This document shows, one piece after another, positions 1 through 41,698 of a stretch of 41,698 nucleotides of DNA. This DNA comes from Deltaproteobacteria bacterium. GTDB lineage: Bacteria; Desulfobacterota; Desulfuromonadia; Desulfuromonadales; BM103. The notes beneath the pieces are model-generated. The model saw nothing but the letters and a program-made list of their open reading frames with translations. It was not told the DNA's origin and ran no database searches. Position numbers and translations under genes: made by a program. Where the stretch lies: contig JAGXHM010000014.1 of assembly GCA_024636155.1 (NCBI GenBank), forward strand, positions 1 through 41,698, in the 5' to 3' direction. Every line of letters starts with the position of its first letter. Position 1 is the first letter of the stretch.

Positions 1-1
1 C

Positions 2-637
2 TATCAGCGTGCCCTCTTTCAGGCAATGCAGAATCAAACCAACCAGGAGCTCCGCCAGCTGGACGGGAGGCGTCATCTCCTGCCAGAGGCCTTGCAGGCA
101 GACGCTGACAAAGTGATCGCCCTGCATGAAACGATCATTGCCCAGATGCGCCGCATAACCGGTCGCAGGCTTCCGGCAAAGAAGATCCGTATCCATGGCG
201 ACTATCATCTCGGCCAGGTCCTCTTCACCGGCAATGATTTCATGATCTTCGATTTTGAGGGCGAGCCGTTGCGCCCATTGACCGAACGCCGCATCAAGCG
301 CTCACCGATGCGTGACGTCGCCGGGATGATCCGCTCATTTCACTACGCAGCCTATACCTCTCTGTTGTCGGGCTCCTCGGTAAGGTCACAGGATATCGAA
401 GCTCTCTCACCATGGGCCGATCTCTGGTACCGTTATGTGTCGGCCGGCTTCCTGAATGGCTATCAGGCGTCCATGGCCGACAGTGACCTTCTGCCACAGG
501 AGAAGGAGCTCCTTGAGAGCCTGTTGATTCCATATCTGCTGGAGAAGGCAGTTTACGAGCTGGGCTACGAACTGAACAACCGCCCTGATTGGCTGGTGAT
601 CCCGTTGCGGGGCATTCAGCACCTTTGTGGAGATTAA
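2..637 (+). CDS. Maltokinase / trehalose synthase-fused kinase domain, C-terminal part (5' end outside window)
   Basis: The frame is open from the window edge, so this is the 3' end of a longer gene. The visible part carries the aminoglycoside-phosphotransferase-like core of maltokinases (Mak/Pep2): IHGDYHLGQVL, which holds the catalytic Asp, and about 20 residues later IFDFEGEP, which replaces the kinase DFG motif and binds metal. Known role of the family: ATP-dependent phosphorylation of maltose to maltose-1-phosphate for alpha-glucan synthesis. In many bacteria this domain is fused to the C-terminus of trehalose synthase (TreS); whether that holds here cannot be seen. It ends 3 bases before glgB, so the two are surely co-transcribed, which fits a glycogen or trehalose pathway. 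An internal Met at 26 is not the true start. Confidence 0.85.
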   Translation, partial: YQRALFQAMQNQTNQELRQLDGRRHLLPEALQADADKVIALHETIIAQMRRITGRRLPAKKIRIHGDYHLGQVLFTGNDFMIFDFEGEPLRPLTERRIKRSPMRDVAGMIRSFHYAAYTSLLSGSSVRSQDIEALSPWADLWYRYVSAGFLNGYQASMADSDLLPQEKELLESLLIPYLLEKAVYELGYELNNRPDWLVIPLRGIQHLCGD

Positions 638-640
638 CCC

Positions 641-2563
641 ATGGCTAACAATGAAGTGACATACGGTAAAGGACTGCTCACCGAACATGACATCTACCTG
701 TTCAAGGAAGGTCGCCACTATCGTCTCTATGAGAAACTCGGTTCGCATATCGGCCGGGTTGGCAGGCGCACCGGCACGCACTTTGCCGTCTGGGCTCCCA
801 ATGCCGAACAGGTTCATGTCATGGGCGACTTCAACGACTGGGACATCAAGAGTCATCCACTGGCTCTGCGCCAGGACGATTCCGGGATCTTCGAAGGGTT
901 CATTGCCGGGGTCAAGCATGGCACCCGATACAAGTACCACATCAGCGCACGTGGACAAGACTATCAGGCAGAGCGTGGCGACCCGTTTGCCCTGTATTGG
1001 GAACTGCCGCCGAATACGGCCTCCGTGGTCTGGGATGCGCAGCATGCCTGGGAAGATGACAACTGGATGGCTGCACGACAAAACCGGGAGACCCTGAACC
1101 AGCCTCAGAGTATCTACGAGATGCATCTCGGGTCATGGCGGCGGCCGGGAGATGACCCTGACCGTTTCCTGACCTACCTTGAGCTGGCAGAGATCCTGCC
1201 TGATTACCTGGAGAAAACCGGCTTCACCCACGTCGAATTTCTGCCGGTTATGGAGCATCCTTTTTACGGTTCCTGGGGTTATCAGTGTCTCGGGTTTTTC
1301 GCTCCCTCGTCTCGCTTCGGTACTCCCCAGGAGCTCATGACGCTGATCGATATCATCCACCAACGGGGATTTGGCGTCATCCTCGACTGGGTCCCGTCAC
1401 ACTTCCCCAACGACGCGCACGGCCTGGCCTACTTTGATGGCACACATCTCTACGAACATGCCGATCGTCGACAGGGTTTTCACCCGGACTGGCAGAGTGA
1501 GATCTTCAACTACGGCCGCAACGAAGTGCGGGCCTTCCTGATTTCCAGCGCTTTTTCCTGGCTGGATCGGTTCCATGCAGACGGTTTGCGTGTGGATGCC
1601 GTGGCATCAATGCTTTATCTGGATTATTCGCGCAAAGCTGGAGAGTGGATTCCCAATCGCTACGGCGGAAGGGAAAACCTGGAGGCGATCGAATTCATGC
1701 AGGCCATGAACGAAGCGATCTACCAGGAGTTCCCTGGGGTTCAGACCACAGCCGAGGAATCCACGGCCTGGCCGATGGTTTCGCGCCCCCTCTACGTCGG
1801 TGGCCTCGGTTTTGGTCTCAAGTGGAATATGGGCTGGATGAATGACACCCTGGAGTACTTTTCCCAGGACCCGATCCACCGAAAACATCATCATAGCCAG
1901 GTCACCTTCAGCATCTGGTATGCATTCAATGAAAACTTCGTCCTGCCCCTGTCCCACGACGAGGTCGTTCACGGCAAGCGTTCCCTGCTCGATCGCATGC
2001 CAGGGGATACCTGGCAAAAGTTCGCCAACCTGCGCCTGTTGTTCGGATACATGTGGGGGCATCCCGGCAAGAAGCTTCTCTTTATGGGCGGGGAGTTCGC
2101 CCAGGGACGGGAATGGGACCATGATCGCAGCCTTGACTGGCATCTGCTGGATTCCGACTCTCATCATGGCATGCAGCGCTGGGTCGAGGATCTCAATGCC
2201 CTGTACCGCCGGACCCCAGCCCTCTATAAGCTTGATTTCAGCAAGGAGGGATTCCAATGGATCGATTTCCACGATGAGCAGAACAGCGTACTCTCCTGGC
2301 TGCGACGGGATGGTGACGGCGGCCTGCTTCAGGTTGTGATAAACGCCACCCCGGTGGCCCGAACCAATTACCGGGTCGGAGTACCGGAACCCGGTTTCTG
2401 GCGTGAGATGCTAAACAGTGACAGTCGCGAATACGGTGGATCGGGTTGGGGTAATCTCGGTGGTGTCGATTCTGTCCCGGTTCCAGACCACGGCTTTTTC
2501 GACTCGGTCTCCCTGAACCTGCCACCCCTGTCGGTCCTCTATCTGGCTTTGGACAGAAGTTGA
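641..2563 (+). CDS. glgB: 1,4-alpha-glucan branching enzyme
   Basis: This 640-residue protein cuts alpha-1,4 glucan chains and re-attaches them as alpha-1,6 branches in glycogen. An N-terminal CBM48/E-set domain is visible (FAVWAPNAEQVHVMGDFNDW), followed by a GH13 barrel with all four conserved regions: DWVPSHFP (I), DGLRVDAVASM with the nucleophile Asp near residue 318 (II), TAEESTAW with the acid Glu (III) and LSHDEVVHGK (IV). The C-terminal all-beta domain is complete. The length is normal for the short GlgB class, without the extra N1 domain found in E. coli. The start ATG sits in the GGAG-containing tail of the preceding kinase gene, so translation is likely coupled. It faces gltX convergently. 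Confidence 0.97.
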   Translation: MANNEVTYGKGLLTEHDIYLFKEGRHYRLYEKLGSHIGRVGRRTGTHFAVWAPNAEQVHVMGDFNDWDIKSHPLALRQDDSGIFEGFIAGVKHGTRYKYHISARGQDYQAERGDPFALYWELPPNTASVVWDAQHAWEDDNWMAARQNRETLNQPQSIYEMHLGSWRRPGDDPDRFLTYLELAEILPDYLEKTGFTHVEFLPVMEHPFYGSWGYQCLGFFAPSSRFGTPQELMTLIDIIHQRGFGVILDWVPSHFPNDAHGLAYFDGTHLYEHADRRQGFHPDWQSEIFNYGRNEVRAFLISSAFSWLDRFHADGLRVDAVASMLYLDYSRKAGEWIPNRYGGRENLEAIEFMQAMNEAIYQEFPGVQTTAEESTAWPMVSRPLYVGGLGFGLKWNMGWMNDTLEYFSQDPIHRKHHHSQVTFSIWYAFNENFVLPLSHDEVVHGKRSLLDRMPGDTWQKFANLRLLFGYMWGHPGKKLLFMGGEFAQGREWDHDRSLDWHLLDSDSHHGMQRWVEDLNALYRRTPALYKLDFSKEGFQWIDFHDEQNSVLSWLRRDGDGGLLQVVINATPVARTNYRVGVPEPGFWREMLNSDSREYGGSGWGNLGGVDSVPVPDHGFFDSVSLNLPPLSVLYLALDRS

Positions 2564-2684
2564 AGGGCCAACTGGCAGAGGATTCCATTTGGCCCTGATC
2601 CGTCGGACATCGTACTTTCTCAATTTCTGAAAGGTTCGTATCGGGTTATTCCGGTTGTGCCGTTTAAATCTGAATTTCGGGCAA

Positions 2685-2956
2685 TATTCCCCGTAGCTTG
2701 CTACGAGGTATCAACTGCCTCCAAACAAAACCAAAAAAATATTACCTCGATGAACATGATTAACTTGATAGTTAAAACTTTAGAATATCTCGTTTATCAT
2801 GTTCATCATGGTTAAAAAGTTTTCAGTGCTTAAGCTGTATAACCAAAAGACATCCCCTTGGTTTTGGCTCTAGCCATAGACCTTGATAGACCTTCATCGC
2901 GGCTAAATGAAGGTTATAGCTTTTAAGTTAAATAACGTAGCAAGCTGCGGGGAATA
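2685..2956. repeat. Inverted pair of REP-like hairpins with a structured interior (REPIN/MITE-like)
   Basis: A 21-base sequence at 2685-2705 recurs inverted at 2936-2956 with one mismatch. Each copy itself contains a hairpin (CGTAGC TT GCTACG at 2692-2705). The interior is AT-rich and folds further: 2749-2764 pairs with 2792-2807 (one mismatch), and AACCAA at 2841-2846 pairs with TTGGTT at 2858-2863. Known context: G-rich REP palindromes in inverted pairs are mobilised by REP-associated tyrosine transposases (RAYT). No coding frame of credible quality lies here. Because it sits between two convergent genes it probably also stops transcription from both sides. The classification as REP pair is inference from form; only two copies are in the window. 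Confidence 0.7.
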
Positions 2957-2973
2957 AGGCCCAACTTTTCGAT

Positions 2974-4368
2974 TCAACTGATCGACGCTGAAGCTTTTTG
3001 CAAACGAGTCACAACAGCATCCTGGCCAAGGACGGTCACCACGTCGTAGATGCTCGGGCTGACTGTGCCTCCTGTCAGTGCCACACGTACCGTGGGGCCG
3101 ATTTTGCCGAGCTTGAGACCACTCTCTTCCATAACGGCTTTAAACGCATTTTCGACGTCTTCGAAGGTAAAATCTGCCAGTGCGCCCAAATGCTTTATTA
3201 ATAATTCAAGAACTCCACGCTTTTCTGCATTGAGAAACTTTGTAGCGGCATCCTCATCGTAAGAGATCGGAGCCTCAAAATAAAAACGGGCACCCTCTGC
3301 CATCTCAACCAGAGTCTTGGCACGCTCCTGCAAGGTTTTGACCACAGATGCCATATCGGGGCCATCGCTGACGACAACCCCCTGCCCTTCAAGCAACTCT
3401 GCAACCAACCCGCCAAGGCGTTCCGGATCACCTGTCTTAATATAATGCTCATTCAACCACAACAACTTTTCCGGGTTAAAGACACCGGCGGAACGGCCGA
3501 CGTTATCAAGACTGAATTTATCGATCAAATCCGTCATTGAGAAAATCTCTTCATCGCCACATGACCAGCCAAGGCGCACCAGATAATTGACCAGGGCTTC
3601 CGGCAGATAGCCCATGACTTTATAGTCCATCACCGAGGTGGCACCGTGACGCTTGGAGAGGCGTTTCTTATCGGCACCCAGGATCATCGGCACATGGGCA
3701 AACTCCGGGACTTCGTAGCCAAGAGCCTCATACATCGGGATTTGTCGTACCGTGTTGTTAACATGATCATCGCCGCGCATAACCAGAGTGATCCCCATCT
3801 CGGCGTCATCAATGACCACGACAAAGTTGTAGGTCGGATTGCCAGCAGTGCGCTGGATAATCAAATCATCAAGCTCAGCATTTTCAACGCTGATCGTGCC
3901 TTTGATGCGATCGACAAAAGCAGCGCTGCCCTCCTGAGGGGTTTTAAAACGAACGACAAAGGGAGCATCGGGTTGATCGATGCGCTCACGGCAGGTGCCG
4001 TCGTAGCGTGGATGACCACCACTCTTGGTTGCCTCTTCACGCTTGGCATTCAGCTCGTCCGAGGTGCAATAACAACGATAGGCATGCCCCTTCTCCAGTA
4101 ATTCAGACACTTTGCTTTTATACAGATCGTAACGATCTGACTGGTAAAAAGGACCTTCGTCATAGCTGAGGCCAAGCCAATCCATCGCTTGCAGGATGGC
4201 GTCGACCGATTCCTGAGTGGAACGCTCTACGTCGGTGTCTTCAATCCGCAAAACAAATGTACCCTGTTCTTTCCGGGCCAGCAGGAAATTAAAGAGAGCG
4301 GTACGGGCACCGCCAATATGCAGATAACCGGTTGGGCTTGGGGCAAAACGAACGCGTAAATCAGACAT
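2974..4368 (-). CDS. gltX: Glutamyl-tRNA synthetase
   Basis: A class I aminoacyl-tRNA synthetase that charges tRNA-Glu. The HIGH-type motif is HIGG within [19 protein letters not shown] at the N-terminus; the KMSKS-type motif is KRLSKRHG near residue 240. Cysteines in YRCYCTS (about residue 100) and a later Cys belong to the zinc-binding region of the family. The length of about 464 residues is normal. I use the ATG at 4368, preceded by GGAG at a suitable distance; a TTG directly before it is less likely. It could be discriminating or non-discriminating; the sequence seen here does not decide this. Confidence 0.95.
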
Positions 4369-4430
4369 CAAAGTACTCCAGAATAAAATTGTTAACCATA
4401 GGTCAGTGATATGAATCTAAAAAATGTATG

Positions 4431-4513
4431 AGCCACAAAGGCACTAAGACACCAAGGAAGAAATATGAGGGGGAAAATAAGAGATTTCTTAGTGTCTTGG
4501 TGACTCAGTGGCT
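4431..4513. repeat. Imperfect long inverted repeat between gltX and the Memo gene
   Basis: The left arm begins AGCCACAAAGGCACTAAGAC and continues with accaagg; the right arm (to 4513) read in reverse complement begins AGCCACTGAGTCACCAAGAC and continues actaag. The arms are similar but not exact, separated by about 25 purine-rich bases. This kind of 'cactaagacaccaagg' palindrome resembles degenerate dispersed repeats seen in many environmental deltaproteobacterial genomes (recollection, not checked). It may act as a transcription stop downstream of the Memo gene. No coding potential. Confidence 0.5.
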
Positions 4514-4630
4514 AGCTGTTGCGTTGTCTCCCGGGACGGAAAACAAAAACGCACGTTACAGTGACCCGCTTTATACCGGAATCTATTCAGTGTGGCAAGG
4601 TTGATGCGTTCGTAAAAGCTCATGAGATGG

Positions 4631-5434
4631 CTAAGTAATCCGTACACCGGCGTAGCCAACCACCTCGGATTGATCCCCGCTCACATCACCGGAGTTGCTA
4701 TAAGCGATCAATTCAGCGTTTTGAGCACCAAGAGCAACTGCGGCCTGAAGCATGACTACGGTCGGCAAGACTCCACACATGGAAATTCTGTTTTCCTGCA
4801 CAACGTCATAGAGCCCTTCCGGGTCAAGAGCAAGCACCCTTTCCAGAGCTAAGAAATCCTTTTTGCGAGCAATTTCGCCCGATTCATAATGAGTCATATC
4901 GGTACTTGCAACAATAAGAGGTTGAGTGCTACGCGATAAAATGGCGCGCGCCAAACCGTCTCCCAATTGTAACAGTATCTTCAATGGCAAGTGACTGATG
5001 CAGATTGGGACGATAGTGGTATGTGGAGCTCGAAACTGCAGGAAAGGCAGCTGCACTTCGAGGGAGTGCTCAGGATAATGAGCAACAGAATCTTCGGCTG
5101 CCATTGGACATTCAGCCAGTATCCGCTTGGCTAATTCAACCGAAACTCTGGTTCGCCCAAGAGGGGTCTCCCATTCCCCGCTGGCACAGACGGCAGCCAT
5201 GTGGCCGCGACCATGATGGTTCGGACCGAGGATGATAACTTCTTCAGGGATCTTCACACCGGAAAAGGTGCGACCTGCGACCCCTCCGGAATAGACGTAC
5301 CCGGCATGGGGTGACATCAGGGCAATGGCAGGTTGTTCTGGAGCGGTTGAAGAGACCAGCGAGTCGATAGTTTCAAAAAGACTTTGTTTCTGTCCGGGGT
5401 AAAACTGACCCGCAACCACAGCTGAGCGCAACAT
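4631..5434 (-). CDS. amrB: AmmeMemoRadiSam system protein B (MEMO1 family)
   Basis: This 267-residue protein belongs to the Memo family, related to class III extradiol dioxygenases. Conserved metal-ligand-type histidines are visible: SPHAGYVYSGG, LGPNHHG and YPEHSLEVQLPF, plus STDMTHYE later. Its biochemical role in bacteria is not settled; the family usually accompanies an AMMECR1 protein (A) and a radical SAM protein, neither of which is in the window. The start MLRSAVVAGQFYPG is typical for the family. The next gene in the same direction upstream is a TauE/SafE permease that ends 24 bases before, so they may share a transcript. Confidence 0.9.
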   Translation of the reverse strand: MLRSAVVAGQFYPGQKQSLFETIDSLVSSTAPEQPAIALMSPHAGYVYSGGVAGRTFSGVKIPEEVIILGPNHHGRGHMAAVCASGEWETPLGRTRVSVELAKRILAECPMAAEDSVAHYPEHSLEVQLPFLQFRAPHTTIVPICISHLPLKILLQLGDGLARAILSRSTQPLIVASTDMTHYESGEIARKKDFLALERVLALDPEGLYDVVQENRISMCGVLPTVVMLQAAVALGAQNAELIAYSNSGDVSGDQSEVVGYAGVRIT

Positions 5435-5458
5435 AGACTGACTCCATCAAGAAGAAGA

Positions 5459-6283
5459 TCAGGATAACCAGGCGCTGTAGATCATGCGCAGGCCAACGAG
5501 TACGAGCAAAACAGCGAATATTTTGACAAGTTTATCATGGGTAGTGTGGCTGGCAACACGGACGCCCAGACGGGCCATGCCTATGGCAAAAGGCGCAACG
5601 AGCAGGAAGACCAGGCAATTGACGTAACCGAGGGAGAACGGTGGCAGAAAATCCGCATGCCAGCCATGGTACATATACGATAAAGTCCCGGAGAGGGAGG
5701 AGATGACAATCAAGGCGCTCGAGTTGCCGACCGCTAAATGGATCGGGAAACCGAGAACGATGACCATCAGAGGCACGGCGATGACACCGCCGCCAACTCC
5801 GAAAAAAGCGCTGAACAATCCGCCGGCGAAACCGACAACAACCAGGTGAAAAGGCTGCACGGGATCGGAACGCTCCGGTGGCAGGCGGAGGCTGAAAATC
5901 ACCAACTGCAAAGCGACCAGAAGTTGCATGGTGCCGAACAGTCCTTTAAGCCATTCACCGCTCAGCAGAGACGCCAGCCAGGCCCCACCAAAGGCGCCCA
6001 CGGCACCGCCCAGGCAGAGTGCGGCCACCTGGTGCCAGCGGACATTACCGCGTTTACGATGGCCGAAGGTGCTGCTCAGCGCGGTCGGTATAATTACCGC
6101 GAGACTGGTGCCAAGGGCAATGTGCACTAGAACTTCGGCAGAGAATCCAGCGGACTCGAACACCCACAGGAACAGGGGCACGAGGATGATCCCGCCACCG
6201 ATGCCGAGCAGACCGGCGAGGAAGCCCGCCAGGCTTCCAAGAATAGCAAGCAGCACAATACTCAAAAGGCCGAACGAACCCAT
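5459..6283 (-). CDS. TauE/SafE family sulfite/organic-anion permease
   Basis: An integral membrane protein of about 274 residues with about eight hydrophobic helices in two related halves. The glycine-rich starts of each half are visible (GFLAGLLGIGGGIILVPL near the N-terminus and GLFSAFFGVGGGVIAVPL in the middle), the hallmark of the TauE/SafE/YfcA family (DUF81). Family members move sulfite, sulfoacetate or other small anions across the inner membrane; the substrate here is unknown. I choose ATG at 6283, with AGGTG just upstream; a GTG at 6289 lies inside that ribosome-binding sequence. The leader contains a strong hairpin (6297-6323). Confidence 0.85.
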   Translation of the reverse strand: MGSFGLLSIVLLAILGSLAGFLAGLLGIGGGIILVPLFLWVFESAGFSAEVLVHIALGTSLAVIIPTALSSTFGHRKRGNVRWHQVAALCLGGAVGAFGGAWLASLLSGEWLKGLFGTMQLLVALQLVIFSLRLPPERSDPVQPFHLVVVGFAGGLFSAFFGVGGGVIAVPLMVIVLGFPIHLAVGNSSALIVISSLSGTLSYMYHGWHADFLPPFSLGYVNCLVFLLVAPFAIGMARLGVRVASHTTHDKLVKIFAVLLVLVGLRMIYSAWLS

Positions 6284-6296
6284 AGTCACCTATTGA

Positions 6297-6323
6297 CGAG
6301 GAAAGCTTTGGAAGCCTTCCTCG
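6297..6323. other. Strong 12-bp stem-loop in the leader of the TauE/SafE gene
   Basis: The arms CGAGGAAAGCTT and GGCTTCCTCG-type sequence pair over 12 base pairs (one G-T wobble) around a 3-base loop, 14 bases before the chosen start codon on the minus strand. No T-run follows on either strand, so it is a poor intrinsic terminator. It could be a leader structure affecting translation, or the end of the upstream GFA transcript with Rho help. The rest of the 6324-6478 gap shows nothing I recognise. Confidence 0.45.
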
Positions 6324-6478
6324 CAAAACTAATATCATCACCAATACAGGCAGTTAATTCAACCAAGCTAAACCTTGGAGGAACAACAACCCGATTGAAT
6401 TTTGAACCTGACAGCCCCTGCTCTTGCATTCTGCAAACATTTGAAGGGTGCAACGGTCCGGGCGCCCCGAACAGAGAG

Positions 6479-6877
6479 CTACGTCTTGTTTTGTATATAT
6501 CTTGGCATGTCATCGCTCAAGACAAACCAATCGGACACCGATTCGCAATATTGTTGATAATCTGGCGGCGGGATCTTGCCGCTGGTCACTGTGCCGACCC
6601 GCAAGCGAAGAACCTCAGGCAAGTCAATTCTCTGGCTGTATAGAGGGCTGCCGCAATTGAAGCAAAACACCCGCTGTTTCTTTTCGCTTGAGAAATAGGC
6701 TTTCAGCAGGTCTTTGCCAATTACGATGCGAAACCCCTCAAATTTGATTGGAGAATTGGTCACAAAGGGAGTGCCTTGCGCCCTCTTGCACATCTCGCAG
6801 TGACACACGGCCAGCTCCGTGAGCTCTCCATCGTATTCGTATTGAACGCCTCCACAGAGGCAGCTCCCCTTTATCAT
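6479..6877 (-). CDS. GFA family zinc protein (glutathione-dependent formaldehyde-activating enzyme/centromere protein V fold)
   Basis: A 132-residue protein with the Mss4-like beta fold of the GFA family. The zinc-ligand cysteines are in place: CLCGGV at residues 5-9, CHCEMCKR around residues 26-31, and CFNCGSPLY in the second half. True Gfa adds formaldehyde to glutathione; most small members have no proven activity, so I give only the family. A weak ribosome-binding site (AAGAGA) precedes the ATG. It lies 62 bases downstream of the quinone oxidoreductase gene and may be the end of its transcript. Confidence 0.85.
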   Translation of the reverse strand: MIKGSCLCGGVQYEYDGELTELAVCHCEMCKRAQGTPFVTNSPIKFEGFRIVIGKDLLKAYFSSEKKQRVFCFNCGSPLYSQRIDLPEVLRLRVGTVTSGKIPPPDYQQYCESVSDWFVLSDDMPRYIQNKT

Positions 6878-6939
6878 ATTTTTTCTCTTTGCCGTAAAGC
6901 AGGGGTACCCATGCGACTGGATTCCCAGTCACCTCACCT

Positions 6940-7914
6940 TCAAGGTATGAGCACCGTCGAGCCTGTTGTTTTGCGTGATTCAAGGTCGATTTGAGCCTGA
7001 GCTGCATCACGGAGAGCATAGGTCTGGTTTATTTCGATCTTAACAGCCCCAGAGATAACGACGTCAAAAAGTTCGGCAGCACTGGAGAGCAAATCCTCTC
7101 GCTTGGCAGTATAAGCCATCAACGACGGCCGAGTCAGAAAGAGGGAACCTTTTGCGCCAAGGAGCCCTGGATCGACAGGTTCAGGCTTCCCGGAAGACTG
7201 GCCAAAGTAAACCAGCATGCCCAACGGCGTCAGGCAATCCAAAGATTGCAAGAAAGTATCTTTACCCACGGAATCGTAAACCACCTGTACCCCTTCGCCA
7301 CCGGTCAGCTCTTTGACCCGGGCGACGAAATCCTCTTCATGATAAAGGATAGTATGGTCACAGCCGTGCGCCTGTGCCAGAGCCGCCTTTTCAGGGCTGC
7401 CAACGGTGCCGATCACTGTGGCGCCGAGGGCTTTGGCCCACTGACAGGCAATAAGGCCGACCCCGCCTGCGGCGGCATGCAGCAGGATGGTGTCCCCTGG
7501 CTGCACACGGTAGGTGCGGCGCATCAGGTACTGCACGGTCATCCCCTGCAGCATCATGGCAGCCGCCTGCTGATCACTGATCTGCGACGGCAGCTTGACC
7601 AGGCGATGGGCCGGGATCAGTCGCTCGGTGGCATAGGCACCGGCCGGGACCCCGGCATAAGCCACCCGGTCTCCTGGCTGAAGGTCGCTGACCTCAACGC
7701 CCACTGCCACGACTTCGCCGGCGGCCTCCAGGCCCGGAATCGCCGGTAGGGGCAAGGGATACAGTCCAGTTCGATGATAGATGTCGATAAAGTTGAGCCC
7801 GACCGCAGTGTGGCGCAAGTGGACTTCCCCAGGACCCGGGGCTGCAACAGTGATCTCCTCCCAGCGCAAAACCTCTGGCCCCCCGGCATCATACATTCGA
7901 ATCGCTTTTGGCAT
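6940..7914 (-). CDS. Zinc-independent quinone oxidoreductase (NADPH:quinone reductase, MDR superfamily)
   Basis: About 324 residues of the medium-chain dehydrogenase/reductase fold. The GroES-like domain shows HRTGLYPLPLPAIPGLEAAGEV, and the cofactor domain shows AAAGGVGLIACQWAKALGA, the AxxGxxG-type nucleotide-binding motif of the QOR branch. The structural and catalytic zinc ligands of alcohol dehydrogenases are missing, as in QOR. I start at ATG 7914 because AGAGG lies 8 bases before it and the protein then begins MPKAIRMYDAGG, as in the family; the frame is open further upstream but is not family-like. Role: one-step reduction of quinones or enones using NADPH; the physiological substrate is unknown. 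Confidence 0.9.
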   Translation of the reverse strand: MPKAIRMYDAGGPEVLRWEEITVAAPGPGEVHLRHTAVGLNFIDIYHRTGLYPLPLPAIPGLEAAGEVVAVGVEVSDLQPGDRVAYAGVPAGAYATERLIPAHRLVKLPSQISDQQAAAMMLQGMTVQYLMRRTYRVQPGDTILLHAAAGGVGLIACQWAKALGATVIGTVGSPEKAALAQAHGCDHTILYHEEDFVARVKELTGGEGVQVVYDSVGKDTFLQSLDCLTPLGMLVYFGQSSGKPEPVDPGLLGAKGSLFLTRPSLMAYTAKREDLLSSAAELFDVVISGAVKIEINQTYALRDAAQAQIDLESRKTTGSTVLIP

Positions 7915-8006
7915 GGCGTTACCTCTCATGAATAAGGGGAACAAACAACCTTCCCCGTTGTTTTCCGTCACTGGAACATTTCCAGCAAGGTCGATTGCCT
8001 GACGGA

Positions 8007-8627
8007 TCATTCGTCTGGCAGGAGCTTCGGTCTGACAATTTCAAAGTGGTCCCTGATAGTTGTGTAATGGTTGCCCACGAGACGCCCGACTGTATCAAGA
8101 GCCTCGACGTCGACTTTGCCGTCCTTGTAAATGTCGGGATTAATGTGAATATGGCAGATGTTCCCTAGAATCAGATTACCAGCCAGCGGTTCTGAACCGA
8201 AAGAGATGATCTGCTGCAGGGTGCATTCAAATCGTACCAGAGATTCTTGTACACCTGGTGCGTCGATCACAGAAGAGGGTTGAGAGGTAACTCCTGCTTT
8301 GACAAATTCGCTGACTCCGTTTGGATACGGGGCGCTGGTTTGATTCATTTTATCGACCAGACTGTGACTGACGATGTTTACGACGAACTCGCCTGTTTGG
8401 CGGATATTGACAAGGGTGTCTTTTTCAAGCCGGTCGTCATCGACCAGCGGCGAAAAACACAAAACAGGTGGATCAACACTGGCAACGGTAAAGAATGAAA
8501 AGGGGGCAAGGTTCATGTTGCCAACGGCGTCACAGGTCGAAACCCAGGCAATCGGACGTGGCAGGATGCTGCCCGTCAGAATCTTATAGATTTCCTGGCT
8601 TGAAAGATTGATCGGACTGATCTCCAT
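8007..8627 (-). CDS. Flavin reductase-like domain protein (DIM6/NTAB family)
   Basis: A 206-residue FMN-binding split-barrel protein. The family signature ILPRPIAWVST near residue 22 and the following NLAPFSFFTVASVDPPVL are clear. Homologues bind FMN and act as NAD(P)H:flavin oxidoreductases or have unknown roles in anaerobes. The ATG is preceded by AGGAAAG. The gene lies 41 bases after mdcH in the same direction, so it may be read with the malonate operon, but nothing in known malonate metabolism needs it. The downstream quinone oxidoreductase starts 92 bases later. Confidence 0.88.
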   Translation of the reverse strand: MEISPINLSSQEIYKILTGSILPRPIAWVSTCDAVGNMNLAPFSFFTVASVDPPVLCFSPLVDDDRLEKDTLVNIRQTGEFVVNIVSHSLVDKMNQTSAPYPNGVSEFVKAGVTSQPSSVIDAPGVQESLVRFECTLQQIISFGSEPLAGNLILGNICHIHINPDIYKDGKVDVEALDTVGRLVGNHYTTIRDHFEIVRPKLLPDE

Positions 8628-8668
8628 GATGACGTCTTTCCTAAAAAGTTAGCTTTCAATTGATCATA

Positions 8669-9595
8669 CTATAAACACTGTTTTTCCACCCAGGCAACGA
8701 CGCCTTCCAAGGAACGAAAGTCCTCAACTGATCGTACGCTTATATCAGGAAAAGCGTCCTGCAGCATTTTTGCCAGGGCATTGCCAGGGCCCAACTCCAA
8801 GACCACGCCACATCCCATTTCAACGGCAGTCTGCATGCAAGCCATCCAATTGATCGGGTTCGATATTTGTTGACCAAGCACACTGATTGCCTGCTCACGG
8901 GAGCGAACCACCGAACCGCTGACGCCAGCCAGGACAGGATAAGGGGGATCATTAAGGGAAGAGGCGTGCAGCTCATCAGTAAACTGTCTGCTGGCCTCGC
9001 GCAGCCATGATGTATGCGAAGGGACATTGACCTGCAGCCGCCTGACAGTTGTGGCTTTTGCTGCCAGGGAGCTGTTCTCGCAACGGTCCAAGGCCTCTGC
9101 CGGGCCACCAAGGACAAAATGGTCTGGATTGTTGACAATTGCAATCTCGCACCCTGACTCGCTGCATAATGCATCAGCCTGTTCCCTGCCGAGTCCTCGA
9201 ACAGCCAGCAAGCCAGCGGGCCTAGGCGAGGCTTCATCCATCAGCATCGCCCGCCTTGCCATCAATGACAGGGTTTCTTCGAGGCCCAATGCTCCGGCAC
9301 ATCCGTAGGCCGCAAGCTCTCCCATGCTGTACCCGGCGAAGACGTTCGGCAACGGCAGCCTTTCGCACAAGGCCGCCCAAGTCGCCATTTGCAGCGTACC
9401 GATCAGGAGTTGTGCCGGGCGATTACAGAAAAGCTCTTGTGGGGCGAGTTGCTGGAGGTATGTGCAAGGATGACCGTCGAAAGCAGCTGAGGCCTCCCGC
9501 ATAGCGATCTGCGCAGCAGCACAGTTCAACAATTTGTCAAACATGGCCGGATGCTGGTTGCCCTGTCCGGGGCAGAAGATGCCGAGTCCTTTCAT
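8669..9595 (-). CDS. mdcH: Malonate decarboxylase malonyl-CoA:ACP transacylase (MdcH/epsilon)
   Basis: A 308-residue FabD-like acyltransferase. The start FCPGQGNQHPAMF carries the oxyanion GQG, and the nucleophile is in GYSMGELAAYG; a conserved His lies in VPSHTSWL. Known role of MdcH: transfer of malonyl from malonyl-CoA to the dephospho-CoA thiol of the decarboxylase ACP, which primes the enzyme; decarboxylation then yields the working acetyl form. Context (directly after the prosthetic-group gene mdcB) favours MdcH over the fatty-acid enzyme FabD. A good ribosome-binding site (AAGGATGAG) precedes the ATG. Known biotin-dependent clusters rely on MadH instead, so its presence next to madH is notable. 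Confidence 0.88.
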   Translation of the reverse strand: MKGLGIFCPGQGNQHPAMFDKLLNCAAAQIAMREASAAFDGHPCTYLQQLAPQELFCNRPAQLLIGTLQMATWAALCERLPLPNVFAGYSMGELAAYGCAGALGLEETLSLMARRAMLMDEASPRPAGLLAVRGLGREQADALCSESGCEIAIVNNPDHFVLGGPAEALDRCENSSLAAKATTVRRLQVNVPSHTSWLREASRQFTDELHASSLNDPPYPVLAGVSGSVVRSREQAISVLGQQISNPINWMACMQTAVEMGCGVVLELGPGNALAKMLQDAFPDISVRSVEDFRSLEGVVAWVEKQCL

Positions 9596-9641
9596 TACTC
9601 ATCCTTGCGCGGGGCGAAAAAGGGCTAAAACTCAGTGAAGA

Positions 9642-10553
9642 CTAACCTGACACCGTCACATCCCAGGATTGCAGGCGATTGACAAACACGGTGGCGGCCA
9701 GCAGGTCAGCACTGCCGCCTGGACTGAGATTGAGATCGACGAACTGCCGGTGTATTTCGACGGCGTGTTTTTGCCAGCCAAAACGATAGACTCCCCCTTC
9801 AGCAAGAAAACTTTTGGCTGATTCCTGAGCGAAGCGCAAACCCGGCTCTCCGCCTCGGTACAACAGGTTCGTATCAGGGAGGACTTCCATCAGACTGAAC
9901 AAGCATTGCACTGTGGCACTGTTCGGGTCGACACCTCTCTCAAGGCTTTTCTGCAATGCCGGAAGACCAACTTCGAACAGATGCGGGAAACCGTCAGCGG
10001 CTTCATGCAATGCACCACCGGCGCCGTAACGGGAAGCGACCTGGCTGCCGTGACTGGCTTTAGGTAGGGAATTGCCATGCTGCCTGATGGCCTCACTCCA
10101 ACAACTCATGACCACGTCACGGAGAGCGTCTTTTTGCAAGGACAGGTCAGCTTCACTAAGGTGCCCGGCGGCGGCGGCCAAAAGTCCGAGGTTGAAGATA
10201 GCGCCACGATGGGTATTGATCCCCTGTGTCGCCTTGAGCATCCGCTCCTCGGCAGTAATACCGAGCTGTTTGAGAAGCGCGAATGAAGCTCTGTGGGAAC
10301 CGGCATGTGCAATCTCGCAAAAGTACCTGCGCAATGAGAACAAGCTGCGGAAAAACAGCGCCGCATCCATGTCCTTGTGACTGCCGCTGTCGACCGGACT
10401 CACCAGACCCGGTTTGGGATAGGCTGCAAGTTCCTGATGAAGAGACTGCAAAGCGTAGCGACCGATCGTCTGTGGAACATGACGACCGGCGCGATATCGG
10501 CAGACCAGTGGGGAAATCCCCTGGCAGCTATTCAGCTTTAACTGTTGGTTCAT
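9642..10553 (-). CDS. mdcB: Triphosphoribosyl-dephospho-CoA synthase (MadG/MdcB, CitG family)
   Basis: A protein of about 303 residues that joins ATP and dephospho-CoA to make 2'-(5''-triphosphoribosyl)-3'-dephospho-CoA, the precursor of the ACP prosthetic group. CitG-family motifs are visible: YPKPGLVSPVDSGSHKDMD and TQGINTHRGAIFNLG. I start at ATG 10553, which has AAGGA about five bases upstream; an earlier ATG at 10610 would overlap the upstream gntR gene and adds no family-like sequence. It is the only such gene in the window, so it probably serves both malonate decarboxylase ACPs. The name madG is used in Malonomonas, mdcB in Klebsiella and Pseudomonas. Confidence 0.92.
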   Translation of the reverse strand: MNQQLKLNSCQGISPLVCRYRAGRHVPQTIGRYALQSLHQELAAYPKPGLVSPVDSGSHKDMDAALFFRSLFSLRRYFCEIAHAGSHRASFALLKQLGITAEERMLKATQGINTHRGAIFNLGLLAAAAGHLSEADLSLQKDALRDVVMSCWSEAIRQHGNSLPKASHGSQVASRYGAGGALHEAADGFPHLFEVGLPALQKSLERGVDPNSATVQCLFSLMEVLPDTNLLYRGGEPGLRFAQESAKSFLAEGGVYRFGWQKHAVEIHRQFVDLNLSPGGSADLLAATVFVNRLQSWDVTVSG

Positions 10554-10596
10554 GACATCCTTGCAGTGACAGCCGGCAGACGTGGACTCAAGCTGT

Positions 10597-11253
10597 CTAC
10601 ATGCTCGCAATCAGATCGGCGAAACGTTCGCCTTGGACAATAACATGGCTCCTGAGCAGCTTCGCCGCCAGATCGCTGTCACCGGTGACGATCGCCATAT
10701 AGACATCGGAATGCTCCTCATGGGAGGTTTTCATCCGGTCCCTGACCCGCAGTTGCAGACGTCTGTAAGCACTCAGCCTCCGCTTCAGGCTTTTGCATTC
10801 ATCAAGCAGGAAGCCGTTGTGGCTGGCCACGTAGATCGCCAGGTGAAACTGTTCGTTCCTCCGATAATATTCGTCAGGATCGTTTTTTTCGGCAGCTTCC
10901 TTGCAAGCCTGATGTGCGACCAGCAACGCGTGTTGGTTATCATCAGTCATGCGCCGGGCCGCCAATCGACCGCACATGGCTTCCAGCTCAGCCATCACCT
11001 CGAACATTTCGCACAGGCGTTGCGGACTGATGGCGGCAACGACGGCGCTGCGGCGCGGCTGCATATCGATCAACCCTGAAAAGGCGAGTTGCATAAGCGC
11101 CTCGCGAATCGGCGTGCGCGACACCTCGAATTCGGTTGCCAGTTCGGTCTCATCAAGCTGCATGCCCGGCAGGTAAAGGCCGGTTGCGATACGCTCCTCG
11201 ATGATTTCCCGCAGTTGCTCAGAACGGCGTGAAGGGATGGTCTGATTAGACAT
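10597..11253 (-). CDS. GntR family (FadR/FCD subfamily) regulator within the mad operon
   Basis: This 218-residue protein has an N-terminal winged helix (residues about 10-75) with the GntR signature ETELATEFEVSRTPIREALMQL, and an all-helical C-terminal FCD ligand domain with metal-ligand-type residues (EYYRRNEQFHLAI and ...SHEEHSDVYMAI). FCD regulators often sense carboxylic acids; MatR, the malonate regulator of rhizobia, is of this type. The gene is embedded between madF and mdcB, so it is probably self-regulated with the operon. A candidate operator lies upstream of the operon at 19591-19606. AGGAAGAG precedes the start. Confidence 0.9.
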   Translation of the reverse strand: MSNQTIPSRRSEQLREIIEERIATGLYLPGMQLDETELATEFEVSRTPIREALMQLAFSGLIDMQPRRSAVVAAISPQRLCEMFEVMAELEAMCGRLAARRMTDDNQHALLVAHQACKEAAEKNDPDEYYRRNEQFHLAIYVASHNGFLLDECKSLKRRLSAYRRLQLRVRDRMKTSHEEHSDVYMAIVTGDSDLAAKLLRSHVIVQGERFADLIASM

Positions 11254-11292
11254 GGGTGATCTCTTCCTCAGGGTTCCTCTGCTGTTACTCAG

Positions 11293-11502
11293 TTATTCAA
11301 TAACCATCAGAACATCACCGGCATTGATACGTGCGCCGGGAACGGCTTTTATTTCAACGACCGTACCGTCACAGGGGCTGGCCAGAGGAGTTTTCATCTT
11401 CATCGCTTCACAGATAAGCACTTTCTGGCCCTTTTCCACCGTGTCACCAACTTTTACGACGACAGTTTCCACCTTGCCTGGCATTCTTGCTTTGATTTCC
11501 AC
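11293..11502 (-). CDS. madF: Malonate decarboxylase biotin carrier protein MadF
   Basis: A 69-residue stand-alone biotinyl/lipoyl domain. The biotinylation motif EAMKMKTPLASP places the biotin on Lys35; the characteristic MPGKVETVVVKVGDTVEKG precedes it. Role: accept CO2 from malonyl-ACP through MadC/MadD and carry it as carboxybiotin to the membrane pump MadB. There is no Pro/Ala linker, so the subunit is the bare domain. The start codon is GTG at 11502, set by AGGGAGAT eight bases upstream. A biotin protein ligase must be elsewhere in the genome. Its presence is the main evidence that one of the two enzymes here is biotin dependent. Confidence 0.95.
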   Translation of the reverse strand: MEIKARMPGKVETVVVKVGDTVEKGQKVLICEAMKMKTPLASPCDGTVVEIKAVPGARINAGDVLMVIE

Positions 11503-11535
11503 AATAGATCTCCCTTGAATGATGTCTTGAACCGA

Positions 11536-12315
11536 TTATTTCATGTTTTTTATAACCATTGATTTTGCAGTGACTAGCAACCATGTGTGCGTGAATTGAA
11601 GGTCGCCTCCTGCTTCGTGCAGTTGGATGCCGGCATGCAGGCCTGATCGGGACAAGACACGCATGACCTCCTGGAGCGGCTCGGTTCGGCCTGGCACCGA
11701 GACGATCCTGGCCCATTCAGAAAAACTGCGTTGCTGATCCCAGCTCTCTTCAAATTCAGGCTCAAAGCCAGCATTACACAACTCGGCCAGGCATTCTTGG
11801 CGCGACAACATGTGAACGTGGGTCGGGTCGCGCAATTGCTCGAGGGCATTATGCAGTGTCGACTCTTCCCGGTTTGCAGAGGAGGTGACATCCGCCGTGA
11901 TCAACCGGCCATGCGGGCGCAAGACGCGACGACATTCGCCAAGTACCGCCTGGACGTCGTTAAAATGGTGAAAGGACAAGCGCGTTACGATGGCATCGAA
12001 CTCGGCATCGCCAAACGGCAAAGCCTCGGCAAACGCCTGCTGAAAGGTCACATTTGACAGCCCGGACTTCTCAAGCCGCGCCTCGGCCAGGGCAAGCATC
12101 TCTGGCGTTGCGTCAATACAAACTAATTCTGAGACGAGTGGAGAAATAGCTTCAGCAACGATACCTGGGCCACAAGCAACTTCAAGGACTCGGCCGACCG
12201 GCGCTGGACCTAAAGCAGTACTGATCTGTCGCAGTGTTTGCTCTTCCTGGAATGCCGGCGCTGTGGCCATGTTGGCTGCCTGGCGGCCAAATTCTTTTTG
12301 CATTTTCTCAACCAT
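11536..12315 (-). CDS. Class I SAM-dependent methyltransferase of unknown substrate, inside the mad operon
   Basis: A protein of about 259 residues with a Rossmann methyltransferase core: motif I VLEVACGPG, an acidic residue in LVCIDATPEML, LPFGDAEFDAIVTRLSFHHF (motifs II-III) and VLRPHGRLITADV. It is closest in appearance to the UbiE/BioC-type group. The start at 12315 is set by a strong AGGAGG and overlaps the end of madK by eight bases, so it is translationally coupled to the prosthetic-group gene; madF follows 33 bases later. No methylation step is known in malonate decarboxylation. A BioC-like action on malonyl groups, supporting biotin synthesis for MadF, is only a guess. Confidence 0.85.
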   Translation of the reverse strand: MVEKMQKEFGRQAANMATAPAFQEEQTLRQISTALGPAPVGRVLEVACGPGIVAEAISPLVSELVCIDATPEMLALAEARLEKSGLSNVTFQQAFAEALPFGDAEFDAIVTRLSFHHFNDVQAVLGECRRVLRPHGRLITADVTSSANREESTLHNALEQLRDPTHVHMLSRQECLAELCNAGFEPEFEESWDQQRSFSEWARIVSVPGRTEPLQEVMRVLSRSGLHAGIQLHEAGGDLQFTHTWLLVTAKSMVIKNMK

Positions 12316-13057
12316 ATTGTCCTCCTGCAGCCCTTGAAAGGATTTGCCCGAACCCTTCTTGTGGCAGCTCCGCCAATATCTGTTTACGAGATAGCAGAGC
12401 CACATCGGTCAAGCTTTTGCCAAGGACAGTACGCCCTTGGCCAAAGAGTTCTTTCAGATGCACCCCATAACCATTGGCAAGGTCCAGTTCAACATCGATG
12501 CGCAGATTTAAATGTGCTTCGATCGACTCAATCTTGTGTAGAAATAGAGACAACGACTGCTGGGGTGCAACCGCCACCAACAAATCGAGATCCGAGTCTT
12601 GGTGGGTGCATGGCAACCCGGTATACAGTTCTAATGCGGCAGAACCCCACACTCCAAGAACAAGGTGTAATCCCTTTGCCTGGTCTCTGGCATGAGCAAG
12701 AGCCGTATTACAGGCATTGCGTGGTAGGGCGGCGGTCAATGACAAGAGCTCGTAGGGACTGGTTGTTCGCACGACATCTTCCTCTCTGATAAAGGCTGCC
12801 ACGCGCAAACGCCCTTCATTATTAATCATGGGGGCACTGAAACCGACCGGGATAAAACCAGGACGCAGTGTTCCCTCTTCACGTCTGGCAATGCCAGGAA
12901 CCCGAGCACCCGCTTCCTCTGGCAAAAGAATTTGAGCATACTTTTTTCTGAGCATACCGCTGTCGGGGCCGCTTCCTGCCAACTCAACAAGAATGTCCTC
13001 ACGTCCACGGTCAGTGATGTCAAGTAAGGTATGCCGCTTAACGTCCATGAATTTCAA
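12308..13057 (-). CDS. mdcG: Malonate decarboxylase holo-ACP synthase (MdcG; MadK position)
   Basis: A 249-residue nucleotidyltransferase that transfers the phosphoribosyl-dephospho-CoA group to the serine of the decarboxylase ACP, releasing pyrophosphate. The MdcG core is visible in the middle: GVWGSAALELYTGL followed by the metal-binding DSDLDLLV, and a further acidic strand RIDVELDL. The N-terminal half (RHTLLDI..., GFSAPMINNEGRLRV) is also family-like. It lies between madH and a methyltransferase gene, the place of madK in Malonomonas (from memory). It is the only copy in the window and probably modifies both MadE and MdcC. Confidence 0.9.
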   Translation of the reverse strand: MKFMDVKRHTLLDITDRGREDILVELAGSGPDSGMLRKKYAQILLPEEAGARVPGIARREEGTLRPGFIPVGFSAPMINNEGRLRVAAFIREEDVVRTTSPYELLSLTAALPRNACNTALAHARDQAKGLHLVLGVWGSAALELYTGLPCTHQDSDLDLLVAVAPQQSLSLFLHKIESIEAHLNLRIDVELDLANGYGVHLKELFGQGRTVLGKSLTDVALLSRKQILAELPQEGFGQILSRAAGGQYG

Positions 13058-13083
13058 TTACCTTTATACTTGTGGCTTGCAAC

Positions 13084-14196
13084 TCAGCGAGTCTTGTGCC
13101 AGGTCGGATCAGTTTTGGCCGTTTGCTGCAAATCAAGCTGGGCCTGGATCATAATATCAAACATTCGAGTCTTTTCTGGTCCAGTGAAGATGGCCGCCAC
13201 CTCAGGACAACAACCACGCTCTGCAAGTGCGGGTACAAGCTCCAGTACGGTGGCCGGTGCGCCAAGCTTCAGATCAGGCCGCACCTTCACAACACGGCCT
13301 TTGATACGCAGGATGGTCCTTGCAACACGATCCACCGTTTCTGCTGAAGCAAGTGTGGTTGCGGTTACATAGACCTCATATTCAGGATGCGTACGCTGTC
13401 GTCGATAGGTGATTATTTCTCCCGCAAGCTCACCTGTCACCCGACAGACATGCCCGGAGGTGCTAATGGGAAAGCTGTCCCCCATAGGCAACCCGCCGAC
13501 AACGAGTTCGTTGTAATGTTCGTGGTGAGGAGACGGGATCAGGCTGATATCGTCACGCAGAGGAATGCCATCCAGGGTGAGCCAACCAAATTCCTGACAA
13601 CCGTAGAGATCATGCACCTGCCAGCCAAACTTTTCTGCAGCAGGGAGCAGTTCCAAATCGAGGGTCGTGCCAGCAGTGAAGACGATAATATCGCGAGGGA
13701 TCAAATCTTCCAGCCCCAGCGAACAAGCATCCGTTAACGAAGCACGAAGGAAGCTTGACTCACCCAACACAACGGCAGGTTGGTCCTTGCATAGAGTCAG
13801 GATGAAAGCATCGCGACTGGAACGCTTGGGGAAATTCCAGGTTAGACCGAATTGTGTTAAGGCGTCCGCCGGAAACACGTTCACCAACGGAGCATAAGAG
13901 ATTAGGACATGACTGCCGGGGGACACTCCTGCCAACTGAAAGGCTTTAAGCGACGCCTTAGCTCTTTCTGGTAGCTCAGCATGGGTGACACCGACGATAT
14001 TCTGGAAAGCTGTGGAACCGGTGGTGAAGCTCAAAAAGGCCAGGTTGTACGGAGTATGGATCTCCTCGATGACGTGTGCTGCAGTCGCGCCAGCAATCCC
14101 TTTGTCGACGAGGGTGCGCCGATCAGCCGTTTCCAGTGTAGGCGCTGTAGCGAATTCATCCACCATGTTCTCGAGATCTTTTAATAAGTCTGACAT
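13084..14196 (-). CDS. madH: Acetate:SH-ACP ligase (deacetyl-ACP activating enzyme) MadH
   Basis: A protein of about 370 residues of the adenylate-forming, phenylacetate-CoA-ligase-like type. Visible motifs are FLSFTTGSTAFQN (nucleotide loop), VFTAGTTLDLELLP and HDLYGCQEFGWLTLDG (the adenine-binding YGxxE-like segment). Role in Malonomonas: use acetate plus ATP to acetylate the thiol of the ACP prosthetic group, turning the enzyme on. I start at ATG 14196 (MSDLLKDLENMV); the frame continues upstream into madD but lacks a ribosome-binding site there. Gene order D-H-K agrees with the mad cluster. It lacks most of the C-terminal lid domain of larger ligases. Confidence 0.85.
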   Translation of the reverse strand: MSDLLKDLENMVDEFATAPTLETADRRTLVDKGIAGATAAHVIEEIHTPYNLAFLSFTTGSTAFQNIVGVTHAELPERAKASLKAFQLAGVSPGSHVLISYAPLVNVFPADALTQFGLTWNFPKRSSRDAFILTLCKDQPAVVLGESSFLRASLTDACSLGLEDLIPRDIIVFTAGTTLDLELLPAAEKFGWQVHDLYGCQEFGWLTLDGIPLRDDISLIPSPHHEHYNELVVGGLPMGDSFPISTSGHVCRVTGELAGEIITYRRQRTHPEYEVYVTATTLASAETVDRVARTILRIKGRVVKVRPDLKLGAPATVLELVPALAERGCCPEVAAIFTGPEKTRMFDIMIQAQLDLQQTAKTDPTWHKTR

Positions 14197-14218
14197 GGTC
14201 AACCCCAAGGAGCACAGG

Positions 14219-15097
14219 TTAAGACAGATATCTCTCGGCAACAGCGGCAAACTCGTCATCCATGGTCTGGATAACCTTGCTCCGAGCCACACGACTGCCG
14301 CGTTCGACACTCAGGGCTCCCCTGCCCCACGGACCAAGTTCGTCGTCTCTGCCGGCAAGTTTTTTGGTACGCACTTCTGCGACATGCGCAACAACCCGCT
14401 CACGTATCAATTCGATGCTGTCAATAAGTTCTTCCACACCACCAAGCTTGTAAAAATAGTCTGGCCCAGCAGCAAACACCGGGTTGTTCTCAGCCAGTTC
14501 CTGAAGCCACTCAATATCGAGTTTGGTGATGCGAGAAATACTGGTAATCGGCATAACGTGGATCATGGTGTTGAATTTTGGGCCGAGAGACAAAACGTGG
14601 TCGGCCTGCAGACCATGGCAAAGGAAGCCACCAGATATGGCACGCCCCACGACGATCGCCACGATGGGATGACCCACCTTACGGGCATCGGCCAGAGCCA
14701 TCTGGTAAGCTCCGGTAGACTTGTTCATGCCGAAGATCTCTTCGTGCTTACCGGCGCCGTTACCTGGAGTGTCAACGATCAACACAATTGAGCGTTTTTC
14801 CGCAAGCGGTTTATCTTTATCAGCCTTGATACTGTGATAAACAGCCTGGGCCATTTTATAGCCTTCTTCCAGTCCGATAATCCCGGCGTAGACGACAGGA
14901 AATTTAGGATTAGCAGTCATAGCATCGCTGGCAATAATTGTACAAATCTCACCATCAAGTTCGGCGGTACCGATCACGGCGCTGGCACCGAAATCCTCGT
15001 CAGTTATGCTCAGTTCACCGACTTCACCTTCCCGAAAACTGTCCGGGTCAATAATCATATCAATAGCGGCACGGCCTTGGCCGATCAGGTCTTCCAT
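14219..15097 (-). CDS. madD: Malonyl-S-ACP:biotin-protein carboxyltransferase subunit MadD
   Basis: A protein of about 292 residues with the crotonase-like carboxyltransferase fold. Seen: VYAGIIGLEEGYKMAQAVYHSIKA, VLIVDTPGNGAGKHEEIFGMNKS, and the oxyanion-hole-type GRAISGGFLCHGLQADHVL. With MadC it moves the carboxyl of malonyl-ACP to biotin on MadF. I prefer ATG 15097, seven bases after AGGAG; the ATG at 15103 is too close to it. It starts 10 bases after madC ends. It is clearly longer than the second gamma-type protein at 20323-21021 and differs from it throughout. Confidence 0.9.
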   Translation of the reverse strand: MEDLIGQGRAAIDMIIDPDSFREGEVGELSITDEDFGASAVIGTAELDGEICTIIASDAMTANPKFPVVYAGIIGLEEGYKMAQAVYHSIKADKDKPLAEKRSIVLIVDTPGNGAGKHEEIFGMNKSTGAYQMALADARKVGHPIVAIVVGRAISGGFLCHGLQADHVLSLGPKFNTMIHVMPITSISRITKLDIEWLQELAENNPVFAAGPDYFYKLGGVEELIDSIELIRERVVAHVAEVRTKKLAGRDDELGPWGRGALSVERGSRVARSKVIQTMDDEFAAVAERYLS

Positions 15098-15107
15098 CGT
15101 CATTCTC

Positions 15108-16073
15108 CTAGTACCTGTCCGTAAGACGTTTGACCGTTGTCAGGAACTCATCAAGAGGCATATCTGTCAGGTCGTCAGGGTTTTCATTGCCCGCTGACTT
15201 CCAAACATCCTTGGCATCCTTTGGAGCCGTCTCGACACAAAGGTCAACCAGCTTGAGCTGATACTGAATCTTTTCCAGGCTACCAATACAGCTCATTTCT
15301 GCAATTTCAGCATAGAGTTTGCCCAGAACTTCTTGGAGTGCACCGCGAAAAGCGGCAATGGAGTCCGCCACCAGAACATTGCAGTCGCCCATGATATATT
15401 TATGCCGACCTCCAGTGGTTCGATAAACCAGAGCCCGATCGGAGGCATCAAACTCGTCCTTCCCCATCTCCTCTTCGATCACCTCGGGCCCGGTCAATCC
15501 AAGACGACCAAACTGACTCATGATAATCACATCGCTCGCTGCAGCGACAAAACCCATACCGCCAAAACAGCCGACGCGACTACCGATTAAGGCGATTATG
15601 GGGACCTTACCTTTGCAGTCTTGAAATTGGTCCATGACTTCCGCGTGAGCCAGCAGACCCGCATTGGCTTCATGCAGACGAACACCACCTGTATCAAAAG
15701 AGATGATCACGGCAGGACGCTTTTCCTCTGGCAAGTCGGGGTTGGAAGCTAACATTTCATCATAGGCTTTACGAGCCATGCGCACAATGTTGGCCAGCTT
15801 GGCACCATGCACTTCACCTACGGCTCCGCCAATAAAACGGCCTTCCTGAGAAGCTACGAACACTGGCTTTTTGCCGATCAATCCCACACCGGTGACGATA
15901 CCATCATCAAACTCCACGGCCTCACCCAACAAAGGCAAATGAGGGCTGGAAATGCGGTGCCTGGGACCAGCTAATTCCGTGAAAGTACCAGGGTCGACAA
16001 GGCCAAGGGCTCGTGTACGTGCTTCACTCTCAAGAAAACTACGCTTCTGAATATTTTCCCATTTGCTAGACAT
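15108..16073 (-). CDS. madC: Malonyl-S-ACP:biotin-protein carboxyltransferase subunit MadC
   Basis: A 321-residue subunit related to the acetyl-CoA carboxylase beta and MdcD families. Visible: GPRHRISSPHLPLLGEAVEFDD, FIGGAVGEVHGAKL, DTGGVRLHEANAGLLAH, and RVGCFGGMGFVAAASDVIIM. It forms the carboxyltransferase with MadD. The start at 16073 (MSSKWENIQKRSF) has GAGGAG nine bases upstream and lies 12 bases after madE; an upstream Met at 16088 overlaps madE. Differences from the second copy (for example the longer segment around MLASNPDLPEEKRPAVII) support its assignment to the biotin-dependent type. Confidence 0.92.
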   Translation of the reverse strand: MSSKWENIQKRSFLESEARTRALGLVDPGTFTELAGPRHRISSPHLPLLGEAVEFDDGIVTGVGLIGKKPVFVASQEGRFIGGAVGEVHGAKLANIVRMARKAYDEMLASNPDLPEEKRPAVIISFDTGGVRLHEANAGLLAHAEVMDQFQDCKGKVPIIALIGSRVGCFGGMGFVAAASDVIIMSQFGRLGLTGPEVIEEEMGKDEFDASDRALVYRTTGGRHKYIMGDCNVLVADSIAAFRGALQEVLGKLYAEIAEMSCIGSLEKIQYQLKLVDLCVETAPKDAKDVWKSAGNENPDDLTDMPLDEFLTTVKRLTDRY

Positions 16074-16084
16074 GCCGACTCTCC

Positions 16085-16402
16085 TCAATCAACTTCAGAC
16101 AGCGCCTGGCGCAGTCGCAGTGAAACCACGACCGGAGTCGCATTATTGTCATTGATTTCAAGGCTGGCATTGGCAACTCCGGTATCGTTAACAAAACGTT
16201 CCAGGACACGCCGCCAAACTTCATCGTAGCCAGTGACCGGCGTGACAATTTTAACCTTGACGGCGCCATCCAAATTCTTCTGCTCGATAATGACTTCCAT
16301 GTCACCAGAACCGACCACGCCAAAGTGGGCAAAATCTTCTACAAAGTCGGTTGGGTTCTGCGCTTTTAGTTCAAAGGTTATTTCATGAAGTTGTTTCGAC
16401 AT
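16085..16402 (-). CDS. madE: Malonate decarboxylase acyl-carrier protein MadE
   Basis: A 105-residue ACP of the MdcC/CitD-like type. Unlike fatty-acid ACP it has no DSL motif; the prosthetic group, 2'-(5''-phosphoribosyl)-3'-dephospho-CoA, is attached to Ser32 in VVGSGDMEV. The C-terminal half (DEVWRRVLERFV and ASLEINDNNATPVVVSLRLRQAL) is typical. It lies 18 bases after madA, with AGGAG upstream of the ATG. The protein carries acetyl or malonyl groups between MadA, MadCD and MadH/MdcH. Confidence 0.93.
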   Translation of the reverse strand: MSKQLHEITFELKAQNPTDFVEDFAHFGVVGSGDMEVIIEQKNLDGAVKVKIVTPVTGYDEVWRRVLERFVNDTGVANASLEINDNNATPVVVSLRLRQALSEVD

Positions 16403-16420
16403 AAAGCTGCACTCCTGTTA

Positions 16421-18085
16421 CTACCAATTTCTAAAGCGGGCTGGCGGATCGTAGAGGCCATCAGACCAATCCACAAGTTCCCTCACACTTTTGGCTGCCA
16501 ACAAGGAACGATTTGCCCGTTGCCTGTCAATACCAAGGTCTTCTGGAGTCTTGATGATTCCTTTGTCCCGCAACGCTTTGGTTTCCGTTGATTTCGCTGC
16601 AAGGCCTACTTCAGTAAAACCGGCCACACCACGAATAGCGGCCATACGCTCTTCGAGATTCCGGCATTTGTGCATGAATGCGATTCCCTCTTCAGTGAGG
16701 ATGTGAGTCAGATCATCAGCGTAAATCATGACCGGTGGCAGCGCAAGATTGGCGTTTTTAGCCAACTGCCAGGCATCCAGCTCATCGACGAAGCCGGGAA
16801 CCATCTTTTCCCCGAAACTCTCAAGCATCTGCACGACTAATCGCTTGCCGCGCGGCATCGGGCCGAGATATTCACTCTGCGAGGTAAACTCTGCGCCGCA
16901 CTTGAGCCAGGCGTCACTGGGATGACGGCGGCCTTTGGCGTCACAGCCCATGTTGGGTGCGCCGCCGAAACCAGCGACACGGGTCGCCGTGGCCGTACTG
17001 CTGTTGCCGTACTTGTCAATTTGCAAGGTGCCGCCGATGAACATGTCACAAGCGTAATGACCGGCAGTCTGGCTGAACGCCCGATTGGAACGCATGGTGC
17101 CGTCGGGGCCCAGGAAGAAAACATCCCCACGGGCTTCACAGTACTTCTGCATGCCAAGCTCACCACCGAAGCTATGAATCGACTCTACCCAACCGCTCTC
17201 AATCGCTGGAATCATGGTGGGATGGGGGTTTAAGGCAAACTCCGTACAAATCTTGCCTTTAAGGCCGAGTTCTTCACCGTAGGTAGGCAAGATCAACTCG
17301 ATGGCGGCAGTGTTGAAACCGATACCATGATTGAGACGCTTGACACCGTATTCACCATAAATACCCTTGATGGCCATCATGGCCATGAGCACCTGGGTAT
17401 CGGTAATATTTGCCGGATCGCGCGTAAATAGAGGTTCAAGGAAGAATGGCTTAGGTGATTCAATGACCATATCGACCCATTCACCGGGTATATCGACGCG
17501 CGTGACCTTATCCACCAGCTTGTTGACCTGGGCGATGACGATGCCCTGGCTAAACTTTGTAGCCTCGACGATGGCAGGGGTGTCTTCGGTGTTGAACCCG
17601 GTATAAAGGTTGCCGTCCGCGTCGCCTTCATAGGCACAGATCAAGGAGACACGCGGTGTAAGATCAATAAAGTAGCGGGCAAAGAGTTCCAGGTAGGTGT
17701 GGATGGCACCAAGTTCCAGCTTGCCGTTTTTGATGGCCTCAGCTACGCGCCCGCCCATTGGCCCACCGTAGGCAAAATCGAGTTTTTTGGCGATGCCAAC
17801 TTCGAACATGTCGAGATGCACGGGCAATGGTACGGCAGATTGCACCATATACAGATCGTGGATGCGCTGCGTGTCGCATTTGATCAGGGCCTCGGCGAGG
17901 AAGTTCGCCTGTTTCTGATTATTGCCTTCTATGTTAACCCGATCAAAGAGTCGAATGACCGCCTCAAGTACGTTAATGGTGTCTTCTGCAGCAACGACCT
18001 TACCATTGTTGATATAAGGCTCTGCACCGCTCATCCGTTCAAGGTAATCTGTTTTGCGCGTGTCCCACTTTTTCTTTGTTTTCAT
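16421..18085 (-). CDS. madA: Acetyl-S-ACP:malonate ACP transferase MadA (alpha subunit)
   Basis: This 554-residue protein swaps acetate for malonate on the ACP thiol, forming malonyl-S-ACP. It belongs to the family of CitF/MdcA transferases. Diagnostic stretches: EGNNQKQANFLAEAL, GAIHTYLELFARYFIDLTP, NLYTGFNTEDTPAIVEA, RLNHGIGFNTAAIELILP, VAGFGGAPNMGCDAKGRRHP and the end PARFRNW. Length and ends are normal. The ATG is preceded by AAGGGAA. A full-length paralogue lies at 22270-23919 and can be aligned along the whole chain, both ending in FRNW. Confidence 0.95.
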   Translation of the reverse strand: MKTKKKWDTRKTDYLERMSGAEPYINNGKVVAAEDTINVLEAVIRLFDRVNIEGNNQKQANFLAEALIKCDTQRIHDLYMVQSAVPLPVHLDMFEVGIAKKLDFAYGGPMGGRVAEAIKNGKLELGAIHTYLELFARYFIDLTPRVSLICAYEGDADGNLYTGFNTEDTPAIVEATKFSQGIVIAQVNKLVDKVTRVDIPGEWVDMVIESPKPFFLEPLFTRDPANITDTQVLMAMMAIKGIYGEYGVKRLNHGIGFNTAAIELILPTYGEELGLKGKICTEFALNPHPTMIPAIESGWVESIHSFGGELGMQKYCEARGDVFFLGPDGTMRSNRAFSQTAGHYACDMFIGGTLQIDKYGNSSTATATRVAGFGGAPNMGCDAKGRRHPSDAWLKCGAEFTSQSEYLGPMPRGKRLVVQMLESFGEKMVPGFVDELDAWQLAKNANLALPPVMIYADDLTHILTEEGIAFMHKCRNLEERMAAIRGVAGFTEVGLAAKSTETKALRDKGIIKTPEDLGIDRQRANRSLLAAKSVRELVDWSDGLYDPPARFRNW

Positions 18086-18123
18086 CGCGATTCCCTTGCT
18101 TCAAGCTAAAGAGTCAACCAACC

Positions 18124-19332
18124 TCATGGCGTCAGCATGCCGATTGTGGAAATAAACACACCTGCGGCGATAGCAGAGACGATCAGCCCGCTGATGCTCG
18201 AGCCCATGGCCAGCGGCATGATCATGCAGTAGGGGTTTTCTTCCATCGCAATCTTCTGGGCTATCTTGGCTGTCGTCGGCATACAGGACACACCGGCAAT
18301 GCCAATCACAGGATTGAAGTTCTTCTTGGTCACATGATAAAGGATCCAGCCGCCGAGGATGGCCCCGAGCGCCGAAATGGTGAGGGCCACAATACCAAGT
18401 ACAACGAGGATGCCAACTTTGGGGTTCAGGATGGTCTTGGCATCACATAAAACGCCCAGCAGTAACCCCAGGAAAAACGTGCCGCCATAAAGGATGGTGT
18501 TTTCCAGCAACGCATGCAAAGGCTCGATTTCAGCTTCCTTGACGGCCATACCGATGAAAAATGACATGATCAATGGCGCAGCGACAGGCAGGAGCAGGCA
18601 GAGGACCGTGTTGATCACCAGAATCGACACGAATTTCTTTCTTTTCGACACATTGCCCATATCGAAATCAGTTTCTATGCCACGATATTTTGCGGGGATC
18701 AGCAGTTTGACAAGGTATGGATAGCCGACATACGTCAGGCTCAGGTAAAGGTAGGCGATAATGGAAATCGGCACAAAGAGGTCTTTAGCCAGCATAAGGG
18801 ACGTGAACAGGACCATTGGCCCATCAGCTCCGCCAATGGTGGCCACGGCGGCGGCTTCCCCGGGGGGTAGACCGAATTTCAGACCGATGACCAGCGTGAC
18901 AAATGTCCCCATTTCAGCAAAGATGGCCACGATGATACAGGCCCAGGGTCGCATGAGCAGGAAGCTGATATCACTCATGGCGCCGATACCCATAAAGACC
19001 AGGCACGCCACCAGGCCGTTGCTGAAAGTGAAATTATAAATGGGTTGCAGGAAGTTGACCTGCATGACGTTGATCAGGTTGTCAGGGTCGCTGACGAGCG
19101 GATTGAGGATGATATTGCCGGTGACGCCGCCGTCCAGGAAGAGCACGCCGCAATTAATGGCGATCATGCCAAGGCCCATGGGAACCATGATCAAAGGTTC
19201 CAGGGTGCGCTTGAAACCGTAGTAGGCCAGCACCATGCCGAAAACGATCAGGACAATTCGCGAGAAGGCAACGATCGGTTCATCGATAAAGAAGGAGCCT
19301 ATGCCCGGAAAAAGATGAATGAGTTGGTCCAT
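18124..19332 (-). CDS. madB: Na+-pumping carboxybiotin decarboxylase MadB
   Basis: A 402-residue inner-membrane protein with about nine or more helices, of the OadB/MmdB/GcdB family. It releases CO2 from carboxybiotin on MadF and couples this to Na+ export. The key conserved loop with the functional Asp is visible as ATIGGADGPMVLFTSL near residue 168, and the last conserved block as NPVIGIAGVSCMPTTAKIAQKIA. Its start codon is two bases from the stop of a 45-residue one-helix protein upstream, so the two are coupled; madA follows after 38 bases. This gene marks the unit as the energy-conserving type of malonate decarboxylase. Confidence 0.95.
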   Translation of the reverse strand: MDQLIHLFPGIGSFFIDEPIVAFSRIVLIVFGMVLAYYGFKRTLEPLIMVPMGLGMIAINCGVLFLDGGVTGNIILNPLVSDPDNLINVMQVNFLQPIYNFTFSNGLVACLVFMGIGAMSDISFLLMRPWACIIVAIFAEMGTFVTLVIGLKFGLPPGEAAAVATIGGADGPMVLFTSLMLAKDLFVPISIIAYLYLSLTYVGYPYLVKLLIPAKYRGIETDFDMGNVSKRKKFVSILVINTVLCLLLPVAAPLIMSFFIGMAVKEAEIEPLHALLENTILYGGTFFLGLLLGVLCDAKTILNPKVGILVVLGIVALTISALGAILGGWILYHVTKKNFNPVIGIAGVSCMPTTAKIAQKIAMEENPYCMIMPLAMGSSISGLIVSAIAAGVFISTIGMLTP

Positions 19333-19333
19333 C

Positions 19334-19471
19334 TCAGTCTGCCTCCTGCTCGTTTCCGGAGGTGGTGTTGCCGCCCATCAGTTTGTTAATAATGACGATC
19401 AACCCCACCACTGCCAGAGAAATCACCGCGGTGAGTCCGTAGGCCATACATGCGTAAGCAATACTGTTCAT
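19334..19471 (-). CDS. Small one-helix membrane protein, first gene of the mad operon (possible gamma-like subunit of MadB)
   Basis: A 45-residue reading frame, MNSIAYACMAYGLTAVISLA followed by a hydrophobic stretch VVGLIVIINKLMGG and a short acidic tail ending NEQEAD. It has one predicted transmembrane helix. AGGGTGAG lies just upstream of the ATG, and its TGA overlaps the madB start region (ATG at 19332), a strong sign of a real, coupled gene. Other sodium-pumping decarboxylases (oxaloacetate, methylmalonyl-CoA) have a small one-helix gamma or delta subunit that stabilises the complex; by position and form this could be its counterpart. Sequence alone does not prove homology. Confidence 0.75.
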   Translation of the reverse strand: MNSIAYACMAYGLTAVISLAVVGLIVIINKLMGGNTTSGNEQEAD

Positions 19472-19555
19472 TCAACTCACCCTTGATTTGCAAATATTTC
19501 AGCCATAATCCTTAACGCTACTCTCGAGCGATGCCTCGTTACTGATATTTTTCAA

Positions 19556-19583
19556 AATATAACGATGCATCTTTGTACACCAA
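19556..19583 (-). promoter_or_regulatory. Candidate sigma-70 promoter of the mad operon
   Basis: On the minus strand TTGGTG (19583-19578) and TATATT (19561-19556) are separated by 16 bases, about 85 bases before the first start codon. The -35 box overlaps a degenerate copy of the GntR-type palindrome (TTTGGTGTACAAA, 19584-19572), so a bound repressor would block it. Prediction by eye only. Confidence 0.5.
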
Positions 19584-19590
19584 AACATCA

Positions 19591-19606
19591 TTCTTGTATA
19601 CAAGAA
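19591..19606. promoter_or_regulatory. Perfect 16-bp palindrome, candidate MatR-like GntR operator
   Basis: TTCTTGTATACAAGAA is a perfect inverted repeat just upstream of the candidate mad promoter. GntR/FCD regulators bind such short palindromes with a TTGT-ACAA core. From memory, the MatR operator reported in Rhizobium is TCTTGTA/TACACGA, which differs from this site at a single position. A second, weaker site overlaps the promoter at 19572-19584. Either of the two GntR proteins in the island could be the ligand. Confidence 0.7.
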
Positions 19607-19704
19607 ACATTGTTAGATATATATGAGGCCGGAAGAGAACGAATAATTGCAACTTCAGGACGCCATTCAGCCAAGACATAATGCCTCGTCTTGTTAAGCT
19701 TAAA

Positions 19705-20244
19705 TCAGGAAGTCAGTACTGCTGGCTCATCCGACTTGAGAGGCAGATCCTTGAATCCCTCTGGAATTCTGACCAACAACACAGGGATGGACGATTCGTG
19801 GACGACCTTGAAGGCACAAGAACCTAACAACGCACCAGGTTTGGTTGTCTTGCGGTGAGTGCCCATGACAATCATGTCAGCCATTAATTTTTCGGCACAT
19901 TGAAGAATTGCCAGGTCAGGCGAATCTTCAATAACATGGATATTGCTCACATACTGGTAACCATCGGGATCGTCGATGATTGCCGATTTGCACATTGCTT
20001 CCACCTGCCCTTCGAGCTCGAGCTTGACTCTGGCTCTGGCCTGTTGGTGAAATTCTTCTGTGCTTTCACGGCCAATATAGATTGCAGCAACTTTATGCGA
20101 ATATTGCTTGAATGAGGCCATACCACAGACAATTTCGATTTTTGCCTGATATTGGCGGGCGAGGCTGAGGGCGTAACGAAACACATGTGGTGCTCCACTA
20201 CCCAACCCTGTGGCATAAACAATTGTTTTGATGTCTGGTGTCAT
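19705..20244 (-). CDS. Universal stress protein (UspA family)
   Basis: About 179 residues of the Usp fold. The C-terminal nucleotide-binding signature is visible as MGTHRKTTKPGALLGSCAFKVVHESSIPVLLV, close to the ATP-binding G-2x-G-9x-G-S/T pattern. The start at 20244 (MTPDIKTIVYATGLG) follows GGGGGT. It is the last gene of the TRAP-mdcACDE direction, 78 bases after mdcE, and probably shares its transcript. Usp genes often sit beside TRAP transporters (TeaD with the ectoine system is the known case, where it dampens uptake), so a role in adjusting transport is plausible but unproven. Confidence 0.85.
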   Translation of the reverse strand: MTPDIKTIVYATGLGSGAPHVFRYALSLARQYQAKIEIVCGMASFKQYSHKVAAIYIGRESTEEFHQQARARVKLELEGQVEAMCKSAIIDDPDGYQYVSNIHVIEDSPDLAILQCAEKLMADMIVMGTHRKTTKPGALLGSCAFKVVHESSIPVLLVRIPEGFKDLPLKSDEPAVLTS

Positions 20245-20322
20245 GTGTACCCCCAAAAAGTTGTTTGTCTGACTGTTTGGCCCGCGAGGGTCGTTTGAAT
20301 ACGATTAATACTTTCGAAACAA

Positions 20323-21021
20323 TTAGCCTTCCTTGACCCGTTGAGCTATCGGATAAGCAAGTTTTCGTCCCTCTCGCATAAAACCGCTATGTCGCCTATG
20401 ATCGTCACCAACCTCCAGTCCGATCACCTTAACCAGCTGCTCCGCTAGCGGTGCCTGCCAAACAGTTTGGACACCGCCGAGTTTGATGAAATTCTCAATC
20501 CCCGGAGCAAATGAAGGCGACGTGACACTCAACTCTTGCAACTGTTCCAGTGGCAGCTTGGTGATCCGTGCCATAGCAGGGAGATTCATCACACGGACTC
20601 TTGCCTCCGCCAGAGTGTGAATTTCGTCTGCCATCATGCCGAAGGCGAGGAAGCCGCCGCTGACCGCCTCAGAATAAATCAGGGTGATCAACTGATGCCC
20701 ACGCTGTCGAGCCAACTGCAGGCATTTTGCCAGATGCGCCAGGTAACCGTTTATACCAAGCAGCTCATCTTTCTTGCTTAAACGCTGACCCTGGGTATCC
20801 ACAAGCATCAGAATTGGCTGACCAGGAGAGTTTTTGATGACCATCAACACAAAGTCAGCAAGCGTAAGCGCGGTTTCAACACCAATCGCAAGATGATCAG
20901 TAGTCCCCAAAACAGCTATCTTGCCCTTTCCTGTCGAACCGAATCCGGTGAGGATATTCTGTACATTTTTTACCGCATGCCCCATCGGGAACAACTCATT
21001 TAACAAATTTTCAATCTTCAT
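20323..21021 (-). CDS. mdcE: Malonate decarboxylase gamma subunit, biotin-independent type (MdcE)
   Basis: A 232-residue crotonase-fold subunit. The stretches LMLVDTQGQRLSKKDELLG, GYLAHLAKCLQLARQRGH, YSEAVSGGFLAFGMMADEI and LPAMARITKLPLEQLQELS match, from memory, the MdcE family of soluble malonate decarboxylases rather than MadD. With MdcD it removes CO2 from malonyl-S-ACP without biotin, regenerating acetyl-S-ACP. It overlaps the end of mdcD by four bases (ATGA), so the two are coupled. It is about 60 residues shorter than madD in the same window. Confidence 0.88.
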   Translation of the reverse strand: MKIENLLNELFPMGHAVKNVQNILTGFGSTGKGKIAVLGTTDHLAIGVETALTLADFVLMVIKNSPGQPILMLVDTQGQRLSKKDELLGINGYLAHLAKCLQLARQRGHQLITLIYSEAVSGGFLAFGMMADEIHTLAEARVRVMNLPAMARITKLPLEQLQELSVTSPSFAPGIENFIKLGGVQTVWQAPLAEQLVKVIGLEVGDDHRRHSGFMREGRKLAYPIAQRVKEG

Positions 21022-21929
21022 AGATTACCTTGAACCTTACCCTCTACAGCCTTAAGAAAACTTGGGATATCCATCAGGGGCAACTTTTGTGGATCTGCAA
21101 TACCCATAGCTCCCCAGATCTCCGCTCCATCTTGAGAGTGCCCGTAGTTTGCCAGACGTTGACTCAAGACCAGATTCTCCTGTTCCAGTGACTCCAGAGA
21201 CAAAGGTTGCACTTTATCAATGATTTCGATAGCAGCCGCACGAAATGCTTCAATATCATCTTCTACCAGGCATTGCACCTCACCCAACAAGTAGCGATGT
21301 TTGCCGCCGACTGTCCGCCAGACTAGCGCGCGATCAGTGGAATCGAATTCTTCGACCCCCATTGTGGTTTCGATAACATCTGGCCCGGAAAGACCAAGAC
21401 GACCTTCTTCATTGATAATCAAAGCATCGCAACATCGGGCCACTATACCCATCCCACCGAAGCAACCATAGGCACCTCCGATCAGACCAAGCACCGGTAT
21501 CCCGGATTTCCTGGTCGTAAGCAGTGCGCGGATCACCTCGGAAATGGCTATCAGGCCAGCATTCGCTTCATGCAAACGCACTCCGCCGGATTCAAGCAGC
21601 AAGAGAACAGCAGCCGGCTTTTCATCCACCGCACGTTCGAGCAGGCCGGTCAGTTTGGCGCCATGCACCTCTCCCACAGACCCACCCATAAAACCGCCCT
21701 CCTGGCTGGCAATCAGGACCGGTAAACCGTTCAGGTTGCCGGTGCCGATAATGATGCCATCATTGAAAGAACAGGGCTGCCCTAATGGTTCAAGATGTGG
21801 ACTTGCAATTCGTTCAGCGGGGCCGATAAGTTCCTGGAAACTATTACTATCCAGAAGTTTGGATATTCGGTCTCGAGCAGTGGCTTCGTAGTAGCTATGA
21901 CCACGACGGATGCCGGAGAGGTCACTCAT
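21018..21929 (-). CDS. mdcD: Malonate decarboxylase beta subunit, biotin-independent type (MdcD)
   Basis: A 303-residue subunit. Family stretches: IGPAERIASPHLEPLGQP, GGFMGGSVGEVHGAKLTGLL, AAVLLLLESGGVRLHEANAG, YGCFGGMGIVARCCDALI, EEFDSTDRALVWRTVGGKHR and LVEDDIEAFRAAA. The latter segments resemble, by recall, MdcD of Pseudomonas and Klebsiella more than the MadC at 15108-16073. It forms the decarboxylase with MdcE. It overlaps both neighbours by four bases, an arrangement of tight translational coupling that is absent in the mad unit. Confidence 0.9.
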   Translation of the reverse strand: MSDLSGIRRGHSYYEATARDRISKLLDSNSFQELIGPAERIASPHLEPLGQPCSFNDGIIIGTGNLNGLPVLIASQEGGFMGGSVGEVHGAKLTGLLERAVDEKPAAVLLLLESGGVRLHEANAGLIAISEVIRALLTTRKSGIPVLGLIGGAYGCFGGMGIVARCCDALIINEEGRLGLSGPDVIETTMGVEEFDSTDRALVWRTVGGKHRYLLGEVQCLVEDDIEAFRAAAIEIIDKVQPLSLESLEQENLVLSQRLANYGHSQDGAEIWGAMGIADPQKLPLMDIPSFLKAVEGKVQGNL

Positions 21930-22243
21930 GTTGATATCTCCAGATATTCTTCCATGGCCTGATCGAGACGCAAACAGACTACAGCGGGGGTTGCCCCTCC
22001 ATCATTAATTGAAATCTGCAGATTTGCCAGATTATATCGGGCAACGAAATCGTTTAGAACTGCTTGCCATATCTCACCAAAACCTTGAGCCGAAGTACTC
22101 ACATTGATACGACAGAGACCATTCAGATCGGCATTCTCAAGCATAACTTCTAGGTTGCCGGAAGAAACCACGCCTGACAAAGTAGCTTGCTGGCTATCTT
22201 CACGATTTCCTGAACACTCGAACTCGAACTGCAGATGTTCCAT
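21926..22243 (-). CDS. mdcC: Malonate decarboxylase acyl-carrier protein, second copy (MdcC/delta)
   Basis: A 105-residue ACP. The serine for the dephospho-CoA prosthetic group is Ser28 in VVSSGNLEV, aligned with Ser32 of MadE; the end NLQISINDGGATPAVVCLRLDQAM is the typical C-terminal motif. It starts 26 bases after mdcA with AAGGATAG upstream and overlaps mdcD by four bases. It is as long as MadE but clearly diverged, which would allow a specific match with its own MdcA and MdcDE partners while sharing the modifying enzymes MdcB and MdcG. Confidence 0.92.
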   Translation of the reverse strand: MEHLQFEFECSGNREDSQQATLSGVVSSGNLEVMLENADLNGLCRINVSTSAQGFGEIWQAVLNDFVARYNLANLQISINDGGATPAVVCLRLDQAMEEYLEIST

Positions 22244-22269
22244 TATCTATCCTTGTTGACTCGACTAGT

Positions 22270-23919
22270 TTACCAGTTGCGAAAACTTTTAGGGGGTTGA
22301 TAGAGCCCCCCGGACCAGTGCACAAGCTCTTTGACCGTGCGTGCGGCCAGCAAATCACGGGTAGCCATACGATGATCGACGCCAAGATCTTCCGGGCGGC
22401 TGACGATACCGCGATCGCGAAGATTTTCCACTGCGCTGTGAGAGCGGCCCAGCCCTAATGGAGTGTATCCCGCCACACCTCTGATCGCGTCATTCCGCTC
22501 TTCCTCAGTGCGGCAGAGCAGCAGGTTGGCAATCCCCTCTTCAGTGACAATATGGCTGACATCGTCGCCATAGACCATGATCGGCGGCAACTCCATACCG
22601 GTCTTTTCCATCATTTCCCAGGCATCGAGTCGCTCAACAAAGGCTGGCTGCATATGCTCGCGATAGGTTTCCATTATTTGTACGACCAGCTTTCGGCCAC
22701 GCGGTGTGGTCGACAAGCCAGACTGTGCCTCACGTCCGGCTTTTAACCAGGTAGGACTGACGTGTCGACGGCCGCGCGCATCGGCGCCAAGGTTGGGAGC
22801 GCCGCCAAAACCTGTGATGCGATCCAAAGTTACCGTCGAGCTGTTACCCTGAAGATCCATCTGCAACGAAGAGCCAATGAACAGATCACATGCATAATGG
22901 CCAGCAGCATGACTGAAAGCACGATTGCTGCGCTGGCTGCCGTCACTGCCAGTGAAAAAAACATCAGGGCGAGCAGACACATAGTCTTCCATGCCCAACT
23001 CAGAACCTGGGGAATAGACAGATTCAACAAAACCGGCTTCAATGGCCGGGATCAACGTCGGATGAGGATTGAGCATCCAGTGTCGGCAGATCTTGCCTTT
23101 CAAACCGAGACTTTGCGCATAAGTCGGCAAGAGTAATTCGATAGCGGCGGCATTGAAACCGACTCCGTGGTTCAGGCGATTGACATCATACTTAGCATAG
23201 ATGCCCTTAATCACCATCATCGCCATCAGAATCTGAATTTCGCTGATCTGTGCCGGATCGCGGGTAAACAAAGGCTCAAGTGCATGCGGAGTCGGGGCTT
23301 GCGTGACATAATCAATCCAATCGCCAGGGATATCGACCCGTGGCAACGTCTCTACAATCTGGTTAACTTGTGCGATCACGATGCCGCTTTTGAAAGCAGT
23401 TGCCTCGACAATCGTTGGAGTATCTTCGGTATTGGGTCCAGTGTAGAGGTTGCCCTGTCGATCGGCACTGTGCGCGACGATTAAGGACACTTTGGGAGTG
23501 AGGTCGATGAAGTAGCGGCCGAAAAGTTCAAGGTAGGTGTGGATTGCGCCTATTTTGATTTTGCCGTCAGCAACCAGTTGCGCCATGCGGGTGCCCATCG
23601 GTCCGGAGTAACTGAAATCGACCTTATGGGCAATGCCGCGCTCGAATAGTTCGATATGCGAAGGCAGTGCAATGACCGATTGCACCATATGCAGATCGTA
23701 CACTCGCTGCGGATCGACCTGAGCCAGACAACGTGCCAGAAAGTCGGCCTGTTTTTGGTTGTTCCCTTCCAAACAGACACGGTCGCCAGGCTCAATCACC
23801 TCTTCGAACAATGCGGTTACGCGGTCTGCAGGAACGATTTTTCCCTTGCAGACGGACGACGCGCGCAACAGTCTAGCCCGGCGATTCTCAGCTTGTGTAT
23901 CCCATTTTTTGATTGCCAT
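22270..23919 (-). CDS. mdcA: Malonate decarboxylase alpha subunit, acetyl-S-ACP:malonate ACP transferase (MdcA, second copy)
   Basis: A 549-residue paralogue of MadA. Shared landmarks: EGNNQKQADFLARCL, GAIHTYLELFGRYFIDLTP, NLYTGPNTEDTPTIVEA, RLNHGVGFNAAAIELLLP, ITGFGGAPNLGADARGRRH, and the end PKSFRNW. It catalyses exchange of acetate for malonate on MdcC. The ATG has AGGAAGG upstream; the gene begins 75 bases after the TRAP permease gene, in the same direction. Divergence from madA is spread over the whole chain, so this is an old paralogue or a separately acquired gene, not a recent duplication. Confidence 0.93.
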   Translation of the reverse strand: MAIKKWDTQAENRRARLLRASSVCKGKIVPADRVTALFEEVIEPGDRVCLEGNNQKQADFLARCLAQVDPQRVYDLHMVQSVIALPSHIELFERGIAHKVDFSYSGPMGTRMAQLVADGKIKIGAIHTYLELFGRYFIDLTPKVSLIVAHSADRQGNLYTGPNTEDTPTIVEATAFKSGIVIAQVNQIVETLPRVDIPGDWIDYVTQAPTPHALEPLFTRDPAQISEIQILMAMMVIKGIYAKYDVNRLNHGVGFNAAAIELLLPTYAQSLGLKGKICRHWMLNPHPTLIPAIEAGFVESVYSPGSELGMEDYVSARPDVFFTGSDGSQRSNRAFSHAAGHYACDLFIGSSLQMDLQGNSSTVTLDRITGFGGAPNLGADARGRRHVSPTWLKAGREAQSGLSTTPRGRKLVVQIMETYREHMQPAFVERLDAWEMMEKTGMELPPIMVYGDDVSHIVTEEGIANLLLCRTEEERNDAIRGVAGYTPLGLGRSHSAVENLRDRGIVSRPEDLGVDHRMATRDLLAARTVKELVHWSGGLYQPPKSFRNW

Positions 23920-23994
23920 CAGGCCTTCCTGTGAAGTTCTTGTCCAGCATCAACAATAGCAGCTACGCCTCTATAAAGATCCACAACAACTTGA

Positions 23995-25314
23995 TCAGTG
24001 GATAGCTTCTCCCATCATGGCCGTTGGCAGCCAGGTCGCAATCTCAGGGAAAATGCATAAGATTATTATCGCCACAACCATGCACACCATAAAAGGAAGA
24101 GCGCCCTTGAGAATGGTTGGCAAAGATATATCCGGCGCAATCCCGTTGATCACATAAAGGTTCAGACCAACCGGCGGGGTAATCAACCCGATTTCCATAT
24201 TGATGGTAAAGATAACGGCGAACCAGTAGGGATCGAATCCGACAATTTCAATAATTGGCAGCAAGATAGGGGCTGTCATCACTATGACTGCTACGGGCGG
24301 CAGAAAGAACCCGGCAACCAGCAGGAAAACATTGATGATTGCCATCAAAACCCAGCGATTAACATCCAGGGCAGCAATGTATTCTGCCACCGACTGAGTT
24401 ACATAAAGGCTTGAAAGCATGTAGGCAAACAGGGCCGACGCCGCAATAATCATCATGATCATCACGCTTTCCTTCATCGAACCACTAATGATCGCCCAGA
24501 TTTTTTTAGGTTGCCAGACCTTATAAATGACCGCAACCATAATGAGGACAAACATCGCCCCAACACCGGCCGCTTCCGAGGGAGTTGCAACCCCACCATA
24601 GAGAACGAACAAAACACCGACGATAATCACCAGAAAGGGCAAGACGCGCGGCAGGACTTCCAGCTTTTCCTTTAGCGTAAAACCTTTCCCCGTACTGCTA
24701 AAGCTGTAACCATTACGCCAGGCGGTAAAAAGCGACCAGGCAATAAACAGTCCGGTCAGTAGGACGCCAGGGAACAAGCCGGCCATAAACAGGCGGCCAA
24801 TAGAGGTTTCTGTCGCAATACCATAAACGATCATGGTGATTGACGGCGGGATAAGGATTCCCAGGGTTCCGCCAGCGGCAATAGATCCAGCCGCCAGTCC
24901 ATCTGGATATCCCCGCTTGCGCATTTCAGGAATACCCATTTTACCGATCGCTGCGCAGGTCGCCGGTGAAGAGCCGCTGAGGGCGGCAAAAACCGCACAG
25001 GCACCAATGTTTGACATAATCAAGCCACCGGGTAAACGGTGCAACCAACGATCCAAGGCTTCGTAAAGGTCTTTGCCGGCAGGCGAAGAAGCAACTGCTG
25101 CGCCCATAACAATAAACATCGGGATTGAAACTAGCGAGAATTCGGCGATACCGGAAAAGAATATATCGGCCATGATATTGAGAGCATCAAGACCTTCGAA
25201 GATGGCTAGAAACGATATAGCTACCAATCCCAGGCCAAAGGCAATCGGGATACCGCAAGCCAATATGATGACAGTACTCAGAGCAATGAATACACCTATA
25301 ATTAGAGGGCTCAT
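23995..25314 (-). CDS. matM: TRAP transporter large permease (DctM), probable malonate importer
   Basis: A 439-residue membrane protein with about 12 helices, of the DctM family: GAAVASSPAGKDLYEALDRW, LSGSSPATCAAIGKMGIPEM, AAGGTLGILIPPSI and the end block MEIGLITPPVGLNLYVING are characteristic. It forms the Na+-coupled channel part of the TRAP system. The gene overlaps the small permease gene by four bases. Its place directly before mdcACDE, together with the known malonate TRAP system MatPQM of Sinorhizobium, suggests malonate as substrate; the symbol reflects this inference. Confidence 0.85.
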   Translation of the reverse strand: MSPLIIGVFIALSTVIILACGIPIAFGLGLVAISFLAIFEGLDALNIMADIFFSGIAEFSLVSIPMFIVMGAAVASSPAGKDLYEALDRWLHRLPGGLIMSNIGACAVFAALSGSSPATCAAIGKMGIPEMRKRGYPDGLAAGSIAAGGTLGILIPPSITMIVYGIATETSIGRLFMAGLFPGVLLTGLFIAWSLFTAWRNGYSFSSTGKGFTLKEKLEVLPRVLPFLVIIVGVLFVLYGGVATPSEAAGVGAMFVLIMVAVIYKVWQPKKIWAIISGSMKESVMIMMIIAASALFAYMLSSLYVTQSVAEYIAALDVNRWVLMAIINVFLLVAGFFLPPVAVIVMTAPILLPIIEIVGFDPYWFAVIFTINMEIGLITPPVGLNLYVINGIAPDISLPTILKGALPFMVCMVVAIIILCIFPEIATWLPTAMMGEAIH

Positions 25315-25850
25315 GATCTATCTCCTTCACTCGTGCCATGTGCCTCTGCACCTGATCGAAAAGGCATATCATTACCGGTGACCAGAGCCATTATGTCAGC
25401 GACATATTGTAGCGACATGAGACCGATACCGAGCGGTATGGATAGATAAGGAATCCAGAGGGGCAAAGCCCAGATAGTGTCGGTTGTCCAGTCATTGACC
25501 AGCGCTTCATAAAAAAATTCGAAACCCTTCCAGGTCAGCACCGCACAGAAAAGCAATCCCAGAAGGCTGGCTGTCAGGGCCAAGACGAATCGCCCTCTAG
25601 GTCCCATATAATGTGGCAAGAGATCGACATTAACGTGGCCTTTGACCAATAGAACATATGGGCACCCGATAAAGGTCGAACCGACCAGCGAGAAGATGAC
25701 AAATTCAGTTTGCCAGATCGTCGAAGCGTTGAGAAAGTAGCGCATCACCACCATCTGGCATACGACAATAATGGCCAAACCGACCAATACGGCCGCGATA
25801 ACGCCGCAAGCATTTGAAACCACGCTGACGAACTTACAGAAACTTTTCAT
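25311..25850 (-). CDS. matQ: TRAP transporter small permease (DctQ), probable malonate system
   Basis: A 179-residue protein with four predicted helices. The DctQ landmark WQTEFVIFSLVGSTFIGCPYVLLVKGHVNVDLL region spans helix 2 to helix 3 (about residues 60-95). It pairs with the large permease to form the membrane part. It lies 102 bases after the binding-protein gene, a common spacing when the binding protein is made in excess. The short Glu/Gly-rich C-terminus is unremarkable. Confidence 0.87.
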   Translation of the reverse strand: MKSFCKFVSVVSNACGVIAAVLVGLAIIVVCQMVVMRYFLNASTIWQTEFVIFSLVGSTFIGCPYVLLVKGHVNVDLLPHYMGPRGRFVLALTASLLGLLFCAVLTWKGFEFFYEALVNDWTTDTIWALPLWIPYLSIPLGIGLMSLQYVADIMALVTGNDMPFRSGAEAHGTSEGDRS

Positions 25851-25952
25851 AAGAACCTCACCTTCTCAGCGAAAAACAGACCTTTACCATAACAGTGACG
25901 CAGGAGAAAGCCCTGGGAACGCCCGGTTAAGGTCGTCCCCAGGGGCAGGAGA

Positions 25953-26951
25953 TTATTCGACTGCAAGAGCTTTTTCGATCAACTCTTTACCGCCTGGAAC
26001 ATTTTCAGAAAAGTTCTTATATGATGTCTCTTGGGCAATAGCTTTCCATGCTGCAGCCTGCTCGGCTGTCATGGTCACAACTTCAACGCCTGCTTTTTTG
26101 TAGACTTCAACCATTTTGTCGTCCAGACCCGCAGCTTCACCAGCCATATAATCTTCAGCTTTTTGACCGGCAGCCATCAGAGCATCCTGCTGAGCCTTGT
26201 TGAGCTTGTCCCAGCTTTTCTTCGACATAAGGATAGGCTCATACATAAACCATAAAGCATATTCGCCAGGGGCCGTCAGGCAGGTCGCTTGCTCGTAAAT
26301 ACGGTATGACACAAAACTTCCGGAGCTGGTATTAGCAGCGTCCAGAACCCCTGTCTGCATAGCTTGATAAATGGCCGCGCTCGACATTGAGGAGATCGAC
26401 GCACCAGCACCAACCAGCATTTGCTCAAAAGCAGGCCCGGCAGCGCGGGTTACCTGCCCAGCCATAGTCTCTGGTCCTAGAATACACTGCTTTTTTGAGG
26501 CAAAACCACCGGCCAACCAGCCATCTGCCAGAACGACAACTCCTGCATCGTTAATGATTTTTTTGATGTCATCCATAAACGGTGAATCATTCAAACGCTG
26601 AGCGTGTGCGTGGTTCTTGACCAAACCTGGCATCAGAGTCGCACTGAACTGTGGATGGCGACCACTGGCGTAATCGAGTGGGAATGCCGAAATGTCGAGT
26701 TGTCCCTTGACCATCGCACCCCACTGTTCTTTGGGTTTGAAAAGTGATTTTCCGGGATAAATCTTAATTTCAAGATCGACGTTAGCCTTGGCAACTTCCT
26801 TTGCTATTATCTGCACCATCTCGTCCCGCACATCCCCCTTACCACCAGGCCACTGGTGCGAGGCTTTCAATGTTGCAGCACTGGCGTAACCGGCAACACT
26901 CACAAAGGCGAAAGCGACAGTCCAAATCATTGTTTTCTTGAAAATCGACAT
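25953..26951 (-). CDS. matP: TRAP transporter periplasmic solute-binding protein (DctP), probable malonate receptor
   Basis: A 332-residue DctP-family protein. A Sec signal peptide is visible at residues 1 to about 25 (KKTMIWTVAFAFVSVAG followed by ASA). The conserved ligand Arg lies in TRAAGPAFEQMLVGAGA near residue 168, followed by AAIYQAMQTGVLDAANTSS, typical of the family. It binds the substrate in the periplasm and delivers it to DctQM. A strong AAGGAGG precedes the ATG. The gntR gene upstream ends 85 bases before. Substrate as malonate is inferred from the neighbouring mdc genes. Confidence 0.87.
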   Translation of the reverse strand: MSIFKKTMIWTVAFAFVSVAGYASAATLKASHQWPGGKGDVRDEMVQIIAKEVAKANVDLEIKIYPGKSLFKPKEQWGAMVKGQLDISAFPLDYASGRHPQFSATLMPGLVKNHAHAQRLNDSPFMDDIKKIINDAGVVVLADGWLAGGFASKKQCILGPETMAGQVTRAAGPAFEQMLVGAGASISSMSSAAIYQAMQTGVLDAANTSSGSFVSYRIYEQATCLTAPGEYALWFMYEPILMSKKSWDKLNKAQQDALMAAGQKAEDYMAGEAAGLDDKMVEVYKKAGVEVVTMTAEQAAAWKAIAQETSYKNFSENVPGGKELIEKALAVE

Positions 26952-27036
26952 TTTGTTACCTCCTTAAAGATGATAGAAATTTTCTTTTCTGGGGATTGCG
27001 CCGGCGGCGCTGTCTTTTCCCGATCCCGGTAAACTG

Positions 27037-27702
27037 CTATTTTGCTAGCGAATCGTATTCTCTCAAAGCTTCCCATTGACTGATCAAATGATCATGCATG
27101 ATTTTTTCAGCAGCAGCAGGGTTGCCATTCTGGAAAGCGGCTAAAAGCATCCGGTGTTCTGCCAATGAGGCTTGAAGCCGCCCAGGAAGATAAAGTTGTC
27201 TCCCACGCATCAACTTGAGAAATTTACGTAGGTCATTGGTTGTGCGTTCCAGCCAGTTGTTACAGGCCAGTTTTTGTACAAGTTCGTGGCATAGACAATT
27301 CAACTCAAAATACGTCTCCACATTATTAGCCGCCGCATGTTTTTCAAGCTTGTTATGCAACTCTTCAACCCGCTTTATGTCTGCGGGTTTTGATTTCTTT
27401 ACCGCCTCATAGGCGCATCTTCCTTCAAGCAAGGCCATCAACGGGAAAAGTTCATCGATGTCCTGTTCTTTAAGTTCCGTAACGAAACAACCACGACGTG
27501 GCTCAAGAACGACCAAACCCTCAGCATGAAGGACTTTGAGGGCCTCACGCATGGGCGTACGACTGATTCCGTACTTTTCAGCCAAGGATTGTTCATCAAT
27601 TGCTTCGCCAGGTTTCAACTCCTGTGAATAGATTCTCTCCCGAAGACGTGCTGCAACCTCCTGGTAAAGAGCTGTTGTGGAAATCCTAGCGTTTTTACTC
27701 AT
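27037..27702 (-). CDS. GntR family (FadR/FCD subfamily) regulator of the TRAP-mdc unit
   Basis: A regulator of about 221 residues. The winged helix shows IDEQSLAEKYGISRTPMREALKVL and a wing VVLEPRRGCFVTEL; the C-terminal FCD domain shows YFELNCLCHELVQKLA and a final helix with LAEHRMLLAAFQNGNP, holding metal-type His residues. I start at ATG 27702 (MSKNARISTTALYQ), after GGGGG; the open frame continues 12 codons further without a ribosome-binding site. It heads the gntR-dctPQM-mdcACDE-usp direction and resembles MatR in type and position. A palindrome at 27741-27757 may be its own operator. Confidence 0.9.
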   Translation of the reverse strand: MSKNARISTTALYQEVAARLRERIYSQELKPGEAIDEQSLAEKYGISRTPMREALKVLHAEGLVVLEPRRGCFVTELKEQDIDELFPLMALLEGRCAYEAVKKSKPADIKRVEELHNKLEKHAAANNVETYFELNCLCHELVQKLACNNWLERTTNDLRKFLKLMRGRQLYLPGRLQASLAEHRMLLAAFQNGNPAAAEKIMHDHLISQWEALREYDSLAK

Positions 27703-27740
27703 GGGAGACCCCCAGCAGGTAAATATTTTATCGCGCAATC

Positions 27741-27757
27741 CATAATTTATAATTATG
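27741..27757. promoter_or_regulatory. AT-rich palindrome upstream of the gntR-TRAP-mdc unit, candidate operator
   Basis: CATAATT TAT AATTATG forms two perfect 7-base arms around three bases, 39 bases before the chosen gntR start. A perfect -35 box TTGACA lies further upstream on the minus strand (27799-27794), with only a weak -10 (about 27781-27776), so the palindrome would lie just downstream of transcription start, a usual place for self-repression. It differs from the TTGTATACAA-type site in front of the mad unit. Confidence 0.45.
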
Positions 27758-28136
27758 AATTACATAAACAGGCTATCCAAGTGAGAACAAACCTGTCAAG
27801 ACAAAAATAACGTTGTTACACTTTCACCATTTAAGATAATTTATAACAGTATATTTAAATGTATTTTCGATAAGTTACAATGTGTAACAATATTTCCCAT
27901 GAGTGGTTTTTTGCTTAAGTTCGGGAAAAAAGCAAGAAATTGACTACCTTGTCCATAGTGCCATAAGCCTAGTGTCGCACAAAAAATCAGGGACAGATAA
28001 AGCCAGAGAGAATCAAGGTCAAACCAAGCAGGTGGCCATGAAATGGTCTTGCAAGCATGTGTTGCATAACAAAGCTGAGGAGGAAAAGTCGGTAGGTATG
28101 AAACAGATATGGTTATAAAAGTGTTTTTGAGATAAA
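27758..28136. other. Gene-free AT-rich stretch with GTGTAACAA inverted repeats
   Basis: No believable gene is present. GTTACA ATG TGTAAC at 27874-27888 is a perfect 6-base-arm palindrome, and GTTGTTACAC at 27812-27821 is an inverted copy of the GTGTAACAA core at 27882-27890, so the motif occurs at least twice. On the + strand TTGACT (from about 27942) followed 17 bases later by ATAAGC is a weak promoter-like pair with no gene behind it. The motifs could be regulator sites for the TRAP-mdc unit; nothing ties them to a known protein. Confidence 0.3.
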
Positions 28137-28171
28137 ACAAAACAGGCCAGCCACAATGCGACTGACCTGTT
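28137..28171 (-). terminator. Intrinsic terminator after tRNA-Cys
   Basis: On the minus strand AACAGG-T-CAG pairs with CTG-C-CCTGTT across one mismatch, then a T-rich run (TTTTGTTTTA) follows. It lies six bases beyond the CCA end of tRNA-Cys. Confidence 0.65.
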
Positions 28172-28176
28172 GATTT

Positions 28177-28250
28177 TGGAGGCTCCGCCCGGATTCGAAC
28201 CGGGGATGGAGATTTTGCAGACCTCTGCCTTACCACTTGGCGACGGAGCC
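28177..28250 (-). tRNA. tRNA-Cys (GCA)
   Basis: Reads GGCTCCG at the 5' end and CGGAGCC at the 3' acceptor arm, with T as discriminator base and an encoded CCA. The anticodon loop contains CTGCAAA, giving anticodon GCA, and the T-arm holds GGTTCGAATCC. The total is 74 bases including CCA. A terminator follows directly. Confidence 0.95.
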
Positions 28251-28414
28251 ATCAAAAAAGAGTTACTTTGAATACCAAAGGGCACGAAATGTGTCAAGCG
28301 CAAACTCCTGATTGCAGAGGATCGTAAGTCACTTTTCTTTGCCTTATCTTCTTCTGTTCGTTACTGATCACATTGGCAACAAGAATTGTCACCTTGGTTC
28401 GTATCACAGGCCCG

Positions 28415-29299
28415 CTAATTTTCGAGATCGACTCGCACCCGGATGGAGTTACCACTCCCTGCGGAGTGACGACCTGCACCAAGGATCTCCTGGCTCAGCC
28501 CATCCTGTGTGCTCATCTGGCCTCCCAGATCATACCATGTGCCTAAAGGAAGCCGCACCTTGGTCGCCAGTTCATGAAAAATGATCTGATTCGGATTTTG
28601 TGAATCAAGAAAAGCCATAAACGGTCTGATTTCAAGTTGAACCGTTTCGTCAAATACTTCTGGCAGGACCTCGAATCCGGTATCAACGTTCTGGTAATCA
28701 ATGGTCTCAACAAATGCTGGATGATGACGACAATAGGAACGCATCTGGCTGGTAAAAGGAACGGCTTTGCCGACAGAGATTGTCGCCGGGGAGCCTTCGA
28801 TAACTGTCATAAACTGGCTTACATTGCGGTCTTCCTGACGGCGGTCATCTCGAGCCTGCACATTAATCCGGTTACCACCGGAAGTAATATAAATGGAACC
28901 GCCATCTTTCCTGTCGGGGCGATTCAGGTCAACAGCAACCGACCCACTACGTAAATGACCGGAGGTATTTACTTCGCGGGTATGGTCATCGAGGCGACTT
29001 CCTTGATTAACAGTCACTCGAAGCATGCGTTGGGCGCGATCATAGGAAGCGACCAGATTGGCAATTTCGTTGAGTTCAGCGGGGCTGGCATTAACCACCA
29101 GTGTATTTCTGTGTGCAGCGACTTTGGCACTGTCGTCAACAAAATCTCGAACCATTTCGGCGAGCTCACCTGCAGAACGATTCTGTAGTTTAAAAACCCG
29201 CGTCTCTGCTCTCACCTGCCCGGAGGAAAGAATGCAAGTGAACAACATCAGACTTATCGAGACAAACAATTTTGACCAACAACGACGAATCGCCACCAT
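28415..29299 (-). CDS. Exported protein with a secretin-type N-domain (NolW-like), without a full secretin barrel
   Basis: A 294-residue protein. A signal peptide spans residues 1 to about 31 (LFVSISLMLFTCILSS, then VRAE). Residues 33-95 look like a secretin short domain: VFKLQNRSAGELAEMVRDFV and LVVNASPAELNEIANLVASYD. The second half (VIEGSPATISVGKAVPFTSQ, ...GFEVLPEVFDETVQLEIRPF) resembles the start of the secretin beta domain, as in type II/III secretion and pilus secretins, but the chain ends well before a complete gate and barrel. It stands alone, with no secretion genes nearby. It may be a periplasmic protein that reuses secretin modules; its function is unknown. AGGAG precedes the ATG. 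Confidence 0.7.
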   Translation of the reverse strand: MVAIRRCWSKLFVSISLMLFTCILSSGQVRAETRVFKLQNRSAGELAEMVRDFVDDSAKVAAHRNTLVVNASPAELNEIANLVASYDRAQRMLRVTVNQGSRLDDHTREVNTSGHLRSGSVAVDLNRPDRKDGGSIYITSGGNRINVQARDDRRQEDRNVSQFMTVIEGSPATISVGKAVPFTSQMRSYCRHHPAFVETIDYQNVDTGFEVLPEVFDETVQLEIRPFMAFLDSQNPNQIIFHELATKVRLPLGTWYDLGGQMSTQDGLSQEILGAGRHSAGSGNSIRVRVDLEN

Positions 29300-29461
29300 G
29301 ACTCCTGTTATTCATGAAACCAGGCGAAAACGATGATCTAGTTTCCGACATGATCAAGATATATACGATAGCAGACAATCCAAGGTAATGCAGAACATCA
29401 TAAACCAGCAAGCCGACAACTGCTCCATTTAAAAAATTTGTAGTGAACCACTGATAAGATA

Positions 29462-29498
29462 AAAAAGAGGGGCTAGCCCTAATGGGCTAGCCCCTCTT
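29462..29498 (-). terminator. Strong intrinsic terminator of the dodecaheme cytochrome operon
   Basis: AAGAGGGGCTAGCCC pairs perfectly with its complement around a 4-base loop, and on the minus strand a run of seven T residues follows. It lies 23 bases after the stop of the second cytochrome gene. Confidence 0.92.
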
Positions 29499-29520
29499 GG
29501 GTAAGATTCTTGTTAGAGAG

Positions 29521-30381
29521 CTACTTCTTTTCCTTAACCGGCAGATCATGTACATCGATATGGCAAGTCAAACAGTTAGGGAACAATTCCATCTGTTTCT
29601 TGTTATGTGGTTCACCATGACATTCTGCACAACTCGGAATTTTACCATGCGCCTGATGGCACTTGGTGCAGACTACCTGGCCATGCTTGCTCTGCGTTCC
29701 CTGCCACTTGGAGTAAACTTTATCATGACATCCGCCGCAGCTTTGAACGTTAACATTGAGGGGGAAATTGATCCGCAACGGCGCATGCACCCGCTCATGG
29801 CAAGTCATACAACTTTCAATAGGCTGCCCGGTATAATGACCATCATGGCATTCAGAGCAATTCGGGATATAGCCATGTTTCTCGTGGTGGCAGCTTTGGC
29901 AAGCCTGTTCAGTGTGAGCACTCGGAAACTTTTTAAGTTCACTTGCTGGCCCAGAATGACAATCAGCACACGCCTTGGCAAGCCGATCCATAGCCGGAAC
30001 AAGCAAAGGAGCATGAGGATTCTGATGACAGTTAATACAGTCGATCTGCACCGATCCATGCTGCTGGCCATGACACATAGCGCAGAGCGGCATCAGATCG
30101 TCATAATTGTTTTTTCGCGGATTGTACGCATGAAAGACTTCGTGGCATTCCTGACAGGAAAAGCGATGTTTGCCGCCGGAGTTTTTTAGATTCTGAAACT
30201 GACCAGTATGACATTGACCACATTCTGCAGGTTGCAGAGGAGTCGGTGTTGTTGCATAAAGAGTCGCGTCAACCGGTGGCAGTTGGCGCTCAGCTGCAAA
30301 CCCTGGCTGGGGAAACCCAGCCAGGGAGACAACAACAATCAGAGCAAGGACAGTCTTGTAAGCAGAAAGGCATGACATCAT
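29521..30381 (-). CDS. Periplasmic dodecaheme c-type cytochrome (second of a tandem pair)
   Basis: A 286-residue protein with a signal peptide (residues 1 to about 29, ending GFAAE) and 12 CXXCH heme-binding motifs that I counted: CGQCH, CQECH, CAMCH, CINCH, CADCH, CQSCH, CSECH, CMTCH, CGGCH, CTKCH, CAECH and CLTCH. Many extra histidines can serve as second axial ligands. One heme per about 21 residues is a dense, wire-like arrangement. It ends HDLPVKEKK; the upstream paralogue ends in the same style, with VKKKK. It starts two bases after that gene ends. Probable role: periplasmic electron storage or transfer toward metals, sulfur or fumarate; partner unknown. Confidence 0.93.
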   Translation of the reverse strand: MMSCLSAYKTVLALIVVVSLAGFPQPGFAAERQLPPVDATLYATTPTPLQPAECGQCHTGQFQNLKNSGGKHRFSCQECHEVFHAYNPRKNNYDDLMPLCAMCHGQQHGSVQIDCINCHQNPHAPLLVPAMDRLAKACADCHSGPASELKKFPSAHTEQACQSCHHEKHGYIPNCSECHDGHYTGQPIESCMTCHERVHAPLRINFPLNVNVQSCGGCHDKVYSKWQGTQSKHGQVVCTKCHQAHGKIPSCAECHGEPHNKKQMELFPNCLTCHIDVHDLPVKEKK

Positions 30382-30382
30382 C

Positions 30383-31192
30383 TTACTTCTTCTTTTTGAC
30401 CGGCCAGTTATTCAAATCGTGGGCGACATTGTGACATTCACCGCATTTCGGGAAACGATCATGCATGGATTGAGCATGTGGCAGACCATGACAATCGTTA
30501 CATTGCGGCACAGTCTTATGCTTGCTCGCATGACAGGTCGCACAAGCAATCTGGCTGTGCTTGGCCGGGCTTGCAGAAAGAGTTGCAAAGACCGAATCAT
30601 GGCAAGCAGCACAAAGCTGAGATCCCGTGCTGGCCGGATAAGTCAACTCAAGAGGCTTGTGAGCCTGGTGACATGTTGAGCAGTTTGCCTGAGTCATTGA
30701 CTCAGAGTGAGGCTGATGACAGTCAAGACAAGAAGGGATGTTGCCGTGTGTATCGGCATGACAGAAATTACAGGCAAAGGTCGCGTGCTTGCTCGGACTG
30801 GCAACCATCTCCTTGTTGGGGCCTGCATGGCAGGAGACACAAACCGTCTTGTGCTCGCCGGTCAGGGTCACGTTCAGCGGCTGATGCGGGTTGTGGCAGC
30901 CCAGGCAGTCTTCTTTCAGTTCGTAATGCGCGCTACCTTCATGGCAGTTGTTGCACTGAGGGATGTTGTTAGCTGAACTCGGACGATGGCCTTCATGACA
31001 AGCCTGGCAATCAATTTCAGTTTGATGGGATGCGCCATTTGCAGCAATCTGTGCAGGTTGCACGCTATGACATTTGCCACAATCAGCAACGGTTAGTACT
31101 GCTTGCTCAGCAAACGCAACAGAACCCAGACAAGCAACCAATGCTATCGCAAAAGTTGCAACCATCAGCTTCTTCATTTGATACTTCAACAT
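30383..31192 (-). CDS. Periplasmic dodecaheme c-type cytochrome (first of a tandem pair)
   Basis: About 269 residues with a signal peptide (MKKLMVATFAIALVACLGSV, then AFA) and 12 CXXCH motifs: CGKCH, CQACH, CNNCH, CLGCH, CVSCH, CNFCH, CLDCH, CSTCH, CAACH, CATCH, CNDCH and CGECH. I choose ATG 31192, since GGAGG lies seven bases before it; an ATG at 31198 is too near. The Cys in the signal (VACLGS) could suggest a lipobox, but AFAE gives a better signal peptidase I site. Order and spacing of motifs parallel the downstream gene, so the pair arose by tandem duplication and then diverged strongly. Confidence 0.93.
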   Translation of the reverse strand: MLKYQMKKLMVATFAIALVACLGSVAFAEQAVLTVADCGKCHSVQPAQIAANGASHQTEIDCQACHEGHRPSSANNIPQCNNCHEGSAHYELKEDCLGCHNPHQPLNVTLTGEHKTVCVSCHAGPNKEMVASPSKHATFACNFCHADTHGNIPSCLDCHQPHSESMTQANCSTCHQAHKPLELTYPASTGSQLCAACHDSVFATLSASPAKHSQIACATCHASKHKTVPQCNDCHGLPHAQSMHDRFPKCGECHNVAHDLNNWPVKKKK

Positions 31193-31269
31193 CTTCATTC
31201 CTCCTCGAAAAAAAACCCGACAGATAGCTATACATAGAGCAAAACAGACATAAATAAATGAAATGTTTT

Positions 31270-31297
31270 TGTATCGTTACCCGCCAGTGAGTGTCAA
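31270..31297 (-). promoter_or_regulatory. Candidate promoter of the cytochrome operon
   Basis: On the minus strand a perfect TTGACA (31297-31292) is followed after 16 bases by GATACA (31275-31270), a weak -10. The leader of about 70 bases contains a run of eight T residues before the ribosome-binding site. Prediction by eye. Confidence 0.45.
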
Positions 31298-31433
31298 TAA
31301 CAAAATGGGAATTGTCCAATGATTGCAAAAATTGCATGTCCTACTGATTCACGGGCATTAAAACCGACAAGACGAAAACAGCTTCATCTTTCTATCAAGG
31401 CTGCACGAGAATAAGCAACAGAACAAAAGAAAA

Positions 31434-31459
31434 GCCCCACAACAATTAAGTTGTGGGGC
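31434..31459 (-). terminator. Intrinsic terminator after tRNA-Gly
   Basis: GCCCCACAAC pairs perfectly with GTTGTGGGGC around six bases; on the minus strand it is followed by CTTTTCTTTTG. It lies nine bases beyond the tRNA CCA end. Confidence 0.85.
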
Positions 31460-31467
31460 ATTATTTC

Positions 31468-31542
31468 TGGAGCGGGACACGAGATTCGAACTCGCGACTT
31501 CGACCTTGGCAAGGTCGCACTCTACCACTGAGTTAGTCCCGC
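31468..31542 (-). tRNA. tRNA-Gly (GCC)
   Basis: The acceptor arms GCGGGAC and GTCCCGC pair fully, with T as discriminator base and an encoded CCA. The anticodon loop reads CTTGCCAAG, anticodon GCC. The T-arm has GAGTTCGAATCTC. The length is 75 bases with CCA. It is followed by a terminator and preceded by pgsA, which ends 90 bases away in the same direction. Confidence 0.95.
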
Positions 31543-31632
31543 AAATTGTGTTCCGTCAGTGACGACGGATGCACTTTATAGCAAAAGCCTTCTGGACAAG
31601 TCAACCGAAATTTTCACAGCTGGCGTTAAAGA

Positions 31633-32220
31633 TCAACAAGCGAAGACACGAAAGAACTTCCGCAGATAATCGTAGCCGGAATAAAGGGTCAGGGCAAAAG
31701 CTATATAAAAGAAGAAAATGCCAAAATTATGCATATTTACCTGGAATATGCCCCATTCTAAACCGAAGAACCAGTTGAAGTCGTAATGTAACATGAGACC
31801 AGGAATGGCCACCATCTGATAGATCGTCTTGTATTTACCCAAATCACTGGCATCAATAACGATTCCTTCCGATGAGGCAATTGACCGTAATCCAGTCACA
31901 ACCATTTCGCGAGCCAGAATGATAAAGACGGCCCATGCAGGGACGCGATCAAGTGGGATCAGCATGATCAGCGCCACCATGACAATCAGTTTGTCAGCCA
32001 AAGGATCAAGGAATTTACCAAGGACTGTGACAACACCCCATTTGCGGGCCAGCCAGCCGTCAATAAAATCAGTGACAGCTGCGATGCCGAAGATTGCAGC
32101 AGCCCATACGCCGGAGGAACGTGAATCAGAGAGTAACAGAACCAACACAACCGGTACGGCCGCAACCCGAACAAGCGTCAGAATATTTGGCAGGTTAAGT
32201 CGACCAGTGCGTAGATTCAT
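31633..32220 (-). CDS. pgsA: CDP-diacylglycerol--glycerol-3-phosphate 3-phosphatidyltransferase
   Basis: A 195-residue membrane enzyme that makes phosphatidylglycerol phosphate. It contains the CDP-alcohol phosphatidyltransferase signature D-x2-DG-x2-AR-x8-G-x3-D-x3-D as DFIDGWLARKWGVVTVLG followed by KFLDPLADK near residues 55-82. The N-terminus LNLPNILTLVRVAAVPV is typical. Its start overlaps the stop of the transglycosylase gene by four bases. Confidence 0.93.
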   Translation of the reverse strand: MNLRTGRLNLPNILTLVRVAAVPVVLVLLLSDSRSSGVWAAAIFGIAAVTDFIDGWLARKWGVVTVLGKFLDPLADKLIVMVALIMLIPLDRVPAWAVFIILAREMVVTGLRSIASSEGIVIDASDLGKYKTIYQMVAIPGLMLHYDFNWFFGLEWGIFQVNMHNFGIFFFYIAFALTLYSGYDYLRKFFRVFAC

Positions 32221-32810
32221 AACAAGGTGTCTCCTGCCTGGCGATAATAATCGAGGTAGTGCTTGACTTTTTTAACATAGTTACGGGTTTCGTCGTAAGG
32301 AGGGACACCGCCGTAGCGCTGTACAGTAGATGGACCCGAATTATATGCAGCAAGAGCTAGCTCAACGTCGTCATTAAACAGGTCAAGCATGCGACGTAAA
32401 TATGCGCTGCCGCCACGAATATTTTCTGAAGGATCAAAAGGGTTATTCACTTTAAGTAACTTTGCCGTCTCGGGGATTAGCTGCATTAGTCCCTGAGCAC
32501 CTTTCTTTGAAACAATTCGCGGCTGATAATCACTTTCTACCTTTATCACTGCCTTTACTAAAGCCTCTTCCAGGCTGTAAGAATTGGCATGGCGACGAAT
32601 AATCTCCAGATAAGGGCGATGTTCGCTTCCAGCAGAAGGCCCTTCTCTGCTATACATATTCCAGCGCCCATGGGTTGGAGTGTCGGTAAATTGTACTCTG
32701 CCGTTAGCATCCACATACCGATAAATGTCAGCATCAGCGGGCGAAATGCCGGCAAGAAGCGGCATAAGGAGTACAACAGTGATTAACACATTACGAATTT
32801 GAATCATCAA
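32217..32810 (-). CDS. Periplasmic lytic transglycosylase (SLT domain) with N-terminal DUF4124-like domain
   Basis: A 197-residue exported protein. The signal peptide spans about residues 1-27 (VVLLMPLLAGISPADA). DIYRYVDANGRVQFTDTP is the DUF4124-like module. The SLT catalytic domain follows: ALVKAVIKVESDYQPRIVS holds the catalytic Glu, then GAQGLMQLIPETAKLL and LALAAYNSGPSTV. It cleaves peptidoglycan glycan strands, giving anhydromuramyl ends. Coupled with pgsA downstream; transcribed away from nadB. Confidence 0.92.
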   Translation of the reverse strand: MMIQIRNVLITVVLLMPLLAGISPADADIYRYVDANGRVQFTDTPTHGRWNMYSREGPSAGSEHRPYLEIIRRHANSYSLEEALVKAVIKVESDYQPRIVSKKGAQGLMQLIPETAKLLKVNNPFDPSENIRGGSAYLRRMLDLFNDDVELALAAYNSGPSTVQRYGGVPPYDETRNYVKKVKHYLDYYRQAGDTLL

Positions 32811-32871
32811 GTTCAGCCCTTTGTCCTAACTTTATATCTGAAAAACCTCTGTATTTCAAGAAGTTTAGGAC

Positions 32872-32900
32872 TTGACAGAGAGGGATTGCATTCAGATAAT
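32872..32900 (+). promoter_or_regulatory. Sigma-70 promoter of the nadB operon
   Basis: TTGACA (32872-32877), 17-base spacer, GATAAT (32895-32900): near consensus. The distance to the nadB ATG is 68 bases. No obvious operator is visible. Confidence 0.8.
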
Positions 32901-32968
32901 GAGTCTCCCTATAACCTCTATGTGAATGGGGCAAATACATTCACTGCAAACCACGGGCCATTCTCAGT

Positions 32969-34567
32969 ATGAAAATCACTTCTGATTACCTTGTTGTCGG
33001 CAGCGGCATTGCCGGACTTTGCTACGCCCTGACAGTCGCTGAACATGGTCAGGTCTCACTGGTCACCAAAAGAGAGATTTCCACGACCGCCACCAGGCTC
33101 GCCCAAGGAGGCATCGCTGCAGTCGCAACTGCGGATGACTCCTTCGACCAGCATATACAGGACACCATGGAAGCTGGTGCCTGGTTACCCAATAAAGAGA
33201 TCGTCCGCATGGTGGTCGAGAATGGTCCGGCAGCAATAGAGGACCTGATCAATTGGGGAACAAACTTCTCTCGCAAAGAGGACCAATCTTACGATCTGAC
33301 CAGAGAAGGTGGTCACAGTCAACGTCGCATCTACCACGCCAAAGACGAAACCGGCAAAGAAATTGAACGCGCCTTGGTAGAAGCTGTTCAGTTACACCCC
33401 AACATCACACTCTATGAAAATCATGTCGCTATTGATCTGATTACCGAAGCCAAAGTCACCAGACGACGCATTAAGCCTGACCGCTGCCTGGGTGTCTATG
33501 TTCTTAACCGTGAAACCGGCCAGGTCGGAACCTTTGGTTCACCCATCACAGTATTAGCGACCGGAGGTGCTGGCAAGGTCTATCTTTACACCTGCAATCC
33601 GGATATTGCCACCGGCGATGGCATTGCCATGGCCTACCGGGCTGGGGCTACCATCGCCAACATGGAGTTCATGCAGTTTCACCCCACGACTCTTTACCAT
33701 CCACACGCCAAGAGTTTTCTTGTTTCCGAAGCTGTCCGCGGTGAAGGAGCCATATTAAGGCGCCGTGACGGCACCGCTTTTATGGAAAGTTATCATCCCC
33801 TGAAAGATCTGGCCCCGCGTGACATCGTTGCCCGGGCGATTGACCATGAGATGAAAACACATGGCGACGACTGTGTCTTTCTCGACATTACTCATATGGG
33901 CGCCGATTACATCAAGGATCGCTTTCCGTACATCTACGAGACATGCCTCTCCTACGGCATCGACATGACGAAAGAGTCTATTCCGGTTGTACCGGCCGCT
34001 CATTATCTGTGTGGCGGCATCAAAGTCGATTCCTTTGGCGAAACCGACATCAACAACCTTTTTGCCATCGGCGAAGTCTCCTGTAGTGGCCTGCATGGTG
34101 CCAACAGACTGGCAAGCAACAGCCTGCTCGAAGGTGTGGTTTTTGCCAAACGTGCGGCAAAACGTTCACTTGTTGTTGCTCAACAAACCATGCCTCCTCT
34201 TCTGGACATTGACTCCTGGGACACAGGCAGTGCAAAGGACAGCAATGAAGAGGTTGTCGTTGCTCACAACTGGGATGAGATTCGCCTCTGTATGTGGAAC
34301 TATGTGGGTATTGTTCGCACCGACAAGCGCCTGACCAGAGCTTTACGACGGGTACGCATGATCCAGGAAGAGATTGCTGATTATTACTGGGATTTCCTGA
34401 TTACTTCAGACCTGATCGAACTGCGTAACATTGCAACGGTCTCCGAGTTGATCATTCGCTGCGCGCTCAAGCGCAAGGAGAGCCGTGGCCTGCATTACAA
34501 CATTGACTACCTGGAAAAAGACGATATCCACTGGAAACAGGACACCTTGATCCGGAAAGCTTTCTAG
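32969..34567 (+). CDS. nadB: L-aspartate oxidase
   Basis: A 532-residue flavoprotein of the fumarate-reductase/succinate-dehydrogenase family that oxidises L-aspartate to iminoaspartate for NAD synthesis. FAD-binding VVGSGIAGLCYAL is at the N-terminus; TTRLAQGG-like ATRLAQGGIAAV, EGGHSQRRIYHAKDETG, MEFMQFHPTTLY, VVPAAHYLCGGIKVD and LHGANRLASNSLLEGVVFA are family marks. In anaerobes fumarate is the likely electron acceptor. A near-consensus promoter lies upstream; there is no strong ribosome-binding site. It heads a small + strand operon with two aromatic-pathway genes. Confidence 0.96.
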   Translation: MKITSDYLVVGSGIAGLCYALTVAEHGQVSLVTKREISTTATRLAQGGIAAVATADDSFDQHIQDTMEAGAWLPNKEIVRMVVENGPAAIEDLINWGTNFSRKEDQSYDLTREGGHSQRRIYHAKDETGKEIERALVEAVQLHPNITLYENHVAIDLITEAKVTRRRIKPDRCLGVYVLNRETGQVGTFGSPITVLATGGAGKVYLYTCNPDIATGDGIAMAYRAGATIANMEFMQFHPTTLYHPHAKSFLVSEAVRGEGAILRRRDGTAFMESYHPLKDLAPRDIVARAIDHEMKTHGDDCVFLDITHMGADYIKDRFPYIYETCLSYGIDMTKESIPVVPAAHYLCGGIKVDSFGETDINNLFAIGEVSCSGLHGANRLASNSLLEGVVFAKRAAKRSLVVAQQTMPPLLDIDSWDTGSAKDSNEEVVVAHNWDEIRLCMWNYVGIVRTDKRLTRALRRVRMIQEEIADYYWDFLITSDLIELRNIATVSELIIRCALKRKESRGLHYNIDYLEKDDIHWKQDTLIRKAF

Positions 34568-34583
34568 CTGCCAGGAGATAATT

Positions 34584-34856
34584 TTGACTATTGATGATTA
34601 CCGCAAAGAGATTAACCGACTCGACAACGAACTATTACGCATCTTCAACGAACGCGCTACGCTGGCCCTTAAAATCGGGGAAATCAAAAAGGGGCAGGGA
34701 ATTCCGGTTTACGATCCGGAACGCGAGAAGCGGATTTTTGAGGCCATGTCCATCGCTAATCCCGGACCGCTTGAGAACGATGCCATTATCCGTCTCTTTG
34801 AACGTGTTATTGACGAATCGCGCCGCCTTGAGCGCCTGCGCACGAAAGGTATCTAA
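34584..34856 (+). CDS. Chorismate mutase (AroQ type, stand-alone)
   Basis: A 90-residue all-helical protein that converts chorismate to prephenate. Conserved catalytic-type residues: RLDNELLRIFNERATLALKIGEIKK (the first helix, with Arg and Lys) and PVYDPEREKRIFE. The start is TTG at 34584, fixed by AGGAGA six bases upstream. It begins 16 bases after nadB and ends two bases before the next gene, so all three are one transcript. A separate prephenate dehydratase or dehydrogenase must be elsewhere. Confidence 0.92.
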   Translation: MTIDDYRKEINRLDNELLRIFNERATLALKIGEIKKGQGIPVYDPEREKRIFEAMSIANPGPLENDAIIRLFERVIDESRRLERLRTKGI

Positions 34857-34858
34857 TA

Positions 34859-35068
34859 ATGTTGATTGTCATGAAGAAGGGTGCAAGCGAAAGACAGCAA
34901 CGGCAAGTTAAGCAGTACTTGGTCGATCACGACTTCGACTTTCACCAGTCGACAGGGGCCAACCGTACTATCATCGGCGTCATCGGCGATACCGAGTCTG
35001 TCAATCGCTCCGAGTTGGAGAGCCATAGTGGAGTACATGTGATTTTCAAGATTCCCGGGGAAAGCTGA
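34859..35068 (+). CDS. Free-standing N-terminal ferredoxin-like domain of DAHP synthase
   Basis: A 69-residue protein: MLIVMKKGASERQQRQVKQY at the start, then a GANRTIIGVIGDTESV stretch and a last strand VHVIFKIPGES. This matches the ferredoxin-like regulatory domain at the start of the AroF-I DAHP synthases (Thermotoga type), which carries allosteric control by Tyr or Phe. In those enzymes the barrel follows immediately; here a TGA stop closes the frame and the downstream sequence shows no barrel. Either a truncated remnant or a trans-acting regulatory subunit. It sits two bases after chorismate mutase, which favours a functional aromatic-pathway role. Confidence 0.75.
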   Translation: MLIVMKKGASERQQRQVKQYLVDHDFDFHQSTGANRTIIGVIGDTESVNRSELESHSGVHVIFKIPGES

Positions 35069-35140
35069 CGCTGAGCGGGCGCTAAGAGAGACTAACGATC
35101 TCGCAGCAAGTGACGTATATCTGCTTGTTTACGAACAAAA

Positions 35141-35183
35141 AAAACCGGGAGAAACACGTTAACAAATCAGTTTCAATCCCGGT
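35141..35183 (-). terminator. Intrinsic terminator after the 136-residue gene
   Basis: On the minus strand ACCGGGA...GAAAC pairs with GTTTC...TCCCGGT, then a run of eight T residues. The loop is fairly long. It lies about 30 bases after the stop codon of the minus-strand gene and could also end the nadB transcript from the other side. Confidence 0.75.
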
Positions 35184-35212
35184 ATTCAGCCCCGTTAAAT
35201 TGTTATTCTACC

Positions 35213-35623
35213 TTACATCATTTGCATAATCTGGTGAATTTCCTGATCAAGTTGCGAACAAGGTGTGACAACAACCTCTTTCCCGGCAACATTGGTCTTG
35301 TAGCGCTGTGCATCTACGTTGTGCATGTATGCTTCACGAAGTTGCTCATTCAGTTTTTGAATCCTTAGCTGATCGAGACCTTTTTCTTTGGCTGCAGCGA
35401 GAAAGCTTTGCACCTGACCTTCTTCAATCATAGCGACACCGAATTTCTTCGGTGGTTTGCCGATGAACACATAAGCGTGATCACCAGACGGAATCACTTC
35501 AAGTGGGTCGGAAACCTGCCGCATCAGGTCTTTTAAGGGCCCTTCTACTTCATGGACCAGCTCGGCAGCAGGATTATCCGAATCAAGCTCGGGGTAGTTT
35601 AACTTCTTGCTAAAAAAACCCAT
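35213..35623 (-). CDS. Hypothetical protein, 136 residues, soluble
   Basis: I do not recognise a family. The protein starts MGFFSKKLNYPELDSDNPAA, has a helical middle (QVQSFLAAAKEKGLDQLRIQKLNEQLREAY) and ends in a Met-rich helix (IHQIMQMM). There is no signal peptide or membrane helix. Evidence that it is real: a strong ribosome-binding site (AGGAGG-like, GAAAGGAGGC) before the ATG, an own terminator, and coding-like composition. The gap upstream (128 bases) probably holds its promoter. It could be a small cytosolic regulator or a conserved lineage-specific protein. Confidence 0.7.
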   Translation of the reverse strand: MGFFSKKLNYPELDSDNPAAELVHEVEGPLKDLMRQVSDPLEVIPSGDHAYVFIGKPPKKFGVAMIEEGQVQSFLAAAKEKGLDQLRIQKLNEQLREAYMHNVDAQRYKTNVAGKEVVVTPCSQLDQEIHQIMQMM

Positions 35624-35751
35624 CGTTGCCTCCTTTCTTGATTTGCGGGGCTCAAAATCATGCTTTCAACTTAACATGGAATGTGAGCATTTCAACCCAT
35701 TGACATATAATGATTTTATCAAAAACAATGCAGGCAAAGAACGAATTTAGA

Positions 35752-36243
35752 CTATTTCCTCAAAGGCAATTCATAGAAGCTCGTGTGGGAATCCCAATCA
35801 TCCGCTGCGCCATCGTATCCAAATGAGATCCCTGTCGCTCCGATGGGTATTTTGTAACGCCGTGAAACACGCAGACGTTCCTCCGTACTGCCGGTCAAAT
35901 TATCCACAAAAGAATGAGTCTCCAGAACTTGCGAATTCTGGTCGACAAAGAAGAGGTATACATACAGATGTCGAAGGCGATCATAAACAAGGTGGTAATG
36001 TTGGGTGAGTGCTACTTCCCCTGTAATTTCGAGGAAATCGCCATTTCGGAGGTACTCATAGTCAATAACGAGTTCAAATGTCTCCCATGTTCCAGCATTG
36101 GGGAAATCCTCTTGCAATGTCACAACAGGCACGGACGAAACGGTGTTGCCGCGATACAGCATTGATGTTTTGACACATCCTGAAACAACAATAGCCAGAA
36201 AGCAGATAAGACCAAGAGAGGTGGTTTTCATTGTTCCAGACAT
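35752..36243 (-). CDS. Hypothetical outer-membrane-type lipoprotein
   Basis: A 163-residue protein with a lipoprotein signal: MKTTSLGLICFLAIVVSG followed by Cys near residue 22 (lipobox VSGC). Residue +2 is Val, so it would be sorted to the outer membrane by the usual rule. The mature part is beta-rich (FELVIDYEYLRNGDFLEITGEVAL; HLYVYLFFVDQNSQVLETHSF), with an end FGYDGAADDWDSHTSFYELP. No known function. AGGAGAAA precedes the ATG. A terminator of the pyrE unit lies directly upstream, so it has its own short transcript. Confidence 0.75.
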   Translation of the reverse strand: MSGTMKTTSLGLICFLAIVVSGCVKTSMLYRGNTVSSVPVVTLQEDFPNAGTWETFELVIDYEYLRNGDFLEITGEVALTQHYHLVYDRLRHLYVYLFFVDQNSQVLETHSFVDNLTGSTEERLRVSRRYKIPIGATGISFGYDGAADDWDSHTSFYELPLRK

Positions 36244-36280
36244 AATTTCTCCTGTTTAGGATCTTATGCCATTATAACAA

Positions 36281-36314
36281 AAAAGCAGGGGTGCGATAAC
36301 GCACCCCTGCTTTT
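36281..36314 (-). terminator. Strong bidirectional intrinsic terminator after pyrE
   Basis: AAAAGCAGGGGTGCG pairs perfectly with its complement around ATAA, with T-runs in both directions. It ends the purL-purQ-purF-pyrE transcript 22 bases after the pyrE stop. Confidence 0.92.
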
Positions 36315-36336
36315 ATAATAAAGTTGCATTGAGAAT

Positions 36337-36894
36337 CTAGCCGACAACCTCAGTACGAGTAAAGACTGACCTGAGAACCTGCCCCTGCCCTTCAATATTC
36401 TCGCGAGCACCTTCTTCACGATCAACCAGAGTAATAACACCCAAAACTGTCAACCCTTCCTGTTGAGCGCGATCAACTGCTTTCATTGAAGAGTCACCGG
36501 TTGTGGTGACATCTTCGACGATCACGACTCGCGACCCAGGTGGCAAGTTTTTTCGCCCTTCCAGCCATTGCCCGGTACCGTGCCCTTTCGGCTCTTTGCG
36601 AATGATGAAAGCATGAACTGGCTGTCCTTCAAGGTTTGCTGCTATTGAGGTTGCCGTGGCGATAGGGTCTGCACCCATAGTCAGGCCGCCAACGCCATGA
36701 ATCGGACCCTCAAAAGTTTTCACAATGTCCCAGAAAGCCTTGCCAACCAGCAAGCCACCCGTAGCGTGCAGAGCGGTCTGTTTACCGTCAAAGTAGAAAT
36801 TGCTCTTACGCCCTGAAGCCAGAGTGACTTCTCGCTCTTCATAAGAGAGCTCGCGCACAATCTGCATCAATTCATTACGTTCCTGATCTGTCAT
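36337..36894 (-). CDS. pyrE: Orotate phosphoribosyltransferase
   Basis: A 185-residue enzyme that joins orotate and PRPP to make OMP. The PRPP-binding loop is VVIVEDVTTTGDSSMKAV near residue 122, and the mobile loop contains IIRKEPKGHGTG with conserved Lys and His. The start MTDQERNELMQIVRELS is normal. It follows purF by 89 bases in the same direction; a pyrimidine gene at the end of a purine cluster. Confidence 0.95.
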   Translation of the reverse strand: MTDQERNELMQIVRELSYEEREVTLASGRKSNFYFDGKQTALHATGGLLVGKAFWDIVKTFEGPIHGVGGLTMGADPIATATSIAANLEGQPVHAFIIRKEPKGHGTGQWLEGRKNLPPGSRVVIVEDVTTTGDSSMKAVDRAQQEGLTVLGVITLVDREEGARENIEGQGQVLRSVFTRTEVVG

Positions 36895-36983
36895 CGTTCT
36901 CTCCTGATTTTATAAGATACACTGCTATAAGCAGTTAAATATTTGTTTTCTCGTTCTTCGTTACGCGTTACGCGCCCCGGTAC

Positions 36984-38390
36984 TTAAAAAAGTCCAAGCT
37001 GACTATCAGCCTTCAAGCGTGGAAACTTGACCGGGTAATCACCGCTGAAACAGGCATCACAGAAACGCATGGACGCCCCTTCCGGAACGCCTGCTACTTT
37101 CAACATCCCTTCACGACTCAAATAACCGATCGTATCAGAGGTAATGTAGCGGCTGATCTCTTCGATCGTGTGCGACGACGAGATCAACTCATTGCGTGAC
37201 GGCGTATCAATACCGTAGTAGCAAGGAAAGCTGGTCGGTGGGCTGGAAAGACGCATATGCACCTCACGAGCCCCGGCGTTGCGGATCATTTTAACAATCT
37301 TGCGTGCTGTAGTGCCACGCACCAGTGAATCATCAACCACAACCACTCTCTTACCCTCAATCACCGCGCGGACCGGATTGAGTTTAAGCTTGACGCCAAA
37401 GTGACGAATCGACTGTTGCGGTTCAATAAAGGTTCGACCGACGTAGTGATTACGGATCAGACCCAACTCGAGAGGAATACCCGATTCTTCGGCGTACCCC
37501 ATCGCTGCCGGGACACCAGAATCAGGGACAGCCAGGACAACATCAGCATCGACAGGATGCTCTCTGGCCAACTGACGACCAAACTCTTTGCGGACGGTGT
37601 AAACCTGCTCGCCAAAGATGATGCTGTCTGGACGGGCAAAATAGACAAACTCAAAGATACAGGGAGACGGCTGGATCTCTTTAAACGGCTTGTATGACTT
37701 CATGCCATCCTTATCGATGACAATCATTTCACCAGGTTCAACCTCACGAATGAATTCAGCTTCGATCAAGTCAAAGGCACACGTTTCGGAAGCAATCACG
37801 TAGGCGTCATTGAGACGTCCCAGTGCCAGCGGCCGAAAACCGTTGGGGTCACGCACCGCAACCATACGCGTTTCCGTGAGGAATACGATACTATAGGCGC
37901 CTTTGACAGACATTAACGCTTCAGCAACACGATCTGGCAACAAATCACTCTGTGATTTTGCCAGGAGATGAACCAGAACTTCGGTATCAGAGGTCGTAGA
38001 GAAAATCGAACCCGTGTTCTCCAGCTTGTTACGCACCTCTTGGGCATCAACCAGATTACCGTTGTGAGAGACAGCAATGCTGCCACGTGAATAATCAACC
38101 ATGATCGGCTGGACATTCTTTAAATCGCTGCTGCCCGCAGTCGAGTAACGTACGTGACCGATCGCATTACGTCCCGGCAGTTCGTCAAAGATTGAATCAC
38201 GCTTGAAGCGGTCAGAAACCAGCCCCATACCTTTATAGGCGTGTAGTCTTTTACCGTCACTGGAAACAATTCCGCAGCTTTCCTGGCCACGATGCTGTAA
38301 AGCGTAAAGACCGAGGTAAGTCAGATTAGCTGCCTCCGGGTGACCGAAGATTCCGAAGACACCGCATTCATCGTGAAACTTGTCAAACAT
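36984..38390 (-). CDS. purF: Amidophosphoribosyltransferase, iron-sulfur (Bacillus) type
   Basis: A protein of about 468 residues for the first step of purine synthesis. The N-terminal glutaminase has its catalytic Cys in [13 protein letters not shown], so a short propeptide of eight residues must be removed if ATG 38390 is used (a GTG at 38408 is possible but has no ribosome-binding site). The PRPP motif is [17 protein letters not shown]. Cysteines at [23 protein letters not shown] and [10 protein letters not shown] match the four [4Fe-4S] ligands of B. subtilis PurF, so the enzyme should be oxygen sensitive, fitting an anaerobe. Confidence 0.95.
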
Positions 38391-38466
38391 ATCGTTTAGG
38401 TACTCCACCGCTGATCATCAGCTATGTTTTTTGATCTTGGTTTCACAACGCAGTGCGTTCCTGCCT

Positions 38467-39297
38467 CTAAAGTAATTTCTCGCGAACATAGTTTATCGCA
38501 TTGTTATACAACAATAATCCCATCCCATCCTCAGGTAAATCTGGCTCACGGGTCCAACGTGGATGGTGCGTCCGGTGGATATAGGCCTCCGGGTGTGGCA
38601 TCAGGCCGAAAAGCCGTCCGGATTCGTCACAGACGCCCGCTATGGCTGCCACGGAACCGTTGGGGTTCAGAGGGTACTCCATAACGGGGTATTGATACTC
38701 CGCATCCGAGTACTTTACCACAGCCAGGTGTTTTGCTTCTATCTCCTGCAGCAGGCTGTCATTCTCAACGACAAACTTGCCCTCTCCATGCCGGACTGGC
38801 AAGTAAAGGCCATCGAGCCCATGGGTAAAGATACAAGGTGAATCCTGATCGACCTTGAGATAACACCAGCGGTCCTCAAAGCGTCCGCCGTCATTAAAAG
38901 TCAGCGTTGCCGACTGCTTCTTGTAATCACCACCAAGTGCCGGCAGTAAGCCCATTTTGGTCATCAACTGGAAACCGTTGCAGACTCCCATGATCAACTT
39001 GCCTTCAGCAATGAAACACTGCAACTGGTCACTCAAGGTCTCTTCGCTGTTTTTGACGGCAGCGTGGGACAGGCGGTTAGCGCCAGCCTTGGCGCTGCCA
39101 AGGTCGTCACCGTCAAGGAAACCACCGGCCAGATTCAGAAAGTGATAGTCATCAAGTCGCACTCGCCCAGAGAGTAACTCCGAAACATGGACAATATCGA
39201 CGATCTCTGCTCCAGCCAAGCGACAGGCATTGGCCACTTCACGCTCACAGTTGGTTCCATTGCCGGAGATGACAACAGCCCGTACTTGCTTCGCCAT
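38467..39297 (-). CDS. purQ: Phosphoribosylformylglycinamidine synthase, glutaminase subunit
   Basis: About 276 residues. The class I glutaminase nucleophile is in MGVCNGFQLMTKMG; the His-Glu partners are in LMPHPEAYIHRTHHPRW. The N-terminus AVVISGNGTNCEREVANAC is typical. It is longer than the B. subtilis PurQ and resembles the glutaminase domain at the end of large PurL. I start at 39297, after GGGAGATG; the stop of purL overlaps this region by a base or so, giving coupling. Confidence 0.94.
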   Translation of the reverse strand: MAKQVRAVVISGNGTNCEREVANACRLAGAEIVDIVHVSELLSGRVRLDDYHFLNLAGGFLDGDDLGSAKAGANRLSHAAVKNSEETLSDQLQCFIAEGKLIMGVCNGFQLMTKMGLLPALGGDYKKQSATLTFNDGGRFEDRWCYLKVDQDSPCIFTHGLDGLYLPVRHGEGKFVVENDSLLQEIEAKHLAVVKYSDAEYQYPVMEYPLNPNGSVAAIAGVCDESGRLFGLMPHPEAYIHRTHHPRWTREPDLPEDGMGLLLYNNAINYVREKLL

Positions 39298-39299
39298 AA

Positions 39300-41698
39300 T
39301 CACATCTCCCGCAGCGTGCTCTGCCACGCTTCCTTGAGGTCATCAATCGTGCTACGCACCAGAGTTTCACCCTGCAGACCGACAATCTTCAGATATTTAT
39401 CATCGGACACTCGACCGAGACAGGCACACTCCTGTCCGGCAAAAAGAGTTTCAAAGCGCTCCCGGTTGGCCGGTTTAACCGTGACCAGCAGACGGCTTGC
39501 CGATTCGCTGTATAGCAATTTATCCTCACGCATAACGGTATCTACCGAAACCTTGTTGAGATCGACATCCAGACCAAAGCCACCGGCAAAGGCAGTTTCA
39601 GCCAGGGAGATAGCAAGACCGCCATCCGAGAGGTCGTGGCAGGAAGCCAGCAAACCCTCAACCTGCGCTGCATTGACCGTGCGATAACGCTGCAGGGCGC
39701 TCTCCACATCAACCTTCGGCACATTGCGTCCAATCTTGTCGTGCATGGCGTAATATTCAGAACCACCGAGTTCGTCACGAGTCTGACCAAGCAGATAAAC
39801 CAGATCACCGGACGCCTTGGCGTCCATGGTGACGGCTTTACGCAGGTCTTCAATCTTGCCAATCACCGAGAAAAGCACGGTCGGTGGAATCGAGATTTTG
39901 GTGTCACCGATCATGTAATCATTCTTCATTGAATCCTTGCCGGAAATCAGCGGCACACCGAAAGCAAGGCAGTAGTCGTAAAGCGCTTTGTTCGCCCGCA
40001 CCAGCTGGGCAGCTTTGTATTCACCATCGGGGGTCTTTTCACTGGCCACAGGGTCACACCAGCAGAAGTTGTCCAGACCAGCCACATGTTCGATGTTGCC
40101 GCCTACAGCGACGTAGTTACGCAAGCCTTCATCAATCGCGTTAGCCATCATGTGGTAGGTATCGATATCACTGTAACTCGGACAGATGCCGTGCGCGACA
40201 ACCACACCCTCAAAAGAGTCGAAGAGCGGCCGGACGACAGCAGCGTCGGAAGGCCCATCATTGGTGACACCAACCAACGGCTTGATGACCGTTCCCCCCT
40301 GAACTTCATGATCGTAACGGCGAACAACCGACTCTTTGGAACAGATATCAAGTCGACCGAGCATCTGGCGCAGCGTTGCATCCATATCAAGCGGCTGAGA
40401 GAAAACAGGCTCCTGATGGGTCGGTGGCGTCCACCGGGCCTGCAGCACCATCTGCGGCACGCCATCGTGAATGAACTCCATCGGCAGGTAGGAGGCTGTC
40501 TCACCGTTGTAGAGACAATGGAAGTAACCGGAGTCGGTGAACTGACCAAGATCAGTAATTTCGACACTCATTTCGTCTGCCAGAGTTGAGAATTCATCCA
40601 GTTTTTCAGGAGGTACAGACATGGTCATACGCTCCTGGGCTTCTGAAATCAGGATCTCCCAGGGTTGCAGACCGCTGTACTTAAGAGGTGCTCGGTCGAG
40701 GTGCATCTCGAAGCCGTTGGTAAATTCGGCCATCTCGCCTACCGACGAGGAGAGTCCGCCGGCACCATTGTCGGTAATCGCGCTATAAAGGCCACGATCA
40801 CGGGCAATGATCAAGAAGTCGAACATTCTCCTCTGCGTAATCGGGTCACCGATTTGCACTGCTGTTACCGGCGAGCCCTCGTGGAGTTCTTCCGATGAGA
40901 AGGTCGCACCGTGAATACCATCCTTACCGACTCGACCGCCTGCCATCACGATGCGATCGCCGACCTTGGCTTCTTTATCATGTCCAGCTTTGCCATTGAG
41001 AACACGTGGCATGATGGCACCGGTGCCACAATAAACCAGTGGCTTTCCAGCAAAACGCTCATCAAAAACCAGCGAACCGTTGACCGTCGGGATGCCACTC
41101 TTGTTGCCGCCGTGTTCAACCCCTTCAACGACGCCCTCGAAAATCCGGCGAGGATGGAGCAGGCGCGGCGGCAAAGGCTTGTCGTAGAAAGGCGAGGCAA
41201 AACAGAACACGTCGGTATTGAACATCAGGCGAGAGCCCATACCGGTGCCGAATGGATCACGATTGCAACCAACGATACCGGTTAAGGCGCCGCCGTACGG
41301 ATCGAGAGCACTTGGCGAATTGTGGGTTTCAACCTTGAAAACCAGACTCCAGTCATCATTGAACTTGATGACGCCAGCATTGTCCTTGAAAACCGACAGG
41401 CAGATATCGTCCTTGCCCTTGGCTTTGCGAACATCCGCTGTAACCTGCATGATACAGCTTTTGAAGAGCGAGTTAATGACTTCCTGCTGGCCCTGGTCAT
41501 CCTCATATTCGATACGAGCCGCGAAGATCTTGTGCTTGCAGTGCTCACTCCAGGTCTGAGCCAAAGCCTCAAGCTCAACATCGGTCGGCATGGCACCGAG
41601 ACCAACGTCTTTACGTGACGCGACCACTTCCTCTTGACGGAAGTAAGACTGGATGGTCTTCATCTCCTCGAGGTTTAAAGCGAGCATCCCCTGGCGGC
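39300..41698 (-). CDS. purL: Phosphoribosylformylglycinamidine synthase, synthetase subunit (5' end outside window)
   Basis: Roughly 799 residues are visible and the frame is open to the window edge (RQG before MLALNLEEMK), so the N-terminal PurS-like region is probably cut off. Visible marks: LAQTWSEHCKHKIFAARIEY, VETHNSPSALDPYGGALTGIVG, DNGAGGLSSSVGEMAEFTNG and the second half YCLAFGVPLISGKDSMKNDY and CHDLSDGGLAISLAETAF. It makes FGAM from FGAR with ammonia from PurQ. The separate purQ gene means this is not the fully fused E. coli form, although the PurL chain itself is of the large kind. Confidence 0.93.
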   Translation of the reverse strand, partial: RQGMLALNLEEMKTIQSYFRQEEVVASRKDVGLGAMPTDVELEALAQTWSEHCKHKIFAARIEYEDDQGQQEVINSLFKSCIMQVTADVRKAKGKDDICLSVFKDNAGVIKFNDDWSLVFKVETHNSPSALDPYGGALTGIVGCNRDPFGTGMGSRLMFNTDVFCFASPFYDKPLPPRLLHPRRIFEGVVEGVEHGGNKSGIPTVNGSLVFDERFAGKPLVYCGTGAIMPRVLNGKAGHDKEAKVGDRIVMAGGRVGKDGIHGATFSSEELHEGSPVTAVQIGDPITQRRMFDFLIIARDRGLYSAITDNGAGGLSSSVGEMAEFTNGFEMHLDRAPLKYSGLQPWEILISEAQERMTMSVPPEKLDEFSTLADEMSVEITDLGQFTDSGYFHCLYNGETASYLPMEFIHDGVPQMVLQARWTPPTHQEPVFSQPLDMDATLRQMLGRLDICSKESVVRRYDHEVQGGTVIKPLVGVTNDGPSDAAVVRPLFDSFEGVVVAHGICPSYSDIDTYHMMANAIDEGLRNYVAVGGNIEHVAGLDNFCWCDPVASEKTPDGEYKAAQLVRANKALYDYCLAFGVPLISGKDSMKNDYMIGDTKISIPPTVLFSVIGKIEDLRKAVTMDAKASGDLVYLLGQTRDELGGSEYYAMHDKIGRNVPKVDVESALQRYRTVNAAQVEGLLASCHDLSDGGLAISLAETAFAGGFGLDVDLNKVSVDTVMREDKLLYSESASRLLVTVKPANRERFETLFAGQECACLGRVSDDKYLKIVGLQGETLVRSTIDDLKEAWQSTLREM

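Follow-up and report, generated by a model that had tools for sequence, protein, structure and literature searches.

Why should one gene cluster of a bacterium of the order Desulfuromonadales encode a malonate decarboxylase twice, and what would each of the two enzymes do? A preliminary description of the window, i.e. the whole analysed stretch of 41,698 nucleotides, had placed both malonate decarboxylase types side by side at positions 8669-26951, and this arrangement is confirmed by gene trees, by the approximately unbiased (AU) test and by a clean Asn/Gln residue split. That the island carries two different types of decarboxylase, a biotin-dependent Na+-pump (Mad) and a biotin-independent enzyme (Mdc), can be regarded as almost certain. 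As judged from gene content, clades, active-site residues and conservation in five genomes, the best overall explanation, which we consider rather probable, would be two complete ACP-dependent decarboxylases with shared chimeric cofactor genes and, most likely, different substrates. Equally, the suspicion that such a dual system has not been described holds in so far as literature searches showed no description among the matches listed. With this locus, decarboxylation that conserves energy and decarboxylation that does not can be compared side by side within one cell, in a natural setting.

Organization of the gene cluster

Two A-E-C-D decarboxylase sets are encoded in the cluster, with the minus strand carrying all genes described here. 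Set 1 (14219-18085) consists of madA (16421..18085) for the ACP transferase with the named malonate contacts kept (TIGR01110, 969.8 bits, cut-off 789), madE (16085..16402) for an ACP with the attachment Ser kept (TIGR03130, 114.4 bits), and madC (15108..16073) and madD (14219..15103) for the beta and gamma carboxyltransferase, respectively, both with an NCBIfam match. It is accompanied by madB (18124..19332), whose product, the carboxybiotin decarboxylase Na+ pump (TIGR03136, 672.4 bits, cut-off 597), is 70% identical to MadB of Malonomonas rubra, by the short open reading frame madF (11293..11502, GTG start) for a biotin carrier with the biotinylation motif EAMKM, which holds the AMKM lysine (PF00364, 63.8 bits; 45-65% identity to MadF of non-dual Mad loci), and by madH (13084..14196), which encodes an AMP-binding protein that we take to be a putative ACP:acetate ligase (weak PF00501 match under the cut-off, none among NCBIfam models; 45-62% identity to the gene that follows madD in non-dual Mad loci). 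The proposed complement of madB, madA, madE, madC, madD, madH and madF is present in open frames throughout. Directly upstream of madB, an open reading frame of 45 aa (19334..19471), by eye a probable membrane protein, gave no match in a Pfam search; of 40 loci that combine MadB with a set-1-type alpha subunit, 34 contain a match to it.

Set 2 (20323-23919) consists of mdcA (22270..23919) for an ACP transferase with an altered pocket (TIGR01110, 927.6 bits, cut-off 789), mdcC (21926..22243) for an ACP with the attachment Ser kept (TIGR03130, 115 bits), mdcD (21018..21929) for the beta decarboxylase (NCBIfam match) and mdcE (20323..21021) for the gamma decarboxylase (TIGR03134, 239.7 bits, cut-off 237.15). 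All four products score above the family cut-offs, the gamma subunit by only 2.5 bits, in models that also accept set 1. Between the two sets, a universal stress protein (19705..20256, PF00582) is kept in all five dual loci. A TRAP transporter with the large permease DctM (23995..25314, PF06808), the small permease DctQ (25311..25850, PF04290) and the solute-binding protein DctP (25953..26951) precedes set 2, and a GntR regulator (27037..27738) ahead of both adjoins the TRAP genes in the window, G396, G433 and G566 and is located about 7.5 kb off in G395. At the other end of the cluster are found mdcH (8669..9595) for an Mdc-type malonyl-CoA:ACP transacylase (epsilon; TIGR03131, 296.5 bits, slightly below the cut-off of 297.9; 45-48% identity with Azospirillum MdcH), mdcB (9642..10553) for the triphosphoribosyl-dephospho-CoA synthase (TIGR03132, 323.9 bits), another GntR regulator (10597..11253) with 42-43% identity to the mdc-adjacent GntR of Azospirillum, Agrobacterium and Bradyrhizobium, and mdcG/madK (12308..13057) for the holo-ACP synthase (TIGR03135, 126.2 bits). 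A SAM-dependent methyltransferase with no assigned role (11536..12315, PF08241, 92.3 bits) is linked in four of the five dual loci, with copies also in G566, G396 and G433 and none seen in the pieces of G395.

Two types of decarboxylase

Family names were discarded as evidence of type since both gamma and both beta chains match NCBIfam models labelled 'biotin-independent'; because these names fail to separate Mad from Mdc, the types were told apart by trees and residues. Of the 37 non-dual loci that have MadB and a set-1-type alpha subunit (L064, L065 and L110 were left out), 27 entered the trees, chosen for spread, and on the Mdc side the rows came from four genome loci and from 13 of the 45 plasmid records that gave a match; row numbers were 26 Mad and 16 Mdc for mdcG, 25 and 17 for mdcB, 24 and 17 for the ACP and 16 Mdc for mdcH. 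Set 1 falls into the Mad clade (beta 100/99, gamma 97/89), and set 2 groups with pump-less Mdc operons of the Azospirillum/Burkholderia type (beta 97/94, gamma 100/97). The alpha tree agrees with these placements, and the position of set 1 in the ACP tree is without resolution. A single clade of set 1 and set 2 is rejected by the AU test for both the beta (p 8e-4) and the gamma subunit (p 2e-7), so that the two C/D pairs belong to different clades. A recent duplication of set 1 as the source of set 2 is ruled out by the same beta-subunit test and by a beta identity of 41-44% across the dual loci.

The gamma subunits carry an additional signature. At the Gln100 site, all 32 Mad-type chains, that of set 1 included, have Asn and all 22 Mdc-type chains have Gln, a split without exception in the 54 chains examined, among which this site serves as a one-residue marker for biotin-transferring versus CO2-releasing gamma subunits. 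The catalytic Gln100 and Ser142 of MdcE are retained in all five set-2 chains, and the gamma chain of set 2 is short, 232 aa versus 294 aa (or 292, as the start is uncertain) in set 1. The early impression that the beta and gamma subunits of set 2 resemble soluble MdcD and MdcE is borne out by the Azospirillum-type grouping and the Gln residue, and set 2 would be filed as Mdc-type by fold and mechanism, substrate aside. Set 1 would accordingly be expected to transfer the carboxyl group of malonyl-ACP to the biotin on MadF, from where MadB would release it as CO2 while Na+ is pumped, and set 2 would decarboxylate its acyl-ACP directly without biotin. Location in the same cluster might instead suggest that set 2 is a second carboxyltransferase feeding the same MadF/MadB pump; this is improbable, as its relatives reside in operons in which annotation shows neither MadB nor MadF, and as it carries Gln where all 32 Mad-type chains carry Asn.

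Distribution and conservation

The dual cluster occurs in five of 136 genomes of the order Desulfuromonadales. Gene content and order of the window recur in the four other genomes, across families, and since one of the five copies is unbroken in a single-contig chromosome, an assembly chimera, artefact or chance association is ruled out. In G395, G396 and G433, the gene order runs over contig breaks, and contiguity is inferred because these breaks fall inside genes. The assumption that organisms possess one type or the other did not hold: among 45 genomes reached via MadB loci, four outside the Desulfuromonadales, namely Klebsiella grimontii, K. spallanzanii, Phytobacter massiliensis and Azospirillum sp. 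TSO35-2, contain both types at separate loci.

Redundancy is the only argument for considering set 2 a decaying or neutral duplicate, which is highly implausible given the gene order conserved across families, set-2 copies in which no broken frame was seen and dN/dS ratios of 0.03-0.11 (dS 1.0-1.5) for the four set-2 genes versus G395. Wherever computable, dN/dS is 0.03-0.23; the set-1 alpha row of G395, in which the alpha genes of the two sets had been paired, was left out, and several saturated rows yield no ratio.

A probable shared pathway for the prosthetic group

In agreement with the single set of prosthetic-group genes initially noticed, searches of four dual draft genomes, G000, G395, G396 and G433, with a completeness of 72%, 99%, 87% and 99%, respectively, gave a single mdcB (TIGR03132) and a single mdcG (TIGR03135) per genome. 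In each of the four genomes with separate loci, mdcG is present twice and mdcB-like matches number three to five. That both enzymes of the dual cluster share one set is thus very probable. The mdcB gene joins Azospirillum-type Mdc (100/98), and a clade with Mad is rejected (AU, p 0.043). On the other hand, mdcG is joined to Saezia Mad (99/95), in a tree in which Mad mdcG sequences do not form one clade; the AU test gives p 0.054 against a placement with the Azospirillum type and p 0.149 against one with all Mdc. As mdcB is of Mdc lineage and the best placement of mdcG is with Mad, the prosthetic-group pathway would be chimeric and seems to be common to both enzymes.

The gene order suggests a Mad block lying within an Mdc operon (A-C-D-E ... 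gntR-B-H), and from this order and the two gene trees we infer a nested history. The Mad block would have lost its own mdcB and the Mdc operon its own mdcG, and consequently MdcB of Mdc lineage would provide the cofactor precursor and MdcG, probably of Mad lineage, would charge both ACPs. Such shared chimeric genes would illustrate how two operons come to rely on one another.

Substrate of the second enzyme

In the alpha subunit of set 2, the malonate-contacting Phe312 and Gln345 are replaced by Pro and His in all five dual loci (Pro304 and His337 in the chain of the window), residues absent at these sites from the 48 further rows of Mad, Mdc and set 1 (L014 and L016, two of five orphan MdcA rows, were left out for a wrong reading frame, and the set-1 alpha and full set-2 alpha of G433, split by contig ends, are missing or partial in alpha counts). 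Among the MdcA malonate contacts, which are strongly conserved and not formally defining, Asn292 and Arg341 are kept. Of 182 conserved columns, set 2 as a whole departs in only three, namely these two contacts and a column four residues from Gly381, a clustering with a post hoc p of 0.004. The lost Phe would sit under the CH2 of malonate and the lost Gln on its carboxylate. The changes hint at a related substrate for set 2, possibly a C2-substituted malonate such as methyl- or hydroxymalonate, or malonate handled differently, and provide a concrete hypothesis; set 1 would take malonate. A difference in substrate between the two sets is the most likely reading, if less certain than the points above, and we give it about even odds.

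Retention of Arg341, Asn292, Asn59, Tyr134 and the catalytic Gln/Ser in set 2 is consistent with malonate as the substrate of both enzymes, with set 1 conserving energy when energy is limiting and set 2 as a fast uncoupled route. Furthermore, three other MdcA likewise lack Phe312, with Val in two and Ala in one, and a few others have Leu in place of Met385, and therefore the set-2 losses need not signal a new substrate; the neighbour genes of the Phe312Val/Ala operons, when examined, named no substrate. Equally, DctP is kin of 4MCO (E 1e-63), which holds malonate (PMC4086125), a likeness that suits malonate for set 2 (an AlphaFold model of DctP with a mean pLDDT of 42 was not used), and the four genomes with separate loci retain Phe/Gln in both alpha copies, so that two malonate enzymes per cell seem to occur. 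Against this reading, which is possible but rather doubtful, stands the fixation of the pocket changes in all set-2 alphas. Of the two roles proposed at the outset, enzymes for two related substrates are favoured by the pocket, short of proof, over two rates for one substrate.

Combining different substrates with the nested history, the cluster might represent a mobile interlocked island, in which a Na+-pumping enzyme is nested in a biotin-free operon with an alpha subunit retuned to a C2-substituted malonate and each system has lost the half of the prosthetic-group pathway that the other has kept. We put this forward tentatively; if true, neither system would work without a gene of the other.

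Comparison with known systems

To our knowledge, there is no biochemistry on the Azospirillum/Burkholderia/Variovorax-type Mdc subclade, whose operon (mdcA-C-D-E-G-B-H) is the nearest relative of set 2, mdcB and mdcH. Identity to set 2 is 58-65% for the beta and 70-76% for the alpha subunit and the short gamma chain is in common; however, this operon is without a Mad block, its alpha subunit retains Phe312/Gln345 and its mdcG is of a different lineage. The Na+-pumping Mad system of M. rubra, a member of the same bacterial order, shows the identical gene order madB-A-E-C-D-H followed by mdcG and madF, with set-1 subunits 54-79% identical. It differs from the window in that the alpha subunit is encoded once and madB is preceded by an mdcB-like gene of the system's own, and no Mdc set was seen within its 14.6-kb contig. 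The Mdc enzymes of Pseudomonas and Klebsiella (PDB 5VIT, 5VIP) share the subunit plan, Gln100, Ser142 and the ACP Ser25 with set 2, but differ by their own beta and gamma clade (Klebsiella rows), by the order A-B-C-D-E and by Tyr102 at a site where set 2 has Leu. Finally, the two Klebsiella species, P. massiliensis and Azospirillum sp. TSO35-2 possess both Mad and Mdc as does the window, with the difference that each separate locus has its own mdcB and mdcG.

Organization of the dual locus

The dual cluster, which unites two sets of malonate decarboxylase genes in a draft genome of 2.9 Mb (137 contigs, 72% complete), extends on the minus strand as one run of genes from 27738 down to 8669. In reading order, gntR2 and the TRAP genes P-Q-M are followed by set 2 (mdcA, mdcC, mdcD and mdcE; 20323-23919), a universal stress protein gene, a 45-aa ORF, madB and the core of set 1 (madA, madE, madC and madD; 14219-18085), and finally by madH, mdcG, a methyltransferase gene, madF, gntR1, mdcB and mdcH. 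The SAM methyltransferase gene (11536-12315) is linked to the island at differing positions, in the mdcG/madF gap in the window and genome G566 and 3' of mdcH in genomes G396 and G433; gntR1 is encoded on the same strand in the window and in both G395 and G566, and on the other strand in G396 and G433 (loci L211 and L212). A quinone-oxidoreductase-like gene of the ADH family (6940-8010) lies at most one gene from mdcH in all four dual genomes examined (also L187, L211 and L226) and a TauE/SafE-type permease gene nearby in three of the four, these neighbours having been assigned outside the window by likeness, by eye.

Two decarboxylase types side by side

Trees of the beta (MadC/MdcD) and gamma (MadD/MdcE) chains, each with 54 chains (27 Mad, 17 Mdc, five set 1 and five set 2), placed the two C/D pairs in separate clades, with set 1 clustering with Mad and set 2 with the Mdc operons of Azospirillum, Burkholderia, Variovorax and rhizobia. 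The same split was obtained in the alpha tree (52 rows), while the ACP tree (50 rows) again placed set 2 with Mdc but did not resolve set 1. A single clade of both sets was rejected (AU test, p = 8e-4 for beta and 2e-7 for gamma), as was set 2 forced with Mad and set 1 against all Mdc (p = 0.043 and 0.008). Three clades can be distinguished, classical Mdc, Azospirillum-type Mdc with set 2, and Mad with set 1; as the trees are unrooted, 'Mdc' may comprise more than one clade. Mutants of MdcE Gln100 or Ser142 are described in the structure paper (PMC5534430) as about tenfold less active. The Gln100 site is occupied by Gln in 22/22 Mdc-type and by Asn in 32/32 Mad-type gamma chains, any role of this Asn being our inference; the catalytic Ser142 is present in 50 of the 54 chains and replaced by Ala in four alphaproteobacterial Mdc chains (L176, L177, L182 and L183). 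The trees, the rejected joint clade and the Asn/Gln split thus bear out the preliminary description of two different types adjoining. Its view that one type or the other is described in known organisms is not borne out by Klebsiella and others, in which genome comparison in the present analysis identified both; a description of both types in one organism was not found in the literature covered, with most subscription journals outside its scope.

Malonate pocket and transport

In P. aeruginosa MdcA, Arg341, Asn292 and Gln345 contact the malonate carboxylate and Phe312 lies beneath the malonate CH2, as stated in the same paper (PMC5534430). At two of these malonate-contact sites, aligned without gaps, the set 2 alpha carries Pro (312) and His (345), as in 5/5 set 2 loci, and 48/48 comparison alphas (27 Mad, 17 Mdc, four set 1) carry Phe and Gln. 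When the alignment was extended to 87 rows (representing 84 distinct sequences, the window's two and one reference being repeated), residue 312 is Phe in 77 rows, Pro in six (the five loci, the window twice), Val in two, Ala in one and a gap in one, and residue 345 is Gln in 80, His in the same six and a gap in one. The rows with Val or Ala come from alphaproteobacteria (L239, L240 and L247), and the genome of the Ala copy (L247, G713:C191) has another MdcA (L238) with Phe. Throughout set 2, three of 182 conserved alpha columns are altered, with p = 0.004, a post hoc figure, for at least two among seven named malonate-near residues; the third, Met385Leu, also occurs in four non-set-2 rows of the 87. 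As judged from sequence, any substrate ascribed to set 2 is hypothetical. The closest solved relative of DctP is 4MCO, a malonate-holding protein according to PMC4086125; the TRAP proteins of G566 share just 35-53% identity with those of the window.

Recurrence and probable movement

Scanning GTDB contigs for MadB yielded 79 loci. Three of these (L064, L065 and L110, the last a 3.5-kb piece only) belong to dual-locus genomes, each a MAG labelled Desulfuromonadales or Geobacteraceae. When 395 genomes were drawn evenly from the phylum, the window's genome alone passed the MadB cut-off. Two alpha genes in dual arrangement occur in 5/136 genomes of the window's order, among which M. rubra has one alpha gene. 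The complete gene order is unbroken in G566, which is from another family and consists of one 3.96-Mb contig. MadB of the window is closer to that of G566 (94%) than to that of G396 (80%), although RecA of G566 is more distant (82.6%; G396, 92.6%); it is probable that at least the Mad genes have moved from family to family. The transfer signal is weaker for the set 2 genes (alpha: G566, 83%; G396, 82%) and synonymous divergence from G566 is higher in set 2 than in Mad genes, so that each half may have a history of its own.

More distant relatives were also encountered. In Flavonifractor and further clostridial genomes, relatives of MadB (62-66%; L076, L087, L092, L101, L103, L104, L105, L109 and L114) are each accompanied by one carboxyltransferase-like ORF of 518-562 aa with ~30% identity to MadC and, in 8/9, a MadF-like carrier, with neither MdcA nor ACP in the stretches examined; perhaps they encode a different Na+-pump decarboxylase. 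Five genomes of the phylum possess an MdcA-like gene (53-59%; L196-L200), near which no C, D or E partner was found within the 9.7-17 kb examined. Contig L078, binned as Sporobacter termitidis, is probably mis-binned, since its Mad operon is near-identical to that of Phytobacter.

Probably shared cofactor genes and a proposed nested operon

That one set of prosthetic-group genes is present, as proposed from the sequence, holds for G000 (the window's genome), G395, G396 and G433, in each of which one mdcB and one mdcG were found. Two mdcG genes and three to five mdcB-like matches, part of which are probably citG, occur in each of K. grimontii, K. spallanzanii, Phytobacter and Azospirillum TSO35-2. 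In the tree, mdcB joins Azospirillum-type Mdc (100/98*), its grouping with Mad being rejected (p = 0.043). On its part, mdcG sits among Mad (99/95* with Saezia, with weaker support at deeper forks); joining it to the Azospirillum-type mdcG is disfavoured only marginally (p = 0.054), and joining it to all Mdc could not be rejected (p = 0.149). The Azospirillum-type operon has the order A-C-D-E-G-B-H. In the window, A-C-D-E on one side and gntR-B-H on the other bracket the Mad block.
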